Assembly: GCF_000826685.1 (NCBI RefSeq)
Contig: NZ_JROO01000001.1
Location: 1 to 64,000 of the forward strand
Source of the DNA: Streptomonospora alba
GTDB lineage: Bacteria; Actinomycetota; Actinomycetes; Streptosporangiales; Streptosporangiaceae
Reading direction: 5' to 3'
DNA length: 64,000 nucleotides
The notes beneath the pieces are model-generated. The model was not told the DNA's origin. It did not search any database and was given only the letters and a program-made list of their open reading frames with translations. Both the position numbers and the translations under genes were made by a program. How positions within the stretch are numbered: position 1 is the stretch's first letter; the number at the start of each line of letters is the position of its first letter. Below, one piece after another: positions 1 to 64,000 of this stretch.

Positions 1-65
1 CTCCCGCCACCACCCCACCGGTGGCGCTCCGCGCCGCGTATCCCGCCGAGCGGAATTCCCGATCC

Positions 66-1640
66 TCAGGCCGACTCGGTCGGCAGCCACCCGCCTGCGC
101 GCAGGGCGTCGAGTGCCTCGGCGACCGACTCCCCGATGGTGCGGCCCTCGGTGTCGAGCACCAGCTCGGCGTCCTCGGGTTCTTCGTAGGGGTCGGAGAT
201 CCCGGTGAACTCGGGGATCTCGCCCGCCCGGGCCTTGGCGTAGAGGCCCTTGCGGTCGCGCGCCTCGCACACTTCCAGCGGGGTGGCCACATGCACCAGG
301 AAGAAGTCGCCCACCTCCTCCACCATCGCCCGCACCTCGGCACGCGTGGCGGCGTAAGGCGCGATGGGCGCACAGACGGCGACGCCGCCGTGGCGGGCGA
401 TCTCGGCCGCCACGTAGCCGATCCGCCGCACGTTGAGGTCGCGATCGGCGCGCGAGAAGGTCAGTCCCGCCGAGAGCATGCGGCGTACGACGTCGCCGTC
501 GAGCAGGGTCAGTGTTCGGCCCGACTTGCGGATGCCCTCGGCCACCCCGCGGGCGATCGTGGACTTGCCCGAGCCCGAGAGCCCGGTGAAGAACACGGTG
601 AGCCCGCGCTCGGTGCGCGGTGGGCGGATGCGCGCCAGCTCAGCGGCCACCCGGGCGGGGGTGAACCATGCGGGAAGGCCGCGGCCCAGCGCCAGCATCT
701 CCTCGACCTCCGCCTCGTCCGGCAGTTCCGCGGCGGCCTCGGGCGCCACCTCGCCGGCCGGGCGCCACTGGGCTTGCGCCGTGTCGTAGGCCCACTCCGG
801 CGCGCGCACCACCGCCACCGGCGCGTCGTCGGCCGCGGGAACAGCGGGGCCGGAGCCGTCGAGAGCCAGCAGGCGCGTGGCGCCGAAGGCGGCTGCGACG
901 TGGGCACGCAGCAGCTCTCGGCGCTCGGCGGAGAGCGTGGCCGCGCCCTCGGCGGATGCGCGGGGCAGCGTCGCCACGACGAAGCGGGCGGGAGCGGGCA
1001 GCAGCGGTTCGGCGGCCAGCACGACCGGCGCCATGCCCGCGCTCTCCAGCGGGGCGTCGATGATCACCAGAACCTCCGCGCGGTCGTCACCGCCCAGCTC
1101 CTCGGCGGCGGCGCGGATCTGGTGCAGTTCGCGGTGGTGCAGCGGGCGGTCGGTGACCACGGCCAGCACCGGAACCCCGCCGTCCCCGGCGAGTTCACGC
1201 TGGCCGCGGACCTGCTCGGGTGAATCGCGCAGATGGCGCAGGGCACCGTAGACGGGCGGCTGGGCGAAGCGCACCTCGCCGGCCAGCCGGTGGCCGGGCG
1301 CGTCGTCGCCGTCGCCCTGCCCTTCCACACCCTCGGCGCCGGACCACCAGCGCTGGCCGACTCGCAACTCCGCCAACGGGGCGCCCTCGGGGTCGGTCAG
1401 TGTCAGGCGTTCGGCGTCGGCGAGCTCGTCGGGCACCGGCAGGGTGACCGGTACCGGCCATGCCCCCCCGTCGGGCATGCGGCCGTCCTTGGCCACCGAG
1501 GCGACCTCCTCACGGGTCATGAACCCGGTCAGCGGGTAAGCTCCGTTGAGGATCAGCTCCAGGTGGGCCAGGCTCACCGGATCGGGCGTGAACACCTGTG
1601 CCGCCGCCTCGTCCTCGTTGCGGTCACTGCTGTCGCTCAA
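66..1640 (-). CDS. cysC: Adenylyl-sulfate (APS) kinase with degenerate N-terminal ATP-sulfurylase-like domain
   Basis: About 524 residues. The C-terminal 170 residues are an APS kinase, which phosphorylates APS to PAPS, the sulfate donor for sulfotransferases. Its P-loop reads FTGLSGSGKST near residue 348, followed by the LDGDVVRRMLS and DRDLNVRRIGYVA blocks typical of CysC. The N-terminal part resembles the PUA-like domain of ATP sulfurylase (VFTPDPVSLAHLELILNGAY), but where the catalytic RNPxHRxHE signature is expected I see only RPLHHREL, so sulfurylase activity is doubtful and the CysDN pair at 18.8-21.1 kb probably supplies it. The chosen start is TTG at 1640, because AGGGAGG lies about 5 bases upstream and homology begins soon after. 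The open frame extends to 1808 only by reading through a tandem repeat. Confidence 0.88.
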   Translation of the reverse strand: MSDSSDRNEDEAAAQVFTPDPVSLAHLELILNGAYPLTGFMTREEVASVAKDGRMPDGGAWPVPVTLPVPDELADAERLTLTDPEGAPLAELRVGQRWWSGAEGVEGQGDGDDAPGHRLAGEVRFAQPPVYGALRHLRDSPEQVRGQRELAGDGGVPVLAVVTDRPLHHRELHQIRAAAEELGGDDRAEVLVIIDAPLESAGMAPVVLAAEPLLPAPARFVVATLPRASAEGAATLSAERRELLRAHVAAAFGATRLLALDGSGPAVPAADDAPVAVVRAPEWAYDTAQAQWRPAGEVAPEAAAELPDEAEVEEMLALGRGLPAWFTPARVAAELARIRPPRTERGLTVFFTGLSGSGKSTIARGVAEGIRKSGRTLTLLDGDVVRRMLSAGLTFSRADRDLNVRRIGYVAAEIARHGGVAVCAPIAPYAATRAEVRAMVEEVGDFFLVHVATPLEVCEARDRKGLYAKARAGEIPEFTGISDPYEEPEDAELVLDTEGRTIGESVAEALDALRAGGWLPTESA

Positions 1641-2371
1641 CCCGGCCTCCCTGATCGTCTCCGCATCCGCTTCTGCGCAACAGCGTATTCGGGTGATCAG
1701 GCGGCGGCACTCCCGCCCGTCACCCACCACCACCCACTCGAAGCGCTCCGCACCACCCACCACCCCAAACGTCACCCACCACCACCCACACCAAGCGCTC
1801 CGCACCACCCACCACCCCGAACGTCACCCACCACATCGGCGTCGCCCACCGCAGCCGGAGACGTCACGCGCATGGAACACCCCGGGCCGGTCAGGCGTTA
1901 CCACTGGTGACCACTGCATTTTCCATCCATGTCGTCCCGGTGTGACCCGTCTGCGTCGCACCAGGGCATCGGGCCGGTTCCGGTCGCGGCGTCTCTCGAC
2001 GCCCGGCGCTTCCGGGCCTGAGGACATGTGCGCCTCGCGGCCGTCGGCCCGGCGCACCCGATCCCGACTCCGATCGCTCCGCCGCCCCACCTGGGCGGCG
2101 CACGCCTACTGCGGCCCCGCGCGGGCGAGAAGGAGGGACATGACCTGGGACACATCCTGGATACGCCACTCCGTGCACCCGCGACAGCCGGGCGGCGTAG
2201 GCTTGCGTGCGGGGAGCCCGTCGCCCCTCCGAGGGCCGGGCACCGATCCGCCACGGCGTGCATCCGGTGCACCGCACCCGGCAGCCGCACGTACCGGGCA
2301 CCCGCTCTCCCGATCGCGCGCCGCGGAGCGCAGCACGGCCGAATCCCTGTCACAGTCTTCTCTCTGGTGAT
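1641..2371. other. Intergenic region between divergent cysC and mfd
   Basis: About 730 bases without a convincing gene. The cysC-proximal part carries a 52-base tandem repeat (1719-1834). Open frames across the rest are compositional shadows with no start-site or family support. Promoters for both divergent neighbours must lie here, but I cannot place them with confidence. Confidence 0.5.
1719..1834. repeat. 52-bp direct tandem repeat, 2.2 copies
   Basis: Unit 1 is 1719-1770, unit 2 is 1771-1822, and the first dozen bases of a third copy follow at 1823-1834. Each unit begins GTCACCCACCACCACCCAC, has AAGCGCTCCGCACCACCCAC in the middle and ends in CACCCC(A/G)AAC. The two full units differ at only a few positions. 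The repeat sits just upstream of the cysC start and is strongly strand-biased (C/A on the plus strand, G/T on the minus strand). Confidence 0.9.
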
Positions 2372-6043
<3,672 letters not shown>

Positions 6044-6608
6044 CGAGTGGTGGCTGACGTCCCTGCGGGGACGGCGGGCGACAGCGACGACGGCGGGCGG
6101 CCGGGGGCGGCCGCTCATCGGTCCTGCTCGCGGTTGGTCACGCGCCCGGCGTGGCGGCGGCGACCCGGTCTCGGCTCTACGCATCAGCGTTGATCTTGTA
6201 CCTACGGTCATTGTGAGCGATCACATGTGACCGTAGGTACAAGATCAACGGGGGAAAGCGGTCGTCGCCGTGATCTCGCGTCGGCGCAGGTGGGCCCGGT
6301 TGGCGCGCGAGGAGTAGGCCGTGCCCCCGCCAGGGCGGCCCGCCATCCGCCGACCGCACCGACACCGGCCTTCCGCCGCCCTCGCCGCCCCGTGGGATAC
6401 CTCGCCTGACGCCGACCGAACCGATCAACGCCGACCCGGACGACCGCCCTCGCCGCCCCTTCGCGCGCCCACCACCCCACCGGCTTCCGACCGACACGCT
6501 CCAACGGCCCGATCTTGCGTGTGGATCACCTGTGCGTGACCGTAAAACAACTACTCTTAGTGTTTGTTGCAGTACCGAAAGTGGTATCCGGGGAAAGGAT
6601 CAGCCGGT
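6044..6608. other. Intergenic region with inverted repeat and probable promoter of the polysaccharide operon
   Basis: About 565 bases. A long nested palindrome occupies 6189-6249. A segment at 6511-6544 repeats its key words in the same order (GATCTTG, GATCAC, TGACCGTA), like a degraded partial copy. The stretch from 6540 to 6600 is unusually A/T-rich for this genome and probably contains the promoter of the wzz operon. The open frames in 6200-6540 show no family resemblance. Confidence 0.5.
6189..6249. repeat. Long perfect inverted repeat (22-bp arms) with nested palindromes
   Basis: Arms at 6189-6210 and 6228-6249 are perfect reverse complements (outer end GTTGATCTTGTACC, inner end TACGGTCA). 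The 17-base centre contains a second symmetric element, TGTGA-N4-TCACA (6212-6225), which itself overlaps TCACATGTGA (6221-6230). The structure lies 145 bases after the mfd stop and 360 bases before wzz. It could act as a terminator for mfd, though no T-tract follows, or as a multi-site operator. The arms contain ACCTACGG/CCGTAGGT, which resembles the TetR half-sites seen at 28.6 kb. Confidence 0.85.
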
Positions 6609-8273
6609 ATGGACACATCCGCCGGAGGAGACCTCACTGACGTGGCGGCCACTGTGCGCCGCCGGTGGCGGGTGGTGGCCGCGTGTGCCGCCGCCGGGCT
6701 GGTGCTGGCCGCGCTCGCGCTGCTGGTGGTACCGCCGACCTACACCTCCACGACGGCGGTCCACGTGCGCCCCACCGGCGTCCCCGAGATCACCGGCGAG
6801 CAGTCCGGGCGGACCGTCGGAGACGTCAATCTCGACACCGAGGCGCAGATCGTGCGGTCGGCCGAGGTCTCGGCGGCGGCCGCGGAGCGGCTCGGTTCCG
6901 GCGCCGACCCCGCCGAACTGCGGCGCAGGGTCGAGGTCACCGTGCCACCCAACAGCAGCGTGCTGCAGATCTCCTACCCGGGTTCCGACCGGCGGTCGGC
7001 CCGCCGGGCCTCGGCCGCGTTCGCCGACGCCTACCTCGAGTACCGGGAGGACCAGATCGACCGGCAGGTCGGCGACATCCTCTCCTCCCTGCGGGACGAG
7101 GTCGACGCCCGCTACACCGAGCTGGACCGGATCCCCGACGAGGACGGCGACGGTGCGCTCCGGCAAGGGCGCATCGCCGCTGTGCAGGACGAGATCGCCG
7201 AACTGAACAAGGAGATCCACCCGCTCACCGCCTTGCGGTCCTCGGTCGTGCCCGCACGGATCATCACCCCGGCCACCACGCCGGAGGAGGCGACCTCGCC
7301 CGTACCCGTGCTGTGGCTGGCCGCCGGAGGCGTGCTGGGTCTGGCCGCCGGGCTCACGGCGGCCTTCGGCGCGGACCGGCGCGACCGCCGTCTGCACACC
7401 GTGCGCGACGCCGAGCGCGCCGCCGGCGTTCCGGTGCTGCTGCGCACGCAGCGCTCGGAGAGCGCCGACGGCGCCGAGCCGGCGCGGGAGGCGCAGCAGG
7501 CCAACCGGGCCGCGCTGAGTCTGGTGTCCGGTATCGGGGACCTCGGCGCCCAGCGCCGTTCCGGTGCCGTCGTACTCGTACCGGGCGTCTCCCGCGGCGG
7601 GGCGTCCGCAACCGCGGCCACTGTGCTCGCCGCCGCCCTGGCTCGCGTGGGCGCCGACGTGCTGCTGGTCCGCGCCGACCCGGCCTCCGCCGGCGCGGCC
7701 GACGGTGCCGGGCTGGCCGACGCGCTGCTCGGCGGAGCCGATCCCGCCGAGCTGGAGCGGCGCACCGCCTCCGCGCCCGGGCTGCGCATCCTCGACTACG
7801 GCGGCGCCGACGCCGCGGACATGTTGCAGCGCCCGGCCATGTCCGGGCTGCTCGACCGGCTGCGCACACAGGCCGACTACGTCGTCGTCGCGACGGCACC
7901 CACCGGCGAGCGCGCCGACGCCTGCGCGCTGGCCCGCGGTGCCGATGCCGTCGTTCCCGTGATCGAGCTGGGTGCGACCCGCATCGAGGACCTGGCCTCG
8001 GCGCTGGCCGCCTTCGCCGCCGTGGACGCCACCGTTCCCGGAACGGTCGCCGCCCCCGCCGGGGTCCGCAAGCGGCTCCTGCTCCGCGGGCGGAGCGAGC
8101 GGGCGGAGCGTGCGGCCTCCCGGCACCGCGAGGAGGCCGCGGAACCGGATTCCATTGCGTCCGCAGAGCCGGAGGCGGCCGAAGAGGAGGCAGCCGCGCA
8201 GTCCCCGCAGGAGCAGACCGGGGTCGGCGGCGCCGACGCCCATGACGGCACCGACCTCGCACTGAAGCGCTGA
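6609..8273 (+). CDS. Wzz-type polysaccharide chain-length protein fused to a degenerate BY-kinase domain
   Basis: About 554 residues and the first gene of the rightward polysaccharide operon. Membrane helices at about 22-42 and 232-253 flank an extracytoplasmic domain (PPTYTSTTAVHVRP at its start), the layout of Wzz/CapA polysaccharide co-polymerases. The C-terminal cytoplasmic part has the fold landmarks of a bacterial tyrosine kinase (VLVPGVSRGGASATAATVLA; DVLLVRADP; DYVVVATAP), but the Walker A lysine is replaced (GGAS where GKS/T is expected), Walker A-prime and B are weakened and there is no C-terminal tyrosine cluster. It is therefore probably a structural rather than catalytic module. 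The start is the ATG at 6609 after GGGGAAAGGA. The acidic tail is low-complexity. The stop overlaps the next start by one base. Confidence 0.8.
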   Translation: MDTSAGGDLTDVAATVRRRWRVVAACAAAGLVLAALALLVVPPTYTSTTAVHVRPTGVPEITGEQSGRTVGDVNLDTEAQIVRSAEVSAAAAERLGSGADPAELRRRVEVTVPPNSSVLQISYPGSDRRSARRASAAFADAYLEYREDQIDRQVGDILSSLRDEVDARYTELDRIPDEDGDGALRQGRIAAVQDEIAELNKEIHPLTALRSSVVPARIITPATTPEEATSPVPVLWLAAGGVLGLAAGLTAAFGADRRDRRLHTVRDAERAAGVPVLLRTQRSESADGAEPAREAQQANRAALSLVSGIGDLGAQRRSGAVVLVPGVSRGGASATAATVLAAALARVGADVLLVRADPASAGAADGAGLADALLGGADPAELERRTASAPGLRILDYGGADAADMLQRPAMSGLLDRLRTQADYVVVATAPTGERADACALARGADAVVPVIELGATRIEDLASALAAFAAVDATVPGTVAAPAGVRKRLLLRGRSERAERAASRHREEAAEPDSIASAEPEAAEEEAAAQSPQEQTGVGGADAHDGTDLALKR

Positions 8274-9778
8274 TGCCGACGTCCGAGGCCCCTTCCCCCG
8301 GCCCCGGCGGCAGACGCCCGCCGACCGGCGGCGCGGGGACCGCCACCGCGGGTTCCGCACCGGCACCGCTCGTTCGGGGCGGTCCCGTACCCGCGCCGCT
8401 GCTCCACCGCCTGTTCTCCCCCGGCTGGCCGGTGCTGTGGCTGCTGGCCGGATACCCGCTGTGGTGGGCGCTGGGGCTGGGCCGGTTCGCGTTCGTCGTG
8501 TTCGCCGTGCCGATGGCCGTCGGGCTCGTGCGGCGCCACAGGTCCGGCGGTCTCCGGCTGCCGCCGGGGTTCGGTCTGTGGGCCCTGTTCCTGCTGTGGT
8601 GCACGGCCGGTCTCACCCTCATCGGCGCCACGCTTCCGGGCACCCTGCCCGGAAGCGGCGGTCCGGTCGGGGCGCTGGCGCGGCTGGCCGGGTACCTCGC
8701 GCTGACCGTCCTGCTGCTCTACATCGGCAACCTGAGCCGCCGAGAGCTGAGTGACCTGGCCGTGGCGCGCGCGCTGGGGTGGCTGTGCCTGGCGACCGTC
8801 GCCGGCGGATGGCTGGGGCTGGCGGCACCGCGCTTCGAGTTCACCTCGCCGGTGGAGCTGCTGCTTCCCGCCGGACTGGCCGCCGATCCTTACGTCCAAG
8901 ACCTCATCCATCCCGCCGCCGCCCAGGTCATGGAGGTGCTGGGCTACGACTCCGCGCGCCCCAAGGCGCCGTGGGAGTACACCAACACCTGGGGCAACAT
9001 GCTCTCGCTGCTGCTGGTGTGGCTGGTGGCGGGCTGGATGCCGACGCGGGAACCGGCCGGAGCGGCGACGGGCGCGGCGCGGCGCTCCCGCGCCGACGTG
9101 GTGCGCGCCTGGATCGCGGGCGGGGCGATCGCGATGGCGGCCGCCCCCGTCGTCTACTCGCTGAACCGCGCGGTGTGGGCGGGACTGGTGCTGTCCCTCG
9201 GTTTCGTGCTGGTCCAGCTGCTGCGGCGGGGCCGCTCGGCCGCGGTCGCGGCGGTGAGCGCCGCCGCCTGCGCCGCGTTGCTGGCCGTGCTGCTGTCCCC
9301 GCTGACGGACGTGGTCCGCGAGCGACTCGACAACCCGCACAGCGACGGCGGCCGCGCCGCCACCAGCCTCGCCGCCGTGGAGGCCGCCAACGCCTCGCCG
9401 GTGCTCGGCTGGGGGACCACTCGGGACATGGCGGGCAGCTCGCAGTCGATCGCGATCGGCTCCTCGCCCGAATGCCCCGACTGCGGCAACCACACCATCG
9501 GCAACAACGGGCAGTTCTGGCTGCTCCTGGTGGCCAACGGGTGGGTCGGCACCGCGCTGTTCCTCGCCTTCTTCGCCCAGGCGCTGTGGCGCTACCGGCA
9601 CGAGACGTCGGTACCGGGCTCGGCGGCGCTGCTGTCGATCCTGCTGCTGTTCTGGTACATGTTCTTCTACGTCGCGCTCGCGGCGCCCCTGGCCGTCACG
9701 ATGATCGCCGTCGCCCTGCTGTGGCGGCGCGCGGCCGAGGCCCGCGGCGCCGGAGCCGTGCCGGGGGGTACGGGGTGA
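8273..9778 (+). CDS. O-antigen ligase / Wzy-like polysaccharide polymerase, membrane protein
   Basis: About 501 residues with roughly ten hydrophobic segments and a long loop (LGWGTTRDMAGSSQSIAIG...CPDCGNHTIGNNGQFWLLLVANGWVG) that matches the periplasmic signature of O-antigen ligase/polymerase proteins. It would polymerise lipid-linked repeat units at the outer face of the membrane. The ATG at 8273 uses the last base of the wzz stop (TGATG), so it is translationally coupled to wzz. A Gly/Pro-rich N-terminal 35 residues precede the first helix. A ligase attaching polymer to a cell-wall acceptor is an alternative role that sequence alone cannot exclude. Confidence 0.78.
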   Translation: MPTSEAPSPGPGGRRPPTGGAGTATAGSAPAPLVRGGPVPAPLLHRLFSPGWPVLWLLAGYPLWWALGLGRFAFVVFAVPMAVGLVRRHRSGGLRLPPGFGLWALFLLWCTAGLTLIGATLPGTLPGSGGPVGALARLAGYLALTVLLLYIGNLSRRELSDLAVARALGWLCLATVAGGWLGLAAPRFEFTSPVELLLPAGLAADPYVQDLIHPAAAQVMEVLGYDSARPKAPWEYTNTWGNMLSLLLVWLVAGWMPTREPAGAATGAARRSRADVVRAWIAGGAIAMAAAPVVYSLNRAVWAGLVLSLGFVLVQLLRRGRSAAVAAVSAAACAALLAVLLSPLTDVVRERLDNPHSDGGRAATSLAAVEAANASPVLGWGTTRDMAGSSQSIAIGSSPECPDCGNHTIGNNGQFWLLLVANGWVGTALFLAFFAQALWRYRHETSVPGSAALLSILLLFWYMFFYVALAAPLAVTMIAVALLWRRAAEARGAGAVPGGTG

Positions 9779-11004
9779 ACGGCGAGACGACTTATCTGAC
9801 CGGCCTGGCCGAGGTGCTGTGGCCCTGCGGCGGCCTGCTGGGGCGCGGCGAGCCGGGGACGGTCCCCGGCGGGTCGGCGAAGGACGGCGGCACCCGCGCG
9901 TACCTGCCGGTGCCCTCGGCTCACGATCCGCGGGTGATTCTGCCGGTGGCCGACCGCTACGCCGCGGCCCGCGCCGTGGCCGCCTTCGCCCAGCGCCACT
10001 CGGTGCGGGAGCGGCTGCGCGCGGCAGCGCTCACGACGGCCTTCGCCAGCGGGCTGGCGCCGCTCCTGCTGCGTGACCGGCTGCATGTCGGGCCCGGCCA
10101 CACCATCGAGCACGAACTGTCGGCGGCGCTGGACCGCCGCGTGGTCATCGCGGTCCACGTGGGCCCTCCGCGAGCCAACCGCAAACCCGTCCTGCTGCTG
10201 CTGACCCCCGCGGGACGCACCGTGGGTTACGCCAAGATCGGGGTCAACGAGCTGACCTCGCGCCTGGTGCGCGCCGAGACCCGCGCGCTGGAGCGGCTGG
10301 CGCAGGCGCGTCTGCCCGAGATCACCGTGCCGCGGCTGCTGCACGAGGGCGAGTGGAACGGCCGTCCGCTGCTGGTTCAGGACGCACTGCCGGTGGGCGC
10401 CCAGACCCACCTGCCCACGCCGCGCCAACTGCTGCGCTGCGTCGTGCAGATCAGCGCCGTGGAACCCGTTCGGGTGCAGCCGCTTTCACAGAGCCCCTAC
10501 CGCGCGGCGCTGGCCGAGCGGATCGCGGCGCTGGGCGAGCGCCCCGAGACCACACCGCTGCGCGCGTGCCTGGACCGGCTGCCCGACGCCCGCCTGCCGT
10601 TCGGCGCCTGGCACGGCGATCTGACCCGGTGGAACATCGCGGCCACTCCGCGGCGCGCGTTCGTGTGGGATTGGGAGCGGCTCGACTTCGGGGTGCCCGT
10701 CGGCTTCGACGCGTTGCACTACGAGCTCAACGAGTGCGTGCAGAACGGCGTGCACCCCGGTGTGCACCGCTGGCTGGACACCGGGGCGCGGCTGCTGCGC
10801 GATCCGCTTGTCGCCGCGGCGGGCCTCGCTCCGGGCGCGGCGGCGACGGTCATGGCCCTGTACCTGATCGACCTGGCCACGCGCTACCTGCACGACCGGC
10901 AGGCCGAGGCGGGCGCAAGCCTGGCCGCGGTGGACGACTGGCTGCTGCCTGCGCTGGCCGGCCTGCGGGACCGCGCCGCACGCGAGATCCACGACGCCGG
11001 ATAG
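9775..11004 (+). CDS. Phosphotransferase of the aminoglycoside/choline kinase (APH) fold
   Basis: About 409 residues. The kinase-like catalytic loop is clear (GAWHGDLTRWN, matching HxDxxxxN), followed by the metal-binding VWDWERLDFG. GTG at 9775 overlaps the polymerase stop (GTGA) and has a G-rich ribosome site. Its place inside a polysaccharide operon suggests that it phosphorylates a sugar, a lipid carrier or a polymer terminus rather than an antibiotic. The first 100 residues show no recognised domain. The substrate cannot be read from the sequence. Confidence 0.7.
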   Translation: MNGETTYLTGLAEVLWPCGGLLGRGEPGTVPGGSAKDGGTRAYLPVPSAHDPRVILPVADRYAAARAVAAFAQRHSVRERLRAAALTTAFASGLAPLLLRDRLHVGPGHTIEHELSAALDRRVVIAVHVGPPRANRKPVLLLLTPAGRTVGYAKIGVNELTSRLVRAETRALERLAQARLPEITVPRLLHEGEWNGRPLLVQDALPVGAQTHLPTPRQLLRCVVQISAVEPVRVQPLSQSPYRAALAERIAALGERPETTPLRACLDRLPDARLPFGAWHGDLTRWNIAATPRRAFVWDWERLDFGVPVGFDALHYELNECVQNGVHPGVHRWLDTGARLLRDPLVAAAGLAPGAAATVMALYLIDLATRYLHDRQAEAGASLAAVDDWLLPALAGLRDRAAREIHDAG

Positions 11005-11064
11005 AGCCGCCGCCCCTGACGCCGCCCCGAGCCGCGGCCGGGGAAGTCCCACGGAAGGTCCACG

Positions 11065-11940
11065 ATGCCCAACGCCAACGCCCGCCGGCTGCCTCTGCCC
11101 GAGCCGGTCAAGCATTCGGTGCGCTCGGTGCACTCCGCGCTCGGCCAGGCCACGCGCGGCGCCCGCACGCTGCCCACGTTCGTCGTGGCCGGCGCACAAC
11201 GGTGCGGCACGACGTCGCTGTTCCGGTCGCTGGCGCAGCACCCCCAGGTCGCGGGCCCACCTCTGCGCAAAGGGGTGCACTACTTCGACACCGGCTACCA
11301 CCGCGGGCTGGACTGGTACCGCGGGCACTTCCCCCTACGTGCTCTGGTGCGGCCCGGCAGCGGGCGCCCGCGCATCGAGGTGGGCGAGTCCAGCCCCTAC
11401 TACCTCTTCCACCCGCTGGCGGCCGAGCGGCTGGCCCGCGACCTGCCGGGCGTGAAGGTGGTGGTGATGCTGCGCGACCCGGTCGAGCGCGCCTACTCCG
11501 CCCACAGCCACGAGCTTGCGCGCGGCTTCGAGACCGAACCGTTCGAGCGCGCGCTGGAGCTGGAGCCCGAACGGCTGCGCGGCGAGGAGGAGCGGTTGCG
11601 CCGCGACCCGGCGGCCCACTCGCACTCCCACCAGCACCACGCCTACCTGGCGCGTGGCCGCTACGCCGAGCAGCTGCGGCGGCTGGAGTGGCATCTGGGG
11701 CGGCACCGCATGCACGTCGTCGAGAGCGAGGCCTTCTTCGCCGACCCCGAGCGCGTGTTCGCCGGCGTCGAGGACTTCCTGGGCATCGCCCACTGTGAAC
11801 GCATCCGGTTCAGCCGGCACAACGCGCGCCCCCGCCAGGGGATGCCCGAGCGGCTGCACGCCCGGCTGGCCGACCGTTTCGCCGATCCCGACCGCGACCT
11901 CGCCGCCTGGTGGGGGCGGACGCCGGTGTGGCGGGAGTGA
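11065..11940 (+). CDS. PAPS-dependent carbohydrate sulfotransferase
   Basis: About 291 residues. It transfers sulfate from PAPS to an acceptor, here probably a sugar of the polysaccharide. The 5'-phosphosulfate-binding loop FVVAGAQRCGTTSLFRSL (about residues 40-55) and the 3'-phosphate-binding segment VVMLRDPVERAYSAHSHE (about 132-149) resemble heparan-sulfate-type sulfotransferases. A histidine-rich stretch (HSHSHQHHAYLARGRYAEQL) matches the conserved SxYxxxL/xGxYxxxL region of that group. ATG at 11065 follows GGAAGG. The stop overlaps the flippase start (GTGA). No signal peptide or membrane segment is seen, so it should act in the cytoplasm before export. Confidence 0.87.
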   Translation: MPNANARRLPLPEPVKHSVRSVHSALGQATRGARTLPTFVVAGAQRCGTTSLFRSLAQHPQVAGPPLRKGVHYFDTGYHRGLDWYRGHFPLRALVRPGSGRPRIEVGESSPYYLFHPLAAERLARDLPGVKVVVMLRDPVERAYSAHSHELARGFETEPFERALELEPERLRGEEERLRRDPAAHSHSHQHHAYLARGRYAEQLRRLEWHLGRHRMHVVESEAFFADPERVFAGVEDFLGIAHCERIRFSRHNARPRQGMPERLHARLADRFADPDRDLAAWWGRTPVWRE

Positions 11941-13514
11941 GCACCGCCGCCCACGCCCGGGAGGGTCTGGGCCGGGTCGCCCGCGGCGGCGCGCTGAACA
12001 TGGGCGGCGCCGCGGCCGGTGCGGTGCTGAACCTGGGCCTCGTCGTCACGGTCACCCGCGGATTCTCCCCGGATGCGGCGGGATCGCTGTTCGCCGCCAC
12101 CTCGGTGTTCCTGATCGCTTCGGCCGTGGCCAACCTGGGCACTCCCAGCGGGCTGGTCTACTTCCTGTCCCGGTTGCGGGCGCGCGGCGCCGGGCACGCG
12201 GCCACGCGGGTGCTGCGCATCGCCCTGGTCCCGGCGGTGGCGGCGTCGCTGGGGGCCGCGGCCGTGCTCGCCGTGCTCGCCGACGACCTGGCAGGGCTCA
12301 TCGGCGCTCCGGCCGCCGAGACCTACCTGCGGCTGCTGGCCGCCTTCCTGCCCTTCGCGGTGATCACCGACGCCGCGCTCGCGGCCACGCGGGCCTACCA
12401 CGTGATGCGGGCGGGGGTGCTGCTGGACAGGCTCGGCCGCCCGCTGAGCCAGCTTGCACTCGTCGGCGCCGCCGCGGCGACCGGGTCGGCCGGACTGCTG
12501 GCGGTGGCGTGGGCGGGCCCCTACCTGCCGGCAGCGGTGCTCGCGTGGTGGTGGATGCGCCGCGTCCTCGGCGCGCACCGGCGCTCGGCGCCGACCGAGC
12601 CCGCGCCTCCCCCGGCTCCTCCCGACTCGCCGGGGCCGGCCCGCTCCGGCGGTTCGGGAGCCGATGCCGGCGTCTCGCCGCGTGCGTTCTGGGCGTTCTC
12701 CCTTCCCCGCTCGGTCTCCGACATCGCGCAGCTGGGCATTCAGCGGTGCGGAATCGTGTTCGCGGCCGCGCTGGGCGGCACGGCGGAGGCGGCGGTGTTC
12801 ACCGCGGCCTCGCGCTTCCCGGTGGTGGGCCAGTTCGCCGGTCAGGCGCTGCAGTTCGCGGCGGAGCCGCGGCTGGCCGAACTGCTGGAGGCCGACGACC
12901 GCCGCGGCGCCAACAACCTGTTCCGCGCGGGCACCGCGTGGCTGATCTGCCTGACCTGGCCGCTGTTCCTGCCCGCGATCGTCTACGCGCCACTGCTGAT
13001 GGAGCTGTTCGGTCCGCACTACGCCTCAGGCGCCCGCGTGCTCGCCGTGGTCTGCCTGGCCCAGTTGCTCGCCGCCGCCCTGGGCATGGGCGACCTGGTG
13101 CTGACCATGACCGGCCGCACCCGGACGAATCTGGCCAACAACCTGCTGGCTCTGGCCGCCGATGTCGCGCTGTGCCTGCTGCTGGTACCGATCGCCGGGG
13201 CGAGCGGCGCGGCGGCCGCGTGGGCGGGCGCCATCGCTGTACGCAAGGGGCTGCCACTGGCCCAACTGGCACGCTCGCACGGGCTGCACCCCTTCGACCG
13301 GCGGTGGGCGATGGCCGCAGGGAGCTGCCTGGTGTGGTTCGGCGGCATCCCGGCACTGTCCGCTGCGGTGCTGGGAACGGGACCGGGGTCGCTGGCCGCC
13401 GCGCTGGCCGCCGGATCGGCGGGGTTCGCCGCGACGCTGTGGCGCCTGCGCGGGCCGCTGGAGCTGGACCTGCTGCTGCGGCGCGGCGCCGCTCGAAGCG
13501 GCGCCGCCGGCTGA
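11937..13514 (+). CDS. Wzx-like polysaccharide flippase (MOP superfamily)
   Basis: About 525 residues and about 12-14 predicted membrane helices. It begins GRVARGGALNMGGAAAGAVLNLGLVVTVTRGFSPDAAG, the pattern of MATE/PST oligosaccharide exporters that flip undecaprenyl-linked repeats. A cytoplasmic proline-rich loop lies near residues 210-245. The start was taken as GTG at 11937, overlapping the sulfotransferase stop. A GTG at 11910 would add nine residues. Together with the Wzz-like and Wzy-like genes it completes a Wzx/Wzy export set. Confidence 0.8.
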   Translation: MSTAAHAREGLGRVARGGALNMGGAAAGAVLNLGLVVTVTRGFSPDAAGSLFAATSVFLIASAVANLGTPSGLVYFLSRLRARGAGHAATRVLRIALVPAVAASLGAAAVLAVLADDLAGLIGAPAAETYLRLLAAFLPFAVITDAALAATRAYHVMRAGVLLDRLGRPLSQLALVGAAAATGSAGLLAVAWAGPYLPAAVLAWWWMRRVLGAHRRSAPTEPAPPPAPPDSPGPARSGGSGADAGVSPRAFWAFSLPRSVSDIAQLGIQRCGIVFAAALGGTAEAAVFTAASRFPVVGQFAGQALQFAAEPRLAELLEADDRRGANNLFRAGTAWLICLTWPLFLPAIVYAPLLMELFGPHYASGARVLAVVCLAQLLAAALGMGDLVLTMTGRTRTNLANNLLALAADVALCLLLVPIAGASGAAAAWAGAIAVRKGLPLAQLARSHGLHPFDRRWAMAAGSCLVWFGGIPALSAAVLGTGPGSLAAALAAGSAGFAATLWRLRGPLELDLLLRRGAARSGAAG

Positions 13515-13604
13515 CCCCCGTTCGAACGGGGAGCAGCCGCCACCGTCCCGCGACATCACTTTCAGCAACAAGTTAATTACTTTCTGCTGTGAAAGGATGG
13601 TGCC

Positions 13605-14063
13605 ATGACGACCTCGCCGCTACTCTTCGTCGCGTCCAGCGGCGGCCACCTCGCCCAGCTCTGGTCGCTGCGGCCGTGGTGGATCCGACACCGCAGGATC
13701 TGGGTCACCTTCCCCACCGCCGACGCACTGCAGCTCCTCGACGGCGAGGACGTCCGCTCGGCGCACCACCCCACCACCCGCCATGCGGGCAACCTGCTGC
13801 GCAACACGGTGCTCGCGGTACGCACGCTGGCCCGTACCCGCCCCGCTGCCGTGGTCTCCACCGGCGCCGGCGTCGCCCTGCCGTTCTTCGCGCTGGCCTG
13901 GCTGCTGCGCATCCCCACCGTCTACATCGAGGTCTACGACCGCATCGACGCCCCGCCCCTGACCACCCGGCTGTGCCGGCCCTTCACCCGGCTGCACCTC
14001 ACCCAGTGGGAGGAGCAGCGCGCGTTCCTGCCCCACGCCGTCACCGTTGGACCGCTGCTGTGA
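13605..14063 (+). CDS. PssD/Alg14-like glycosyltransferase subunit
   Basis: About 152 residues. The N-terminus LLFVASSGGHLAQLWSL and the central VVSTGAGVALPFFALAWLLRIPTVYIEVYDR match the Alg14/PssD/CpsF family, which anchors and activates an Alg13/PssE partner to transfer the second sugar onto a lipid-linked primer. The ATG has AAAGGA upstream. It follows the flippase after a 90-base gap that is locally A/T-rich and may hold an internal promoter. The next gene starts inside its stop codon (GTGA), consistent with a two-subunit enzyme. Confidence 0.85.
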   Translation: MTTSPLLFVASSGGHLAQLWSLRPWWIRHRRIWVTFPTADALQLLDGEDVRSAHHPTTRHAGNLLRNTVLAVRTLARTRPAAVVSTGAGVALPFFALAWLLRIPTVYIEVYDRIDAPPLTTRLCRPFTRLHLTQWEEQRAFLPHAVTVGPLL

Positions 14064-15598
14064 CCGGCGACGCCCCGCAGCGCGGCGACGGACCCGCCGG
14101 TGCCGCGCAGGAGCCGGATACGGCCCCGGCCGCCGCGGAGCGCCCGCTGGTGCTGGTCGCCGTGGGCACCGACCACCACGCCTTCACCCGGCTCATCGAC
14201 TGGGCCGACGGTTACGCGCTCGACAGGCCCGATGTGCGGGTCCTGGTGCAACACGGCGCCTCGGCCGCGCCGTCCGCCGCCGAGGGCACCGCCTACTTCG
14301 AGCCCGGCGGTCTCGGCGCGGCCATGGGCAGGGCCGCGGCCGTGGTCACCCACGGCGGGCCCGCCACCATCGCCGAGGCGCGCGAGGCCGGGCACCTGCC
14401 CGTCGCCGTCGCCCGCGACCCCGAACTGCACGAGCACGTCGACGACCATCAGCTGTGTTTCGTGAGCCGCCTCGACGAGGCGGGGCTGGTGCGCTCCTGC
14501 TCCAGCTACCAGCAGTTCCGCACCACCCTCGACAAGGCCCTGGCCCAGCCCCGGGACTTCCGCCTGCCGGCCCCCTCCGGCGCCGGCACCGCCACCGCCG
14601 CCCACCGCGCAGGCCGCCTCATCGACCTGCTCATCGGCACCCGCGAAGCCCGGCCCGACCGCCCGCTGCCGCGGGCGCGCGAGGACGCGCACTGGCCGGA
14701 GATCACCGCGGTCGTACCCACCCGCGACCGCCCCGACCTGCTGCGCCGGACCCTGGAGCACATCCGCGCTCAGGACTACCCCGGCACCGTGCGCACCCTC
14801 GTGGTCTTCGACGGCACAGACCCCGACCGCTCGCTGGAGCGCGACGACGGCAGACGGCCGGTGCGGGTGCTGGCCAACACCGCGGCGCCGGGACTGGCCG
14901 GTGCCCGCAACACCGGCATCCTGGCCGCCGAAACCGAACTGGTCGCCTTCTGCGACGACGACGATCTCTGGCTGCCCGGAAAACTGCGCGCCCAGGCCGC
15001 GGTGCTGTGCGCCGAACCCGCGACCGAGCTGGTGTGCTGCGGTATTCGCATCGCCTACGACGGCGCCACGTCCGACCGGGTACTGCAGCGCTCCACTGTG
15101 GACTTCGCCGACCTGCTGCGCTCACGGTTGACCGAGCTGCACCCCTCGACGTTCCTGCTGCGGCGCAGCGCTCTCCTCGACGGGTGCGGATCCGTCGACG
15201 AGGAGATCCCGGGCGGCTACGGCGAGGACTACGAACTGCTGCTGCGGCTGGCCCGGCGCGCCCCGATCCGCAACGTGGGCGAGCCGCTCGTGCGGGTGCT
15301 GTGGCACCGGCGCTCCTACTTCGGCGGCCGGTGGCAGACGATCGCCACCGCCTTGCGCTGGCTGCTCACCGCCTATCCGGAGTTCCGGCTGGTCCCGCGC
15401 GGCTACGCCCGAGTCGCAGGGCAGATCGCCTTCGCCGAGGCCGCGGCGGGCCGGCGCGGCGCCGCTCTGGAATGGTGCACGGCGGCGCTGCGCGCCCGCT
15501 GGACCGAACCGCGCGCCTACCTCGCCGCCGCCGTGGCCTGCGGACTGCCCGCCGCGGCGGTGCTGCGGGCCCTGCACAGGCGCGGCCGCGGGATCTAG
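14060..15598 (+). CDS. PssE/Alg13-like subunit fused to a GT2-family glycosyltransferase
   Basis: About 512 residues in two parts. Residues 1 to about 190 resemble the GT28 C-terminal domain of Alg13/PssE (VLVAVGTDHHAFTRLIDW; ADVVTHGG-type segment AAAVVTHGGPATIAEAREAGHLPVAVARDPELHEHVDDHQ). Residues from about 213 onward are a GT2 glycosyltransferase (ITAVVPTRDRPDLLRRTLEHI; AGARNTGILAAETELVAFCDDDDLWLPGKL with the metal-binding aspartates). Such a fusion would let one polypeptide add two successive sugars, the first together with the upstream Alg14-like subunit. It starts at GTG 14060 and is the last gene of the operon. Confidence 0.8.
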   Translation: MTGDAPQRGDGPAGAAQEPDTAPAAAERPLVLVAVGTDHHAFTRLIDWADGYALDRPDVRVLVQHGASAAPSAAEGTAYFEPGGLGAAMGRAAAVVTHGGPATIAEAREAGHLPVAVARDPELHEHVDDHQLCFVSRLDEAGLVRSCSSYQQFRTTLDKALAQPRDFRLPAPSGAGTATAAHRAGRLIDLLIGTREARPDRPLPRAREDAHWPEITAVVPTRDRPDLLRRTLEHIRAQDYPGTVRTLVVFDGTDPDRSLERDDGRRPVRVLANTAAPGLAGARNTGILAAETELVAFCDDDDLWLPGKLRAQAAVLCAEPATELVCCGIRIAYDGATSDRVLQRSTVDFADLLRSRLTELHPSTFLLRRSALLDGCGSVDEEIPGGYGEDYELLLRLARRAPIRNVGEPLVRVLWHRRSYFGGRWQTIATALRWLLTAYPEFRLVPRGYARVAGQIAFAEAAAGRRGAALEWCTAALRARWTEPRAYLAAAVACGLPAAAVLRALHRRGRGI

Positions 15599-15810
15599 CA
15601 ACCGCCGCATGGGGGCACCGCTCCACCGTGCGGAAGGAATCCGAGGAATCCTCGGGAAGCGCCCCGGGGCCGTCACCCGAAGGCCGCGACGCCCCTTTTT
15701 CCGCACTCTGCACCGCCCTCGGCGGCAACGCGGCTCGCTGCGCGGCCCCCGTCGCCGCAGCCTCTCGGGGCACGGCCCCACGCGGAGGGTGCCCGACCTG
15801 AGCCGGCCTC

Positions 15811-17556
15811 TCAGCGGCTCCGCGATACTCCCCGCGTATTCACTTTGCGGGCCTTGTCGGCCAGTTCCATGGCCTCGTCCACGGCGTCGCGGACCTGATG
15901 GGGCACGTTGACGTAGCGGTCGCCGGAGGCCCGCAGGTAGCCGTCGGTGGCGTGGCGGTTCTCCAGGACGCGGAAGTCGCAGGTGGGCGCGGTGATCCCG
16001 TCCCAGAGCTTGACTGCGCGGATGCGCTCGTACTTCTGAAGCGCTTCGGGGATGTCGGAGTACCACTCCCTGGTGGCCTCAGGGGCGCCCGGAATCGGCA
16101 CCGTTCCCATCTCGCCGATCATCACCGGCTTGTCGGGGTCGATGCCGTGTTCGGGCCCTTCGTTCTGGATCCACTCATAGGCCGGACGCAGCGCCTCCTC
16201 GAAGGTGTCGACGTGGTCCCACCTCGGCTGAAGCTCACACCCGGTCATGTTGTAGGCCTCCCAGCTGATCCAGTCGACGTAGTCGTTTCCCGGCCACAGG
16301 CCGGGCAGCCGGTCGAGGTTGGCCGGCCAGCCGGTCACGTTCCACACGAAGACGGCGTTGTCGGCGCCACTGTCGCGGTAGAGGTCGACGATGTGCCGCC
16401 AGGCGCGGACGAACTCCTCAGGCGTGCCGCGGGTGTTGTAGCGCTTCCCGGCGTCGGCCTCGTGGTCGAAGGTGACGAAGAACGGCAGGCCCAGGTCGGC
16501 GATGCGGCGCGCCTGGCCGCGCAGCGAGTCGTCGAAGCGGCCGGCGATGATGTCGCTGTAGCTCTGCGCCGGATGGCCCTGGACGTTGAACCGCTTGGCC
16601 TCGATGTTGACGTGGACGAAGCGCCCCTCCTCGGCAAGCGTGCGTTCCCTGTCCGTGGGCACGCGATGCTGGTCGACGCCGTGCCAGGTGTAGACGATGT
16701 CCAGCGGGCGGTCGGCTGCGGCCTCCAGCGGCTCGACGTTGCCCCGGTGCGGACTCGCTCCCCACCACACGCCGCATGTCGGCTCCATGATCGCGGTGAC
16801 GGTGCACTCGTCTGAGGGCGGCGCGGGCGGCGCGGGGGTGGGCCCGGGAAGGTCCGGCGACGGCTGGGCGGACTCCTCCGGTGCCTCGCTCGCGGAGTGG
16901 GAGGGGAAACCGGTGGTCGGCGGGGCCGGATCGGGGCTGCCCGCAGGCGCCTCTCCCGAAGGCGAGGGCGCGGGAGCGGGATCGGGCCCTGACGGCTCCC
17001 CCGCATCAGGCGAGGCGGAAGTTCCGGCGGAGGGCTGCGGCGCCGACGCAGACGGCGAGGGCGCGGACGGCACTGACGGCGCCGACGCGGAGGCCGACGG
17101 GGAGGACGGCGCCGGTGCCGTGTGCCCGGTGCCCGCGTCGGGTGACGGGGTTCCGGCAGAGGGCTGCGGCGCACTCGCCGACGAGGAAGGGGCGGAGGGC
17201 GATCCCGAGGCGCCGGGCGGACCGCTCGGCTGCGCGGCGGCGTCGGGCCGGGGCCCTGTCGTCGGCGCGGCACCGGAGGCGCCCGCAGCCGAGGGGCGTA
17301 CGGCACCCGCGGTCCCCGTCGGCGGGGTGTCCCAGACGGCGCCGCTCGGCGCCGGGGAGCCGTGGCCGGTCGCGGGCCCCGCCTCGTCGGTGGGGTAGGC
17401 GGTGGTGGTGATGGCTCCGGGCGGCGCGCACGCCGCGACCGCGATCGTCACAGCGAGCGCTGCGCCGCCGCAGCGTGTGGGAGTGCAGACTCCCAGCGCC
17501 CGCCGGACGCCGCGGCAGCTCCGCTCGGCACCTTCGACTCTCCGTGATTCTCCCAT
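15811..17556 (-). CDS. Secreted lipoprotein with GH26-type (beta-mannanase-like) glycoside hydrolase domain
   Basis: About 581 residues. The N-terminus has an arginine-rich start, a hydrophobic core and AVAAC (Cys about 43), consistent with a lipoprotein signal. Then comes a linker of roughly 190 residues made of Pro/Ala/Ser/Gly repeats that would span the cell wall. The catalytic domain (from about 250) has the GH26 layout: acid/base candidate in FVTFDHEADAG (Glu about 362), VWNVTGWP, and nucleophile candidate in VMIGEMGTVP (Glu about 480). It is last in the leftward unit and converges on the glycosyltransferase operon, so it probably trims or releases the polysaccharide. No clear ribosome site precedes the ATG, so the start is uncertain. 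Confidence 0.8.
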   Translation of the reverse strand: MGESRRVEGAERSCRGVRRALGVCTPTRCGGAALAVTIAVAACAPPGAITTTAYPTDEAGPATGHGSPAPSGAVWDTPPTGTAGAVRPSAAGASGAAPTTGPRPDAAAQPSGPPGASGSPSAPSSSASAPQPSAGTPSPDAGTGHTAPAPSSPSASASAPSVPSAPSPSASAPQPSAGTSASPDAGEPSGPDPAPAPSPSGEAPAGSPDPAPPTTGFPSHSASEAPEESAQPSPDLPGPTPAPPAPPSDECTVTAIMEPTCGVWWGASPHRGNVEPLEAAADRPLDIVYTWHGVDQHRVPTDRERTLAEEGRFVHVNIEAKRFNVQGHPAQSYSDIIAGRFDDSLRGQARRIADLGLPFFVTFDHEADAGKRYNTRGTPEEFVRAWRHIVDLYRDSGADNAVFVWNVTGWPANLDRLPGLWPGNDYVDWISWEAYNMTGCELQPRWDHVDTFEEALRPAYEWIQNEGPEHGIDPDKPVMIGEMGTVPIPGAPEATREWYSDIPEALQKYERIRAVKLWDGITAPTCDFRVLENRHATDGYLRASGDRYVNVPHQVRDAVDEAMELADKARKVNTRGVSRSR

Positions 17557-17711
17557 AACACAGAGCTACCATATGAATACGCATCGGCACATGCAGGCGC
17601 AACCCCTCGGCGTGCCGCATCCCGGAAAAGTCCGACACCGCCGTCGGCTGGGAACGCGCGCGGCGGCACGGTCCGCCGCCGGCGTCTGACACCGAGGCCG
17701 GATCCGACCGC

Positions 17712-18635
17712 TCAGTAGCCGAACCTCGGCCGGCTCGCGCAGGTCAGCGCGGAGACCGCGAACCGGCCCGGCGGCCGCAGACCGTTGCCGCGCCCCGCGT
17801 CGGCGCGCACCCGCACGGCGCCGGAGTCGAACCGCATCGGGTTGCCCGAGACCGTGTGCGTCGGTGACAGCCGCGCCGTGCCCGCGGCGTCGACCGGCAG
17901 GTCACCGGTGTGGCCGGCGAACTGCGCCAGGATGCCGAACTCCCCGGCGGGGTCGGCCACGAAATCCTCGTAGCGCACGCGCAGCGTCGGCACGCCCAGT
18001 CGGCTCACGCGCGCCAGCACCTCGTTCTGCACGGTCCACTGCACGGCTGCGCGGCCGGGCGAGTAACGGGCCATCTCCTGTTCGGGGCTGGTCGCGGTGG
18101 CATCGGGCCGCGGCACCCGTTTGCCCCATGCGTGGGCGACGTCCCGCGGGTCGCGCAGCACGTGGACCAGGTGCAGCCGTCCGCCGTAGCGGTGACGCAG
18201 GCAGGCCGCGAGAGAGGCGTGCTTGCTGGAGTCGACGACCACCCGGCAGCCGCTCACGTGGGCCGCAGCGGCGTAGAGCCGGTCGTAGAGGGCGGTGTAG
18301 TGCGCCAGCCGCTCGGCCATACGCGCCGGCGGACGGGCGCCGAGCAGAGCCGGCACGAAGCGGGTCCGGTCGACGGAGGCCTTGAGCGCGAGGACGTCGG
18401 CCGCATCCAGCCGGTCCCAGCCGCCGAACGCGGTCTCGCCGACGTCCCGCCAGAAACGGCACGCGCGGAACGGGGCTCCGCAGCCGCAGGGCTCGCCGTC
18501 GACCAGCGCCCGGCGCCACATGTGCACCACTTCGCCCAGCGAGCAGACATCGGGCAGTGCACCCAGCAGGCGCTCGATCAGCGTGGAGCCGGAGCGCCCC
18601 ATACCGCCGACGTAGAGCAGTCGGAAATCGTCCAC
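17712..18635 (-). CDS. PAPS-dependent sulfotransferase
   Basis: About 307 residues. The PAPS loop YVGGMGRSGSTLIERLLG lies at residues 8-25 and the 3'-phosphate motif VLRDPRDVAHAW at 159-170. A cysteine cluster (PCGCGAPFRAC, 49-59) is typical of this bacterial sulfotransferase subgroup. It is not closely similar to the other sulfotransferase at 11.1 kb, so the two probably sulfate different positions or sugars. It lies 178 bases downstream of cysN and 155 bases upstream of the GH26 gene on the same strand. The start GTG has no obvious ribosome site, and a 14-base palindrome (18651-18664, CCGTGCGCGCACGG) lies just upstream. Confidence 0.82.
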   Translation of the reverse strand: MDDFRLLYVGGMGRSGSTLIERLLGALPDVCSLGEVVHMWRRALVDGEPCGCGAPFRACRFWRDVGETAFGGWDRLDAADVLALKASVDRTRFVPALLGARPPARMAERLAHYTALYDRLYAAAAHVSGCRVVVDSSKHASLAACLRHRYGGRLHLVHVLRDPRDVAHAWGKRVPRPDATATSPEQEMARYSPGRAAVQWTVQNEVLARVSRLGVPTLRVRYEDFVADPAGEFGILAQFAGHTGDLPVDAAGTARLSPTHTVSGNPMRFDSGAVRVRADAGRGNGLRPPGRFAVSALTCASRPRFGY

Positions 18636-18813
18636 ACGCGCACACTATTACCGTGCGCGCACGGGTGGTCGCGTTGCGCAGGAAAATCCGGGGCCCGCCC
18701 GTCGCCCGCCGCCGTCGGAGGAGGCGCTGAGCGCCCCGGGTGTCCAGGGCGCGATGCCGCCGCCCCTCCGCTCGGGTGCGCCGCGTCGGCGACCGGGCCG
18801 GCCCCGGCGCCGA

Positions 18814-20082
18814 TCACTCGGTGCGGACGATCATCCCAGCGGCGACCGTGGTGTTGGTGCCTTCCTCGATGAGGACGAACCCGCCGGTCAGCCGGTTGTT
18901 CTTGTACTCGTCCACGAACAGCGGCTGGGTGGCGCGCATGCTCACGCGCCCGATCTCGTTCAGCGAGAGATCCTCGGCGCTCTCGTCGCGGTGCAGGCTG
19001 TTGACGTCCAGCCGGTAGCGCACGTCGCGCACCACGACCTTGGCGGTGCGTGTCGTGTGCTTGATGACCAGCTTGGAGCTGGGCGTGAGCTTGCGGCTCT
19101 CGGCCATCCAGCAGATCATCGCCTCGATGTCCTGCGACGCCTCGGGCTGGTTGTTGGGCCGGCACAGCATGTCGCCGCGCGAGATGTCGATGTCGTCCTC
19201 AAGCAGCACCGTCACCGACATGGGCGGGAACACCTCGTCGAGCTCTCCGTCGGCGGTGAGGATCTTGGCGATGCGGCTGGTCAGCCCTGAGGGAAGGTGC
19301 ATGACCTCGTCGCCCGCCTTGAACACCCCGCCGGAGACCATCCCGCCGTAGCCGCGGTAGTCGTGCAGCTCGGGGTCGGCGGCGCGCTGCGGCCGGATGA
19401 CGGTCTGCACGGGGAACCGCGCGTCGATCAGGTTCCGGTCGGAGGCGATGTGGACGTGCTCCAGGTGGTGCAGGAGCGAGGAGCCGTCGTACCACGGCAT
19501 GTTGATGGAGCGGTCCACCACGTTGTCGCCGTGCAGCGCCGAGATCGGGATGAACGTGAGGTCGCTGACGTCGAGCTTGGTGGCGAAGGCTGTGAACTCC
19601 TCCTTGATCTCGTCGAACCGCTCCTGGGAGTAGTCGACGAGGTCCATCTTGTTGATGGCCACCACCAGGTGGGGCACCTGCAGCAGGGTGGTCAGGAAGG
19701 CGTGGCGGCGGCTCTGCTCCTGCAGGCCCTTGCGCGCGTCGACCAGGATGACCGCCAGGTCGGAGGTCGAGGCCCCGGTGACCATGTTGCGGGTGTACTG
19801 GATGTGCCCGGGGGTGTCGGCGATGATGAAGGTCCGCCGCGGCGTCGCGAAGTAGCGGTAGGCGACGTCGATGGTGATGCCTTGTTCGCGCTCGGCGCGC
19901 AGGCCGTCGGTGAGCAGCGCCAGGTTGGTCGTCTCCTCGCCGCGGCCGCGGCTGGTGCGCTCCACGGCGTCGAGCTGGTCCTCGAAGATCGACTTGGAGT
20001 CGAACAGGAGGCGGCCGATCAGGGTGGACTTTCCGTCGTCGACCGAGCCGGCCGTGGCGAACCGCAGAATGTCTGTACTCAT
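18814..20082 (-). CDS. cysN: Sulfate adenylyltransferase subunit 1 (GTPase)
   Basis: About 422 residues. It is the GTP-driven subunit of ATP sulfurylase and makes APS with CysD. G-box motifs are intact: GSVDDGKSTLIGRLL, DTPGHIQYTRNM, NKMDLVD, followed by elongation-factor-like beta-barrel domains. There is no fused APS kinase, consistent with a separate cysC at 0.07 kb. The ATG at 20082 is preferred over a TTG five codons earlier because GGAA precedes it at suitable distance and homology begins there. It follows cysD by about 40 bases in the leftward operon. Confidence 0.95.
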   Translation of the reverse strand: MSTDILRFATAGSVDDGKSTLIGRLLFDSKSIFEDQLDAVERTSRGRGEETTNLALLTDGLRAEREQGITIDVAYRYFATPRRTFIIADTPGHIQYTRNMVTGASTSDLAVILVDARKGLQEQSRRHAFLTTLLQVPHLVVAINKMDLVDYSQERFDEIKEEFTAFATKLDVSDLTFIPISALHGDNVVDRSINMPWYDGSSLLHHLEHVHIASDRNLIDARFPVQTVIRPQRAADPELHDYRGYGGMVSGGVFKAGDEVMHLPSGLTSRIAKILTADGELDEVFPPMSVTVLLEDDIDISRGDMLCRPNNQPEASQDIEAMICWMAESRKLTPSSKLVIKHTTRTAKVVVRDVRYRLDVNSLHRDESAEDLSLNEIGRVSMRATQPLFVDEYKNNRLTGGFVLIEEGTNTTVAAGMIVRTE

Positions 20083-20123
20083 ATGCACGCGTTCCAAGTG
20101 GGTGGGGAGAGGGCGCCGGGGCT

Positions 20124-21056
20124 CTAGAAGTAGCCCTCGCGCTTGCGGTCTTCCATGGCCGCCTCGCTGGAGCGGTCGTCGGCGCGGGTCTGGCCGCGCT
20201 CGGTGACCCGGGTGGCGGCGATCTCGGCCATGATCTCCTCCAAGCTCGTGGCCGAGGAGCGCACCGCACCGGTGCAGGTCATGTCGCCCACAGTGCGGTA
20301 GCGGACGGTGGCCTCGAACAGCTCCTCGTCCTCACCGCGGTTGATGTAGGGGCCGTCGGAGAGCAGGATGCCGTCGCGCTCGAAGACCGTGCGCTTGTGC
20401 GCGTAGTAGATCGGCGGCAGCTCGATCCCCTCGCGGGCGATGTAGCCCCACACGTCCAGCTCGGTCCAGTTGGACAGGGGGAACACCCGCATGTTCTCGC
20501 CCGGGTTGATCCGGGTGTTGAAGATGTTCCACAGCTCGGGGCGCTGCTGCTTGGGGTCCCACTGGCCGAACTCGTCGCGGAAGGAGAAGACGCGCTCCTT
20601 GGCGCGGGCCTTCTCCTCGTCGCGCCGCGCGCCGCCGAACGCGGCGTCGAAGCCGTGCACTTCGAGCGCCTCCAGCAGGGCCGCGGTCTGCAACCGGTTG
20701 CGGCTGGCCATACGGCCGGTGGGCTCGACGACCTTGCCGGCGTCGATCTGCTCCTGCACCGAGGCGACGACGAGCCTTACCCCGGCCTCCGCCAAGCGGC
20801 GGTCGCGGAACTCCATCACCTCGGGGAAGTTGTGCCCGGTGTCGACGTGCATCACCGGGAAGGGGATCGCTCCGGGCCAAAAGGCCTTCTCGGCGAGCCG
20901 CAGCATGACGAGGGAGTCCTTACCGCCCGAGAAGAGCAGCACGGGCCGCTCGAACTCGGACGCAACCTCGCGCATGATGTAGATCGCCTCGGCCTCCAGG
21001 AAGTCCAGCTGGGACAGCTGGTACCTGCCGAGCGGTGCCGTACTGGCCTGACTCAT
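20124..21056 (-). CDS. cysD: Sulfate adenylyltransferase subunit 2
   Basis: About 310 residues. The catalytic subunit of ATP sulfurylase belongs to the PP-loop pyrophosphatase family. VLLFSGGKDSLVMLRLAEKAF is the PP-loop, followed by FPVMHVDTGHNFPEVMEFRD and the conserved C-terminus ending KREGYF. The ribosome site is GAGGCGGG before the ATG. It lies 44 bases downstream of cysQ and just upstream of cysN, so the order on the minus strand is sugar transferase, cysQ, cysD, cysN. Confidence 0.96.
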   Translation of the reverse strand: MSQASTAPLGRYQLSQLDFLEAEAIYIMREVASEFERPVLLFSGGKDSLVMLRLAEKAFWPGAIPFPVMHVDTGHNFPEVMEFRDRRLAEAGVRLVVASVQEQIDAGKVVEPTGRMASRNRLQTAALLEALEVHGFDAAFGGARRDEEKARAKERVFSFRDEFGQWDPKQQRPELWNIFNTRINPGENMRVFPLSNWTELDVWGYIAREGIELPPIYYAHKRTVFERDGILLSDGPYINRGEDEELFEATVRYRTVGDMTCTGAVRSSATSLEEIMAEIAATRVTERGQTRADDRSSEAAMEDRKREGYF

Positions 21057-21100
21057 GAACCCGCCTCACGCTCCTATGACTCACACGGGGGGTGTGTGCC

Positions 21101-21892
21101 CTACCCCGCCGCGTGTGGATCCGCGCCGTCGCGTTCGGCGACGCCGCGGATACTGGCCAACAACATATTCGACAATTCCGGTCGGCAGACAAGAATATCC
21201 GGAAGCGAGGGGTCGGTCCTGTTATAGGTGAGCTCGCTGCCGTCGATGCGCGACGTGTGCAGACCGGCCGCGCGCGCGACCGCCACCGGTGCGGCGCTGT
21301 CCCACTCGTATTGACCGCCCGCGTGCACGTAGATGTCGGCGATCCCCAGCAGCACGGCGCAGATCTTGGCTCCGGCCGAGCCCATGGGGACGATCTCCGC
21401 GCCCAGCTGGTTGGCCAGGCGCTGCACGAACTCCGGGGGGCGCGTGCGGCTGGTGGTGATGCGCAGTCGCTGCTCCGTGGGGCGCTCCTCGGGAAACCAC
21501 GGGGGGTCGACGGTGGAGACCGTGGTGCCCTGGGCGGGCAGCGCCACGGCGCCCGCAGCGAGCTCGCCGTTCTCCCACAGCGCCACGTGCACCGCCCAGT
21601 CGGTGCGGCCCGACTCGGAGTACTCGCGAGTGCCGTCGAGCGGGTCGATGATCCACACCCGCCGGGCGCTCAACCGCGCCTTGTCGTCGATGCCCTCCTC
21701 GGAGAGCACGGCGTCGCTGGGGCGCAGGCGACCCAGACTGGAGAAGAGGAACTCGTGCGACGTGCGGTCGCCGAGTGTGCGCAGGACCTCGGGCTCGTCG
21801 AACCCCTGCCGCGCCCGCAGCCGGAGCAACTGCTGCCCCGCCTCGTTCGCCAGGTCACGCGCGACTTCATGATCGTTTCGGATGCTGCTCAC
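21101..21892 (-). CDS. cysQ: 3'(2'),5'-bisphosphate nucleotidase / inositol-monophosphatase family (CysQ-like)
   Basis: About 263 residues. The metal-binding motifs of the family are present: VLSEEGIDD, WIIDPLDGTREYSE and WDSAAPVAVARAAGL. CysQ hydrolyses PAP, the inhibitory by-product of sulfotransferases (and PAPS), to AMP (APS). Its position between an initiating sugar transferase and cysDN supports a role in sulfation metabolism. The start is GTG at 21892, only five bases after the stop of the sugar-transferase gene, with GCGGGAG upstream. An open frame continues far upstream but overlaps the preceding gene in another frame and is not coding. Confidence 0.86.
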   Translation of the reverse strand: MSSIRNDHEVARDLANEAGQQLLRLRARQGFDEPEVLRTLGDRTSHEFLFSSLGRLRPSDAVLSEEGIDDKARLSARRVWIIDPLDGTREYSESGRTDWAVHVALWENGELAAGAVALPAQGTTVSTVDPPWFPEERPTEQRLRITTSRTRPPEFVQRLANQLGAEIVPMGSAGAKICAVLLGIADIYVHAGGQYEWDSAAPVAVARAAGLHTSRIDGSELTYNRTDPSLPDILVCRPELSNMLLASIRGVAERDGADPHAAG

Positions 21893-21897
21893 CGGCC

Positions 21898-23364
21898 TTA
21901 GTACGCTCCCGCTCCGCGGACAACTGCTGACCATGTCTTCCACAGGATCTGGACGTCCAGGGTCAACGACCAGTTTTCCACGTATCGCAGGTCGAGTCGG
22001 ACGGACTCCTCCCAGGAGAGATCCGACCGGCCGCTGACCTGCCACAGCCCTGTCATGCCCGGCTTGACCACCAGGCGCCGACGAACATCGCGGCCGTACC
22101 GCGCCACCTCTTCGGGCAGCGGGGGTCGCGGTCCCACGAGTGACATATCCCCCCGCACCACGTTGAGCAGTTGCGGGAGTTCGTCCAGCGAATAGCGGCG
22201 CAGCCAGCCGCCGAACGCGGTGACCCGAGGGTCGCGGCGCATCTTGAACAATACGCCGTCGTGCTCGTTGGCGAGACGCAGTCCCCCTTTGAGGTCCTCC
22301 GCCCCGGCCACCATGGTACGGAACTTGTAGAGGGTGAATTGTACTCCGTCCTTGCCCACCCGCGTCTGGCGGAACAGTGCCGGCCCGCGGTCCCGCGCGC
22401 GGATCAGCACGGCGAGGCCGAGCAGCAGGGGCGCCAGCACCACCAGGGCGAGTGCGGCGGCGGCCCTGTCGAACAGGCCCTTGACGGCGCGTCTGGCCCC
22501 GGCCAGTTCGGGGTGCTCGACGTGCAGGAGCGGAAGCCCCGCGACGGGGCGGATGGTCGTGCGCGGCCCCGCCACCTCCATCAGCGCGGGCGCCACGGTC
22601 AGGTCGGTGCCGCTCTTCTCCAGCCGCCAGGCCAGCCGGCGCAGCTCCGTCCCGTCCATCTCCGGGCACGACAGCACGGCCACCGTGTCGGCGCCGGACC
22701 GCTCGGCGGCCTCGGCGGCACCGTCGAACGCGCCCAGCACGGGGCAGCCGTCCACCTCCTCGCCCGCCTGCCGCAGCTGGTGGCCGGGCAGGCACAGGCC
22801 CATGACACGCATCCCGTGATAGGGCTCGCGGCGGAACCGGAGGATCAACTCGCGGGCGGATTCCAGGTGACCCACCGCCACCACGCCGCGCATGCACCGG
22901 CCCCGGGCGCGCAGCCGGTGCAGCCGCTTGCGCCAGGCGTAGCGCATCACCAGGCTGGCCGCCACCGCCGTGGGCAGCGCCAGCAGCACATAGCCCCGGG
23001 CGACGTCGACCCGCACGGCGTAGGCGCAGATCGCCACCGCTGCGGTCAGCACCGTTCCGGCGCTCAGTACACGGCGGAACTCCTCGGTGCCCTGCCCGAT
23101 GAACCGCCGGGCGTAGCCGCCCGACAGCGCGACCGCCAGCATCCACAGCGCAGGCAGCACCAGCGAGAACAGCAGGTACCACCCCTCCGACGGCGTATCG
23201 AGGGGGTGGGCGAAGCGGGTCTGCAGCGCCGACGCCCCGGCGAGCACGCCGGCACCCGCGTCGATCCACCGCAGCCCGCGTACGTAGGAGCGCATCCACT
23301 CGGGCCACGTGCGGACGGCCGGCGCGCCTGCGGACTGCGCCGGGACCCGTTCGATGGCGACCAT
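21898..23364 (-). CDS. Undecaprenyl-phosphate sugar phosphotransferase (initiating transferase, WbaP/EPS family)
   Basis: About 488 residues. It transfers a sugar-1-phosphate to undecaprenyl phosphate and so starts repeat-unit assembly. The N-terminal half has four to five membrane helices and a CoA-binding-like domain. The C-terminal bacterial sugar transferase domain shows KGLFDRAAAALALVVLAP, LYKFRTMV, RRYSLDELPQLLNVVRGDMSLVGPRPPLPEE and KPGMTGLWQVSGRSDLSWEE. It is first in the leftward operon, followed by cysQ five bases after the stop. Start choice lies between ATG 23364 (GGGG just upstream) and GTG 23382 (AGGGGG upstream). Confidence 0.9.
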   Translation of the reverse strand: MVAIERVPAQSAGAPAVRTWPEWMRSYVRGLRWIDAGAGVLAGASALQTRFAHPLDTPSEGWYLLFSLVLPALWMLAVALSGGYARRFIGQGTEEFRRVLSAGTVLTAAVAICAYAVRVDVARGYVLLALPTAVAASLVMRYAWRKRLHRLRARGRCMRGVVAVGHLESARELILRFRREPYHGMRVMGLCLPGHQLRQAGEEVDGCPVLGAFDGAAEAAERSGADTVAVLSCPEMDGTELRRLAWRLEKSGTDLTVAPALMEVAGPRTTIRPVAGLPLLHVEHPELAGARRAVKGLFDRAAAALALVVLAPLLLGLAVLIRARDRGPALFRQTRVGKDGVQFTLYKFRTMVAGAEDLKGGLRLANEHDGVLFKMRRDPRVTAFGGWLRRYSLDELPQLLNVVRGDMSLVGPRPPLPEEVARYGRDVRRRLVVKPGMTGLWQVSGRSDLSWEESVRLDLRYVENWSLTLDVQILWKTWSAVVRGAGAY

Positions 23365-23523
23365 AAACCCCAACCTCGGCACGGCCCCCTGTTCGCGCTG
23401 CGCGGCACGGACCGGCTCACGGCTCCGCTCGCCCGTATCGGGCGCCGGAAGCGAACACGGCGAAGCGCGGTACGCGGCGAAAGGGTGCGGAAACGCGCAC
23501 TGACGCGAACGATCCTAGCTAAA

Positions 23524-23535
23524 AGTGATCACTCA
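23524..23535. promoter_or_regulatory. Palindromic motif upstream of the sugar-transferase/cys operon
   Basis: AGTGATCACT (23524-23533) is a perfect palindrome about 160 bases upstream of the sugar-transferase start. Read on the plus strand, GTGATCACTCA differs at one position from GTGATCGCTCA, which is present on the minus strand inside the inverted repeat before wzz (6214-6224). A shared operator for the two converging polysaccharide units is possible but unproven. Confidence 0.3.
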
Positions 23536-23652
23536 GTCGCGTAACGTGACGGAGCGTGGCCGGAAATGCTGCCTGGCAGCAGCGTGGTCGCAGACGTCCG
23601 CAATGCGGCGGACGCGGGTGCGCCGGGCGGCAGGGCGGGCGGACCGGGCCGT

Positions 23653-24240
23653 TCAGACCTCGGCGTGGTAGACGTTCTGCGCCTTCTCCAGGCCGTCGGT
23701 GAGGACGGTCTCGGCCGCGTCGGCGGCACGCTCGACGACGACGCCGAGCTCCTTGCGCTCGGTCGCGGAGAAGTCCTTGAGCACGTAGGAGGCCGCGTCC
23801 ATCCGGCCGGGCGGACGGCCCACACCCACACGCAGCCTCAGGTAACCGGGATCCGACAGCGACGAGGTGAGCGAGCGCAGCCCGTTGTGCCCGCCCGCGC
23901 CTCCGCCGCGCTTGAGCCGCAGCGAGCCGAAGCCGACGTCCAACTCGTCGTGGATGACCAGGATGCGCTCCAGCGGGACCTTGTAGAAGCGGCTGAGCTC
24001 CGCGACGGGCCCGCCGGAGAGGTTCATGTAGGAACGGGGCTTGGCCAGCACGGCGGGAACGCCCTGGACGCGCGCCTCGGCGACCTCGGCGCGGGATTTG
24101 TGCGCCTTGAAGCGCTGCCCGGCGCGCCCGGCCAGTGCGTCGGCGATCATGAAGCCGACGTTGTGCCGGTTGCCGGCGTACGAGGGGCCCGGGTTGCCGA
24201 GCCCCACCACCAGCCACCGCTCGGTCTCGACCGGGGCCAC
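23653..24240 (-). CDS. pth: Peptidyl-tRNA hydrolase
   Basis: About 195 residues from the GTG at 24240. It releases tRNA from stalled peptidyl-tRNA. Landmarks are [23 protein letters not shown] (catalytic His in NRHN), [22 protein letters not shown] and [14 protein letters not shown]. The frame remains open to an ATG at 24339, giving an extra 33 low-complexity residues. The shorter start matches family length and has GGAG seven bases upstream. It is downstream of rplY in the tRNA-Gln / glmU / prs / rplY / pth series. Confidence 0.94.
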
Positions 24241-24453
24241 CTCACCGCTCCGCTTCTCGGCCGGTGCGGCGGCGTCCGCGGCCGCACCGCTGGACGGCGG
24301 CGCGCCGCCCCGCAGTATCCGCCGCAGGAGAGCGCGCATCGCCGTCCGCCGTTTCGTCTCTCGTGATACTCCGTGCGCCGCGCTGCCGCAGGCAGCCGAC
24401 GCACGGGGCGCGACCGGGACGCCCGCGCGGAGCGGTCCCGGCCAGGCGCCGAC

Positions 24454-25131
24454 CTACTGTTGCTCGGAGGTGGAACCGCCCGACTCGCCGCTGGAGGACT
24501 CGGCGGACTCGCCGTCGCCCTTGGCGGCCTCCTCGGCGGCCTCGGCCGCGACGTCGGCCTCCTCGGTCTCCAGCGCCTCGACCTCCTCGTCGCTGCGCTC
24601 AGGGGCGATCGTCAGCACCATGGTCTCGGGGTCGGTGACCAGCTCGGTGCCCTGAGGCAGGTTGAGGTCGGCAGCGGTGACGTGCGCGTCCGTCGTCAGG
24701 CCGTCGACGCTGTACTCGACGCCCTCGGGGATGCGGGTCGCCTCGGTCTCGACCTCGACGGTGACCAGCTCCTGGTTGAGGACGCCGCCCGGCGCGATCT
24801 CGCCCGTCAGGCTCACCGAGATCTCGACGTGGACCTTCTCGCCCTTCTTCACCACGAGCAGGTCGACGTGCTCGAGCCAGCCCTTGATGGGGTCGCGCTG
24901 GACGGCCCGGGGCAGAACGAGGTTGTCGGTGCCGGCCAGGCCGTCGACGCGCAGCAGCACGTTCGGGGTCTTCAGAGCCAGCATCAGCTCATGGCCCGGC
25001 AGTGCGATGTGGCGAGGGTCGGTGCCGTGGCCGTAGAGGACGGCCGGCACCTTACCCGCGCGGCGGACGCGCCGTGCGGCGCCCTTGCCGAATTCCGTGC
25101 GCGGCTCGGCAGCGATGCGTACCTCGGACAC
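24454..25131 (-). CDS. rplY: 50S ribosomal protein L25 / general stress protein Ctc
   Basis: About 225 residues, the long (Ctc/TL5) form of L25 that binds 5S rRNA. The N-terminal L25 domain begins VRIAAEPRTEFGKGAARRVRRAGKVPAVLYGHG, followed by the beta-rich C-terminal domain and an acidic, Ser/Gly-rich tail. GTG at 25131 has GAGGAG eight bases upstream. A G/C hairpin (25152-25170) lies in the leader. Confidence 0.95.
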   Translation of the reverse strand: MSEVRIAAEPRTEFGKGAARRVRRAGKVPAVLYGHGTDPRHIALPGHELMLALKTPNVLLRVDGLAGTDNLVLPRAVQRDPIKGWLEHVDLLVVKKGEKVHVEISVSLTGEIAPGGVLNQELVTVEVETEATRIPEGVEYSVDGLTTDAHVTAADLNLPQGTELVTDPETMVLTIAPERSDEEVEALETEEADVAAEAAEEAAKGDGESAESSSGESGGSTSEQQ

Positions 25132-25487
25132 GACAAAACTCCTCGGGATCGTCCCCGCGAACCGCGGGGAACACGACTTTACGTAAAAACGGCTCCCGCG
25201 TAGACGGCGACGTCCTCAGGGGCCGAGGGCCGCTGCCTGCCGACGACGGGAGCGGACCGCGCCGCGTGGAACGCACCCGCATCGGGTGCGAGCACTCGCC
25301 GACGGCGCCGCACCGGCCGCGGCGGTGCGGCCACGTTCCTGTTCAGCGCCCAGCGCGTCCCAGCGGGAGCTGGGGACACTCGGCCAAGTCTAATGGCTCT
25401 ACCGGGCCCCTCGAACACATACCCCTTCGGCGGACGCGCTGGACCGCGCCCGCCGACGCGTCGACGGTCCTCGAACCGGCCCTCGGA
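25132..25487 (-). other. prs-rplY intergenic leader with hairpin
   Basis: About 355 bases on the transcribed (minus) strand between prs and rplY. It contains a perfect 8-bp stem (TCCCCGCG / CGCGGGGA, loop AAC) at 25152-25170, immediately upstream of the rplY ribosome site, next to TTTACGTAAA (about 25177). The hairpin could terminate prs transcripts or modulate rplY translation. No gene is seen. Confidence 0.5.
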
Positions 25488-26462
25488 CTAGCCCTCGAAC
25501 AGGCTGGTGACCGATCCGTCGCTGAAGACCTCGCTGATGGCCCGCGCCAGGAGAGGGGCGATCGACAGCTGGGTGAGCTTCTCGAACCGGCGGTCCTTGG
25601 GGATGGGCAGCGAGTTGGTGATGACCACCTCCGAGATCCGCGAGTTCTGCAGCCGCTCGGCCGCCGGACCCGAGAGCACACCGTGGGTGGCCGCGGCGAT
25701 GACCTCGCGTGCGCCCTGTTCGAACAGGGCGTCGGCCGCCTTGACGATGGTGCCGGCGGTGTCGATCATGTCGTCGACCAGCACGCAGGTGCGGCCGTTC
25801 ACCTGGCCCACGACCTCGTGCACCTTGACCTGGTTGACCACGTCGGGGTCGCGCCGCTTGTGGATGATCGCCAGCGGCGCGCCCATCCGGTCGGCCCAGC
25901 GGTCGGCGGTGCGCACCCGCCCGGAGTCGGGCGAGACGACGGTGGCCTCATCGGGCGAGCCGACGCGCGACTGGACGTAGTCCGCCAGCAGCGGAAGCGC
26001 GAAGAGGTGGTCCACCGGGCCGTCGAAGAATCCCTGGATCTGGTCGGTGTGCAGGTCGATCGACATCAGCCGGTCCGCGCCCGCGGTGCGGAACAGGTCG
26101 GTCATCAACCGCGCCGATATGGGTTCGCGGCCCCGGTGCTTCTTGTCCTGGCGGGCATAGCCCAGGAACGGCGTCACCACCGTGATGCGCTTGGCCGAAG
26201 CCCGTTTGAGAGCGTCGACCATGATCAGCTGCTCCATGATCGACTCGTTGATCGGGTCGGAGTGGCACTGCAGCACGAAGGCGTCGCACCCGCGCACCGA
26301 CTCCAGGTAGCGCACGAAGATCTCGCCGTTGGCGAAGTCCTGGAACTTCGTCGGCGCGACCTCGATGCCGAGCTGATCGGCCACCTGCTCCGCGAGATCG
26401 GGGTGCGTGCGCCCCCCGAACAGCATGAGCTTCTTCTGACCCGCGGCCTTCATGCCGGTCAC
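25488..26462 (-). CDS. prs: Ribose-phosphate pyrophosphokinase
   Basis: About 324 residues. It makes PRPP from ribose-5-phosphate and ATP. Seen are LMLFGGRTHPDLAEQVADQLG, FANGEIFVRYLESVRG, the flexible loop GYARQDKKHRGREPISARLM, MSIDLHTDQIQGFFDGPVDHL and the PRPP-binding CVLVDDMIDTAGT. GTG at 26462 has GGGGGAT upstream. It starts 30 bases after the glmU stop and is cotranscribed with it. Confidence 0.97.
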   Translation of the reverse strand: MTGMKAAGQKKLMLFGGRTHPDLAEQVADQLGIEVAPTKFQDFANGEIFVRYLESVRGCDAFVLQCHSDPINESIMEQLIMVDALKRASAKRITVVTPFLGYARQDKKHRGREPISARLMTDLFRTAGADRLMSIDLHTDQIQGFFDGPVDHLFALPLLADYVQSRVGSPDEATVVSPDSGRVRTADRWADRMGAPLAIIHKRRDPDVVNQVKVHEVVGQVNGRTCVLVDDMIDTAGTIVKAADALFEQGAREVIAAATHGVLSGPAAERLQNSRISEVVITNSLPIPKDRRFEKLTQLSIAPLLARAISEVFSDGSVTSLFEG

Positions 26463-26492
26463 TTCAGAGATCCCCCACAGACACTGACGCAG

Positions 26493-27968
26493 TCAATCTT
26501 CATCGCGGCGCTCCTCGGCGGACTCGGACTGTCCGCCCTGCGCCCGCTCGGCCGCCTCGGCGGCGGCCGTTCCGGGACGCTTGCGCCCGACCCAGCCCTC
26601 GATGTTGCGCTGCTTGCCGGCCGAGACCGCCAACGCGCCGGGCGGGACGTCTTCGCGGACCACGGTGCCGGCACCGGTGTAGGCACCGTCGCCCACGTGC
26701 ACGGGTGCGACGAAGGTGTTGTCGCTGCCGGTGCGGGCGTGGTCGCCGACGGTGGTTCGGTTCTTGGTGACGCCGTCGTAGTTGACGAACACCGAGGAGG
26801 CGCCGATGTTGACGCCCACCCCGATGTCGGCGTCACCGACGTAGGTCAGGTGCGGGACCTTGGAGCCCTCGCCGACGGCGGAGTTCTTGACCTCGACGAA
26901 CGCGCCGATCTTGGCGTCGGACTCGATGACGGTCCCGGGACGCAGGTAGGAGTAGGGGCCGACGCTGACCCCGGGGCCGATGTCGGCGTCGTCGGCGACC
27001 ACGTGGCGCACGACGGCCTCGGCTCCGACGCGGGTGGCGTTCAGGCGGCAGCCCGGACCCACCACGGCGCCCTCGTCGACGACGGTGCGGCCCAGCAGCT
27101 GGGTCTGGGGTTCCACGACGGTGTCGGGGCCGAGTTCGACCTCGGCGTCGACCCAGGTCGACGCGGGGTCGACGATTGTTGCGCCGGAGCGCATGTGCTC
27201 GGCCAGCAGGCGGTCGTTGAGCAGCCGGCGGGCCTCGGCCAGCTGCACGCGGTCGTTGACGCCCTGGATCTCGGTCCACTCTCGGGCGACGGAGGCGCCG
27301 ACGCGGTGGCCGTCGCCGCGCAGGATCGCCGCGGCGTCGGTGATGTACTCCTCGCCCTTGGCGTTGTCCGTGGACAGGCGCCGTACGACCGAGGCCAGGT
27401 GGGTCCCGTCGAAGGCGTACATGCCGGAGTTGATCTCGCTGACGGCGCGCTGCTCGTCGGTGGCGTCGGCATGCTCGACGATGGCGGTGAACTCCCCGGA
27501 GGCGTCGCGCACGACCCGGCCGTAGCCGGCGGGGTCGGGGACTTCGGCGGAGAGCACGGTGACGGCGTTCCGGGCGCTCTCGTGGGCCTCGACGAGGTCG
27601 GACAGGGTGCGCCCGCGCAGCAGCGGGGTGTCGCCGTAGGCGAGGACCACGGTGCCGGAGAGGGAGACGCCCTGGGCTTCCAGCTCTTCCACGGCCATCC
27701 GCACGGCGTGGCCGGTGCCGTTCTGCTCCTCCTGGACGGCGGTGGAGACGGCCGGAGCGGTGTCCTTGAGGTGCTGGACCACCCGCTCGCGGGCGTGGCC
27801 GACCACGACCACGGTGCGCTCGGGCGCGAGGTCGTCGGCCGCGGCCAGCACATGGCCGAGCATGCTGCGGCCGCAGATCTCGTGCAGGACCTTGGGACGC
27901 CTGGACTTCATTCGGGTGCCCTCGCCCGCCGCAAGGACGATGACGGCAGCCGGACGGCTCACGCTCAC
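26493..27968 (-). CDS. glmU: Bifunctional UDP-GlcNAc pyrophosphorylase / GlcN-1-P acetyltransferase
   Basis: About 491 residues. The N-terminal uridyltransferase has VIVLAAGEGTRMKSRRPKVLHEICG, and the C-terminal left-handed beta-helix acetyltransferase shows hexapeptide repeats and NRTTVGDHARTGSDNTFVAPVHVG. It makes UDP-GlcNAc for peptidoglycan and possibly for the neighbouring surface polysaccharide. The start is GTG at 27968 with GAGGAG ten bases upstream; a second GTG lies two codons in. A hydrophilic Ala/Glu-rich tail of about 25 residues is extra. Confidence 0.96.
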   Translation of the reverse strand: MSVSRPAAVIVLAAGEGTRMKSRRPKVLHEICGRSMLGHVLAAADDLAPERTVVVVGHARERVVQHLKDTAPAVSTAVQEEQNGTGHAVRMAVEELEAQGVSLSGTVVLAYGDTPLLRGRTLSDLVEAHESARNAVTVLSAEVPDPAGYGRVVRDASGEFTAIVEHADATDEQRAVSEINSGMYAFDGTHLASVVRRLSTDNAKGEEYITDAAAILRGDGHRVGASVAREWTEIQGVNDRVQLAEARRLLNDRLLAEHMRSGATIVDPASTWVDAEVELGPDTVVEPQTQLLGRTVVDEGAVVGPGCRLNATRVGAEAVVRHVVADDADIGPGVSVGPYSYLRPGTVIESDAKIGAFVEVKNSAVGEGSKVPHLTYVGDADIGVGVNIGASSVFVNYDGVTKNRTTVGDHARTGSDNTFVAPVHVGDGAYTGAGTVVREDVPPGALAVSAGKQRNIEGWVGRKRPGTAAAEAAERAQGGQSESAEERRDED

Positions 27969-28390
27969 TGGCGGAGACTCCTCATGTCGCTGGCGGATGC
28001 GGATGATCCCCGCGCTGACGCGGGCGGGGTTCCCGGACGCGGCACGGCGCGGCTCCCACAGGCGAGCGCGGGCCGACGTGACGCGTCCGTACGACTGACG
28101 GCGCCGGAGGAGAGCAACCTGACGTCGAAGGCGGACAGACCGCTCAGGGCCGACATGGGCAGGATACATGTGGGCTTTGCCCGACGAGGCTGCCACCGCC
28201 GCGCCCGTGCGGATGCGGTGGCGTCCGCGGGGAAGCGAAGACGGGCGCGAGCGCGGTGCGCAGGGCCCGGTGTGCGGCGGGAGCGGCGCTGCGGGAGAGT
28301 GCACGGCGCTTGCAGCGAAAGCGGCGGCGGGCGCGGGGCGTGCTGTGACATACCCGATGGGCCGACAGGCCGCGCCCCGTACTGAGCGGG
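27969..28390. other. Intergenic region between glmU and tRNA-Gln
   Basis: About 420 bases. It is GC-rich, with several open frames that are frame shadows without ribosome sites or family resemblance. The glmU promoter or a processing region downstream of the tRNA must lie here. I see no clear structure. Confidence 0.4.
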
Positions 28391-28462
28391 CTCCCGGGGA
28401 AGGATTCGAACCCTCACCTCAAGGCACCAAAAGCCTGTGTCCTGCCCTTAGACCACCCGGGA
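28391..28462 (-). tRNA. tRNA-Gln (anticodon UUG)
   Basis: A 72-nt cloverleaf on the minus strand. The acceptor stem TCCCGGG/CCCGGGA pairs perfectly; the D-stem is GTCT/GGAC; the anticodon loop TTTTGGT gives anticodon TTG; the T-arm is GAGGG-TTCGAAT-CCTTC. The discriminator base is G and CCA is not fully encoded. One pair of the anticodon stem (C27-U43) is mismatched. It lies upstream of glmU on the same strand. Confidence 0.95.
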
Positions 28463-28591
28463 AGAAACGAGCCGACCCGCCACGCGGCGGCGGTCCGGTC
28501 CGCATGCCAACGATAGCGGCTCCGCCCGGGTCTCGGCACATCCGTATCCCGCGCACGCGTTCTCCGCCGCGGGCTCTCCGCCTGCACCGCT

Positions 28592-28629
28592 TTGAACTTA
28601 CGAGACCGTAGGTTACGGTTACGTAGGTA
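28592..28629 (+). promoter_or_regulatory. Desaturase promoter with two overlapping TetR-type operators
   Basis: TTGAAC (28592-28597) and TACGGT (28614-28619) with a 16-base spacer form a plausible promoter. Two copies of the pattern (C/G)TTAC-N5-CGTAGGT lie over it: CTTACGAGACCGTAGGTT at 28597-28614 and GTTACGGTTACGTAGGTA at 28612-28629, offset by 15 bases. The same palindromic pattern occurs before the TetR gene at 49.25 kb. It is probably a repressor site controlling desaturase expression. Confidence 0.75.
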
Positions 28630-28719
28630 TAGGTTCTTGAAAACCGGCTAGCGGTGGGGTGAGCGGAGCCGCCGCTCCGCTCCGACATCCGCAGTCGGGC
28701 CCACGAACAAGGTGGACAT

Positions 28720-29685
28720 ATGACCGCAGCACCCGAGATCGCGCCCGCACAGGCGAACAAGCGGACGCGTGAACCCGAACTCGATCCCGAAGGCCGGGGC
28801 AAGGTGGAGCGCTACACCGTCTTCGCCTTCGTCTTCATCCCACTCCTGGCGCTGGCCGCAGCGGTGCCCTTCGCCTGGGGCTGGGGGCTCACTCTGACCG
28901 ACATCGCGATCGGCACGGCGTTCTACCTCGTCAGCGGCCTGGGTATCACCGTCGGCTACCACCGGCACTTCACCCACGGCTCGTTCAAGGCCAACCGCCC
29001 GCTGCGCACCGCACTGGCCGTGGCCGGCAGCCTGGCCATCCAGGGTTCGGTCATCAAGTGGGTCGCCGACCACCGGCGCCACCACAAGTACGCCGACGCC
29101 GACGGCGACCCGCACTCGCCGTGGCGCTTCGGCGACGACTGGCGCTCGGTGGCCAAGGGCCTGTACTACGCCCACATGGCCTGGCTCTACCTCGACGAGG
29201 AGAAGACCTCGCCCAAGCGGTTCGCGCCGGATCTGCTCAAGGACACCGACATCCGCCGCGTCGACCGCTTGTTCGGTCCGCTCGTGCTCTTGTCTCTGGT
29301 GGGCCCGGGGGTCGTCGGCGGCCTCGTCACCATGTCCTGGTGGGGCGCGCTCACCGCGTTCTTCTGGGGCGGCCTGGTGCGCGTCGCGCTGCTGCACCAC
29401 GTCACCTGGTCGATCAACTCCATCTGCCACACCATCGGCGAGGAGAACTTCGAGGTCCGCGACCGCTCGCGCAACGTGTGGTGGCTGGCGATCCCGTCCT
29501 TCGGCGAGTCCTGGCACAACCTGCACCACGCCGACCCCACCTGCGCCCGCCACGGAGTGCTCAAGGGCCAGATCGATATTTCCGCGCGCGTCATCTGGGT
29601 GTTTGAGAAACTCGGATGGGCGAGTAAAGTCCGGTGGCCCAACGCCGACCGGCTTTCCGCCAAGCGCGTCGGCGCCGAGAGCTAG
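28720..29685 (+). CDS. Membrane fatty-acid (acyl-CoA/acyl-lipid) desaturase
   Basis: About 321 residues. It introduces a double bond, probably delta-9, into acyl chains to adjust membrane fluidity. The three di-iron histidine boxes are intact: GYHRHFTHGSF, DHRRHHKYAD and SWHNLHHADP. At least four membrane segments are evident. ATG at 28720 follows AAGGTGG. The TetR gene begins 11 bases after its stop, so the two are almost certainly cotranscribed and the regulator probably feeds back on the promoter at 28.6 kb. Confidence 0.93.
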   Translation: MTAAPEIAPAQANKRTREPELDPEGRGKVERYTVFAFVFIPLLALAAAVPFAWGWGLTLTDIAIGTAFYLVSGLGITVGYHRHFTHGSFKANRPLRTALAVAGSLAIQGSVIKWVADHRRHHKYADADGDPHSPWRFGDDWRSVAKGLYYAHMAWLYLDEEKTSPKRFAPDLLKDTDIRRVDRLFGPLVLLSLVGPGVVGGLVTMSWWGALTAFFWGGLVRVALLHHVTWSINSICHTIGEENFEVRDRSRNVWWLAIPSFGESWHNLHHADPTCARHGVLKGQIDISARVIWVFEKLGWASKVRWPNADRLSAKRVGAES

Positions 29686-29696
29686 AGTGAGATTCC

Positions 29697-30368
29697 ATGG
29701 CAGCGGTCAGCGAAAGCGAGCAGCCACGGTCGCGCCGTAGGCGCATGACCGGAAAACAGCGCCGTGAGCAACTCCTTCAGATCGGGCGCGAACTCTTCGC
29801 CGAGCGCGGGTTCGACGCCACCTCGGTCGAGGAGATAGCGGCCCGGGCGGGTGTGTCCAAACCCGTCGTCTACGAGCACTTCGGCGGTAAGGAAGGTGTC
29901 TACGCGGTCGTCGTCGACCGTGAGATGCAGACACTGCTCGAGATGATCGCCGAATCGCTGACCGCTGACACCCCGCGCGGCAAGATCGAGAACGCCGCGC
30001 TGGCGCTGCTGCGCTACGTGGAGGAGTACAGCCAGGGCTTCCGCATCCTGGCACGCGACTCCCACGCCGCTTCGGGCACCGGCAGTTTCGCCAGCCTGAT
30101 CAGCGACATCGCCACCCAGGTCGAGCACATCCTGGCCGAGGAGTTCAGCAGCCGGGGCTATGACCCCAAGCTCGCGCCGATGTACGCGCAGTCGCTGGTG
30201 GGCATGGTGGCCATGACCGGGCAGTGGTGGCTGGAGGTTCGCAAGCCCAAGCGCGAGATCGTGGCGGCGCACCTGGTCAACCTCGCCTGGAACGGCCTGT
30301 CCAATCTGGAGTCCCGGCCGCGGCTGGACCACGTCCACCCCAGGCGCGGCCAGGGCCGGCTCCACTAG
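29697..30368 (+). CDS. TetR-family transcriptional regulator (lipid-type)
   Basis: About 223 residues. The N-terminal helix-turn-helix reads RELFAERGFDATSVEEIAARAGVSKPVVYEHFGGKEGVYAVVVDRE, followed by an all-helical ligand/dimerisation domain. Its recognition helix (AGVSKPVVYEHF) is almost identical to that of the TetR at 49.25 kb (AGVSKPVLYQHF). ATG has GAGTGAGA upstream. Cotranscription with the desaturase makes it the likely sensor of acyl-CoA state for that promoter, which is an inference. Confidence 0.9.
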   Translation: MAAVSESEQPRSRRRRMTGKQRREQLLQIGRELFAERGFDATSVEEIAARAGVSKPVVYEHFGGKEGVYAVVVDREMQTLLEMIAESLTADTPRGKIENAALALLRYVEEYSQGFRILARDSHAASGTGSFASLISDIATQVEHILAEEFSSRGYDPKLAPMYAQSLVGMVAMTGQWWLEVRKPKREIVAAHLVNLAWNGLSNLESRPRLDHVHPRRGQGRLH

Positions 30369-30374
30369 GGGCGT

Positions 30375-30400
30375 TCGGCCCGCCGTGCGCGGCGGGCCGA
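30375..30400 (+). terminator. Hairpin terminator after the TetR gene
   Basis: Perfect 11-bp stem (TCGGCCCGCCG / CGGCGGGCCGA) with a TGCG loop, seven bases after the stop codon. It has no U-tract, as is common in actinobacteria. Confidence 0.65.
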
Positions 30401-30459
30401 TCCCCGCCCGCCGCGCGAACACCGCCTCCGCGCGGCGATATCCGCACCGGGCGCCACTA

Positions 30460-30473
30460 TCTTGATATCAAGA
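30460..30473. promoter_or_regulatory. MarR-type operator upstream of the MarR gene
   Basis: TCTTGATATCAAGA is a perfect 14-base palindrome 14 bases upstream of the MarR start, within the imperfect larger symmetry CTATCT...AGATAG. It has the TTGATATCAA core typical of MarR-family sites, and its position predicts autorepression. Confidence 0.75.
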
Positions 30474-30487
30474 GATAGGCTGGCGGC

Positions 30488-30976
30488 ATGCGTGATGAGG
30501 TCGACGGTCTGGTCGAGGCGTGGCGCGCCGAGCGCCCCGACCTCGACATCGAGCCCCTCCAGGTGTTCAGCCGGGTATCCCGCCTGGCCCGGCTCCTGGA
30601 CCGCGCCCGGCGCGCCGTCTTCACCGAGCACGGCCTTGAGCCCTGGGAATTCGACGTCCTGGCCGAGCTGCGCCGATCGGGCCCGCCCTACGAGCTCAGC
30701 CCCGGCCGACTGCTGCGCGCCACGCTGGTCACCTCCGGCACCATGACCAATCGCATCGACCGGCTCGCCGCCGCCGGGCTGGTGCGCCGCGGCCCGGATC
30801 CCGCCGACAAGCGCGGCGTGCTGGTGCGGCTGGCCCCCGAGGGGCGCGAGCGCGTCGACGGGGCGCTGGCGGCGCTGGTCGACTACGAGGAGTCGCTGCT
30901 GTCCGGGGTGCCCCGCGAAGACCGCCGGGCCCTGGCCTCGCTGCTGCGATCGGTGCTGTCACCCCTCGACGAGTGA
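30488..30976 (+). CDS. MarR-family transcriptional regulator
   Basis: About 162 residues with a winged helix (LSPGRLLRATLVTSGTMTNRIDRLAAAGLVRRGPDPADKRGVLVRLAPEGRERVD) flanked by dimerisation helices. The wing motif DPADKRGVLVRL is characteristic. A palindromic operator overlaps its promoter. No partner transporter or enzyme lies next to it, since the following gene encodes a lipoprotein 100 bases away, so its wider regulon is unknown. Confidence 0.93.
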   Translation: MRDEVDGLVEAWRAERPDLDIEPLQVFSRVSRLARLLDRARRAVFTEHGLEPWEFDVLAELRRSGPPYELSPGRLLRATLVTSGTMTNRIDRLAAAGLVRRGPDPADKRGVLVRLAPEGRERVDGALAALVDYEESLLSGVPREDRRALASLLRSVLSPLDE

Positions 30977-31079
30977 CGGGCCCGTCGGCCACTCTTGTCA
31001 CCCGGCGGTATCCGCCCCGCTCTCACCGGGATGCCGCCCCGGCACGCCGGTTTCAGGGTGCAAGAGAAAGTGTGACGAC

Positions 31080-32054
31080 GTGGACGACCGCTGGTGTTCC
31101 GCCGCCGCCGCGGCGGCGGCCCTGATCCTCGCAGGCTCGCTGACGGCCTGTTCTTCCGAGGACGACGCGCAGGAGGCGCCGCGCAAGCGCTTCTACCTCT
31201 CGCTGGGCGACTCCCTGGCGGTGGGTGTGCAGCCCGACGAGGACGGGACTCTCGAGCAGACCCGGCAGGGCTACACCGACGCCCTCCACACGATCCTCTA
31301 CGACCGCGACTCCACGCTCGCCCACGAGCGCCTGGGCTGCGGCGGCGAGGACACCACAAGCTTCGTCGACGGCGGGCTGGAGCGCTGCGCCGACCGCTAC
31401 GAGGAGGGCTCCCAGCTGGCCCAGGCCGAGCGGTTCCTCAAGGAGAACGGCGACCGCACGGAACTGGTGACCGTCGGCATCGGAGCCAACAACTTCACGG
31501 GCTGCGTCCTGGAGGCCGTGGAGAGCGGGGACGGCTCGAGCACCGGCTCGGCGGAGGGGGCCGACGGGCCCGCCCTGTCCCGGCTCACCGACATCGACCG
31601 CGAATGCGTCGACGAGGGCCTGGAACGCCTCACGGAGGAGATGCCCGTCATCGCCACGCGCCTGCGCGACGCAGCAGGCGACGACGTGCAGATCGTCGGC
31701 ATGACCTACTACAACCCGTTCCTGGCGGCCCTGCTGCTGGAGGACGGCGCGGCGGGCGGCGACGGTGCCGCCGCGAGCGAGACCGTCGACTACGCCACCG
31801 GCGTCTTCGAGGAGATGAACTCCGTGATCACCGAGTCCTACTCCGATGCGGGCATCGATGTCGCCGACGTGGCCGAGGCGTTCGAGTCGTCCGACTTCGA
31901 GGTCCCCGAGGACAGCGATACGGACATGCCCGCGAACGTGCAGAACATCTGCGACTACACCTGGATGTGCGACACCGCCCGCGGGCCCGACATCCACACC
32001 AACCAGGCCGGCGCCGCCGAAATAGCCGAAACCTTCGCCGCCAACGTCGAGTAG
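31080..32054 (+). CDS. Secreted SGNH/GDSL-type hydrolase, lipoprotein
   Basis: About 324 residues. The signal peptide ends in a lipobox (LTAC, Cys 24), so it is anchored outside the membrane. FYLSLGDSLAVGVQ is block I with the nucleophile serine, VTVGIGANNFTGC is block III with the oxyanion Asn, and GPDIHTNQAG is block V with the catalytic Asp/His. Several cysteines suggest disulfides. An acidic low-complexity insert lies around residues 145-165. The substrate (lipid ester, acylated sugar or other) cannot be deduced. GTG start, with GAGAAAG upstream. Confidence 0.83.
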   Translation: MDDRWCSAAAAAAALILAGSLTACSSEDDAQEAPRKRFYLSLGDSLAVGVQPDEDGTLEQTRQGYTDALHTILYDRDSTLAHERLGCGGEDTTSFVDGGLERCADRYEEGSQLAQAERFLKENGDRTELVTVGIGANNFTGCVLEAVESGDGSSTGSAEGADGPALSRLTDIDRECVDEGLERLTEEMPVIATRLRDAAGDDVQIVGMTYYNPFLAALLLEDGAAGGDGAAASETVDYATGVFEEMNSVITESYSDAGIDVADVAEAFESSDFEVPEDSDTDMPANVQNICDYTWMCDTARGPDIHTNQAGAAEIAETFAANVE

Positions 32055-32124
32055 CCGCCACCCGCCGCCGGGCGGCCGATCGCCGCCGACCGGCACCCTG
32101 CTGCCGGTCGACGGCCGACGCCGG

Positions 32125-33927
32125 TCAGTCGCTGATCTTCTCCGCTTCGTTGAGCCAGGCCTCCTCGAGCTCCTCCTTCTCGGCCTGGAGGGCCTTGAGC
32201 TCGGAGTCGAGTTCGGCCAGACGCGTGTAGTCGTCGGCCGCTTGGGCCATCTGCTCGTGGAGTTCGGACTCGCGCGTGCCGATGCGGTCGAGGCGGCGCT
32301 CGATGCGCTGGGTCTCCTTCTGCACGGAGCGCCGCTCGCCCGCCGAGAGCCTGGGGGCGGCCTCCGGCTCGGACCCGCCGCCGGACCCGCCGCCGGTGCC
32401 GGCCTCGGGGCGGTGCCCGGGCACGGCGGCGCCGGCGTCGGTCTGGCGTGCGCGGCGCTGCAGGTACTCGTCGACGCCGCCCGGCAGGAACAGCAGGTCG
32501 CCGTCGCCCATCAGCGCCATCACACGGTCGGAGACGCGCTCCAGGAACCACCGGTCGTGGCTGACCACCACCAGTGTGCCCGGCCAGCCGTCGAGGAGGT
32601 CTTCCAGCTCGGTGAGCGTCTCGATGTCGAGGTCGTTCGTGGGCTCGTCCATGAGCAGGACGTTGGGCTCGTTCATCAGCAGCCGCAGCAGCTGCAGGCG
32701 CCGCCGCTCGCCGCCGGAGAGTTCGCCGATCGGGGTCCACTGGCGCTCGCCGCGGAACCCGAACCGCTCCAGCATCTGGCTGGCGGTGACCTCCTTGCCG
32801 CCGAAGGTGATGTGCCGTCGGACCTCCTCGACCGCCTGCAGCGGGCGCTTGTCGGGGTCCAGCTCGGCCAGCGTCTGGGACAGGTGGGCCAGGTTCACCG
32901 TCTTGCCGTGGCGCACCCGTCCGCCGTCGGGATCGCGCTCCCCGGCCAGTGCCCGCAGCAGCGAGGTCTTGCCCGAGCCGTTGACGCCGACCAGACCGAT
33001 GCGCTCCCCCGGCCCCAGCTGCCAGTCGAGTCTGTCGAGCAGGACGGTGCTGTCGGCGGTGAGCGTGAGGTCCTCGGTGTCGACGACCGTCTTGCCCAGG
33101 CGGGAGCTGGCGAAGCGCACCAGTTCCACGGTGTTTCGGGGCGGCGGCTCGCCCGCGATCAGGGCGTTGGCGGCCTCGACGCGGAACTTCGGTTTGGAGG
33201 TGCGGGCCGGCGGCCCGCGGCGCAGCCACGCCAACTCCTTGCGCATGAGGTTCTGGCGCCGCTCCTCGGCCGCGGCCGCCAGTCGCTCGCGCTCGGCCTT
33301 GGCGAGCACGTAGGCGGCGTAGCCGCCCTCGTAGCGTTCGACGCGGCCGTCGACGACCTCCCAGGTGCGGTTGGTCACGGCGTCGAGGAACCACCGGTCG
33401 TGGGTGACGACCGTGAGCGCTTCGCGGCGCCCGCGCAGGTGCTCGGCCAGCCACGCGATGGCCTCAAGGTCCAGGTGGTTGGTGGGCTCGTCGAGGATGA
33501 CGAGGTCGTGGCTGTCGATCAGCAGCCGCGCGATCGCCGCCCGGCGGCGCTCGCCGCCGGAGAGGGTGGACATGGAGACGTCGAGGTCCCACCCGCTGAG
33601 CAGCCCCCGCAGAACGTCGCGCACCCGGGCGCTGCCCGCCCACTCGTGCTCGGCGAGGTCGCCCAGGACGAACCCGCCGACGGTGGCCTCGGGGAAGGTG
33701 TCGCTCTGCTGCAGGAAGCCGATGCGCAGGCCGCGGCTGTGCACGATGCGCCCGGAGGCGGGCGGGGTACGCCCCGCGATCACCGAGACCAGAGTGGACT
33801 TGCCGCCGCCGTTGCGCCCGACCACGCCGATGCGGTCGCCTTCGTCGACACCGAGGGAGACGTTGTCGAGCAGTACGAGCGGCCCGTATGCCAGGGACAC
33901 GTCTTGCAGGTTCACGAGATTCGTCAT
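32125..33927 (-). CDS. ABC-F family ATPase (ribosome-associated, Uup-like)
   Basis: About 600 residues with two ATP-binding cassettes: GRNGGGKST / LSGGERRRAAIARLL / LVILDEPTNHLD, and GVNGSGKTS / LSGGERRRLQLLRLL / VLLMDEPTNDLD. They are joined by a basic linker and followed by a C-terminal coiled coil (VQKETQRIERRLDRIGTRESEL to the end). There are no membrane segments, so it is a soluble translation factor rather than a transporter. The start is the ATG at 33927, preceded by GGGAAG; an ATG four codons upstream is less likely. The transketolase pair precedes it on the same strand. Confidence 0.92.
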   Translation of the reverse strand: MTNLVNLQDVSLAYGPLVLLDNVSLGVDEGDRIGVVGRNGGGKSTLVSVIAGRTPPASGRIVHSRGLRIGFLQQSDTFPEATVGGFVLGDLAEHEWAGSARVRDVLRGLLSGWDLDVSMSTLSGGERRRAAIARLLIDSHDLVILDEPTNHLDLEAIAWLAEHLRGRREALTVVTHDRWFLDAVTNRTWEVVDGRVERYEGGYAAYVLAKAERERLAAAAEERRQNLMRKELAWLRRGPPARTSKPKFRVEAANALIAGEPPPRNTVELVRFASSRLGKTVVDTEDLTLTADSTVLLDRLDWQLGPGERIGLVGVNGSGKTSLLRALAGERDPDGGRVRHGKTVNLAHLSQTLAELDPDKRPLQAVEEVRRHITFGGKEVTASQMLERFGFRGERQWTPIGELSGGERRRLQLLRLLMNEPNVLLMDEPTNDLDIETLTELEDLLDGWPGTLVVVSHDRWFLERVSDRVMALMGDGDLLFLPGGVDEYLQRRARQTDAGAAVPGHRPEAGTGGGSGGGSEPEAAPRLSAGERRSVQKETQRIERRLDRIGTRESELHEQMAQAADDYTRLAELDSELKALQAEKEELEEAWLNEAEKISD

Positions 33928-34056
33928 CGTGCTTCCCATTGTGGTGGCCTGCGCGGGTGCCCGCGAACATGGTCCACAGGAACGGCTCCCCGGCGCGGCG
34001 GCCGCGGCGAGGAGGGCCGCGCCGGCTCCGCCCGCGGTCGGGCGGAGCCGCCGTGA

Positions 34057-35013
34057 TCACGGCAGGAAGAACGCGCGGGCCCGCTCGGCGATGCCGGCGG
34101 TGTCGAGGCCGTGGGCCCGGTCGTGGTCGGCGGGGGTGCCGTAGCCGCGCACCTCGGTGTCGCGGCGCACGCCCAGTGAGCGCTGCCGGTGGCGGCGGTC
34201 GGCGAGCGCGGCGGCGACCTCGTGAGCCGAGGTGCCCTCCAGGTAGGGCTCGACCACAAGCACGTCGGCCTGTCCGGCCCGCGCCACGAGGCGGTTCAGC
34301 CCCTCCCTGTCGAAGGGGCGCACGGTGGCGGCATAGGCGACCGTGACGTCCAGGTCCTCGGTGGCGGCGAGCACGCGGTCCAGCATGGGACCGACCGCGA
34401 CGGCGACGCCGGTGGAGCGCGCCGAGCCCGACCGGACCGTCTGCAGCCCCGGCCCGGTGGGGCGGGCCGCGGCGTTGCCGCGCTCGCTCAGCCGCAGGTA
34501 GACGTTGCCCTCCTGGTGCAGCGCCGATTCAAGCAGCGGGGCGACCTCGTCGGCGTGGCCCGGCACGTGCACGGTCCACTCGGGCAGCGAGTCCAGCAGC
34601 GCGACGTCGCCGGGCGCCATGTGGGTCCTGCCGTAGTAGGGGCTGTCGTAGGAGGCCCCGGAGCTGACCAGGACCGCTCCGACGCCTTGGTGGCCCAGGT
34701 CGAGCTTGACCTGCTCGAAGGGCCGCTCCACCAGGAAGGGCGCGAAGGTGTGGGCGATCGGCCGCATACCGGTGAGCGCCAGGCCGCCGGCCACCCCGAT
34801 CATCAGCTGTTCGCGGATGCCCAGGTTGACGACGCGGTCGGGGTGGCGCCGGGCCGCGTCGGTGAAGAGGCCCGCCGAGATGTCGGCGAGGACCAGGGCG
34901 AGCCGCGGGTCGGTGTCCAGCGCGGCGGCGACGACGTCGGCGAAGGTGTCGCGCATGGGTTGGGCGGCCACTGCCGGAGCCGGTGCGGGCGGTGCTGCTG
35001 TCATGGCTGTCAT
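34057..35013 (-). CDS. Transketolase, C-terminal (pyrimidine/TkC) subunit
   Basis: About 318 residues. It corresponds to the Pyr and C-terminal domains of transketolase (RVVNLGIREQLMIGVAGGLALTGMRPIAHTF contains the catalytic Glu; then VLVVEPYLEGTSAHEVAAALADR). It needs the partner at 35.0-35.7 kb for ThDP binding. ATG overlaps the partner stop by 4 bases (ATGA). An Ala/Pro-rich N-terminus of about 20 residues is variable. Confidence 0.88.
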   Translation of the reverse strand: MTAMTAAPPAPAPAVAAQPMRDTFADVVAAALDTDPRLALVLADISAGLFTDAARRHPDRVVNLGIREQLMIGVAGGLALTGMRPIAHTFAPFLVERPFEQVKLDLGHQGVGAVLVSSGASYDSPYYGRTHMAPGDVALLDSLPEWTVHVPGHADEVAPLLESALHQEGNVYLRLSERGNAAARPTGPGLQTVRSGSARSTGVAVAVGPMLDRVLAATEDLDVTVAYAATVRPFDREGLNRLVARAGQADVLVVEPYLEGTSAHEVAAALADRRHRQRSLGVRRDTEVRGYGTPADHDRAHGLDTAGIAERARAFFLP

Positions 35014-35705
35014 CCCTTCGGGCGGACGCGGGCGACCACGGCGAGCGGCCGTCCGCGGTGCGGCCGCGTCAGTGCGTCGTAGAGGGCGGACCGGTCGCGG
35101 CCGGGCGCCGAACGGGTCTGCCAGTCCTCGGCGGAGAATCGCGCGTCGATTCCGCCGGGCCAGCCGTGGGTGGCCGAGGAGTTGTCGACCACGACGGCGG
35201 TGAGGTTGTCGAGGCCCATGCGGCCTGCGGCGGCGATGGCCTCGTGGTTGCTGCCCTCGTCGAGCTCGCCGTCGCCCATCAGGACGACGACGCGCGGCCG
35301 GGGGCGGCCCTGGGCCCTCAGTCCGAGCGCGGTGCCCACGCCCAGCCCCAGGCCGTGGCCGAGCGAGCCGCTGCTGATCTCCACGCCGGGGATCAGCGTC
35401 CGATCGGGGTGGTGGCCCAGCGGGGAGTCGAACGCGGCCCAGCGCCGCAGGGTCGCCAGGTCGATGAAGCCCTTCGCGGCGAGCACCGCGTAGTAGGGCA
35501 CGGGCCCGTGGCCCTTGGACAACAGGAACCGGTCGCGGTCGGGGTCGTCAGCGGTCTCGGGCGAGACGTCGAGGACGCGGTCGTAGAGCACCCACAGCAC
35601 CTCGCGGGTGGACTCGGCCGCGCTGCGGTGCTTCTCGTCGCCGGTCATCAGGCCCGACAGCGCGGGCAGGTCGGCGTATCTGGTGAGCGCTGGTGCAGTC
35701 GGCAT
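35010..35705 (-). CDS. Transketolase, N-terminal (ThDP-binding) subunit
   Basis: About 231 residues, somewhat shorter than the usual 270-280 of split transketolase N-subunits. ThDP signatures are present: LSKGHGPVPYYAVLA, ISSGSLGHGLGLGVGTALG and VVLMGDGELDEGSNHEA. With the adjoining C-subunit it forms one two-chain enzyme. Which ketose it uses, and whether it serves central metabolism or a special pathway, is not evident. ATG has GGAG upstream. Confidence 0.88.
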   Translation of the reverse strand: MPTAPALTRYADLPALSGLMTGDEKHRSAAESTREVLWVLYDRVLDVSPETADDPDRDRFLLSKGHGPVPYYAVLAAKGFIDLATLRRWAAFDSPLGHHPDRTLIPGVEISSGSLGHGLGLGVGTALGLRAQGRPRPRVVVLMGDGELDEGSNHEAIAAAGRMGLDNLTAVVVDNSSATHGWPGGIDARFSAEDWQTRSAPGRDRSALYDALTRPHRGRPLAVVARVRPKG

Positions 35706-35844
35706 GGCGCCAGTCTCCGACCTGAACCGAACTTGAGGTCAATACCCCGGATGCGACGCACGCGAAGCCGGGTGTGAGGTGCGGCACCCGGCGGCGCAAG
35801 GGGCCCGGGTCGGTGGCGAACGGCAGGCGCGCGCCGCGCGGCGC

Positions 35845-36783
35845 TCAGAGGATCGTCGTGCCCGGTACGTCGCCGTAGGCGGTGACGGCGTACGCGCAGT
35901 CGGGGGCGGTGCGCACCGCTGCTGCGACCCGCTCGGCATGCTCGGCGGAGGCGGCCAGGAACGCACACGTCGGGCCGGATCCGGACACGAAGGCGCCCAG
36001 CGCCCCCGCCGCCCTGCCGGCCTGCAGCGTCTCGGCCAGTACCGGGCGCAGCTCCAGCGCGGCGGGCTGCAGGTCGTTGCTCAGCGCGGCGCCGACGGCG
36101 GGTGCGTCGCCCTCCGCCAGCGCCGCCATCAGCGCGGAATCGCCTTGGGGCTCCCGCGCGTCGGGGCGCAGGCGGTCGTAGGCGGCGAAGACGCCGGGCG
36201 TGGGCAGTCCGCCCTCGGACAGCGCGAAGGCCCAGTGCAGCCGCGCCGCACAGCGGGCCGGCGCGAGCACCTCGCCGCGGCCGGTACCCACCGCCGTGCC
36301 GCCGAGCAGCGGGAACGCGACGTCGCTGCCGAGCCGGGCGGCCAGCTCCAGCAGCCCGTCGCGGTCCAGCCCGGTGCCCCAGAACGCGTCGCAGGCCACC
36401 AGCGCGGCTGCGGCGTCGGCGCTGCCGCCCGCCATCCCGCCGGCGACCGGGATCGCCTTGCGCAGGTGCAGGCGCACCGGTTCCCGCGCGCCGGTCTCGC
36501 GCGCGAGCAGCTCGGCGGCACGCCAGGCCAGGTTCGTGGAGTCGAGCGGCACGCGGGCCACGTGCGAGGCCAGCCCGCCCCCGCTCGCGTCCTCGGCCGT
36601 CAGCTCGACTGGGCCTCCGGTTGCGCGCGTTCGGGCACCGGTGACGGTAACCTCGTCGAACAGCGCTACTGCGTGGAAGACATTGACCAGATCGTGGTAT
36701 CCATCTTCGCGCGCCGGCCCAACCGCCAGCTGGAGGTTCACCTTCGCGGGGACCCGAACGGTCACGGCGGTCGTAGTGGTCAC
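35845..36783 (-). CDS. ispE: 4-(cytidine-5'-diphospho)-2-C-methyl-D-erythritol kinase
   Basis: About 312 residues. A GHMP kinase of the MEP isoprenoid pathway, supplying precursors for undecaprenyl carriers. It begins VRVPAKVNLQLAVGPAREDGYHDLVNVFHAV, with the ATP-binding IPVAGGMAGGSADAAAAL and the C-terminal VSGSGPTCAFLA. The start was placed at GTG 36783 because upstream sequence in the same frame is non-conserved. The Ser/Thr kinase gene is divergent from it. Confidence 0.93.
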   Translation of the reverse strand: MTTTTAVTVRVPAKVNLQLAVGPAREDGYHDLVNVFHAVALFDEVTVTGARTRATGGPVELTAEDASGGGLASHVARVPLDSTNLAWRAAELLARETGAREPVRLHLRKAIPVAGGMAGGSADAAAALVACDAFWGTGLDRDGLLELAARLGSDVAFPLLGGTAVGTGRGEVLAPARCAARLHWAFALSEGGLPTPGVFAAYDRLRPDAREPQGDSALMAALAEGDAPAVGAALSNDLQPAALELRPVLAETLQAGRAAGALGAFVSGSGPTCAFLAASAEHAERVAAAVRTAPDCAYAVTAYGDVPGTTIL

Positions 36784-37020
36784 GAGTCCTAGATCGTAAA
36801 GGAATCCCCGCCCCGGTGAACCCCCGTACTGCGACTTCGGTCGCCCCTGCCCCGGGCGCGGCCGAGTGACGGCGGCGGGCGGTTCATCGGCGGTCTCCTG
36901 CCCGCGCCGGGTTCCCGGCTGTCCGGATGCGGGCGCCGTGGCCTGCCCGGGTGGGTATCTGGGCACGAACACCGCTACCTTGGGGCCAGGCGGAGTTAGG
37001 ACACCGTCGGGGAGGGTCGC

Positions 37021-39051
37021 TTGCCGTCGGATGGGCTCCCGAAGAACCTGGAACCGTTGGCCGCCGGAGATCCGGCGACCATCGGCCCCTATGTGCTGGC
37101 CGGCCGCCTGGGCAGCGGAGGAATGGGGACGGTCTACCTGGGCCGTACCCCCGAGAAGGGCGCCCAAGTCGCGATAAAGGTGATCCGGCCCGAGCTCGCC
37201 TTCGACGAGCCCACTCGCGCGCGCTTCCGCGACGAGATGGAGAACGCCCGCAGGGTGGCCTCCTTCTGCACGGCCAAGGTGCTCGACCACGGCACCTTCG
37301 AGGGCCGCCCCTACATGGTCACCGAGTACATCGCGGGCACCGCGCTGGCCGAGCACGTCTCCGAGCACGGGGCCCTGGACTCCAGCACGCTGCACGGCTT
37401 CGCGCTCGGGATCGCCGCCGCGCTGGCGGCCATCCACCGCACCGGCCTCGTGCACCGCGACCTGAAGCCGGCCAACGTGCTGCTGTCGCTGTCAGGGCCG
37501 CGGGTGATCGACTTCGGCATCGCGCGGGCGATGAACACCTCCGCCAACCACACGCAGACCGGCATCGTCATGGGCAGCCCCGGCTGGATGGCGCCGGAGC
37601 AGCTGCTGGAGGAGAACGTCACCACCTCCGCCGACATCTTCGCCTGGGGATGCCTGGTGGCGTTCGCGGGCAGCGGCGTCCATCCGTTCGGCAACGGCGA
37701 CGCCATGACTCTGGGCAAGCGGGTACTGTTCGCCGAACCGCAGATCGGCGGCCTCGACAGCCCGTTGGACCGGCTGGTGGCCCAGGCGCTGGCCAAGGAG
37801 CCCGAGCGGCGCCCCAAGGCCCAGGACCTGCTGCTGGAGCTGGCCGGCGGCGAGGAGGCCACCAGCGGCGGCGGTGACGCCAACGAGATGGTCAGCCACG
37901 CGCTGCACAACTCGTGGCGGCCCAATCTGCCGCCCGCGGCTCCCATGCCGCCCCCGCCCGGGCCGCCGCCCAATCCGCGCCAGAGCGCCACCGGCATGCC
38001 CTACCCCGCCCAGCCGGGGCCTCCCGGACCGCCCCACGGCGGCGGCCAGTCCGGCCAAGCCGGCCAGCCCTACCCGGGGCCGCCGCAGCATGCGCCGATG
38101 CCGGCGCAGCCCAACCACCACAGCCAGCCCATGCCGCGTGCTGCGGGCATGGCGCCCCAGGCCCCCCAGGCTTCGCAGGGCCCCTCGGCGCCGCCTCCGC
38201 CCCAGTCGGCCCCCGGGCCTCAGGGGCAGAGCGGTCCGGGCGGTCACGGCGGACCGCAAGGGCCCGGTCCGCAGCCGCCCCAGGGCCAGCAGGGGCGCCA
38301 GACGGGCCAGTTCCCGGCGGTCGCGCCGAACCAGACGGGGCCCGTTCCGCAGGTGCCGCCCGGCCAGGAGCAGGGCGGCCGCAACGCCCGCCCGCACGCA
38401 CAGCCCTACGTGCCGCCCGCCTCGCTGCCGCCGCATCGGCCCATGCAGCCGGGCAAGCGGCGGCGCTGGGTGGCGATCACCGCGGTGGCCGCCATCGTCC
38501 TCGTCGTGCTGCTGTTCACCACGCTGACCCTGCTGGGGATGCAGAACCTGCTCTGGCCGGGGGCGGCCGCGGGTTCGGAGGACTCCGGCGCGGACGGCGG
38601 CGAACAGGCCGCTCCCGAGGGCGCGGACGAGGACCCGGACGCCGGTGCGTCCTCGGCGCCTAACACCGCCAGCGACGGCCGCATGGTGTTCCGAGTGCAG
38701 GAGTACGAGTGCTCCCCCGAGGTCGAGGGCCGCTCCAGGGTCCACCGCGGAACCTACTGCGTGTTCGCGCTGTCGGTGCAGAACACCAGCCCCGAGCGCA
38801 TCTCCCTGGAGCACAGCAGGCAGCGGCTGGCAAAGGGCGAGCAGGAGTTCCTGACGGCGTCGGAGCCCTTGGGGGCCGAGAGCCAGGCCCCGCTGTGGCG
38901 GTCGGTCCCCAGCGGCGAGCAGGCCGAGGGCCAGCTGGTGTTCATCGTCTCGGACGGGGAGGAGGTCGACACCGGCGCGCTGCACTTGAGCAGCGGAGAC
39001 GGCGGTCCCCCCGCCGTGGTCGAGGTCGCCGACGTCACCAAGGCGGGCTGA
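37021..39051 (+). CDS. Membrane-anchored Ser/Thr protein kinase (PknB-type)
   Basis: About 676 residues. The kinase domain (about 20-275) has LGSGGMGTVYLG, VAIKVIRPE, LVHRDLKPANVLL (catalytic Asp about 148), VIDFGIARA and GWMAPEQLL. A Pro/Gln/Gly-rich juxtamembrane region (about 295-480) leads to a single membrane helix (about 482-507), an acidic linker and an extracytoplasmic domain of about 120 residues (VFRVQEYECSPEVEG...) with no PASTA repeats. The start is TTG at 37021 with GGGGAGGG upstream. Partners are not indicated by context. Confidence 0.93.
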   Translation: MPSDGLPKNLEPLAAGDPATIGPYVLAGRLGSGGMGTVYLGRTPEKGAQVAIKVIRPELAFDEPTRARFRDEMENARRVASFCTAKVLDHGTFEGRPYMVTEYIAGTALAEHVSEHGALDSSTLHGFALGIAAALAAIHRTGLVHRDLKPANVLLSLSGPRVIDFGIARAMNTSANHTQTGIVMGSPGWMAPEQLLEENVTTSADIFAWGCLVAFAGSGVHPFGNGDAMTLGKRVLFAEPQIGGLDSPLDRLVAQALAKEPERRPKAQDLLLELAGGEEATSGGGDANEMVSHALHNSWRPNLPPAAPMPPPPGPPPNPRQSATGMPYPAQPGPPGPPHGGGQSGQAGQPYPGPPQHAPMPAQPNHHSQPMPRAAGMAPQAPQASQGPSAPPPPQSAPGPQGQSGPGGHGGPQGPGPQPPQGQQGRQTGQFPAVAPNQTGPVPQVPPGQEQGGRNARPHAQPYVPPASLPPHRPMQPGKRRRWVAITAVAAIVLVVLLFTTLTLLGMQNLLWPGAAAGSEDSGADGGEQAAPEGADEDPDAGASSAPNTASDGRMVFRVQEYECSPEVEGRSRVHRGTYCVFALSVQNTSPERISLEHSRQRLAKGEQEFLTASEPLGAESQAPLWRSVPSGEQAEGQLVFIVSDGEEVDTGALHLSSGDGGPPAVVEVADVTKAG

Positions 39052-39077
39052 GGCCCGGGAAGCCCAGAGCCTCGGGT

Positions 39078-40007
39078 TCAGCCGCTCTCGCGCCCTGCGC
39101 CGTCCGCGCCGCCCGGTTCCGCGGCGCTGTCGGCGTGCGCGGCGATCCTGGCGAAGGCCCCGATGTCCAGCGACTCCCCGCGGGCGCCCGGGTCGATGCC
39201 GGCGGCTCGCAGCACCCGCTCGGCCGCAGGCGCCGAGCCCGCCCAGCCTGCCAGCGCCGCACGCAGCGTCTTGCGCCGCTGCGCGAAGGCCGCGTCGACG
39301 ACGGCGAACACCGCACGGCGGTCGGGAAGCGCCCCCTCGGCGCCGACGGGCGGCGCGGTTCGGCGCCGCAGCGCGACGAGCCCGGAGCCGACGTTGGGCA
39401 CCGGCCAGAACACGCTGCGCCCGACCGACCCCGCCCTGCGCACCTCGGCGTACCAGGCCGCCTTGGCCGAGGGCGCCCCGTAGGTACGGCTGCCCGGCCC
39501 GGCGGCGAGCCGGTCGGCGACCTCCGCCTGGACCATGACCAGCACTCGGCGCAGGCTCGGCAGCCGCTCCAGCAGATGGAGCAGCACGGGGACGGCGACG
39601 TTGTAGGGCAGGTTGGCGACCAGCGCCGTGGGGGCGGGGCCGGGTATCTCGGTGATGCGCATCGCGTCGGCGGTGACCACGCGCAGCCGGTCGACGTGGG
39701 CGGGGCAGAACTCCTCCGCCGTCTTGGGCAGCGCATCGGCCAGGCGCGGATCGATCTCCACGGCCGTGACCGCGCGGACGTGGGGCAGCAGCGCGAGAGT
39801 CAGCGACCCGAGTCCGGGGCCGACCTCAAGCACCACGTCGTCGGCGCCCACCTCGGCCGTGCGCACGATGCGCCGCACGGTCCCGCCGTCGACGACGAAG
39901 TTCTGCCCGAGCGTCTTGGTCGGCCGCAGCCCTGTGCGCTCGGCCAGCCGCCGCACGTCGCCGGGTGTGAGCAGACGCGCATCGCCGGAGGAGTCGGATT
40001 CGGTCAC
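39078..40007 (-). CDS. ksgA: 16S rRNA (adenine-1518/1519-N6) dimethyltransferase
   Basis: About 309 residues. It dimethylates two adenines of helix 45 in ribosome maturation. Motifs are [25 protein letters not shown]-binding [16 protein letters not shown] and the catalytic [13 protein letters not shown]. The GTG at 40007 is preferred to the GTG at 40028 by comparison with family N-termini, though neither has a strong ribosome site. It converges with the kinase gene and lies near ispE, a common neighbour. Confidence 0.93.
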
Positions 40008-40134
40008 CGTAACATTCTGCCAGCACACGGTCCGGCCGCGCCGTGGAGCACCGGAGCGGGCGCCGCCCCGCCCTCGGCCTTCGACCCGCCGGATCGCCGG
40101 ATCGCCGGTTCCGGGAATCGGATTCCGACGCGGG

Positions 40135-41130
40135 TCACTCCTTGCGGGAGCGTCCCCGCTCGACGAGCTCCGCGCTCAGCACCGTGGTCTCAGGAGCCCG
40201 CTCGGCGTCGCCGATGCGGGCCAACAGCAGGTGGGCGGCCGTCGTGCCGACGTCGTAGGCCGGCTGGGAGACCACCGACAGCGGCGGGTCGACCAGCGTG
40301 GCCCATGACGCCTCGTCGAAGGCGACCACGCCCACGTCTCGTCCCGGCCGCAGTGCCAAGTCGCGCATGGTGTGCAGGACGCCGGTGGCCATGGAGCTGC
40401 TGGCCACCAGCAGGGCGTCGGGGCGCTCGGCGCCGTCCAGCATCCGGCGCGCGGCGGCGGCCGCTCCCTCCTCCTTGAACGGGGCGCGGCGCACCAGGTG
40501 AGGCGACGTGTCCATGCCCGCTTCGCGCAGGGCCTCGCGGTAGCCGGCGAGGCGGTCGTCGGCGGTGCGGATGCCCTCGGGGCCGGTGATGCACCCGACG
40601 CGGCCGTACCCCTGGGCGAGCAGGTGGCGCGTGGCCTCGGCGGCGGCCTGCCGGGAGTCGACGAGCACCGTGTCGGCGGGAGCGCCGGGCGCGGGGCGGT
40701 CGACGGCGACCATGGGCATGCCGTCGGCGCGCAGCAACTCGGTGTTGCGCTCGTCGCCGGTGCTGGAGATGATCACCCCGGCGGCGCGGTCCTGGACGGC
40801 CACCCGCACGTACTCGCGCTCCTTGCCGACGCTCTCGTCGGAATTGCACAGCAGCACCGAGTAGCCGCCGGCCCGGGCCACGTCCTCCACACCGCGTGCG
40901 ACCGCGGTGAAGAACGGATTCTCCACGTCGGAGATGACCAGGGCGACGACGTCGGTCTCCTGGCGGCGCAGGTTCCGAGCCAGGGCGTTGGGCCGGTAGT
41001 CCAGCGCCTCCGCGGCCCACAGCACACGCTCGGCCATCGCGGGATCGACCGTGGCCTTGCCGTTGAGCGCCCGCGAGGCCGTGGCCACGGACACCCCCGC
41101 ACGCGCCGCCACATCGCTGATGGTCGCCAT
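40135..41130 (-). CDS. LacI-family transcriptional regulator
   Basis: About 330 residues. The helix-turn-helix and hinge are [52 protein letters not shown], followed by a periplasmic-binding-protein-like effector domain ([14 protein letters not shown]...; [30 protein letters not shown]). ATG at 41130 has GAGGGAGCGGG upstream. A LacI-type palindrome lies 87-98 bases before the start. No sugar transporter or catabolic gene adjoins it, so the effector is unknown. Confidence 0.94.
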
Positions 41131-41216
41131 CACCCGCTCCCTCGTCCCGGAGCCTTCCGGGCCCGGCCGCCCCGTGGACCGAACCGCGCGCCGACGTACG
41201 CAGGCTCCCACACGAG

Positions 41217-41228
41217 CGTTTCGAAACG
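41217..41228. promoter_or_regulatory. LacI-type operator upstream of the LacI gene
   Basis: CGTTTCGAAACG is a perfect 12-base palindrome within GAGCGTTTCGAAACGAGTTC. The central C-G symmetry fits LacI/GalR-family operators. Its location upstream of the regulator predicts autoregulation. Confidence 0.65.
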
Positions 41229-41292
41229 AGTTCACCCGCGGTCGAGGGTGGCGGGCCGCCGGGCCTTCCGGCAGGCCCGCCACCACGCGGCC

Positions 41293-42822
41293 CTACGGAC
41301 TGCCGGTGATGTGGGGATCGTCGTCGGCCGCCTCTTCGGTGTAGGGGACGGGGACGACGGGAACGTGCTTGCCCACCGGATTGCCCGACCGGTTCTCGGT
41401 GAAGCTCAGGGTGCCGGTCGCGCCCCGGACCTCGTGCTGCTCGTTCAGCAGCAGCAGGTGCTCGCGGACCTCTTGGGGCGTCGGAGGGGCCTCCTGCCAC
41501 GGCTTGGTGATCCGGATCGCGTTGACGGTGATGGACATCGCGTCGTGGTAGGTGATGGCGTATCCGTTCTCCACTTCCGCGGGATCGCCGCTGACGAGGT
41601 CGCTGAATCGGGAGTGGAAATCGGCGAACCCGGCAGGCGCGTCCGGGGCGCCGTCCTGCCCCCATCGGGGGTCGGCGCCGGTGGCGTTGAGGAGGGTGAT
41701 GTTGCCTTCCCGCAGCGTGGAGAGGTCTTCGTCGTCCCAGGGGTACTCCCCGATCTCCGCGAAGAGCACGGAGATCGGCTCGGACCGGCAGACGCGTTCG
41801 CTCAACGCGTCCAGGAAGACACGCAGGTCGGTCGCGCGACCGGCGAAGAGGACCATGTCGGGGCCTGCCGAGCAGATGTTCTGTGTGACGGGATAGAAGA
41901 CGTTCACCCCGCCTTCGGCTATCGAGTGCCCGGCGAACGGCTGGTCGGGGAAGGCGATGTGGTCGCTGAGCCGGTTGCGGTAGGCCTTCCGCAGGGAGGT
42001 GACGAACAGGTCCTCGGGGACGCGGTCGTAGACCATGATCGCCGTTTCCAGATCGTCCCGGCCCTGCAGATAGCGATCGAGCGCGGTGGCGAAGTCGGTG
42101 TTGCTCGGCGCCGTCCTGATGAGGCCGGGGATGCTGCCGTGGTCGAGCCCGTCCGCGGTCGTGGCCCCGGTGATGATCGGAATCCCGTTCTCGGACAGCC
42201 GCTGCGCCGCCTGCTCGGTGCGCGTCGTGCTCAGTGCCTGGCCCATCACAGCGACCAACGGGGGATCTTCCTCGGTCATCTCCTCGATCCGGGCCACCGG
42301 GACCTCCCACTGCTTCTGCCGAGTCCCCTCGTTGGCGAGGTAGAGCTGGACCAGCGGCTTCTGGTCGCCCAGCTCCCTGGTGCGGTTCGCCCGGTGCAGT
42401 GCCACGTAGGCGCCTTCCAGCGCGTTGCGCACCTGGTCGGGGGCGATCGCCGTGCGCTCGGAGGCGGTCAGCGGCGCCAGCAGCGCCACCCGTACCAGCG
42501 AACGGTCCTCTTGGGCGGCTTTCTCCGCCGCCCACTGGTTCTCGTCCACGATGTCCTTCTGGACCGCGCTCAGGTGGGGAGCGAATTCGAAGGACCCGTC
42601 GGTGACCCCGACGCACTCGCCGCCGACGTGGCGTACCCCGTTCCCCATCCCTCCGCAGCGCAGATCGGGCACCCCCCACCACACGGCGCCTGCGACGAGT
42701 GCGAGCACCGCGCCGGCCGCCGCCCATGCCAGGATGCGGCGCTTGCGCCGCATCGCCCCCACAGGCGATGGGCTCGCGATACCTCCCGAGTCGGCGTGCT
42801 GGGCCGTACTCTCCTGTGACAC
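41293..42822 (-). CDS. Membrane-anchored periplasmic-binding-protein-fold receptor (type 1, Leu/Ile/Val-binding-like)
   Basis: About 509 residues. A short cytoplasmic N-terminus with RRKRR is followed by one membrane helix (about 29-50) and a large extracytoplasmic domain resembling branched-chain amino-acid binding proteins and related receptors (VRVALLAPLT; AIMVYDRVPEDLFVTSLRKAYRNRL; ENGYAITYHDAMSITVNAI). The pattern PLVAVMGQALSTTRTEQAAQRLSENGIPIITGATTADGL is typical of the first lobe. No permease or ABC ATPase is nearby. GTG follows GAGGAGGGA and lies 51 bases after the STAND-like ATPase gene, implying a two-gene unit. It is probably a ligand sensor rather than a transport component. Confidence 0.72.
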   Translation of the reverse strand: MSQESTAQHADSGGIASPSPVGAMRRKRRILAWAAAGAVLALVAGAVWWGVPDLRCGGMGNGVRHVGGECVGVTDGSFEFAPHLSAVQKDIVDENQWAAEKAAQEDRSLVRVALLAPLTASERTAIAPDQVRNALEGAYVALHRANRTRELGDQKPLVQLYLANEGTRQKQWEVPVARIEEMTEEDPPLVAVMGQALSTTRTEQAAQRLSENGIPIITGATTADGLDHGSIPGLIRTAPSNTDFATALDRYLQGRDDLETAIMVYDRVPEDLFVTSLRKAYRNRLSDHIAFPDQPFAGHSIAEGGVNVFYPVTQNICSAGPDMVLFAGRATDLRVFLDALSERVCRSEPISVLFAEIGEYPWDDEDLSTLREGNITLLNATGADPRWGQDGAPDAPAGFADFHSRFSDLVSGDPAEVENGYAITYHDAMSITVNAIRITKPWQEAPPTPQEVREHLLLLNEQHEVRGATGTLSFTENRSGNPVGKHVPVVPVPYTEEAADDDPHITGSP

Positions 42823-42873
42823 GTGTCCCTCCTCGGTTCGGCTGCCCTGTCGCGGCGGCTGACGGCCTGCCGA

Positions 42874-44778
42874 CTAGCTCTTCCAGTCCTGGGCGAGTGC
42901 GTCGTGCCGGTCGGCCTCCTCGAACAGGCCCACCGGGCGCGCGGAGCGGGTGGCAAGCTCCCTGAGATCGTTGGCGATCCAGGTGTGCAGGTAGTAGCGG
43001 TCGACCGCGGTTCCGGGGTCGCCGGCGATCCACATGCCGACGGTGACGCGGGCGACGGTGGGAAGGTGGCCGGGTTCCGCGTCCGCCACCTGTCCGGCCA
43101 GTTCGATCTGCAGCTCGTGCGGGGACGGCGGGGCGTGCGCGTCAGCGGCACGGGGAACGGTCGTGACGGCATGCAGCTGATCGAGCCAGGGCCGGGCGTC
43201 GCCGGTGTGGGGCAGGCTCTCGGCGAGTCCGCGGACGCACGCGGCGACGTCGCCGACCCCCAAAGCGTGGTAGAGCTCGCCGACGGTGTCGCCGCTCGTT
43301 CGGCAGCGGTCCCGCAGTTCGCGGCGCAACCGGGGCACGGTGTCGTCGCCGTGCCGATAGGACCAGCGCAGCAGCAGCCAGCGCAGGAGAGCCCGGTCCC
43401 CGGTCGTGGCGCCCTCGTGCCACAGGCACGACCGCCACAGTGCTTCCGCGCCGAGCAACGCGCCCTCCAGGCGCTCCGAGATGATCCACGCGGCGTCGTC
43501 GGCGCTGCGGGCGACGGCGAGCGCGGCCAGCGTCGCCAGCAGCGCGTCGTCCACGGGCACGGCCTCGGGCAGGTCCGGAACACTGCGCAGCAGGTCCTCA
43601 CGCAGACGCTGCTCGACCAGGACCCCCGGCTTGCCCTCCGCGGCACTCCGGGGGTCCTCCTGGGCCAGCAGCGCGCCGGCTCCCTCCCGGACGGCCGACG
43701 GCCATGTCGCCGCGGCCTCCAGCATCAGCGCCGTCGAGCCCGGGTGGCCGCCAGTGAGTCCGTGGACCAGGGGTGCGACGCGGTGGTCCACCCCTCCGGG
43801 CAGCTCCGGCCGCGCCAGCTCCTCGGTCTCGCCGGGGGTGAGCTCCCTCAACGGCACGACTCGTATGTGCTCGTTGGCATGGCGTTCGCTCGCCTGCCGG
43901 GCCGTGGCCGCGGCCACCAGGGGCACCGCACGCGGCTTGTGGCCGATCGCCCGCAGGTAGTGGCGCCGGAAGCGTTCACCGAGCTCGGAGTCGATGTTGT
44001 CCAGCAGCACGACGCAGTCATACATGCCCGGCTTGGAGCGGATGCCGTGGCTGAATGCCGCACGCAGGTCGGCGAGGAACGCCTCGGTGAGCAAGCCCTC
44101 CACGGCCTCGCGGTTCTCCCGGTCGTCGAGATTGCCGGCGCGGCGGTTGAGCGCCCCGAGGACTCTCATGGGGTCCGCCGTGTGTTCCCGGTCCTGGTGC
44201 CCGTACCAGCGGTACGGCTCACCCAGCAGGAAGGAGCTCCCGGCCTCACGCGAGGTGACGTAGTCGACGCCGAGCGACGCCAGCGCTCCGAAGGTGGGCC
44301 GCAGCGGCGCGGGGACGCCCAGGAGGCCGGCGAGGTCTCCGGCGCTGGCCCGGGTGAATTCCCAGACCTTGTCGTATCCGCGGTTCCTGCGAAGCACGTC
44401 GATCATCGTGCGCCGCGCCTTGTCGGGGTCGGAGACGTCGACGTCCTCGCTCATCGCCAGCAGCCCGACGACGAGCCGGTGGAACCGCAATCGGCCGTAG
44501 CCCGGGCATCTCCGTCCCAGTTCGAACGCGAGAGCCGAAAGCACCTCCGGCAGCCCGGCGTTCTTTTCCACCCGGCCGAAGTCGAAATGCGCGTACGGCA
44601 CGACCTGATCGATCTCCGCCGCGAGCTTGTTCAGCAGTGCCGTCTTTCCACTGCCACCCGTTCCCGTGAACAGGAGAAAGGCGGGCTGCTCTGCGGATCC
44701 GCTCCTGGTGATGCATTCTTCGAGTGCCTCGACCGCCTCCTGGCGGCCGAGGATCCGACCGGTACTTCCGGTGAGCAC
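42874..44778 (-). CDS. STAND-like P-loop ATPase (AAA_16/NACHT-related)
   Basis: About 634 residues. The N-terminal NTPase begins GRILGRQEAVEALEECI with Walker A TGTGGSGKTALLNKL (about 38-52) and Walker B YDCVVLLDNIDSE (about 254-266), then a helical region (ELTPGETEELARPELPGG...LVHGLTGGHPGSTALML) typical of the winged-helix part of STAND ATPases. The C-terminal 250 residues are helix-rich, TPR-like, without a recognised enzymatic effector. GTG at 44778 has GGAGGGGAG upstream. It precedes the receptor gene by 51 bases. The pairing suggests a signalling switch, and I do not know a named system with this architecture. Confidence 0.7.
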   Translation of the reverse strand: MLTGSTGRILGRQEAVEALEECITRSGSAEQPAFLLFTGTGGSGKTALLNKLAAEIDQVVPYAHFDFGRVEKNAGLPEVLSALAFELGRRCPGYGRLRFHRLVVGLLAMSEDVDVSDPDKARRTMIDVLRRNRGYDKVWEFTRASAGDLAGLLGVPAPLRPTFGALASLGVDYVTSREAGSSFLLGEPYRWYGHQDREHTADPMRVLGALNRRAGNLDDRENREAVEGLLTEAFLADLRAAFSHGIRSKPGMYDCVVLLDNIDSELGERFRRHYLRAIGHKPRAVPLVAAATARQASERHANEHIRVVPLRELTPGETEELARPELPGGVDHRVAPLVHGLTGGHPGSTALMLEAAATWPSAVREGAGALLAQEDPRSAAEGKPGVLVEQRLREDLLRSVPDLPEAVPVDDALLATLAALAVARSADDAAWIISERLEGALLGAEALWRSCLWHEGATTGDRALLRWLLLRWSYRHGDDTVPRLRRELRDRCRTSGDTVGELYHALGVGDVAACVRGLAESLPHTGDARPWLDQLHAVTTVPRAADAHAPPSPHELQIELAGQVADAEPGHLPTVARVTVGMWIAGDPGTAVDRYYLHTWIANDLRELATRSARPVGLFEEADRHDALAQDWKS

Positions 44779-45348
44779 TCAAACTCCCCTCCACCGCGCC
44801 CGGCGCCTGGACCGCAATCCCCTCGCCGACCGATGAGCCGGCGCCGGAGTGGGAACGGATGCGAGGTGGGCGCGCCGAGCTTGTTGCGGAAGTGTCCGAG
44901 GGAAATGCGGTGATCCGTGAATCCAGCCTGCCGCACCAGGACGGCCGTTGTGCGCGACTAGCGTGCAGGTTCAACGTGAATGTAGCAGTGGTTCCCTGCA
45001 CGCCTCAGCGAAAACGGAAAACAGATGACCGAAATCGGTGTGCACCCCGGGATACTGAACTCTGACTCCCGAGGCGCCCCGTGGTTCACACGAACACCGA
45101 GGATATTCTGTCCGCTATCGGAAACCGTCGGCACGTTTACCGACCCGATACCGCATCATCTGCGCTTCTGCGGGAAAGGCCGGCCACCCGACGCCTTCGC
45201 CGCCGCGAAGAGAATCGGATCCTCCTGTGGACCCACGTCGGACGAATGCGGTGCCGTCGGCGGCCGCATTCTGTGATCAAGGAGGTGTTCGGCGCCCGGA
45301 GCACGCGGTGAACCACCGGCGCGTTTTCCGCGGCGCGGCAAGGCGCGT
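44779..45348. other. Intergenic region upstream of the STAND ATPase gene
   Basis: About 570 bases with noticeably more A/T than the flanking genes, especially 44930-45150. It should hold the promoter of the two-gene receptor/ATPase unit. A loose inverted pair GTGCAGG/CCTGCAC flanks about 44960-45000. Short open frames here have no convincing start site or family match. Confidence 0.45.
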
Positions 45349-45702
45349 CTACCCGTCGCTCTCCGGCTGCCCCATGCGCTCCGGCGGCGCTTCGCCGTCC
45401 CAGGCGGCTCGGCGCATGTCGACTCGGTCGCCGCTCGGCCGCATGGGGGTGGCTTCCGCGGCGTAATGGGCCAGCGCCTCGACCTCGTGGCCGGAGGGCG
45501 GGCTGCCGTCGGCCCGGATGACGCGCCACCAGCAGACGGCGCCGCCCCAGGCCGACATCACCGCGCCGACCTGGCGAGGACCGGCCTCGCCCAGGTACTC
45601 GGCGATGTCGCCGTAGCTCATGACCCTGCCGGGCGGAATCGCCTCGACGACTTCGAGGACACGCTCCACATACGCGGTGGGGCGGCTGAACGCGTGCGGC
45701 AT
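45349..45702 (-). CDS. Alkyltransferase-like (ATL) DNA-binding protein
   Basis: About 117 residues matching the DNA-binding domain of O6-alkylguanine-DNA alkyltransferase (VLEVVEAIPPGRVMSYGDIAEYLGEAGPRQVGAVMSAWGG). At the active site, where alkyltransferases have PCHRV, this protein reads CWWRVIRADG. Tryptophan replaces the acceptor cysteine, which defines ATL proteins that flag alkylated bases for nucleotide excision repair. Start at ATG 45702; a GTG seven codons upstream is possible. Confidence 0.88.
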   Translation of the reverse strand: MPHAFSRPTAYVERVLEVVEAIPPGRVMSYGDIAEYLGEAGPRQVGAVMSAWGGAVCWWRVIRADGSPPSGHEVEALAHYAAEATPMRPSGDRVDMRRAAWDGEAPPERMGQPESDG

Positions 45703-45756
45703 GGGCCGATCGTAGTACCGCACAGGCCGACCCGGTCCTGGGGAGTCGGACGGCTT

Positions 45757-46140
45757 CTAGCTGCTGGGCTGCCGATCGACCGTGGGCTGCGGCGGGACGA
45801 TGCGGCGGTACATCGCGACGGAGCCCGGCAGCGTCACCAGTCCGGTGACCACCGCGACGGCGCCGGCGATCCACGCCGTCATGGCCGCGGACGGGGTGTC
45901 GGCGAAGCCGAACAGCCACGGCGTCGCGATCAGGAGCAGGCCCGTGACGACGGTGGCCGCCTCGGTGACGAACAGTTCCGGGTGGATGACGGCCAGGCAG
46001 GCCAGGAACACCAGAAGCACGCCGAGCAGGAACAGCATGGCCATGCCGATTCCCAGCAGGCCGTGCCAGGCGTGGCTGACGGAGACGGCCGTGCCCGCGA
46101 TAAGGGCCAGCCAGTCCGCCCACCTTCTGGCGTTTCGCAT
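45757..46140 (-). CDS. SPW-repeat integral membrane protein
   Basis: About 127 residues with four membrane helices in two repeated pairs. The second pair carries ATPWLFGFADT, matching the SPW(V/I)LGF signature, and the first keeps only a weak copy. ATG has a strong GGAGG-type site upstream. The function is unknown. Confidence 0.78.
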   Translation of the reverse strand: MRNARRWADWLALIAGTAVSVSHAWHGLLGIGMAMLFLLGVLLVFLACLAVIHPELFVTEAATVVTGLLLIATPWLFGFADTPSAAMTAWIAGAVAVVTGLVTLPGSVAMYRRIVPPQPTVDRQPSS

Positions 46141-46318
46141 TTCGCCCTACCTCCAGGCTCGTCGGGTGCCGCCGCGAGCATACCTACCCAGACGTGGGGC
46201 CGTAGGAACGGAGGCCGCCCCCTGTGGCTGCGGTGGAGTACGCGGCTCCGGAGGCGAAACGGGCCGCCGCGGCGCAGTGCCGCGGCGGCCCGGGAGCGTA
46301 TCGGCGCCGATAGCGGTC

Positions 46319-47479
46319 TCAGTAGGTGGGCAGGCTCGGGTCGACCTGGTTGACCCAGGCCAGCACGCCGCCGCCGACGTGGACGGCGCTGTCGAAGCCC
46401 GCGCCCTTGAGCGCACCGAGGGCCTCGGCCGAGCGCGCGCCCGACTTGCAGTGCAGGACGATGCGCTTGTCCTGCGGCAGCTTGCCGAACGCCTCGCCGC
46501 TGAGGAACTCCCCCTTGGGGATGAGCTCGGCGCCGGGGATGTTGACGATCTCGTACTCGTGCTTCTCACGGACGTCGACGAGGTGGAAGTCCTCGCCCTT
46601 GTCCATCATCTCCTTGAGCTCGCCCGCGGTGATGGTCGAGCCCTGGGCGGCACGCTCGGCCTCGTCGGAGACCTGGCCGCAGAACGCCTCGTAGTCGATG
46701 AGCTCGGTGATCGGCTCGCCCTCGGGGTCCTTGCGGACCTTGACCGTCTTCCAGCTCATCTCCAGGGCGTCGTAGATCATCAGGCGGCCGACCAGCGGTT
46801 CGCCGATGCCGCAGATCAGCTTGATGGCCTCGTTGACCATGACCGAGCCGATCGAGGCGCACAGCACGCCCAGAACTCCGCCCTCGGCGCAGGAGGGGAC
46901 CATCCCGGGCGGCGGGGGCTCGGGGTAGAGGTCGCGGTACTGCGGGCCGTACTCGTTCCAGAAGACGCTGACCTGACCGTCGAAGCGGAAGATCGAACCC
47001 CACACGTAGGGCTTGTTCAGCAGCACGCAGGCGTCGTTGACCAGGTAGCGGGTCGCGAAGTTGTCGGTTCCGTCGAGGACGAGATCGTAGCCCTCGAAGA
47101 TCTCCAGCGCGTTCTCGGAGTCGAGGTGCTCCTTGTGCAGGACGACCTTCGTGTTCGGGTTGATCTCCTCGATGCTCTCGCGCGCCGACTCGGCCTTGGG
47201 CTTGCCCACGTCGCTCTGCCCGTGGATGACCTGGCGCTGGAGGTTGGACTCGTCGACCTCGTCGAAGTCCACGACGCCCAGCGTGCCGACGCCGGCGGCG
47301 GCCAGGTAGAGCAGCGCGGGCGAGCCGAGCCCGCCGGCGCCCACCACGAGCACCTTGGCGTTCTTCAGACGCTTCTGACCGTCCATCCCCACATCGGGGA
47401 TGATCAGGTGGCGGGAATAGCGGCGAACCTCGTCGACGGTGAGCTCGTCGGCCGGTTCGACCAGCGGCGGCAGCGACAC
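46319..47479 (-). CDS. moeZ: Adenylyltransferase/sulfurtransferase MoeZ
   Basis: About 386 residues. The N-terminal E1-like domain has ATP-binding VLVVGAGGLGSPALLYLAAAGVG, CRxxR-like QRQVIHG and DGTDNFATRYLVND. The C-terminal rhodanese domain carries the active loop HCKSGARS. It adenylates and thiolates the C-terminal Gly-Gly of small sulfur carriers (MoaD, ThiS, CysO type). GTG at 47479 has GAGGAG upstream. The gene order with the TetR, ferritin-like and RhlE genes resembles the moeB1-rhlE region of mycobacteria. Confidence 0.95.
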   Translation of the reverse strand: MSLPPLVEPADELTVDEVRRYSRHLIIPDVGMDGQKRLKNAKVLVVGAGGLGSPALLYLAAAGVGTLGVVDFDEVDESNLQRQVIHGQSDVGKPKAESARESIEEINPNTKVVLHKEHLDSENALEIFEGYDLVLDGTDNFATRYLVNDACVLLNKPYVWGSIFRFDGQVSVFWNEYGPQYRDLYPEPPPPGMVPSCAEGGVLGVLCASIGSVMVNEAIKLICGIGEPLVGRLMIYDALEMSWKTVKVRKDPEGEPITELIDYEAFCGQVSDEAERAAQGSTITAGELKEMMDKGEDFHLVDVREKHEYEIVNIPGAELIPKGEFLSGEAFGKLPQDKRIVLHCKSGARSAEALGALKGAGFDSAVHVGGGVLAWVNQVDPSLPTY

Positions 47480-47659
47480 AGCAGCTCCTCAGCATTCCTC
47501 ATCGATGTCACGTCCCCGGGGCGTCGCCGGGTGAACGCGGGTGTTTACGGGCACGTGACGAGCTTGCATTCATAGCCAACCTACGGGGCGGGGTTTCGCA
47601 TTCCCGCCGCGGGCCGAGCGTTCCCTCCGCCTTCGTCACTCCGGCCCGAGCCGACCGCC

Positions 47660-48610
47660 TTAGGGGGCCGCAGCCTCCTGCTCCCCGCGCGACCGGGCCG
47701 AACCCCTGCTGTCGACGCTGCGCAGGAAGGTGCGTACCTCGCGCCCCACGCGCTCGGGGTACTCCATCATCGCCACGTGGCCGGTCTCGGGCATCAGCAC
47801 CAGCCGGCTGCGGGGGAAGGCGCGCGCGGCCCGGGCCGCCATGCGCGGGTCCACGAATCTGTCGCCTGTGGCATAGATCAGCAGTACCGGACACCGCACC
47901 CGCGAGGCCTGCTGCCACAACGAGCGGTAGCCGCACCGCAGGTACTCGGCGACCATCCCGCGAAGCGAGCGCAGGACCGCGGTCGTGGCGTGGGGGTGGG
48001 TATCGCGCTCGCGCTCGGCCTCCAGCGCCTCCATGACGCGCCGCGTCGGCACCGAGGAGGGGTCGTAGTAGGTGGTGGCGAACATGTCCTGCACGCGGAC
48101 CTCGGGTGGGCGGCGCTGCATCAGCGCGTAGGCCGCCGGGCCCAGCAACGGGAACAGCGATGCCGCCATCTGGTAGGGCACCAGGCGCGGGCGCAGGTCG
48201 GGCAGCGCCGGGGAGACCAGGGTGAGCGACTTCACCAGGTCGGGGCGTTCGGCCGCCACGCGCACGGCCGCGGCGCCGCCCATGGAGTTGCCGATCAGGT
48301 GAACGGGCTCCCCTCCGGCGGCGATCAGCCGGGCGACGGTGCCGGAGTGGCCGTCGACGCTGTAGTCCTCGCCCGGCGGCGGCGGTGAGCTTCCGAAACC
48401 GGGCAGGTCCAGCGCCTCGCCGGCCCACTCGGTGCACAGGACGCCCATCAGGTCCGTCCAGTTGGTGGAGTCGCCGCCGAGCCCGTGGACGTAGAGCGCC
48501 CGGGGCCGCGTGCCGAGGGGAGCGGGGCAGGAGTCGCTGCGGACGAAGACCTGCCGCCCTTCTCCCAGATCGACGTGCTCGCCCGGCCAGGGGTCGATGG
48601 GCTCCGCCAT
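47660..48610 (-). CDS. Alpha/beta-hydrolase
   Basis: About 316 residues. The fold is shown by LYVHGLGGDSTNWTDL, the nucleophile elbow LIGNSMGGAAAV (Ser about 135), YATGDRFVDPRMA (acid region) and the catalytic His in ETGHVAMMEYPERV. No signal peptide. ATG at 48610 follows AGGAGG at ideal spacing; the longer open frame upstream overlaps the divergent small gene's promoter and lacks support. The substrate is unknown. Confidence 0.85.
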   Translation of the reverse strand: MAEPIDPWPGEHVDLGEGRQVFVRSDSCPAPLGTRPRALYVHGLGGDSTNWTDLMGVLCTEWAGEALDLPGFGSSPPPPGEDYSVDGHSGTVARLIAAGGEPVHLIGNSMGGAAAVRVAAERPDLVKSLTLVSPALPDLRPRLVPYQMAASLFPLLGPAAYALMQRRPPEVRVQDMFATTYYDPSSVPTRRVMEALEAERERDTHPHATTAVLRSLRGMVAEYLRCGYRSLWQQASRVRCPVLLIYATGDRFVDPRMAARAARAFPRSRLVLMPETGHVAMMEYPERVGREVRTFLRSVDSRGSARSRGEQEAAAP

Positions 48611-48828
48611 GGTGCGGCCTCCTGTGGATCGCCGGCGTGCGGGACTTCTCGTGCGGGAGTGCGGGGGCCCGCCCGGACACCCGCACGCGTCCATGCTCCA
48701 CACAGCGTGCGTATCCATGCAAGGCCGGGTAGAGGGGCCGCAGACCCGCGCTGGCGCGATCCGGCGTCGGCGGCCCAGTACCTTGGGCCGGTACCGTAGG
48801 CACGAACCGACTACGCAGGGGGAAAGCT

Positions 48829-49029
48829 GTGTCTCAGCCTCAGGACGACGGCGCCGATCGCCCCATCGAGAGCGGCGACGCCGATTACAGCGAGCAGCGC
48901 GCCGAGGTGGCCTCCGAGGAGGGCGACTGGACGCGCCGCGGTCGGCTGGCGGCCGAGGACGAGGTGTCCGAGGCTGACGCCGTCGAGCAGCTGCGCGAGA
49001 TCGAGCTCGACGAGGACGAGTACCGCTAG
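48829..49029 (+). CDS. Small acidic hypothetical protein
   Basis: 66 residues, strongly acidic (EVSEADAVEQLREIELDEDEYR at the C-terminus) and without cysteines or membrane segments. GTG start with GGGGGAAAG upstream, and a perfect hairpin terminator 23 bases after the stop, so it looks like a real monocistronic gene. I do not recognise a family. Confidence 0.65.
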   Translation: MSQPQDDGADRPIESGDADYSEQRAEVASEEGDWTRRGRLAAEDEVSEADAVEQLREIELDEDEYR

Positions 49030-49052
49030 GGCGCCGTCGCACGGCCGTCCGG

Positions 49053-49082
49053 CCCCGTCCCCGGCGGCCGCCGGGGACGGGG
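49053..49082 (+). terminator. Perfect 30-bp palindrome, probable terminator
   Basis: Arms CCCCGTCCCCGGCGG and CCGCCGGGGACGGGG are perfect complements with no spacer. The palindrome follows the small acidic gene and insulates the TetR promoter. Confidence 0.7.
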
Positions 49083-49118
49083 CGGTGCGCAGAGGGCGCC
49101 GGGCCACTGGCTGCGGTG

Positions 49119-49136
49119 AACCTACGTGCGAGTAAG
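49119..49136. promoter_or_regulatory. TetR-type operator upstream of the TetR gene
   Basis: AACCTACG-N5-GTAAG. On the reverse strand this reads CTTAC-TCGCA-CGTAGGTT, the same pattern as the desaturase operator at 28597-28614. It lies about 115 bases before the TetR start, so it is probably an autoregulatory site. Confidence 0.7.
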
Positions 49137-49251
49137 ATAGTGGCGGTGCGCCGGGTCGAGGCCGAAGGTATCCGGATCCGAACAGGCGTTCCAGGCAAGG
49201 TCGTCGAGCGCGGCAGGCTCCAGGCCGCGAGGAGTTCGGAGGGTGTTGGCT

Positions 49252-49875
49252 GTGACAGCTCCTTCAGACGCCCGTCCGCGCGGGACCCGCCTGCCCCGGA
49301 TGGCCCGTCGGCGCCAGCTGCTGGCCGCCGCGCAGGAGGTCTTCGTCGCCCACGGCTACCACGCCGCGGCGATGGACGAGATCGCCGAGCGTGCCGGCGT
49401 CAGCAAGCCGGTGCTCTACCAGCACTTCCCCGGCAAGCTTGAGCTGTACCTGGCGCTGCTGGAGCAGCATTCCGAGGCGCTGATCGAGAAGCAGCGCGAG
49501 GCGCTGCAGAGCACCGACGACAACCGCCAGCGGGTGGCCGCGAGCTTCCGTGCGTACTTCGACTTCGTCGCCGGGGAGGGCGAGGCGTTCCGCCTGGTCT
49601 TCGAGTCCGACCTGCGCAACGTCGCCGCGGTCCGCGACAAGACCGAGCAGACGCTGCAGCGCTGCGCCGAACTGATCAGCGACGTGATCAGCCAGGACAC
49701 CAGCATCTCCGACGAGGAGGCCCACCTCCTCAGCATCGGGCTGGTGGGCATGGCCGAGACCAGCGCCCGCTACTGGCTCAACAACGAGGGCAGCATCCCG
49801 CAGGAGGCCGCCGAGCAGTTGATCGCGCGGCTGGCCTGGCGCGGCATCAGCGGCTGGGACCTCACCCGCGGCTGA
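49252..49875 (+). CDS. TetR-family transcriptional regulator
   Basis: About 207 residues. HTH RRQLLAAAQEVFVAHGYHAAAMDEIAERAGVSKPVLYQHFPGKLELYLALLEQHSE, then a helical ligand domain ending ARLAWRGISGWDL. The chosen start is GTG 49252, eight bases after GGAGGG; a GTG at 49243 sits on top of that site. Its recognition helix nearly equals that of the desaturase-linked TetR. By position near moeZ and rhlE it may correspond to the conserved mycobacterial TetR Rv3208. Confidence 0.92.
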   Translation: MTAPSDARPRGTRLPRMARRRQLLAAAQEVFVAHGYHAAAMDEIAERAGVSKPVLYQHFPGKLELYLALLEQHSEALIEKQREALQSTDDNRQRVAASFRAYFDFVAGEGEAFRLVFESDLRNVAAVRDKTEQTLQRCAELISDVISQDTSISDEEAHLLSIGLVGMAETSARYWLNNEGSIPQEAAEQLIARLAWRGISGWDLTRG

Positions 49876-50106
49876 AACACAAGCGGCTGCGCGGGCTCCG
49901 CGCCTGTGTCGTCCTGACCCCGGTTGGTCAACAGCAGGTCAAGGACCGGCAAATTGTGACTTTGGATGTCCGTCTGTCACTCTCCGGTGATTCGGTGTGC
50001 CCACCACGGGGTAGTCGGCGTTGTGACAATGAGTCGTCTCGGTTTCGCCGGGCGGACGCGGGGCGGACCCCGGGTACCGGTCGGGGCGCCATGGAGGTGA
50101 AATCGC

Positions 50107-50943
50107 ATGAACATCCAGCAAGGGTTAACGGACGCCTGGAGCGCCGTCGCCTCCTTCGTTCCATTGCTGGCCGCATTCCTGGTGATCCTGGTCCTGGGGT
50201 GGATCATCTCGAAGATCGCCGGCCGTCTGGTAGGCAAGGGGCTGGGCAAGGCCGGACTCGACCGCGGCCTCGACCGCAGCGGTGTGGGTGAGTACTTCCA
50301 GCGCAGCAGCTACAGCGCGAGCCAACTGTGCGGCAAGATCGTTTACTACGTCCTGCTGCTGATCACGCTGCAGCTCGCGTTCAGCGTCTTCGGGCCCAAC
50401 AACCCGATCACGCAGCTGCTGAACGATGTGGTCGCCTGGATTCCGCTCGCCATCGTCGCGCTGGTCATCGTCGTGGTGGCCGGCATGATCGCCAAGGCGG
50501 CACGGGACATCGTCTCCAACGCCCTGGCCGGCGTGGGGTACGGCCGCTTGCTGGGCAACATCGCCGGGATCTTCATCATGGGCCTCGGTGTGATCGCCGC
50601 GCTGAACCAGATCGGCGTGGCCACGACCGTGACCCAGCCGGTGCTGATCGCCGTGCTGGCCACCGTCGGCGGAATCCTGGTCGTGGGCCTCGGCGGCGGA
50701 CTGATCCGGCCGATGCAGGAGCGCTGGTCCAACTGGCTGCAGGTCGCCGAGCAGGAGACCGGACGGCTTCGCGAGGACTCCTACCGCGCCGGGCGCACCG
50801 ACGCCATGCAGCAGGGCCCCTCCCAGGGCGCCCCGCAGCAGGCGCCGCGTGAATCCGGTGCACGGGACACCGCGACCATGGGCGGCCCTTCCCAGGGCAA
50901 CCGCGCCGGCGGCGAGCAGCCGCCGGGCTCGCCCGAGCGGTGA
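50107..50943 (+). CDS. Small-conductance mechanosensitive channel-like membrane protein (MscS transmembrane-helix repeat family)
   Basis: About 278 residues with about five membrane segments. GWIISKIAGRLVGKGLGKAGLDRGLDRSGV and VVAGMIAKAARDIVSNALAGVGYGRLLGNIAGIFIMG are the repeated TM-helix motifs found in MscS-related/CmpX proteins. There is no soluble MscS beta domain. The hydrophilic C-terminal 80 residues are Gln/Gly/Pro-rich. ATG has ATGGAGGTGA upstream. It may form a channel or a scaffold; evidence for conduction is absent. Confidence 0.8.
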   Translation: MNIQQGLTDAWSAVASFVPLLAAFLVILVLGWIISKIAGRLVGKGLGKAGLDRGLDRSGVGEYFQRSSYSASQLCGKIVYYVLLLITLQLAFSVFGPNNPITQLLNDVVAWIPLAIVALVIVVVAGMIAKAARDIVSNALAGVGYGRLLGNIAGIFIMGLGVIAALNQIGVATTVTQPVLIAVLATVGGILVVGLGGGLIRPMQERWSNWLQVAEQETGRLREDSYRAGRTDAMQQGPSQGAPQQAPRESGARDTATMGGPSQGNRAGGEQPPGSPER

Positions 50944-50991
50944 AGGCCGCGCCGGCGCCGCGGGCGCCGGCGATCCGATCCCACGCACGCA

Positions 50992-51026
50992 AAGGGGGCG
51001 GGGCCGTCGAGCGGCCCCGCCCCCTT
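50992..51026. terminator. Bidirectional terminator hairpin
   Basis: Perfect 15-bp stem (AAGGGGGCGGGGCCG / CGGCCCCGCCCCCTT) with a 5-base loop, flanked by A's and T's, between the converging MscS-like gene and the small membrane-protein gene. Confidence 0.85.
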
Positions 51027-51093
51027 CTGCTTGTGCTTGCCCGCCTGTGCTCGCCGCCGCCGACCGGGCCGCCGGGCCCGCATCCGGGCGGGC

Positions 51094-51342
51094 TCAGAGC
51101 AGTTCGTCGTTGCCGAGCTCGTCGCGCGCAAGCCGGTTGATGCGGCGGACGATAAGCGCCCCGGCGATCACGACCGGAACGACAGTGAGCCAGAAGGCGA
51201 TGCTCGCCCAGCCGATGCCGATGAGCACCATGACCGCCAAGGCGATCACGATGATCGAGGTGTACAGCGAGAAGTCGATGCGGTCCTGCTGAACCAGGAC
51301 GCCGATCGGCGGTCGCGCCGCACCATGCCGGCCGCTCCCCAT
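51094..51342 (-). CDS. Small two-helix membrane protein
   Basis: About 82 residues. Two adjacent membrane segments (SLYTSIIVIALAVMVLIGIGW and IAFWLTVVPVVIAGALIV) are followed by a charged tail ending DELGNDELL. The start is ATG 51342, preceded by AAGGAAGAG. The frame stays open further upstream without support. No family recognised. Confidence 0.7.
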   Translation of the reverse strand: MGSGRHGAARPPIGVLVQQDRIDFSLYTSIIVIALAVMVLIGIGWASIAFWLTVVPVVIAGALIVRRINRLARDELGNDELL

Positions 51343-51599
51343 GCGCTCTTCCTTTCTTGCGGTGCGGAACACCGCGCGTACTTGTCCCAGAGTGCGGTCC
51401 CTTGCGGGTCGCTGCGGGCCCGCCTCCCGGCGCCGGCGCATCGACGCGCCGGTGCGCGTACGCCTCTGCGGCGAGCCGCGTGGCCACCCCGGATCAGGCC
51501 AAGCCTACGCTCAGTCACCACATCCGCGGGGCACTTCGCGGCTCGCCGGCGCCGCGGCGCCGGACCCGCCCCCGGGTTCGGGTGAGAGTGGGACCAAAC

Positions 51600-51911
51600 C
51601 TAGCGGACGAAGCCGTGTTCCTTCGCCAGTCTCAGCACCGCCAGCACGCGCAGGGTCTCCCAGTCGTAACCGTCGCAGGAGGAGTGCCAGCCGCGTTCGC
51701 GGCAGCCGTCCATGAACCCGTCGAGGTAGCGGGAGAGGCCGAGCCGGGTCAGCCTGCCGCCGTCGGCGACGATCGAATCACGCACCGCCGCGGCGTGCTG
51801 GTCCAGCTCAGCGGTCATCCAGGGCTCCGTGGAATCGCCGAGCGGGCCGAACAGTCCGAACTCACGAGTCAGCCGGGCCAGCGGACCTTCGGCGAAGTAC
51901 CCAGGACGCAT
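51600..51911 (-). CDS. Hypothetical protein, DUF6401-like
   Basis: About 103 residues. The central LDQHAAAVRDSIV...LGLSRYLDGFMDGCRERGW resembles, from memory, small actinobacterial proteins labelled DUF6401; I cannot confirm this. The C-terminal HSSCDGYDWETLRVLAVLRLAKEHGFVR is unfamiliar. ATG with GAGGTAG upstream. The function is unknown. Confidence 0.6.
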   Translation of the reverse strand: MRPGYFAEGPLARLTREFGLFGPLGDSTEPWMTAELDQHAAAVRDSIVADGGRLTRLGLSRYLDGFMDGCRERGWHSSCDGYDWETLRVLAVLRLAKEHGFVR

Positions 51912-52076
51912 GGAGAGCTACCTCAGACAGGGGACGGAGCAAGAACGCGACCGACTATATACGAAACAAAGAGCAAATCGTGACGCTCTATTTCAGACGC
52001 GGCAACCATGACATTCCTGGACACAGCACTGGATACCCGACAAGGCGGGCATCTGAGGCCCGGCGCGGCGCACCCG

Positions 52077-52841
52077 TCATGTGCTCAGGCCCATGGCCTC
52101 CAGGCGCGCCGTGTGGCTCTCGGTGAGGTCGGCGAAGATGCGGCTGACCGTCGCCAGATCGGCCGCCTGCGCCTCGGACACGTCCGCGTCCTCGGTCCCG
52201 TCGGCGGCGTGGGTGTCGGCCTCCGATGCGACGCTGCGCACACCCGACCCCAGTAGCGCCGCCAGCTCGGGCCGACGCGAGGCCACGCTCTGCGCCTGGC
52301 TCAGCGCCTCGCCCACCAGCCGACGCGCCCACAGGGACAGCCGCCCGGCCAGGGCCGGGTCCTCGGCGATGGCGCTGCGCACCTGGGAGGCGACGAACTC
52401 GGCGCGTCCCGACTCCACCAGGGTGTCGCGGACCAGCTCCTGGGTCTGCTCGTCGCACAGATCGGCGATCTTGCCGTAGAAGTCGCCGGCGATGCCGTCG
52501 CCGACGTAGGCCTTGACCAGGCTCTCCAGCCAGCTCTGCGGCTCGGTGCGCGCGTGCCAGGCGTCCAGCGGTACCGAGAAGGGCTCCATCGCCGACTCCG
52601 GCTGCACGTCCAGCTCCGCGAGGCGGTCGTGCAACCGCCGGTAGTTCGCGTGCTCGGCGGCGGCGAGGTCGGCGAGTGCGCCCTTGCTCGCCAGGGTCGG
52701 TGCCAGCTCGGCGTCGCCGGCCAGTCGGAAGAAGGCGACGAGGCGCGCGTAGGCGAGCAGGCCCAGCAGGTCGATCACGCCGCGCCCGGCCTCGGCGAAG
52801 TCGCCGCTCACGCCCGAGTCGGCACCGCGCTCCTCACTCAC
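52077..52841 (-). CDS. Ferritin-like four-helix-bundle protein (MiaE-like hydroxylase fold)
   Basis: About 254 residues, mostly helical. AAAEHANYRRLHDRLAEL contains a candidate ExxH metal-binding pair, and KIADLCDEQTQELVRDTLVESGRAEFVASQVRSAI supplies further acidic positions. This resembles actinobacterial proteins annotated as ferritin-like or tRNA-hydroxylase-like, such as that next to rhlE in mycobacteria. Whether a full di-iron site exists is not certain from inspection. GTG at 52841 begins the conserved part. Confidence 0.75.
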   Translation of the reverse strand: MSEERGADSGVSGDFAEAGRGVIDLLGLLAYARLVAFFRLAGDAELAPTLASKGALADLAAAEHANYRRLHDRLAELDVQPESAMEPFSVPLDAWHARTEPQSWLESLVKAYVGDGIAGDFYGKIADLCDEQTQELVRDTLVESGRAEFVASQVRSAIAEDPALAGRLSLWARRLVGEALSQAQSVASRRPELAALLGSGVRSVASEADTHAADGTEDADVSEAQAADLATVSRIFADLTESHTARLEAMGLST

Positions 52842-53243
52842 CGCGCACCCCCGTCGCGGCGCCGGGGCACAGGGCCCGCGCCGTCGGCTCCACTCGCTTG
52901 CGAGCACGCTTGGTCATGGGCGACAGGTTATCGCTCCGCGGAGGCTCCGCGGCCCCGGACCGCCACGGGACTATTCCTCCGCGGCAGTGTGTTGTACGTG
53001 TCGGACGACCGTTCGCGAGCGTCACGGCGCTCTTTCGCTGCGTGCCCGAAAGCGGCATATCCAGCAGAGGAGCGGCAGGTTAGAATCTGTCGCAGTGGCC
53101 GCCACGAGTCGGCCATCGCGCGGCGACCTCGCCGCAGCCGCACCGCTCCGCACAGGCGCGGGCGAGCTGCTGCAAGGCCCCGCGCGGCGGTCACCGCGCG
53201 GTCCCCCGCGCCCACCGCCGCGCGGTGTGCGCCGCGGCCAACC
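52842..53243. other. Intergenic region upstream of the helicase operon
   Basis: About 400 bases between the divergent ferritin-like gene and the small ORF/helicase pair. A relatively A/T-rich patch (about 52970-53100) could contain the helicase promoter, and a long 5' leader is likely. No gene is supported. Confidence 0.4.
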
Positions 53244-53606
53244 ATGACAACAACCGTCACCGGCGCCGCGAACGCGAAGCGAGCGTCAGCGTCGACCGCC
53301 TTACGTGCCGGAACCGCCGGGACCGCGGCAGGCAAGGAGCGTGAAGTGCGGCAGACCCGTACACGCGCGCCCGCCCAGCGGCGCCCGCTGACGCTACGAC
53401 AGGCGGCGGACGGCCACGCGATTGCCATCGACCCGCGCCGCCGGGCCGCGCCGGAGGTCGGAACCGACCGAGCTCCGAGCCGCGCCGGACGAGCCCGCCA
53501 TCGGGCACGCGCGCGAAGCACCCGGCCCGGCCACGCCGGGCCCGTCCGCCATACACCACGGCCACGAACGCAAAAGCGGCCCGCCCAGAGGAGGCATGAG
53601 CCCTGA
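53244..53606 (+). CDS. Possible small basic upstream ORF coupled to the helicase
   Basis: 120 residues, very Arg/Ala-rich and of low complexity except LTLRQAADGHAIAIDPRRR in the middle. It has no good ribosome site, and codon bias is weaker than in neighbours, so it may not be a real protein. It is listed because its TGA (53604-53606) overlaps the helicase CTG start in a CTGA arrangement like the ATGA/GTGA overlaps elsewhere in this window. Confidence 0.3.
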   Translation: MTTTVTGAANAKRASASTALRAGTAGTAAGKEREVRQTRTRAPAQRRPLTLRQAADGHAIAIDPRRRAAPEVGTDRAPSRAGRARHRARARSTRPGHAGPVRHTPRPRTQKRPAQRRHEP

Positions 53607-55183
53607 CAAGCACAGACACCAACGAAGAACGACGAACCTTCCGCGGACTCGGTGTCAACCCCGACATCGCGGACGCGCTCGAAGCCGAAGGCATCGTCGA
53701 GCCCTTTCCGATCCAGACCCTCGCCCTCCCCCTCGCTCTCGGGGCCTCCGACATCATCGGCCAGGCCCGTACCGGCACCGGCAAGACGCTCGCCTTCGGG
53801 CTGCCGCTGCTGCAGCGGGTACAGGAGGCGCCGGGATCGCCCAAGCGCCCGCGGGCGCTGGTGGTGGTACCGACCCGCGAGCTGGCCATCCAGGTCGCCG
53901 CCGACCTCACCACGGCGGGCAAGCGCACCGGCGCGCGGATCGTCACCGTTTACGGCGGCCGCGCCTATGAGCCGCAGATCGAAGGACTCAAGGACGGCGT
54001 CGACGTCGTCGTGGGGACCCCCGGTCGGCTGCTCGACCTGGAGAACCAGAAGCACCTGAGCCTCAACGAGGTGTCGGCGGTGGTGCTGGACGAGGCCGAC
54101 AAGATGCTCGACCTCGGCTTCCTCCCCGACATCAAGAAGATCCTCACCAAGATCCCCGACGAGCGCCAGGTGATGCTGTTCTCGGCCACCATGCCGAGCG
54201 AGATCGTCTCCCTGTCGCGCAACTACCTGCGCCAACCCACCCACGTGCGGGCGGGCGACGACGACGATCCCAGCCAGGCCCGCATCAGCCACGTCGACCA
54301 GCACGTCTTCCGCACCCACCCCATGGACAAGCCCGAGATGCTCGCGCGCCTGCTCCAGGCCGAGGGCCGCGGATTGACCATGGTCTTCTGCCAGACCAAG
54401 CGCGCCTGCGACAAGGTCGCCGCCGACCTCAAGGACCGCGGGTTCGCGGCCGCGGCCGTGCACGGCGACCTCGGCCAGAGCCAGCGCGAGCGCGCTCTGC
54501 GGGCGTTCCGCAGCGGCAAGATCGACGTGCTGGTGGCCACCGACGTGGCCGCGCGAGGGCTGGACGTCGACGACGTCACCCACGTGGTCAACTACGAGTG
54601 CCCCGACGACGAGAAGACCTACACCCACCGCACCGGCCGCACAGGCCGGGCCGGGCGTTCGGGCACCGCGGTGACCTTCATCAGCTGGCAGGAGGTCGCG
54701 CGCTGGAAGCTGATCAACACCGCGCTGGAACTGTCCCATCCCGACCCCGCCGAGACCTACTCCACCTCCCCGCACTTCTTCGAGGAGATGGGCATCCCGG
54801 CGGGCACCAAGGGCCGCCTGGCCGCCGACCGGCGCGAGCGCGCGGGTTTGGAGGCCGAGCAGGTCGAGGACATCGGCGACACGGGGCAGCACCGCACCGG
54901 CGGCAAGGGCGGCGGCAAGAGCGGCCGTGAGGAGAGCGGCGGCGCCAAGAGCGGACGCTCCGGCAACCGGCGGCGCACCCGCGGCTCCGGCGGGACGGGC
55001 AAGGCGTCCTCCGGTGGCGCGGGCAAGGCGTCCTCGGGCAGCGGTACGAGTGCCGATGCCGGATCCGGCGCCAAGGCCGAGGCATCCGGCGGCGGCTCGG
55101 GCGAGTCCCCGGCCCCGCGGCGTCGGCGCCGCCGGCGCACCCGCAGCGGTGTCGAGCAGCCCGGCAAGGACCAGGGCCAGTAG
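53603..55183 (+). CDS. DEAD-box ATP-dependent RNA helicase (RhlE-like), CTG start
   Basis: About 526 residues. The core motifs are complete: Q motif region GVNPDIADALEAEGIVEPFPIQTLALP, I ARTGTGKT (about 55-62), Ia PTRELA, Ib TPGRL, II VVLDEADKMLDLGF (about 162), III LFSATMP, V ATDVAARGLDV and VI HRTGRTGRAG. The last 95 residues are a basic Gly/Ser/Arg-rich RNA-binding tail. In this frame a TGA sits at 53597 and there is no ATG, GTG or TTG before 53861, which would remove the Q motif and Walker A. CTG at 53603 lies eight bases after AGAGGAGG and restores the full domain, so CTG initiation is the best reading. A frameshift error is the alternative. Confidence 0.88.
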   Translation: MTSTDTNEERRTFRGLGVNPDIADALEAEGIVEPFPIQTLALPLALGASDIIGQARTGTGKTLAFGLPLLQRVQEAPGSPKRPRALVVVPTRELAIQVAADLTTAGKRTGARIVTVYGGRAYEPQIEGLKDGVDVVVGTPGRLLDLENQKHLSLNEVSAVVLDEADKMLDLGFLPDIKKILTKIPDERQVMLFSATMPSEIVSLSRNYLRQPTHVRAGDDDDPSQARISHVDQHVFRTHPMDKPEMLARLLQAEGRGLTMVFCQTKRACDKVAADLKDRGFAAAAVHGDLGQSQRERALRAFRSGKIDVLVATDVAARGLDVDDVTHVVNYECPDDEKTYTHRTGRTGRAGRSGTAVTFISWQEVARWKLINTALELSHPDPAETYSTSPHFFEEMGIPAGTKGRLAADRRERAGLEAEQVEDIGDTGQHRTGGKGGGKSGREESGGAKSGRSGNRRRTRGSGGTGKASSGGAGKASSGSGTSADAGSGAKAEASGGGSGESPAPRRRRRRRTRSGVEQPGKDQGQ

Positions 55184-55474
55184 GCAGCGACACCCCGGAA
55201 GCCGCCACCGCGGCGGCATCCGGCGAATCCGCACCGGTCGCGGACAGCGGACCGCGACCGGGGCGTGTGGGAACAGACCGCTGACGGGGCCTTCGCCGCC
55301 GAGAGCGCGAGCACCGGCCCCGCCGCCGGCACCGCCGACCTATCCCGGTCGGCGGGTGCCCGCCCCTTTCGCCCGGAGCCGCGCCGCGCCCCTCGGCCGC
55401 GGCGGCTCCCCGGCGCTTGCGGCCGCTCAGGCGGCGCACAGCAGGGCCGAGTACGGCGCATATAGTGAGCCGAC

Positions 55475-56362
55475 GTGAGCACTCCTCGATTCCTGGGCCT
55501 GCCGCCCGGCGTCCGGCACACCACCGTCCGCACCCCCATGGGCAGCGTCGCCGCCCTGCAGGCCACGCCCGCGGCCGGCGGCTGCGAACGCCAACCGGCG
55601 CTGCTGGTCCCCGGCTACACCGGCAGCAAAGAGGACTTCATCGCGCTGCTGCAGACGCTGGCGTCGGCGGGGCGCGCGGTGACGGCCGTCGACATGCCGG
55701 GGCAGTACCAGTCCCCCGGCTTCGTCGACCCCGAGGAGTACACCCGCGTCGGCTTGGGCCGTGTCATCGGCGAGGTCGCTCTGACACTGGACGACGGGCC
55801 CGTGCACCTGCTGGGCCATTCCTTCGGCGGGCTGGTCACACGCGAGACCGTCATCTCGGCGACGGTGCCGCTGCTGTCCTTCACCCTGATGAGCTCGGGC
55901 CCCTCGGCCATCGGCGGCTCCCGTGCCCTCGACGCCCGCAGCCTCGTAGCGGCCATCGGCCAGGCGCGCACGCGTGAGCGCCTGGAGGAGATCTGGGCCG
56001 AGCACCTGGACGCCCCCACCAGGGAGAGCGGCGTCTCCCCGGAGATCCACGCGTTCCTCCGCCGGCGCATGGTCGCCAATCACCCCGACGCGCTCGTGCG
56101 CATGGCCGAGGAGTTGCTCAACGCCGTCGACCGCACCCCCGAACTGGCCCGGTCCCAGCTGCCGATGCTCGTGCTCTACGGCGAGGAAGACGACGCCTGG
56201 CCGCCCGAGGCCCAGTCGGCGATGGCCGGCCACCTGGGCGCCGAACGGGTCGTCATCCCGGGTGCGGCCCATTCGCCCAACGTGGAGGCGCCGGAGACCA
56301 CGGCCGAGGCCCTGACCGCCTTCTGGAACCAGGTGGAGTCCAAGGAGCGCGGCGGAGCGTAG
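55475..56362 (+). CDS. Alpha/beta-hydrolase
   Basis: About 295 residues. ALLVPGYTGSKEDFIALLQTL, the nucleophile elbow LLGHSFGGLVTRE (Ser about 114), VLYGEEDDAWPPEAQ and PGAAHSPNVEAPETTAEAL (His) give a complete triad. There is no signal peptide. GTG start. It is not closely similar to the hydrolase at 48 kb. The substrate is unknown. Confidence 0.85.
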   Translation: MSTPRFLGLPPGVRHTTVRTPMGSVAALQATPAAGGCERQPALLVPGYTGSKEDFIALLQTLASAGRAVTAVDMPGQYQSPGFVDPEEYTRVGLGRVIGEVALTLDDGPVHLLGHSFGGLVTRETVISATVPLLSFTLMSSGPSAIGGSRALDARSLVAAIGQARTRERLEEIWAEHLDAPTRESGVSPEIHAFLRRRMVANHPDALVRMAEELLNAVDRTPELARSQLPMLVLYGEEDDAWPPEAQSAMAGHLGAERVVIPGAAHSPNVEAPETTAEALTAFWNQVESKERGGA

Positions 56363-56394
56363 CGGCCGCTCCCCGCAGCCGCTCGATCGGTACC

Positions 56395-56430
56395 GCCCCG
56401 GCCGGGCGGTCGCTGCCGCACGGCCGGGGC
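56395..56430. terminator. Hairpin between converging genes
   Basis: Stem GCCCCGGCCG / CGGCCGGGGC with a 16-base loop, between the hydrolase stop and the MBL-fold gene stop. It is probably bidirectional. Confidence 0.6.
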
Positions 56431-56438
56431 ACGAGCCG

Positions 56439-57479
56439 CTATCGGGTGGCGACCCAGCTGTCGAAGTTCTCCGAGGCCTCGCCCACCGTGGTCTCCGGGC
56501 CGCTGTCGGGCAGCACGCGGGTGTCCGGGGGCAGGGTCAGGATCATCTCGCCGATGGAGTGCAGCTGCTGGGTGAAGTCGATGTAGCCGCCTGCCACGGT
56601 GCCGACCTCGTCCTTGCGCAGCGAGTCGCCGGTGAACACGACGCCCTTCTCCGAGATGTAGTAGGCGACGCTGCCGGTGGAGGTGCCGGGGATCGGCAGG
56701 ATGTCGATCTCGATGTCGCCGGCCTTGAGCGAGCCGCCGCCTTCGATTTCGAGATCGGGTCGGCGCTCGGCGCCGTGCACCCGCCGCCAGGCGCGCACCT
56801 CGCGGCGGTGGAGGGCGATGGGCGCCTCGTCGCGCTCGGCCACCTCGACAGCGGCGGCGATGTGCGTGTTGTAGCCGTTGGTGCAGGCCACGAGGTAGAC
56901 CTCGCGCTCGCCCACGGCTTCCATGACGGCTTCGGCGTCGTGGGCCGGGTCGATCACCACAACACCCTCGTCGTCGACGTCGACGATCCAGGTGTTGCTG
57001 ACGACGTCGACCTCCTGGTCCTCGGCCTTGAGTACGCCGACGGTGCGCACCCGCTGCACGCCTTCCTCGTCGGGCTCGGTGACGCCCGCGGTCTCGGGCT
57101 CGTCGGCGTCGGCGAACGCGCCCTTCTTCGCGGGCGCGGCGGGGGCGGTGTCCTCGTCGTCCTCGGCGGCGTCCTCCTCGTCGGCCTCATCGGCCTCGAT
57201 GCCGTCGGGATCGGCGTCCTCGGCTCCGGCGGCGTCGGGCTTCTTCGCCGCGGGGACGTCCTCGTCCGATTCCTCCGGCTCAGCGGCCGCGTCGGAGTCG
57301 TCGACGCCCTCGGCGCCGTCCGGGGTACCCGCCTTCTTCGCGGCGGACTTCTCCTCGCTCGCCCGCTCCCCGGCTCCGGTGTCCTCGGTGTCGGTGCTCG
57401 TGGTCGTCACCGCCGACTCCGCACCGGAGCCCTCGGCCTCGTCGCCGTCCTTCTTCTTGCCCTTCCGCTTCCAGAACAC
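56439..57479 (-). CDS. Metallo-beta-lactamase-fold protein lacking most metal ligands
   Basis: About 346 residues. A basic start (FWKRKGKKK) leads to an acidic, disordered region of about 120 residues (Glu/Asp/Ala-rich), then an MBL-like domain. Compared with a normal glyoxalase-II-like enzyme, THGHWDH has become TNGYNTH, PGHTPGSV has become PGTSTGSV, and the final GHG has become DSG; FTGDSL remains. Metal-dependent hydrolysis therefore seems lost, and a binding or structural role is more likely. The start was placed at GTG 57479 with AGGG eight bases upstream; a frame open to 57536 is possible. Confidence 0.8.
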   Translation of the reverse strand: MFWKRKGKKKDGDEAEGSGAESAVTTTSTDTEDTGAGERASEEKSAAKKAGTPDGAEGVDDSDAAAEPEESDEDVPAAKKPDAAGAEDADPDGIEADEADEEDAAEDDEDTAPAAPAKKGAFADADEPETAGVTEPDEEGVQRVRTVGVLKAEDQEVDVVSNTWIVDVDDEGVVVIDPAHDAEAVMEAVGEREVYLVACTNGYNTHIAAAVEVAERDEAPIALHRREVRAWRRVHGAERRPDLEIEGGGSLKAGDIEIDILPIPGTSTGSVAYYISEKGVVFTGDSLRKDEVGTVAGGYIDFTQQLHSIGEMILTLPPDTRVLPDSGPETTVGEASENFDSWVATR

Positions 57480-57645
57480 GGTGCCGACCCTTCGCTGTCC
57501 GTTTCGAGCACTGGTGGTTATCGGGACCATTGTCACCGCCCCGCGGGCGAGGCGGTACCCGGCCAGGCAGCTGGCCAGTGTCCCCTTCGACGGCTAAACC
57601 GCCGATAAGCCCGCGGTCCGCGGCGATCGCGCCGCTGAGCCCGCC

Positions 57646-58548
57646 TTATTCGGCGGTAACGGGCGCGGATCCGGTCGCCGGTTCGGTCAGGCGAGCGTAC
57701 TCCTCGAAGGCGGTCGTCCGGCAACCGAGGCGGTGGCCCGTCAGCGCTCCGTGGTCGTCGCTGGAACCGGTGACCGCCAGTTCCAGCCGCTTGGCCGCAC
57801 CGCGCCAGTAGGCGGCCTCATCGTCGTCGTGGGAGGGGTGATCGGCCTCGATGCCGCCGAGCCCGACTTCGGCCATCTGCTCGATCAGCGACATCGGCAC
57901 CGCGCCGTCGGGAGTGGCCTCGCCGCGGGCGGGGTGGGCGACGGCGCACACTCCCCCCGCAGCGCGCACCAGTTCGACCGCCCGCAGCGCGTCGAGCGCG
58001 TAGCGGGCGACGTAGCCCGGGCGGCCGACGCCGATCCAGCGGTCGAAGGCCTCGGGCACGTCGGCGGCGGCGCCCTCCTCGACGATCGCCTGTGCGATGT
58101 GCGGGCGCCCGACGACGCTGCCCCCGGATCCGTCGGCTCCGCCTGCCCCGTCGGCGGCCCGGTCGGCGGGAAAGCCCGCCAGCGTGCGGACGCGCTCCCA
58201 GACGATCTCGACGCCCGCTCTCTGCAGCCGCTCGACCATGGTGCGGGCACGGATGGTGCGGTCGTCGCGGATGCGCCGCAGCTCGGCCGCCAGCTCGGGA
58301 TGCTCGGGGGCGAAGAGGTAGGCGAGCAGGTGCACGCCGGCGCCCTCGTGCAGGCAGGACAGCTCCATTCCCGGGACCAGGGTGAATCCCCGGGGCAGGT
58401 CGGCCGCGGCCTCGGGGATGCCGGCGACGGTGTCGTGGTCGGTCAGCGCGAGGATGTCCAGACCGGCCGCCGCGGCGCGCCGGACGACGTCGGCGGGCGG
58501 CTCGGTGCCGTCGGAGACCGAGCTGTGGGCGTGCAAGTCGATGCGCAT
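57646..58548 (-). CDS. PHP-domain phosphoesterase
   Basis: About 300 residues. The metal-binding motifs of the family are present: MRIDLHAHSSVSDGTEPPADVV, LALTDHDTVAGI, PGMELSC, CAVAHPAR and TGSSDDHG. It resembles the YciV/TrpH group of 3',5'-nucleoside bisphosphate or RNA phosphatases, but the substrate cannot be read directly. Notably a bisphosphate nucleotidase role would overlap that of CysQ. Confidence 0.88.
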   Translation of the reverse strand: MRIDLHAHSSVSDGTEPPADVVRRAAAAGLDILALTDHDTVAGIPEAAADLPRGFTLVPGMELSCLHEGAGVHLLAYLFAPEHPELAAELRRIRDDRTIRARTMVERLQRAGVEIVWERVRTLAGFPADRAADGAGGADGSGGSVVGRPHIAQAIVEEGAAADVPEAFDRWIGVGRPGYVARYALDALRAVELVRAAGGVCAVAHPARGEATPDGAVPMSLIEQMAEVGLGGIEADHPSHDDDEAAYWRGAAKRLELAVTGSSDDHGALTGHRLGCRTTAFEEYARLTEPATGSAPVTAE

Positions 58549-58593
58549 CCGCCGATCATTCCACGCGTCCGCGTTCCGCCGGGCGACAGCGGC

Positions 58594-59250
58594 TCAGGGG
58601 GTGGGCTTCAGCGCCGAGGAGAGGAAGGGGGAGGGCGCGCCGAAGGGCGGTTCCAGCGCCGCACCTCCGTCGCGGCGGTCGCGCAGGTCGCGAACGTCGC
58701 CCAGTTCGGCGATGAGTACGGCGGTGTCGGCGGCGCTGAAGACGATCCACAGCCAGTCGGCGAAGGCCTCGCCCGCGTACGCCGCACGCCCCATGCCGGT
58801 CTCGACGCTCCACAACGCGATGTCGTGGCCGTCGTAGCGGAGTTTGGCATCGGGCGGTCCGGCACCGAACCCGCTGCCGGGGTCGGGGCCGTCGAGCCCG
58901 GCCAGCCGCGCGCCCATGCCGATTCCGGGATCCTCCGCCACCAGCACCATCTCGCCGACGCCCCCCAGCGGCGCCGGGCCGGAGAGCGCGACCGCGGTGC
59001 CCAGCGCGCCGCTGCGGTCGTCGCCGGCGTCGGCGAATCCTGTGACCAGCCATCCTGCCGGCAGCGGCCACGGAAGCCAGACGGGCACCCGGGTTGAGGC
59101 GAGCAGGAGTTCCAGCGAGGCCGTGTGGGGGGCGCGCACCGGATTGAGCGGGGCCACGGGTCCGTGCGCACCGCACTGCCACGCGCTCGACCACAATCCC
59201 GGCGCGTGGACGGCGCGTCCGCAGCGTGGACACGAAGGATCGGACCTCAT
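58594..59250 (-). CDS. Conserved actinobacterial protein with N-terminal zinc ribbon (DUF6758-like)
   Basis: About 218 residues. CPRCGRAVHAPGLWSSAWQCGAHG forms a zinc-ribbon-like start, followed by a domain with VWLPWPLPAGWLVTGFADAGDD and ALWSVETGMGRAAYAGEAFADWLW. It matches, from memory, a family labelled DUF6758 found next to PHP-domain genes. ATG at 59250 begins with the zinc ribbon. The function is unknown. Confidence 0.7.
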   Translation of the reverse strand: MRSDPSCPRCGRAVHAPGLWSSAWQCGAHGPVAPLNPVRAPHTASLELLLASTRVPVWLPWPLPAGWLVTGFADAGDDRSGALGTAVALSGPAPLGGVGEMVLVAEDPGIGMGARLAGLDGPDPGSGFGAGPPDAKLRYDGHDIALWSVETGMGRAAYAGEAFADWLWIVFSAADTAVLIAELGDVRDLRDRRDGGAALEPPFGAPSPFLSSALKPTP

Positions 59251-59363
59251 GACTGCCCCGGAAAATACCCGTGCCTGCTGTGCGGAAACGCGGCCGAGGG
59301 GAGGCAGTGGTGCCACCGGTGCCGCTGTCTCCGCCGCGGACGGCGGGACGGGTGTCGCGTGTC

Positions 59364-60698
59364 TTAGCCGCCCGAGCCCGGCGCGGTCCAGTTCGGTCCG
59401 CTTGGAGGGTCATCGGGGTGACCCTGCGGATGCCCGGGCGCGTAGTGCCGCCCGCCGGAGGCCGCTTCGGCGTGGCCGGGCTGATGGGGCGGCTCCCGAT
59501 ACCACTGGGCGGGCGTGCCCTGATCCGGCGTGGAGGGCGGAGCGGCCGGAGCCGCCGGCGCGTTCCGGTCGTGCTCGTCCTCGGGGACGGTCCTGCTCAC
59601 CCCCGAGCGGCGGGCCATCCACACCACCGCCGCGCAGTAGAGGCCGACCTCGACGGCGGTACTGACGACCCCCTGCCACGAGCCGCTGCCGCTGGCGATG
59701 CGGTCGAGGCCGCCTTCGTAGGCCGTGATGGTGAACGCCACGAGGTTGTGCAGGACGTGCAGGCCCACCGCCGCCTCGATCCCGCCGGTGTACCAGCTCA
59801 ACCACGCCATGGCGACGCCGAACACCGCGACGTCGAGCAGGCCCCAACTGGAGTAGTCGTGCAGCAGGGTGAACACGGTGCCGCTGATCAGGATGCCCAG
59901 GAGCGGCAGGCGCAGGAACCGGGAGACGGGGCTCGCCCCGCGGGGCTCGTCGGGTCCGGCCCCGATCGAGCCGACCGCCTGCATCACGAAGCCTCGCAGC
60001 GCGATCTCCTCTGCGGAGGCCTGGAGCGGCACCAGCAGGACGAACAGCCCGATGGTCAGGGCGAATCCGGACCCGCCGGCGTACTCGCCGACGAAGGCCG
60101 CGTCGGGAGAGGTGATCCGGTGGAGGCCGAAGAGCACGCCGAAGGAGAGCGCCAGCGCGGGCACGGCCGGCACCAGGCATCGCAGCAGCCACCGAACGCG
60201 CAGCCGCCCGGCGACCGAGAACAGTGAGCCCACGGTCCGACGCTGGATCGCCCAGGCGGTGGCGATCACGATCGGCGCCATCGTCGCGATGACGACGAGT
60301 TGCAGCACGACGTTGGCCAGCGGCGAGCGGAAGACGTCGTCGCCGGTGCCCTCGATCCCGCCGACGATCGCGGCCACCACCGCGGCCGTGGCGATGATCA
60401 ACTGCACGACCAGAATGGCCACCACGGCGGTGAGGACGGCCAGCGGCGGCCTCCACCACCGGTGGCGCCGGTTCCGGGCCAGGCGGTGGTACGGCGATCC
60501 GGCGGGCGGCCGGGCGGTTCCGGTCGGGCCGCGGCGCGGCTCGGTCGGCGGTGGCCACGCCCACGCGGGGGCGTGCTGGGCCGCCGCCGGCGGCCACGCC
60601 CAGACCTGCTCGTGCTGGTGCGCCGACCGGTCCGGGCCGATGGGCCCTTGCGGTTCAGACGACCAGGACGAGCCGGGTGGCGGCGGCGGGTTTCTCAT
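59364..60698 (-). CDS. CPBP-family intramembrane metalloprotease
   Basis: About 444 residues. A Pro/Trp-rich cytoplasmic N-terminus of about 75 residues precedes eight or so membrane helices. The catalytic motifs of the CAAX-protease/bacteriocin-processing family are present: SAEEIALRGFVMQ, VFTLLHDYSSWG and GLHVLHNLVAF. A second Pro-rich tail follows. It probably cleaves within the membrane; the substrate is unknown. No strong ribosome site is seen before the ATG. Confidence 0.87.
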   Translation of the reverse strand: MRNPPPPPGSSWSSEPQGPIGPDRSAHQHEQVWAWPPAAAQHAPAWAWPPPTEPRRGPTGTARPPAGSPYHRLARNRRHRWWRPPLAVLTAVVAILVVQLIIATAAVVAAIVGGIEGTGDDVFRSPLANVVLQLVVIATMAPIVIATAWAIQRRTVGSLFSVAGRLRVRWLLRCLVPAVPALALSFGVLFGLHRITSPDAAFVGEYAGGSGFALTIGLFVLLVPLQASAEEIALRGFVMQAVGSIGAGPDEPRGASPVSRFLRLPLLGILISGTVFTLLHDYSSWGLLDVAVFGVAMAWLSWYTGGIEAAVGLHVLHNLVAFTITAYEGGLDRIASGSGSWQGVVSTAVEVGLYCAAVVWMARRSGVSRTVPEDEHDRNAPAAPAAPPSTPDQGTPAQWYREPPHQPGHAEAASGGRHYAPGHPQGHPDDPPSGPNWTAPGSGG

Positions 60699-61049
60699 CG
60701 TTTGCCGAGATTACCGTTCGCGGTTGTATTGGCCGTGTTAAGAACGCACCGCAACCGCGCCACTACCCCGAAAGACCTGCGGCGATTCGGGGCTCCTCTC
60801 GCGGCACGCGCCCGCGGTCCGTCCCCGAGAGCGCGGTCCGGGGGACGAAAGTATGATTACCGCCCGGTACGCCAGGCGCGTGCAGGGTGATTTCGCTCAC
60901 ATCTTCGGCGCTCTTCGTGCTGTTTAGCGCCGTGTGCGGCCCCGATCCGCCCCTAGCGCCGGCCCCGGCGGAGCCCCTCGGCCGCGGCCGGGAAAACTCC
61001 TGCTCTGCGGTCGTCGGGGTAGCGGGAAGTCCTTGCATACCATGGAGTC
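60699..61049. other. Intergenic region between the CPBP protease and mrp genes
   Basis: About 350 bases between divergent genes, holding their promoters. It contains no recognisable gene. Slightly A/T-richer patches lie at about 60700-60745 and 60845-60930. Confidence 0.4.
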
Positions 61050-62195
61050 ATGTCCTCCACACCCACCACCGAGCAGGTAAACGCGGCTCTGGCGACCGTC
61101 CAGGACCCCGAGATCCACCGCCCCATCACCGATCTCGACATGGTCAAGAGCGTCGAGATCGCCGACGGCGGTGTCGTGAACGTCGGCATCTACCTCACGG
61201 TGGCCGGTTGTCCCATGAAGGGGCGAATCGAGAGCGACGTCACCAACGCCGTATCCAAGGTCGCAGGCGTCACCGGCGTGAACGTCGAACTCGACGTCAT
61301 GAGCGACGAGCAGCGCAAGGCGCTGCAGACGAAGCTGAAGGGCGGGCAGGAGGATAAGGAGATCCCCTTCGCCAAGCCCAACTCGCTCACCAAGGTCTAC
61401 GCCGTCGCCTCCGGCAAGGGCGGCGTCGGCAAGTCGTCGGTGACCGTGAACCTCGCGGCGGCGATGGCCGACCTCGGGCACAAGGTCGGCGTGGTCGACG
61501 CCGACATCTACGGGCACTCGGTGCCGCGGATGCTCGGAGTCTCGGGCCACCCGACCAAGGTCGAGGACATGATCATGCCGCCCACGTCGCACGGCATCAA
61601 GGTCATCTCCGTCGGCATGTTCACCCAGGGCAACCAGCCCGTGGTGTGGCGCGGCCCGATGCTGCATCGCGCGCTGCAGCAGTTCCTCTCCGACGTCTTC
61701 TGGGGCGACCTCGACATCCTGCTGATGGACCTGCCTCCGGGCACCGGAGACATCGCGATCTCGGTGGCCCAGCTGCTGCCCAGCGCCGAGATCCTGGTGG
61801 TGACCACGCCGCAGCAGGCCGCGGCCGAGGTCGCCGAGCGGGCCGGCGCCATCTCCGGGCAGACCCACCAGCGCGTCGCGGGCGTCATCGAGAACATGTC
61901 CTACTTCGTCACACCGGGCACCGGCGAGCGCACCCACCTCTTCGGCGAGGGCGGCGGCCAGCGCGTGGCCGACGGCCTGACCCAGTCCCTGGGCGCCCAG
62001 GTGCCGCTGCTGGGCCAGGTGCCGCTGGACATGCGGCTGCGCGAGAGCAGCGACGAGGGCCAGCCCCTCGTGCTCAGCGAGCCCAGCACCGACGCCTCGC
62101 AGGTGCTCAGCGGGATCGCCGGCGACCTCGTCGGCAAGCCGCGGGGCCTTTCGGGCATGCAGCTCGGCGTCACGCCGATCGGCGGGGGCCGGTAG
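61050..62195 (+). CDS. mrp: Mrp/NBP35-family iron-sulfur cluster carrier ATPase
   Basis: About 381 residues. The N-terminal MIP18/DUF59 domain (VNAALATVQDPEIHRPITDLDMV...AGCPMKGRIESDV) is followed by a deviant Walker A ATPase (VASGKGGVGKSSVTVNLAAA; GVVDADIYGHSVPRMLG; DILLMDLPPGTGD). The CxxC cluster-binding pair found in many bacterial Mrp proteins is absent here: the corresponding region reads ENMSYFVTPGTGERTHLFGEGGG. A perfect hairpin follows the gene. Confidence 0.92.
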   Translation: MSSTPTTEQVNAALATVQDPEIHRPITDLDMVKSVEIADGGVVNVGIYLTVAGCPMKGRIESDVTNAVSKVAGVTGVNVELDVMSDEQRKALQTKLKGGQEDKEIPFAKPNSLTKVYAVASGKGGVGKSSVTVNLAAAMADLGHKVGVVDADIYGHSVPRMLGVSGHPTKVEDMIMPPTSHGIKVISVGMFTQGNQPVVWRGPMLHRALQQFLSDVFWGDLDILLMDLPPGTGDIAISVAQLLPSAEILVVTTPQQAAAEVAERAGAISGQTHQRVAGVIENMSYFVTPGTGERTHLFGEGGGQRVADGLTQSLGAQVPLLGQVPLDMRLRESSDEGQPLVLSEPSTDASQVLSGIAGDLVGKPRGLSGMQLGVTPIGGGR

Positions 62196-62219
62196 CACCC
62201 GGCACCGCGCAACCGACCT

Positions 62220-62254
62220 CGCAGGGGCCGCCGTCGTCGACGGCGGCCCCTGCG
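62220..62254 (+). terminator. Strong hairpin terminator after mrp
   Basis: A near-continuous 17-bp palindrome (CGCAGGGGCCGCCGTCG and its complement) 24 bases after the mrp stop. Confidence 0.8.
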
Positions 62255-62383
62255 TATGTGTGCGGCAGGCGCGGCGCGCGGGAGCGCTCCGGCGGGACCG
62301 GGGCGCTCAGCGATACCATCGGACCCCGCTGCGGCCCGCCGTCCGGGCGGGGCACCGCGCAGACCGCGACTCCGGAGGATCCG

Positions 62384-62857
62384 TTGCCCGCGCCCGAGGA
62401 GACCGACCGCTACCGGCAATGGCTGGAGACCGCCGTCGAGGAGGCGCGCGCCGGCTTCGACGAGGGCGGCGTCCCCGTCGGTGCCGCGCTGATCGACCGC
62501 GACGGGCGGGTTCTGGGACGCGGCCGCAACCGGCGGGTGCAGGACGGCGACCCGTCCGTGCACGCCGAGACAGCGGCGTTCCGCGCCGCCGGGCGCCAAC
62601 GCGGCTACACCGGCACGACCATGGTCACCACGCTCTCGCCCTGCTGGTACTGCAGCGGGCTGGTGCGCCAGTTCGGGATCTCACGGGTGGTCGTCGGCGA
62701 GGCGCGCACCTTCTCGGGCGGCCACGACTGGCTGGCCGAGCACGGCGTCGAGGTCGTGGTGCTCGACGATCCCGGGTGCACGGCCATGATGGCCGAGTTC
62801 ATCCGGACGCGTCCCGAGCTGTGGCACGAGGACATCGGCGAGGACGCCGCGGAGTGA
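62384..62857 (+). CDS. Cytosine deaminase of the yeast (Fcy1) type
   Basis: About 157 residues. The zinc motifs of the cytidine-deaminase superfamily are present: SVHAETAAF (HAE) and LSPCWYCSGLV (PCxxC). The C-terminus VEVVVLDDPGCTAMMAEFIRTRPELWHEDIGE closely follows the yeast cytosine deaminase C-terminus, and total length (yeast 158) agrees. It would convert cytosine to uracil. TTG at 62384 has GGAGGA upstream. The longer open frame upstream overlaps mrp in another frame. Confidence 0.88.
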   Translation: MPAPEETDRYRQWLETAVEEARAGFDEGGVPVGAALIDRDGRVLGRGRNRRVQDGDPSVHAETAAFRAAGRQRGYTGTTMVTTLSPCWYCSGLVRQFGISRVVVGEARTFSGGHDWLAEHGVEVVVLDDPGCTAMMAEFIRTRPELWHEDIGEDAAE

Positions 62858-62876
62858 CAGCGGCCCGGCCCGGCCC

Positions 62877-64000
62877 TCAATCCGTGCTCGACCCCAGGGT
62901 GATGTCGGTGGTGTTGCGCTCACCGCCGCGCTCGAAGACGACCTCCACCCGGTCCCCCGAGTCGTACTCGCCGATCAACCGGATCAGCGTGTCCGCGTCG
63001 GAGATGTCGCGGCCGTCGAAGCGGACGATGACGTCGCCCGGCTGCAGCCCGGCCTGGTCGGCGGGCCCCTCGGGCTCGACCGCGTCGCCGCCGGCCTCCT
63101 GGTCGGAGGCGATGCGCGCACCCTGGTCGTAGCTGTCGTCGAGGACGACGCCGATCTGGGCCTGACCGTCCTCGGAGCCCGATCCGTCCTCTCCGTCCTC
63201 TCCCGCACCGCTGAGGATGTCGTCGACGATCCCTTCGACCTCGGCCGACGGGATCGCGAAACCGAGTCCGATGCTGCCGCTCTGCCGGCCCGCGGAGCCG
63301 CCCATCGTCGCGATGGCGGTGTTGACGCCGATCACCCGCCCCTGCGCGTCGACCAGCGGCCCCCCGGAGTTGCCCGGGTTGATCGCCGCGTCGGTCTGCA
63401 GCGCGCTGATGGCCGTCCCTTGGCCCGGGGAGTCCTCGCCCAGGCGCACCGGCCGGTCGACGGCGCTGATGATGCCGGAGGTGACGGTGCCCGCCAGGCC
63501 CAGCGGCGCCCCGATGGCCACGACCTCGTCCCCGACGGTGACGTCGTCGGAAGCGCCGAATTCCAGCGGCTGCACGTCGAGCGGGTCCTCCAACCGCAGC
63601 ACGGCCAGATCGGAGTCGGGCTCGGTGCCGACGATGCCGGCGCCGCTCGTCTTGCCGTTGCTGTAGGCGACCTCCATTTCGCCGCTTTCCAGCGCCGAGG
63701 CGACGTGGTTGTTGGTGACCACGTGGTCGTTCTCGATGACGAAACCGGACCCGTTGCCGCTCATCGTCGTCCCGCCGTCCTGGATGGAGACCACGCTGGG
63801 GCTGACCCGCTGGGCGACGCCCGCGACGGTGTCGGGGGCGCGGCTGGGGGCGTCGGAGGGCAGGTCGGTGTTCAGCTTGGGCGAGGACGTCTCCTCGGGC
63901 GGGGCTCCTTGCTGCACTCCCAGGGACCCACCGAGGACGCCGCCGGCGCCCGCCGAGCCGACCGCCACCACGGCGACGACGATCAGCACCGCCCACAGCG
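62877..64000 (-). CDS. HtrA/DegP-like trypsin-fold serine protease with PDZ domain (5' end beyond window)
   Basis: At least 374 residues; the frame remains open to the window edge within a membrane segment (LWAVLIVVAVVAVGSAGAGGVLGG), so the true start lies outside. The catalytic triad is visible: His in VTNNHVASAL, Asp in DSDLAVLRL and Ser in INPGNSGGPL. A PDZ domain at the C-terminus (AGLQPGDVIVRFDGRDISDADTLIRLI) follows an acidic linker. It is probably an extracytoplasmic quality-control protease anchored by the N-terminal helix. Confidence 0.93.
   Translation of the reverse strand, partial: LWAVLIVVAVVAVGSAGAGGVLGGSLGVQQGAPPEETSSPKLNTDLPSDAPSRAPDTVAGVAQRVSPSVVSIQDGGTTMSGNGSGFVIENDHVVTNNHVASALESGEMEVAYSNGKTSGAGIVGTEPDSDLAVLRLEDPLDVQPLEFGASDDVTVGDEVVAIGAPLGLAGTVTSGIISAVDRPVRLGEDSPGQGTAISALQTDAAINPGNSGGPLVDAQGRVIGVNTAIATMGGSAGRQSGSIGLGFAIPSAEVEGIVDDILSGAGEDGEDGSGSEDGQAQIGVVLDDSYDQGARIASDQEAGGDAVEPEGPADQAGLQPGDVIVRFDGRDISDADTLIRLIGEYDSGDRVEVVFERGGERNTTDITLGSSTD

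What the first reader, a model, noticed from the sequence alone, without database searches (positions are those of the whole stretch)
66..23364. Candidate sulfated-polysaccharide biosynthesis and export locus
Seen: an initiating sugar transferase, Wzz-, Wzy- and Wzx-like proteins, Alg14/Alg13-type and GT2 glycosyltransferases, two PAPS sulfotransferases, cysD, cysN, cysQ and a separate APS kinase, in two converging units plus a nearby gene. Known: CysDN and CysC make PAPS; sulfotransferases consume it; CysQ removes PAP. Inference: a self-contained sulfate-activation module serves a sulfated surface polysaccharide. Sulfated polysaccharides are rare and poorly described in actinomycetes. The absence of APS/PAPS and sulfite reductase genes strengthens the case.
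Basis: partly seen in the sequence, partly recalled or inferred. Interest (0 to 1): 0.92.

Follow-up and report, generated by a model that had tools for sequence, protein, structure and literature searches.

The report
Sulfated surface sugar-polymer gene locus
A Streptomonospora-like actinomycete carries a conserved gene locus that very probably makes and exports a sulfated surface polysaccharide, and the same locus holds the only sulfate-activating enzymes found in the genome, so it probably also feeds ordinary cysteine production.

Summary
Between mfd and pth, two converging gene runs encode Wzz, Wzy, an APH-like kinase, a heparan-sulfate-type sulfotransferase (ST1), Wzx, PssD/PssE-GT2, a GH26 enzyme, a second sulfotransferase (ST2), CysN, CysD, CysQ and an initiating sugar transferase; an APS kinase lies beyond mfd. 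A Wzx/Wzy-type sulfated polysaccharide is well supported by domains, two confident sulfotransferase models and synteny: ST2 lies within 3 kb of cysN in 33 of 49 genera examined. "Self-contained sulfate activation" is not supported. This is the only ATP sulfurylase and APS kinase found in the genome, while CysH and sulfite reductase sit on another contig, so CysDN should also serve cysteine synthesis. Relatives that lost both sulfotransferases keep cysQDN. Prior art: the wps-1 cluster of Actinoplanes missouriensis (PMC13390465, 2026) has the same wzz-wzy-kinase-sulfotransferase-wzx core beside a Sat/APS-kinase-family gene, and most of its mutants make abnormal sporangia; its sulfation is likewise inferred. 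Here the kinase's Sat half lacks the catalytic motifs, so it should act only as APS kinase. Verdict: a new variant of a very recently described kind; ester sulfate still needs chemical proof.

The parts
66..1763 (-). APS kinase (CysC type) with an N-terminal Sat-like half that lacks the catalytic motifs
   Evidence: PF01583 3.6e-58; TIGR00455 apsK 188 bits over its 138.7 cut-off, sopT 48.8 against 322.95; Sat motifs absent; the only PF01583 match in the genome
2372..6043 (+). mfd (transcription-repair coupling factor), conserved flank
   Evidence: Pfam; synteny
6609..8273 (+). Wzz-like chain-length protein with a C-terminal stretch resembling EPS tyrosine-kinase domains
   Evidence: PF02706 5.8e-9; TIGR01005/TIGR01007 similarity below cut-off
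8432..9778 (+). Wzy-like polymerase
   Evidence: PF04932 2.7e-7, 30.9 bits, just under the 31.7 cut-off; syntenic in several families
9775..11004 (+). APH-fold small-molecule kinase, substrate unknown
   Evidence: PF01636 6e-7; APH-like HGDL...N and DWE motifs seen in the translation (motif meaning recalled)
11065..11940 (+). ST1, heparan-sulfate-type sulfotransferase
   Evidence: PF13469/PF00685; PDB 3rnl and HS 3-OST/NDST by sequence and fold
11910..13514 (+). Wzx-like MATE/polysaccharide flippase
   Evidence: PF01554 5e-8; PF01943 3.7e-4, below its cut-off
13605..14063 (+). Alg14/PssD-like glycosyltransferase subunit
   Evidence: PF08660 24 bits, below its 27 cut-off; NF041549 PssD 6e-24, below its cut-off
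14060..15598 (+). Alg13/PssE-like half fused to a GT2 glycosyltransferase
   Evidence: PF04101 and PF00535; NF041548 PssE 5e-15, below its cut-off
15811..17556 (-). GH26-family enzyme: lipobox-like N-terminus, long Pro/Ser/Ala-rich linker, catalytic domain (the short gene call was 15811-16788)
   Evidence: PF02156 20.5 bits against a 20.2 cut-off; PDB 2v3g E 2.7e-9, both Glu columns aligned (roles recalled); long frame; N-termini of relatives
17712..18635 (-). ST2, Sulfotransfer_3-family sulfotransferase
   Evidence: PF13469 5.9e-13; model pLDDT 94.8, top 20 PDB fold matches are sulfotransferases
18814..20082 (-). CysN, GTPase subunit of ATP sulfurylase
   Evidence: TIGR02034 554 bits; the only one over cut-off in the genome
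20124..21056 (-). CysD, catalytic subunit of ATP sulfurylase
   Evidence: TIGR02039 449.6 bits; one of two PF01507 matches in the genome, the other being CysH
21101..21892 (-). CysQ-like PAP phosphatase
   Evidence: PF00459; best PDB match 5djf, 3'-phosphoadenosine 5'-phosphate phosphatase, 2.5e-72; TIGR01331 CysQ is the best NCBIfam model but below its cut-off, 111 of 228.8 bits
21898..23364 (-). polyprenyl-phosphate hexose-1-phosphate transferase (WbaP/WcaJ type), initiating enzyme
   Evidence: TIGR03025 418 bits over its 295.55 cut-off; WbaP 320.6 and WcaJ 319.4 both below theirs, so the sugar is undecided
23653..27968 (-). pth, rplY, prs, glmU: conserved housekeeping flank
   Evidence: Pfam; synteny

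Best explanation
The locus builds a sulfated polysaccharide by the Wzx/Wzy route and houses the cell's only known sulfate-activating enzymes. Proposed steps: the WbaP/WcaJ-type enzyme loads a hexose-1-phosphate on undecaprenyl phosphate. The PssD/PssE-like pair and the GT2 extend it to an oligosaccharide. CysDN makes APS, the APS kinase makes PAPS, and ST1 and ST2 move sulfate from PAPS to the sugars in the cytoplasm. CysQ removes the PAP. Wzx flips the unit, Wzy with Wzz polymerises it, and an exported GH26 enzyme trims or releases the polymer. CysDN is not dedicated: part of its APS should go to an APS-reductase-type CysH and a sulfite reductase encoded elsewhere, so sulfation and cysteine supply share one ATP sulfurylase. 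Shown: gene content and order, no second copy found, conservation, sulfotransferase folds as predicted models, absence of the Sat motifs. Inferred: substrate flow, sugars, sulfation of the polymer, its surface fate, the CysH substrate.
For: Domain content. ST1 has the HS 3-OST/NDST fold, Foldseek E 1.2e-14 for 3rnl and 8.2e-13 for 3-OST-1, and its glycine-rich and RDP loops are invariant or nearly so in 45 aligned rows, window included. ST2 is a sulfotransferase by fold, best E 4.8e-7. Synteny: wzy-APH-ST1-wzx in a row, among genes with a hit, in 29 of 80 loci found through ST2. In one genome per genus for 49 genera, cysQ-cysD-cysN in a row in 47, pth in the region in 45, cysH or sir in 0, and ST2 (200 bits or more) within 3 kb of cysN, same strand, in 33. 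CysN tree: the window's gene lies in a 94-row clade (SH-aLRT 100) with none of the 15 reductase-linked copies. Sole copy; of 39 family genomes, own included, 37 have exactly two PF01507 matches and 2 have three. In Actinoplanes, deletions of the core wps-1 genes or of the neighbouring Sat/APS-kinase-family gene disturb sporangia (PMC13390465), and the matching layout was found beside the APS kinase in 3 of 11 Micromonosporaceae genomes fetched.
Against: No chemistry: ester sulfate has not been shown here or in Actinoplanes. At the column where human 3-OST has a Glu (recalled as the catalytic base) 41 of 45 ST1 rows have Gly, so mechanism or acceptor may differ. ST2 has only remote solved relatives (best sequence E 0.018; TMq 0.29-0.52 in the top 20). 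In Actinoplanes the wpsB sulfotransferase mutant still formed normal-looking sporangia, with fewer spores released. The order pth-cysQ-cysD-cysN also occurs without these polysaccharide genes in other families, so part of the cysDN link may be inherited position. APS kinase and CysQ persist in relatives without ST1 and ST2, where other sulfotransferase genes exist.
Confidence: 0.8

Rival explanations
1. The polysaccharide locus is real, but cysQ-cysD-cysN is merely an old neighbour of pth that serves cysteine synthesis and the general PAPS pool. Its place beside ST2 is positional inheritance, without special wiring to the polymer.
For: cysQDN stays between pth and mfd in 7 of 7 regions without ST1, ST2, wzx and wzz, e.g. 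same-genus G107 and G018; pth-cysQDN without these genes also in other families; no second copy found.
Against: By the gene calls wbaP ends 5 bp before cysQ, and ST2 follows cysN on the same strand within 3 kb in 33 of 49 genera. The clade of this CysN holds none of the 15 reductase-linked copies. The APS kinase lies beside the sulfotransferase cluster in 3 of 11 Micromonosporaceae genomes too.
Confidence: 0.3
2. The sulfotransferases act on something else, such as a glycolipid, protein or secondary metabolite, and the Wzx/Wzy polymer is not sulfated.
For: ST2's only sequence matches among solved structures are weak ones to tyrosylprotein sulfotransferases, which also lead its fold matches; ST1's 3-OST-type Glu is mostly Gly; no acceptor data exist.
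Against: ST1 overlaps wzx and follows the APH gene in the wzz-wzy run; the order wzy-APH-ST1-wzx is kept in several families; ST1's nearest fold relatives with known substrates act on heparan sulfate; in Actinoplanes the mutant of the heparan-type sulfotransferase gene wpsH resembles the wzx, wzy and wzz mutants (PMC13390465).
Confidence: 0.12
3. It is an ordinary assimilatory cysDN cluster next to an unrelated capsule locus, and the reader over-read it.
For: CysDN should serve assimilation here, since no other ATP sulfurylase was found.
Against: No cysH or sir in any of the 49 cysN regions (up to 20 kb, some cut by contig ends); two sulfotransferases, CysQ and an APS kinase are not needed by an APS-reductase route (recalled biochemistry); the gene order recurs too widely for chance.
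Confidence: 0.04

Closest known systems
wps-1 cluster of Actinoplanes missouriensis (PMC13390465, 2026)
   Same: Wzz, Wzy, kinase-like protein, heparan-type sulfotransferase and Wzx in the same order (WpsK-J-I-H-G), plus a second sulfotransferase, GH26, GT2 and a neighbouring Sat/APS-kinase-family gene (AMIS_7390). The core beside an APS kinase was seen here in Jidongwangia, Phytohabitans and Micromonospora loci.
   Different: The window adds cysQ-cysD-cysN and a WbaP-type gene in one gene run, has PssD/PssE-like proteins where wps-1 has a GT26 (WpsC), shows no methyltransferase (WpsF) or DUF4262 (WpsD) gene, and sits between mfd and pth. The paper's main text has 0 occurrences of cysD, PAPS and Nocardiopsis. 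Sequences of wps-1 itself were not compared.
Sulfated capsule cluster of Cobetia marina KMM 1449 (PMC11766843)
   Same: Capsule genes with sulfotransferases and a cysNC-cysD-cysQ PAPS set inside the cluster; there the structure of the sulfated polymer was determined (abstract and passages).
   Different: A marine bacterium that the paper's cluster description assigns ABC-transporter (Kps) export rather than Wzx/Wzy, a CysNC fusion and a sulfate permease gene.
Synechan cluster of Synechocystis (PMC8205485; search listing only)
   Same: Sulfated exopolysaccharide, by title and start of abstract.
   Different: Cyanobacterial; not read here.
Actinobacterial CysNC/CysQ sulfation branch (mycobacterial type)
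   Same: CysDN-type ATP sulfurylase, APS kinase and CysQ; CysQ's best PDB match is 5djf (M. tuberculosis origin recalled).
   Different: In class-sample family f4, copies away from the reductases are fused to an APS kinase, with no polysaccharide core in the regions fetched; that f4 is the mycobacterial family is my inference.

Membership tests
Wzx/Wzy-dependent polysaccharide pathway | Polyprenyl-phosphate sugar-phosphate transferase | tested here: met
   TIGR03025 over cut-off
Wzx/Wzy-dependent polysaccharide pathway | Wzx flippase, Wzy polymerase and Wzz in one locus | tested here: met
   PF01554 and PF02706 over cut-off; PF04932 30.9 bits against 31.7, so Wzy is the weakest call and leans on synteny
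PAPS sulfotransferase (ST1) | Sulfotransferase fold with the nucleotide-binding loops | tested here: met
Heparan sulfate 3-OST/NDST (ST1) | Catalytic Glu at the aligned column (role recalled) | tested here: not met
   Gly in 41 of 45 aligned rows, window included, and 71 of 80 in the wider set; not filed as a 3-OST
PAPS sulfotransferase (ST2) | Sulfotransferase fold | tested here: met
   pLDDT 94.8; top 20 Foldseek matches are sulfotransferases, with TMq only 0.29-0.52
PAPS sulfotransferases (ST1, ST2) | Use of PAPS; acceptor | not testable with these tools
   Needs enzyme assay
wps-1-type cluster | wzz-wzy-kinase-ST-wzx core with a second ST, GH26 and an APS-kinase-family gene nearby | tested here: met
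   against PMC13390465 section 6; by gene content and order, not by comparison with the wps-1 sequences
wps-1-type cluster | Polymer carries ester sulfate | not testable with these tools
   Not verified in Actinoplanes either
Bifunctional ATP sulfurylase/APS kinase | Active Sat motifs (QxRN, GRDHAG; recalled) | tested here: not met
   Absent in the window; the motif patterns matched only 2 of 52 aligned rows, both titled as Acidobacteria
Dedicated sulfation module | A cysDN copy of its own, separate from an assimilatory one | tested here: not met
   Only one copy found
Assimilatory cysDN cluster | CysH or sulfite reductase beside cysDN | tested here: not met
   On contig C46 instead; 0 of 49 regions

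The most novel reading that the evidence does not exclude
Across a large actinomycete family (the window's, 68 genera in the 200-genome sample) a sulfated surface polysaccharide is a widespread ancestral trait. The cell's single ATP sulfurylase has become part of that polysaccharide's operon, so surface sulfation and cysteine synthesis are wired to one promoter and one APS pool, split between an APS reductase and a stand-alone APS kinase whose inactive Sat half may steer APS to the sulfotransferases.
Probability: 0.3. Interest if true: 0.72.

Novelty: new variant of a known kind. Interest (0 to 1): 0.58.

Why it matters
PMC13390465 says that sulfated polysaccharides are not common in bacteria apart from cyanobacteria and only raises the possibility for actinomycetes. 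The data here suggest that the trait is not a curiosity of Actinoplanes: an ST2 homologue at E <= 1e-30 is found in 135 of 200 genomes of the window's family (some are distant or lie away from cysN), and related gene sets occur in loci titled Modestobacter, Geodermatophilaceae, Nocardioides and Kineosporia and in Micromonosporaceae. It also offers a reason for that paper's unexpected result: AMIS_7390, if it resembles the homologues examined here, is an APS kinase without Sat activity and would feed the cluster's sulfotransferases. Because no second set of sulfate-activating genes was found, the locus lets one test how a cell divides activated sulfate between surface sulfation and cysteine.

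Tried and rejected
Second cysDN set or Sat-type ATP sulfurylase: looked for in the own genome, none found. In 39 family genomes, own included, 13 have a PF01747 match (22.0 to 40.9 bits; all marked over Pfam's 24.3 cut-off, two of them only with neighbouring stretches). In 12 of 13 the match lies within 26 kb of that genome's cysN or cysD (coordinates), read as the Sat-like half of the APS kinase; motifs were inspected for two of these (G018, G107). G164's lies about 2 Mb away and was not followed.

ST2 frameshift near its C-terminus: suspected from the odd tail, rejected because homologues align to residue 307.

First adjacency count: one search gave ST2 'within two genes' of cysN in 37 of 49, counting only genes with a hit and including two weak or distant ones (G016 at 36 bits, G031 about 9 kb away). 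Recounted by distance and score: 33 of 49.

Search for the wps-1 homologue through family f15: 0 of 29 genomes matched; the tool itself notes that such an empty answer shows nothing. Replaced by a search of 15 genomes behind named loci.

Paper searches for an earlier description gave only PMC13390465 as a direct precedent in actinomycetes among the listings seen; two searches returned nothing, one search had 1,134 papers of which 12 were listed. Subscription journals are mostly not held.

The list of regions without ST1, ST2 and wzy (11 of 49) includes artefacts: G001 and G068 end at contig edges, G031 has ST2 near the region's edge, G050 keeps wzz, wzx and others, G048 does not show mfd. Only the regions that show mfd were used for natural losses.

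Rows dropped: of the 68 genera, regions were fetched for 49 besides the own genus, because one search printed only part of its places. The CysN tree left out rows under 350 aligned residues and used nine of the 80 named loci; its labels depend on regions of at most 20 kb, so some rows are mislabelled (L147, from G128, is called pthQ although the polysaccharide genes lie in the next stretch, L146). Structure alignments used 45 of 124 ST2 and 44 of 89 ST1 hits.

Full report
WHAT IS THERE. The window is the first 64 kb of a 147-kb contig of a 5.9-Mb genome; the window has 72% G+C. Its genus is most likely Streptomonospora (Nocardiopsidaceae): same-genus genome G080 has a contig of the same length (188,640 bases) as the named Streptomonospora mangrovi record behind L011, and ST2 is 76% identical to that record's. 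Between mfd (2372-6043) and pth (23653-24339) two gene runs converge: wzz-wzy-APH-ST1-wzx-alg14/pssD-alg13/pssE-GT2 on the plus strand, and wbaP-cysQ-cysD-cysN-ST2-GH26 on the minus strand. By my gene calls three plus-strand junctions overlap by 4 to 31 bases, and wbaP ends 5 bp before cysQ. An APS kinase lies beyond mfd.

THE PROTEINS. NCBIfam puts the initiating enzyme over the cut-off of TIGR03025 but under those of both WbaP and WcaJ, so the first sugar is undecided. The Alg14/Alg13 pair resembles PssD/PssE, below curated cut-offs. Wzy is the weakest call (PF04932 30.9 bits, cut-off 31.7). ST1 matches 3rnl and the heparan sulfate 3-O- and N-sulfotransferases by sequence and, as an AlphaFold2 model with mean pLDDT 94.2, by fold (Foldseek E 1.2e-14 and 8.2e-13). 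ST2 has hardly any sequence relative with a solved structure (best E 0.018), but for its model (pLDDT 94.8) the top 20 fold matches are all sulfotransferases, with modest TM-scores (TMq 0.29-0.52). One result against a simple reading: at the column where human 3-OST has the Glu that I recall as the catalytic base, 41 of 45 ST1 rows, window included, have Gly (71 of 80 in the wider set). The GH26 reading frame runs back to 17556 and starts with a lipobox-like segment and a long Pro/Ser/Ala-rich linker, and many relatives show a hydrophobic or lipobox-like N-terminus too, so the enzyme is probably exported (judged by eye; no signal-peptide program was run). Both catalytic Glu columns align with the endoglucanase H (2v3g) structure (roles recalled).

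THE SULFATE ENZYMES. CysQ's best solved relative is 5djf, a PAP phosphatase (E 2.5e-72); the NCBIfam CysQ model is its best match but below cut-off (111 of 228.8 bits). The 'separate APS kinase' is 565 aa by my call. Its C-terminal half passes the apsK cut-off, while its N-terminal half scores 48.8 bits against a 322.95 cut-off for ATP sulfurylase. The motifs of active Sat (QxRN, GRDHAG; recalled, and seen in the Aquifex chain 2gks for the first) are replaced in the window; of 52 aligned rows, some of them short kinases without a Sat half, only two match the motif patterns (L069 and L080, both titled Acidobacteria or Thermoanaerobaculia). Those two also lie beside wzx and ST2 homologues, a useful contrast: there one protein should do both steps.

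IS THE MODULE SELF-CONTAINED? No. In the own genome PF01507 has two matches: the window's cysD and a CysH on contig C46. Next to CysH lie a sulfite reductase (NIR_SIR 1.3e-57) and a CbiX-family gene but no cysDN. CysH carries the Cys pair and CxxC that I recall as [4Fe-4S] ligands of APS reductases, and reaches 233.5 bits with the APS reductase model (cut-off 235.3) against 184 with the PAPS reductase model (cut-off 254.2); its best solved relative, 7lhr, is however deposited as a PAPS reductase. APS is therefore likely, not proven, as its substrate. TIGR02034 has one match over cut-off, PF01747 none at E <= 0.001 in the genome search (the window protein itself reached 25 bits), PF01583 one. 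Completeness is 97.49%, so a missed copy cannot be excluded in this genome alone. In the family sample 194 of 200 genomes have CysN at E <= 1e-100, and 177 of these have one copy, 17 more than one. Of 39 family genomes, own included and many with few contigs, 37 have exactly two PF01507 matches and 2 have three. The simplest reading is that this CysDN feeds both cysteine synthesis and sulfation.

CONSERVATION. A scan with ST2 found 99 relatives, of which 80 loci were kept. Among genes with a hit, the order wzy-APH-ST1-wzx is unbroken in 29 of 80, and cysD, cysN and ST2 occur together in 35 of 80, with cysQ in 32. For 49 genera of the family, one genome each, regions of up to 20 kb around cysN were fetched: cysQ-cysD-cysN in a row in 47, pth in 45, cysH or sir in none, ST2 of 200 bits or more within 3 kb of cysN and on its strand in 33. 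ST2 homologues at E <= 1e-30 occur in 135 of 200 genomes. In a class-wide sample CysN was in 101 of 118 genomes, and 60 regions were annotated; there, reductase-linked and cysQ-linked neighbourhoods are distinct. In a tree of 125 CysN rows the window's lies in a 94-row clade (SH-aLRT 100) with none of the 15 reductase-linked copies, and in a 58-row clade (96) of rows from its own family and named Nocardiopsis and Actinomadura loci; three second copies from the family (L102, L103, L115) lie elsewhere (quick tree, several long branches, labels limited by region length). Rows with and without the polysaccharide genes are interspersed in that clade, which fits repeated loss, though label noise adds to it.

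NATURAL LOSSES. Nine regions show mfd on the far side of cysN from pth or beside it without the full cluster. Seven have no match to wzz, wzx, ST1 or ST2 (G006, G007, G018, G040, G049, G063 and same-genus G107; G049 has a 41-bit wzy remnant), and two keep ST1 (G010, G042). Of the seven, G006, G007, G049 and G063 still have the GT2 gene, G040 an alg14 remnant; G018 and G107 have neither. All nine keep cysQ-cysD-cysN, and eight show the APS kinase near mfd (not seen in the G007 region). In G107 only the APH gene is left between mfd and cysN. These seven genomes still have 1 to 4 Sulfotransfer_3 matches, some of them pieces of one gene, and the own genome has such genes on five other contigs, so a general PAPS need can explain why APS kinase and CysQ remain. 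The order pth-cysQ-cysD-cysN without these polysaccharide genes also exists in other families. Thus the position of cysQDN is old, and part of the link may be inherited.

PRIOR ART. PMC13390465 (abstract, outline, passages, sections 6 and 16 and part 1 of 2 of section 17 seen) describes wps-1 in Actinoplanes missouriensis: WpsK, J, I, H and G are Wzz, Wzy, a kinase-like protein, a heparan-type sulfotransferase and Wzx, with GH26, GT2 and a second sulfotransferase, and AMIS_7390, a Sat/APS-kinase-family gene, adjacent. Deleting wpsA, C, G, H, I, J or K gives squashed sporangia; wpsB (the second sulfotransferase) gives normal-looking sporangia that release about a tenth of the spores; the AMIS_7390 mutant has a severe defect that the authors call unexpected; sulfation awaits verification. 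I fetched APS-kinase neighbourhoods from 11 genomes of Micromonosporaceae (Jidongwangia and Phytohabitans checked; Micromonospora recalled): in 3 of 11 (L233; L237 with L238; L243) the APS kinase lies beside or within about 2 kb of wzz-wzy-APH-ST1-wzx, with ST2 and the GT2 homologue in two of these; the other 8 showed no such cluster in the stretches fetched, which were 17 to 37 kb. The Actinoplanes genes themselves were not compared. A sulfated capsule with a cysNC-cysD-cysQ set inside its gene cluster, and with its structure determined, is published for Cobetia marina (PMC11766843, abstract and passages).

VERDICT. The gene locus is real and very probably makes a sulfated Wzx/Wzy polysaccharide. 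It belongs with wps-1, as a variant that carries the only ATP sulfurylase found in the genome, and CysQ, in the same gene run. The unproven steps are the presence of sulfate on the polymer, the acceptors of ST1 and ST2, the role of the APH-like kinase, the substrate of CysH, and common regulation.

Noticed in passing
window 9775-11004: The APH-like kinase is kept near mfd in 5 of the 7 relatives that lost ST1, ST2, wzx and wzz at this place (G006, G007, G049, G063, G107), so it may have a role of its own or be among the last genes to go.
   Followed up: partly
L069 and L080, compared with window 66-1763: Two loci titled Acidobacteria/Thermoanaerobaculia carry an apparently intact Sat-APS kinase (motifs kept) beside wzx and ST2 homologues, unlike the window's kinase.
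   Followed up: partly
window 17712-18635: ST2 rows share invariant Cys50, Cys52 and Cys59 (46 of 46 in alignment A1), a possible metal site or disulfide not typical of sulfotransferases as far as I recall.
   Followed up: no
window 6609-8273: The Wzz-like protein has a C-terminal stretch resembling EPS tyrosine-kinase domains whose P-loop looks degenerate by eye.
   Followed up: no
window 34057-35648: Transketolase-like enzyme split over two adjacent genes.
   Followed up: no
L102, L103 (G016): This genome has three CysN matches; the two fetched are a divergent kind (about 648 bits) with no cysQ, pth or polysaccharide core found around them.
   Followed up: no
G000 contigs C77, C68, C55, C22, C18: Further Sulfotransfer_3 genes outside the window, unassigned.
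   Followed up: no
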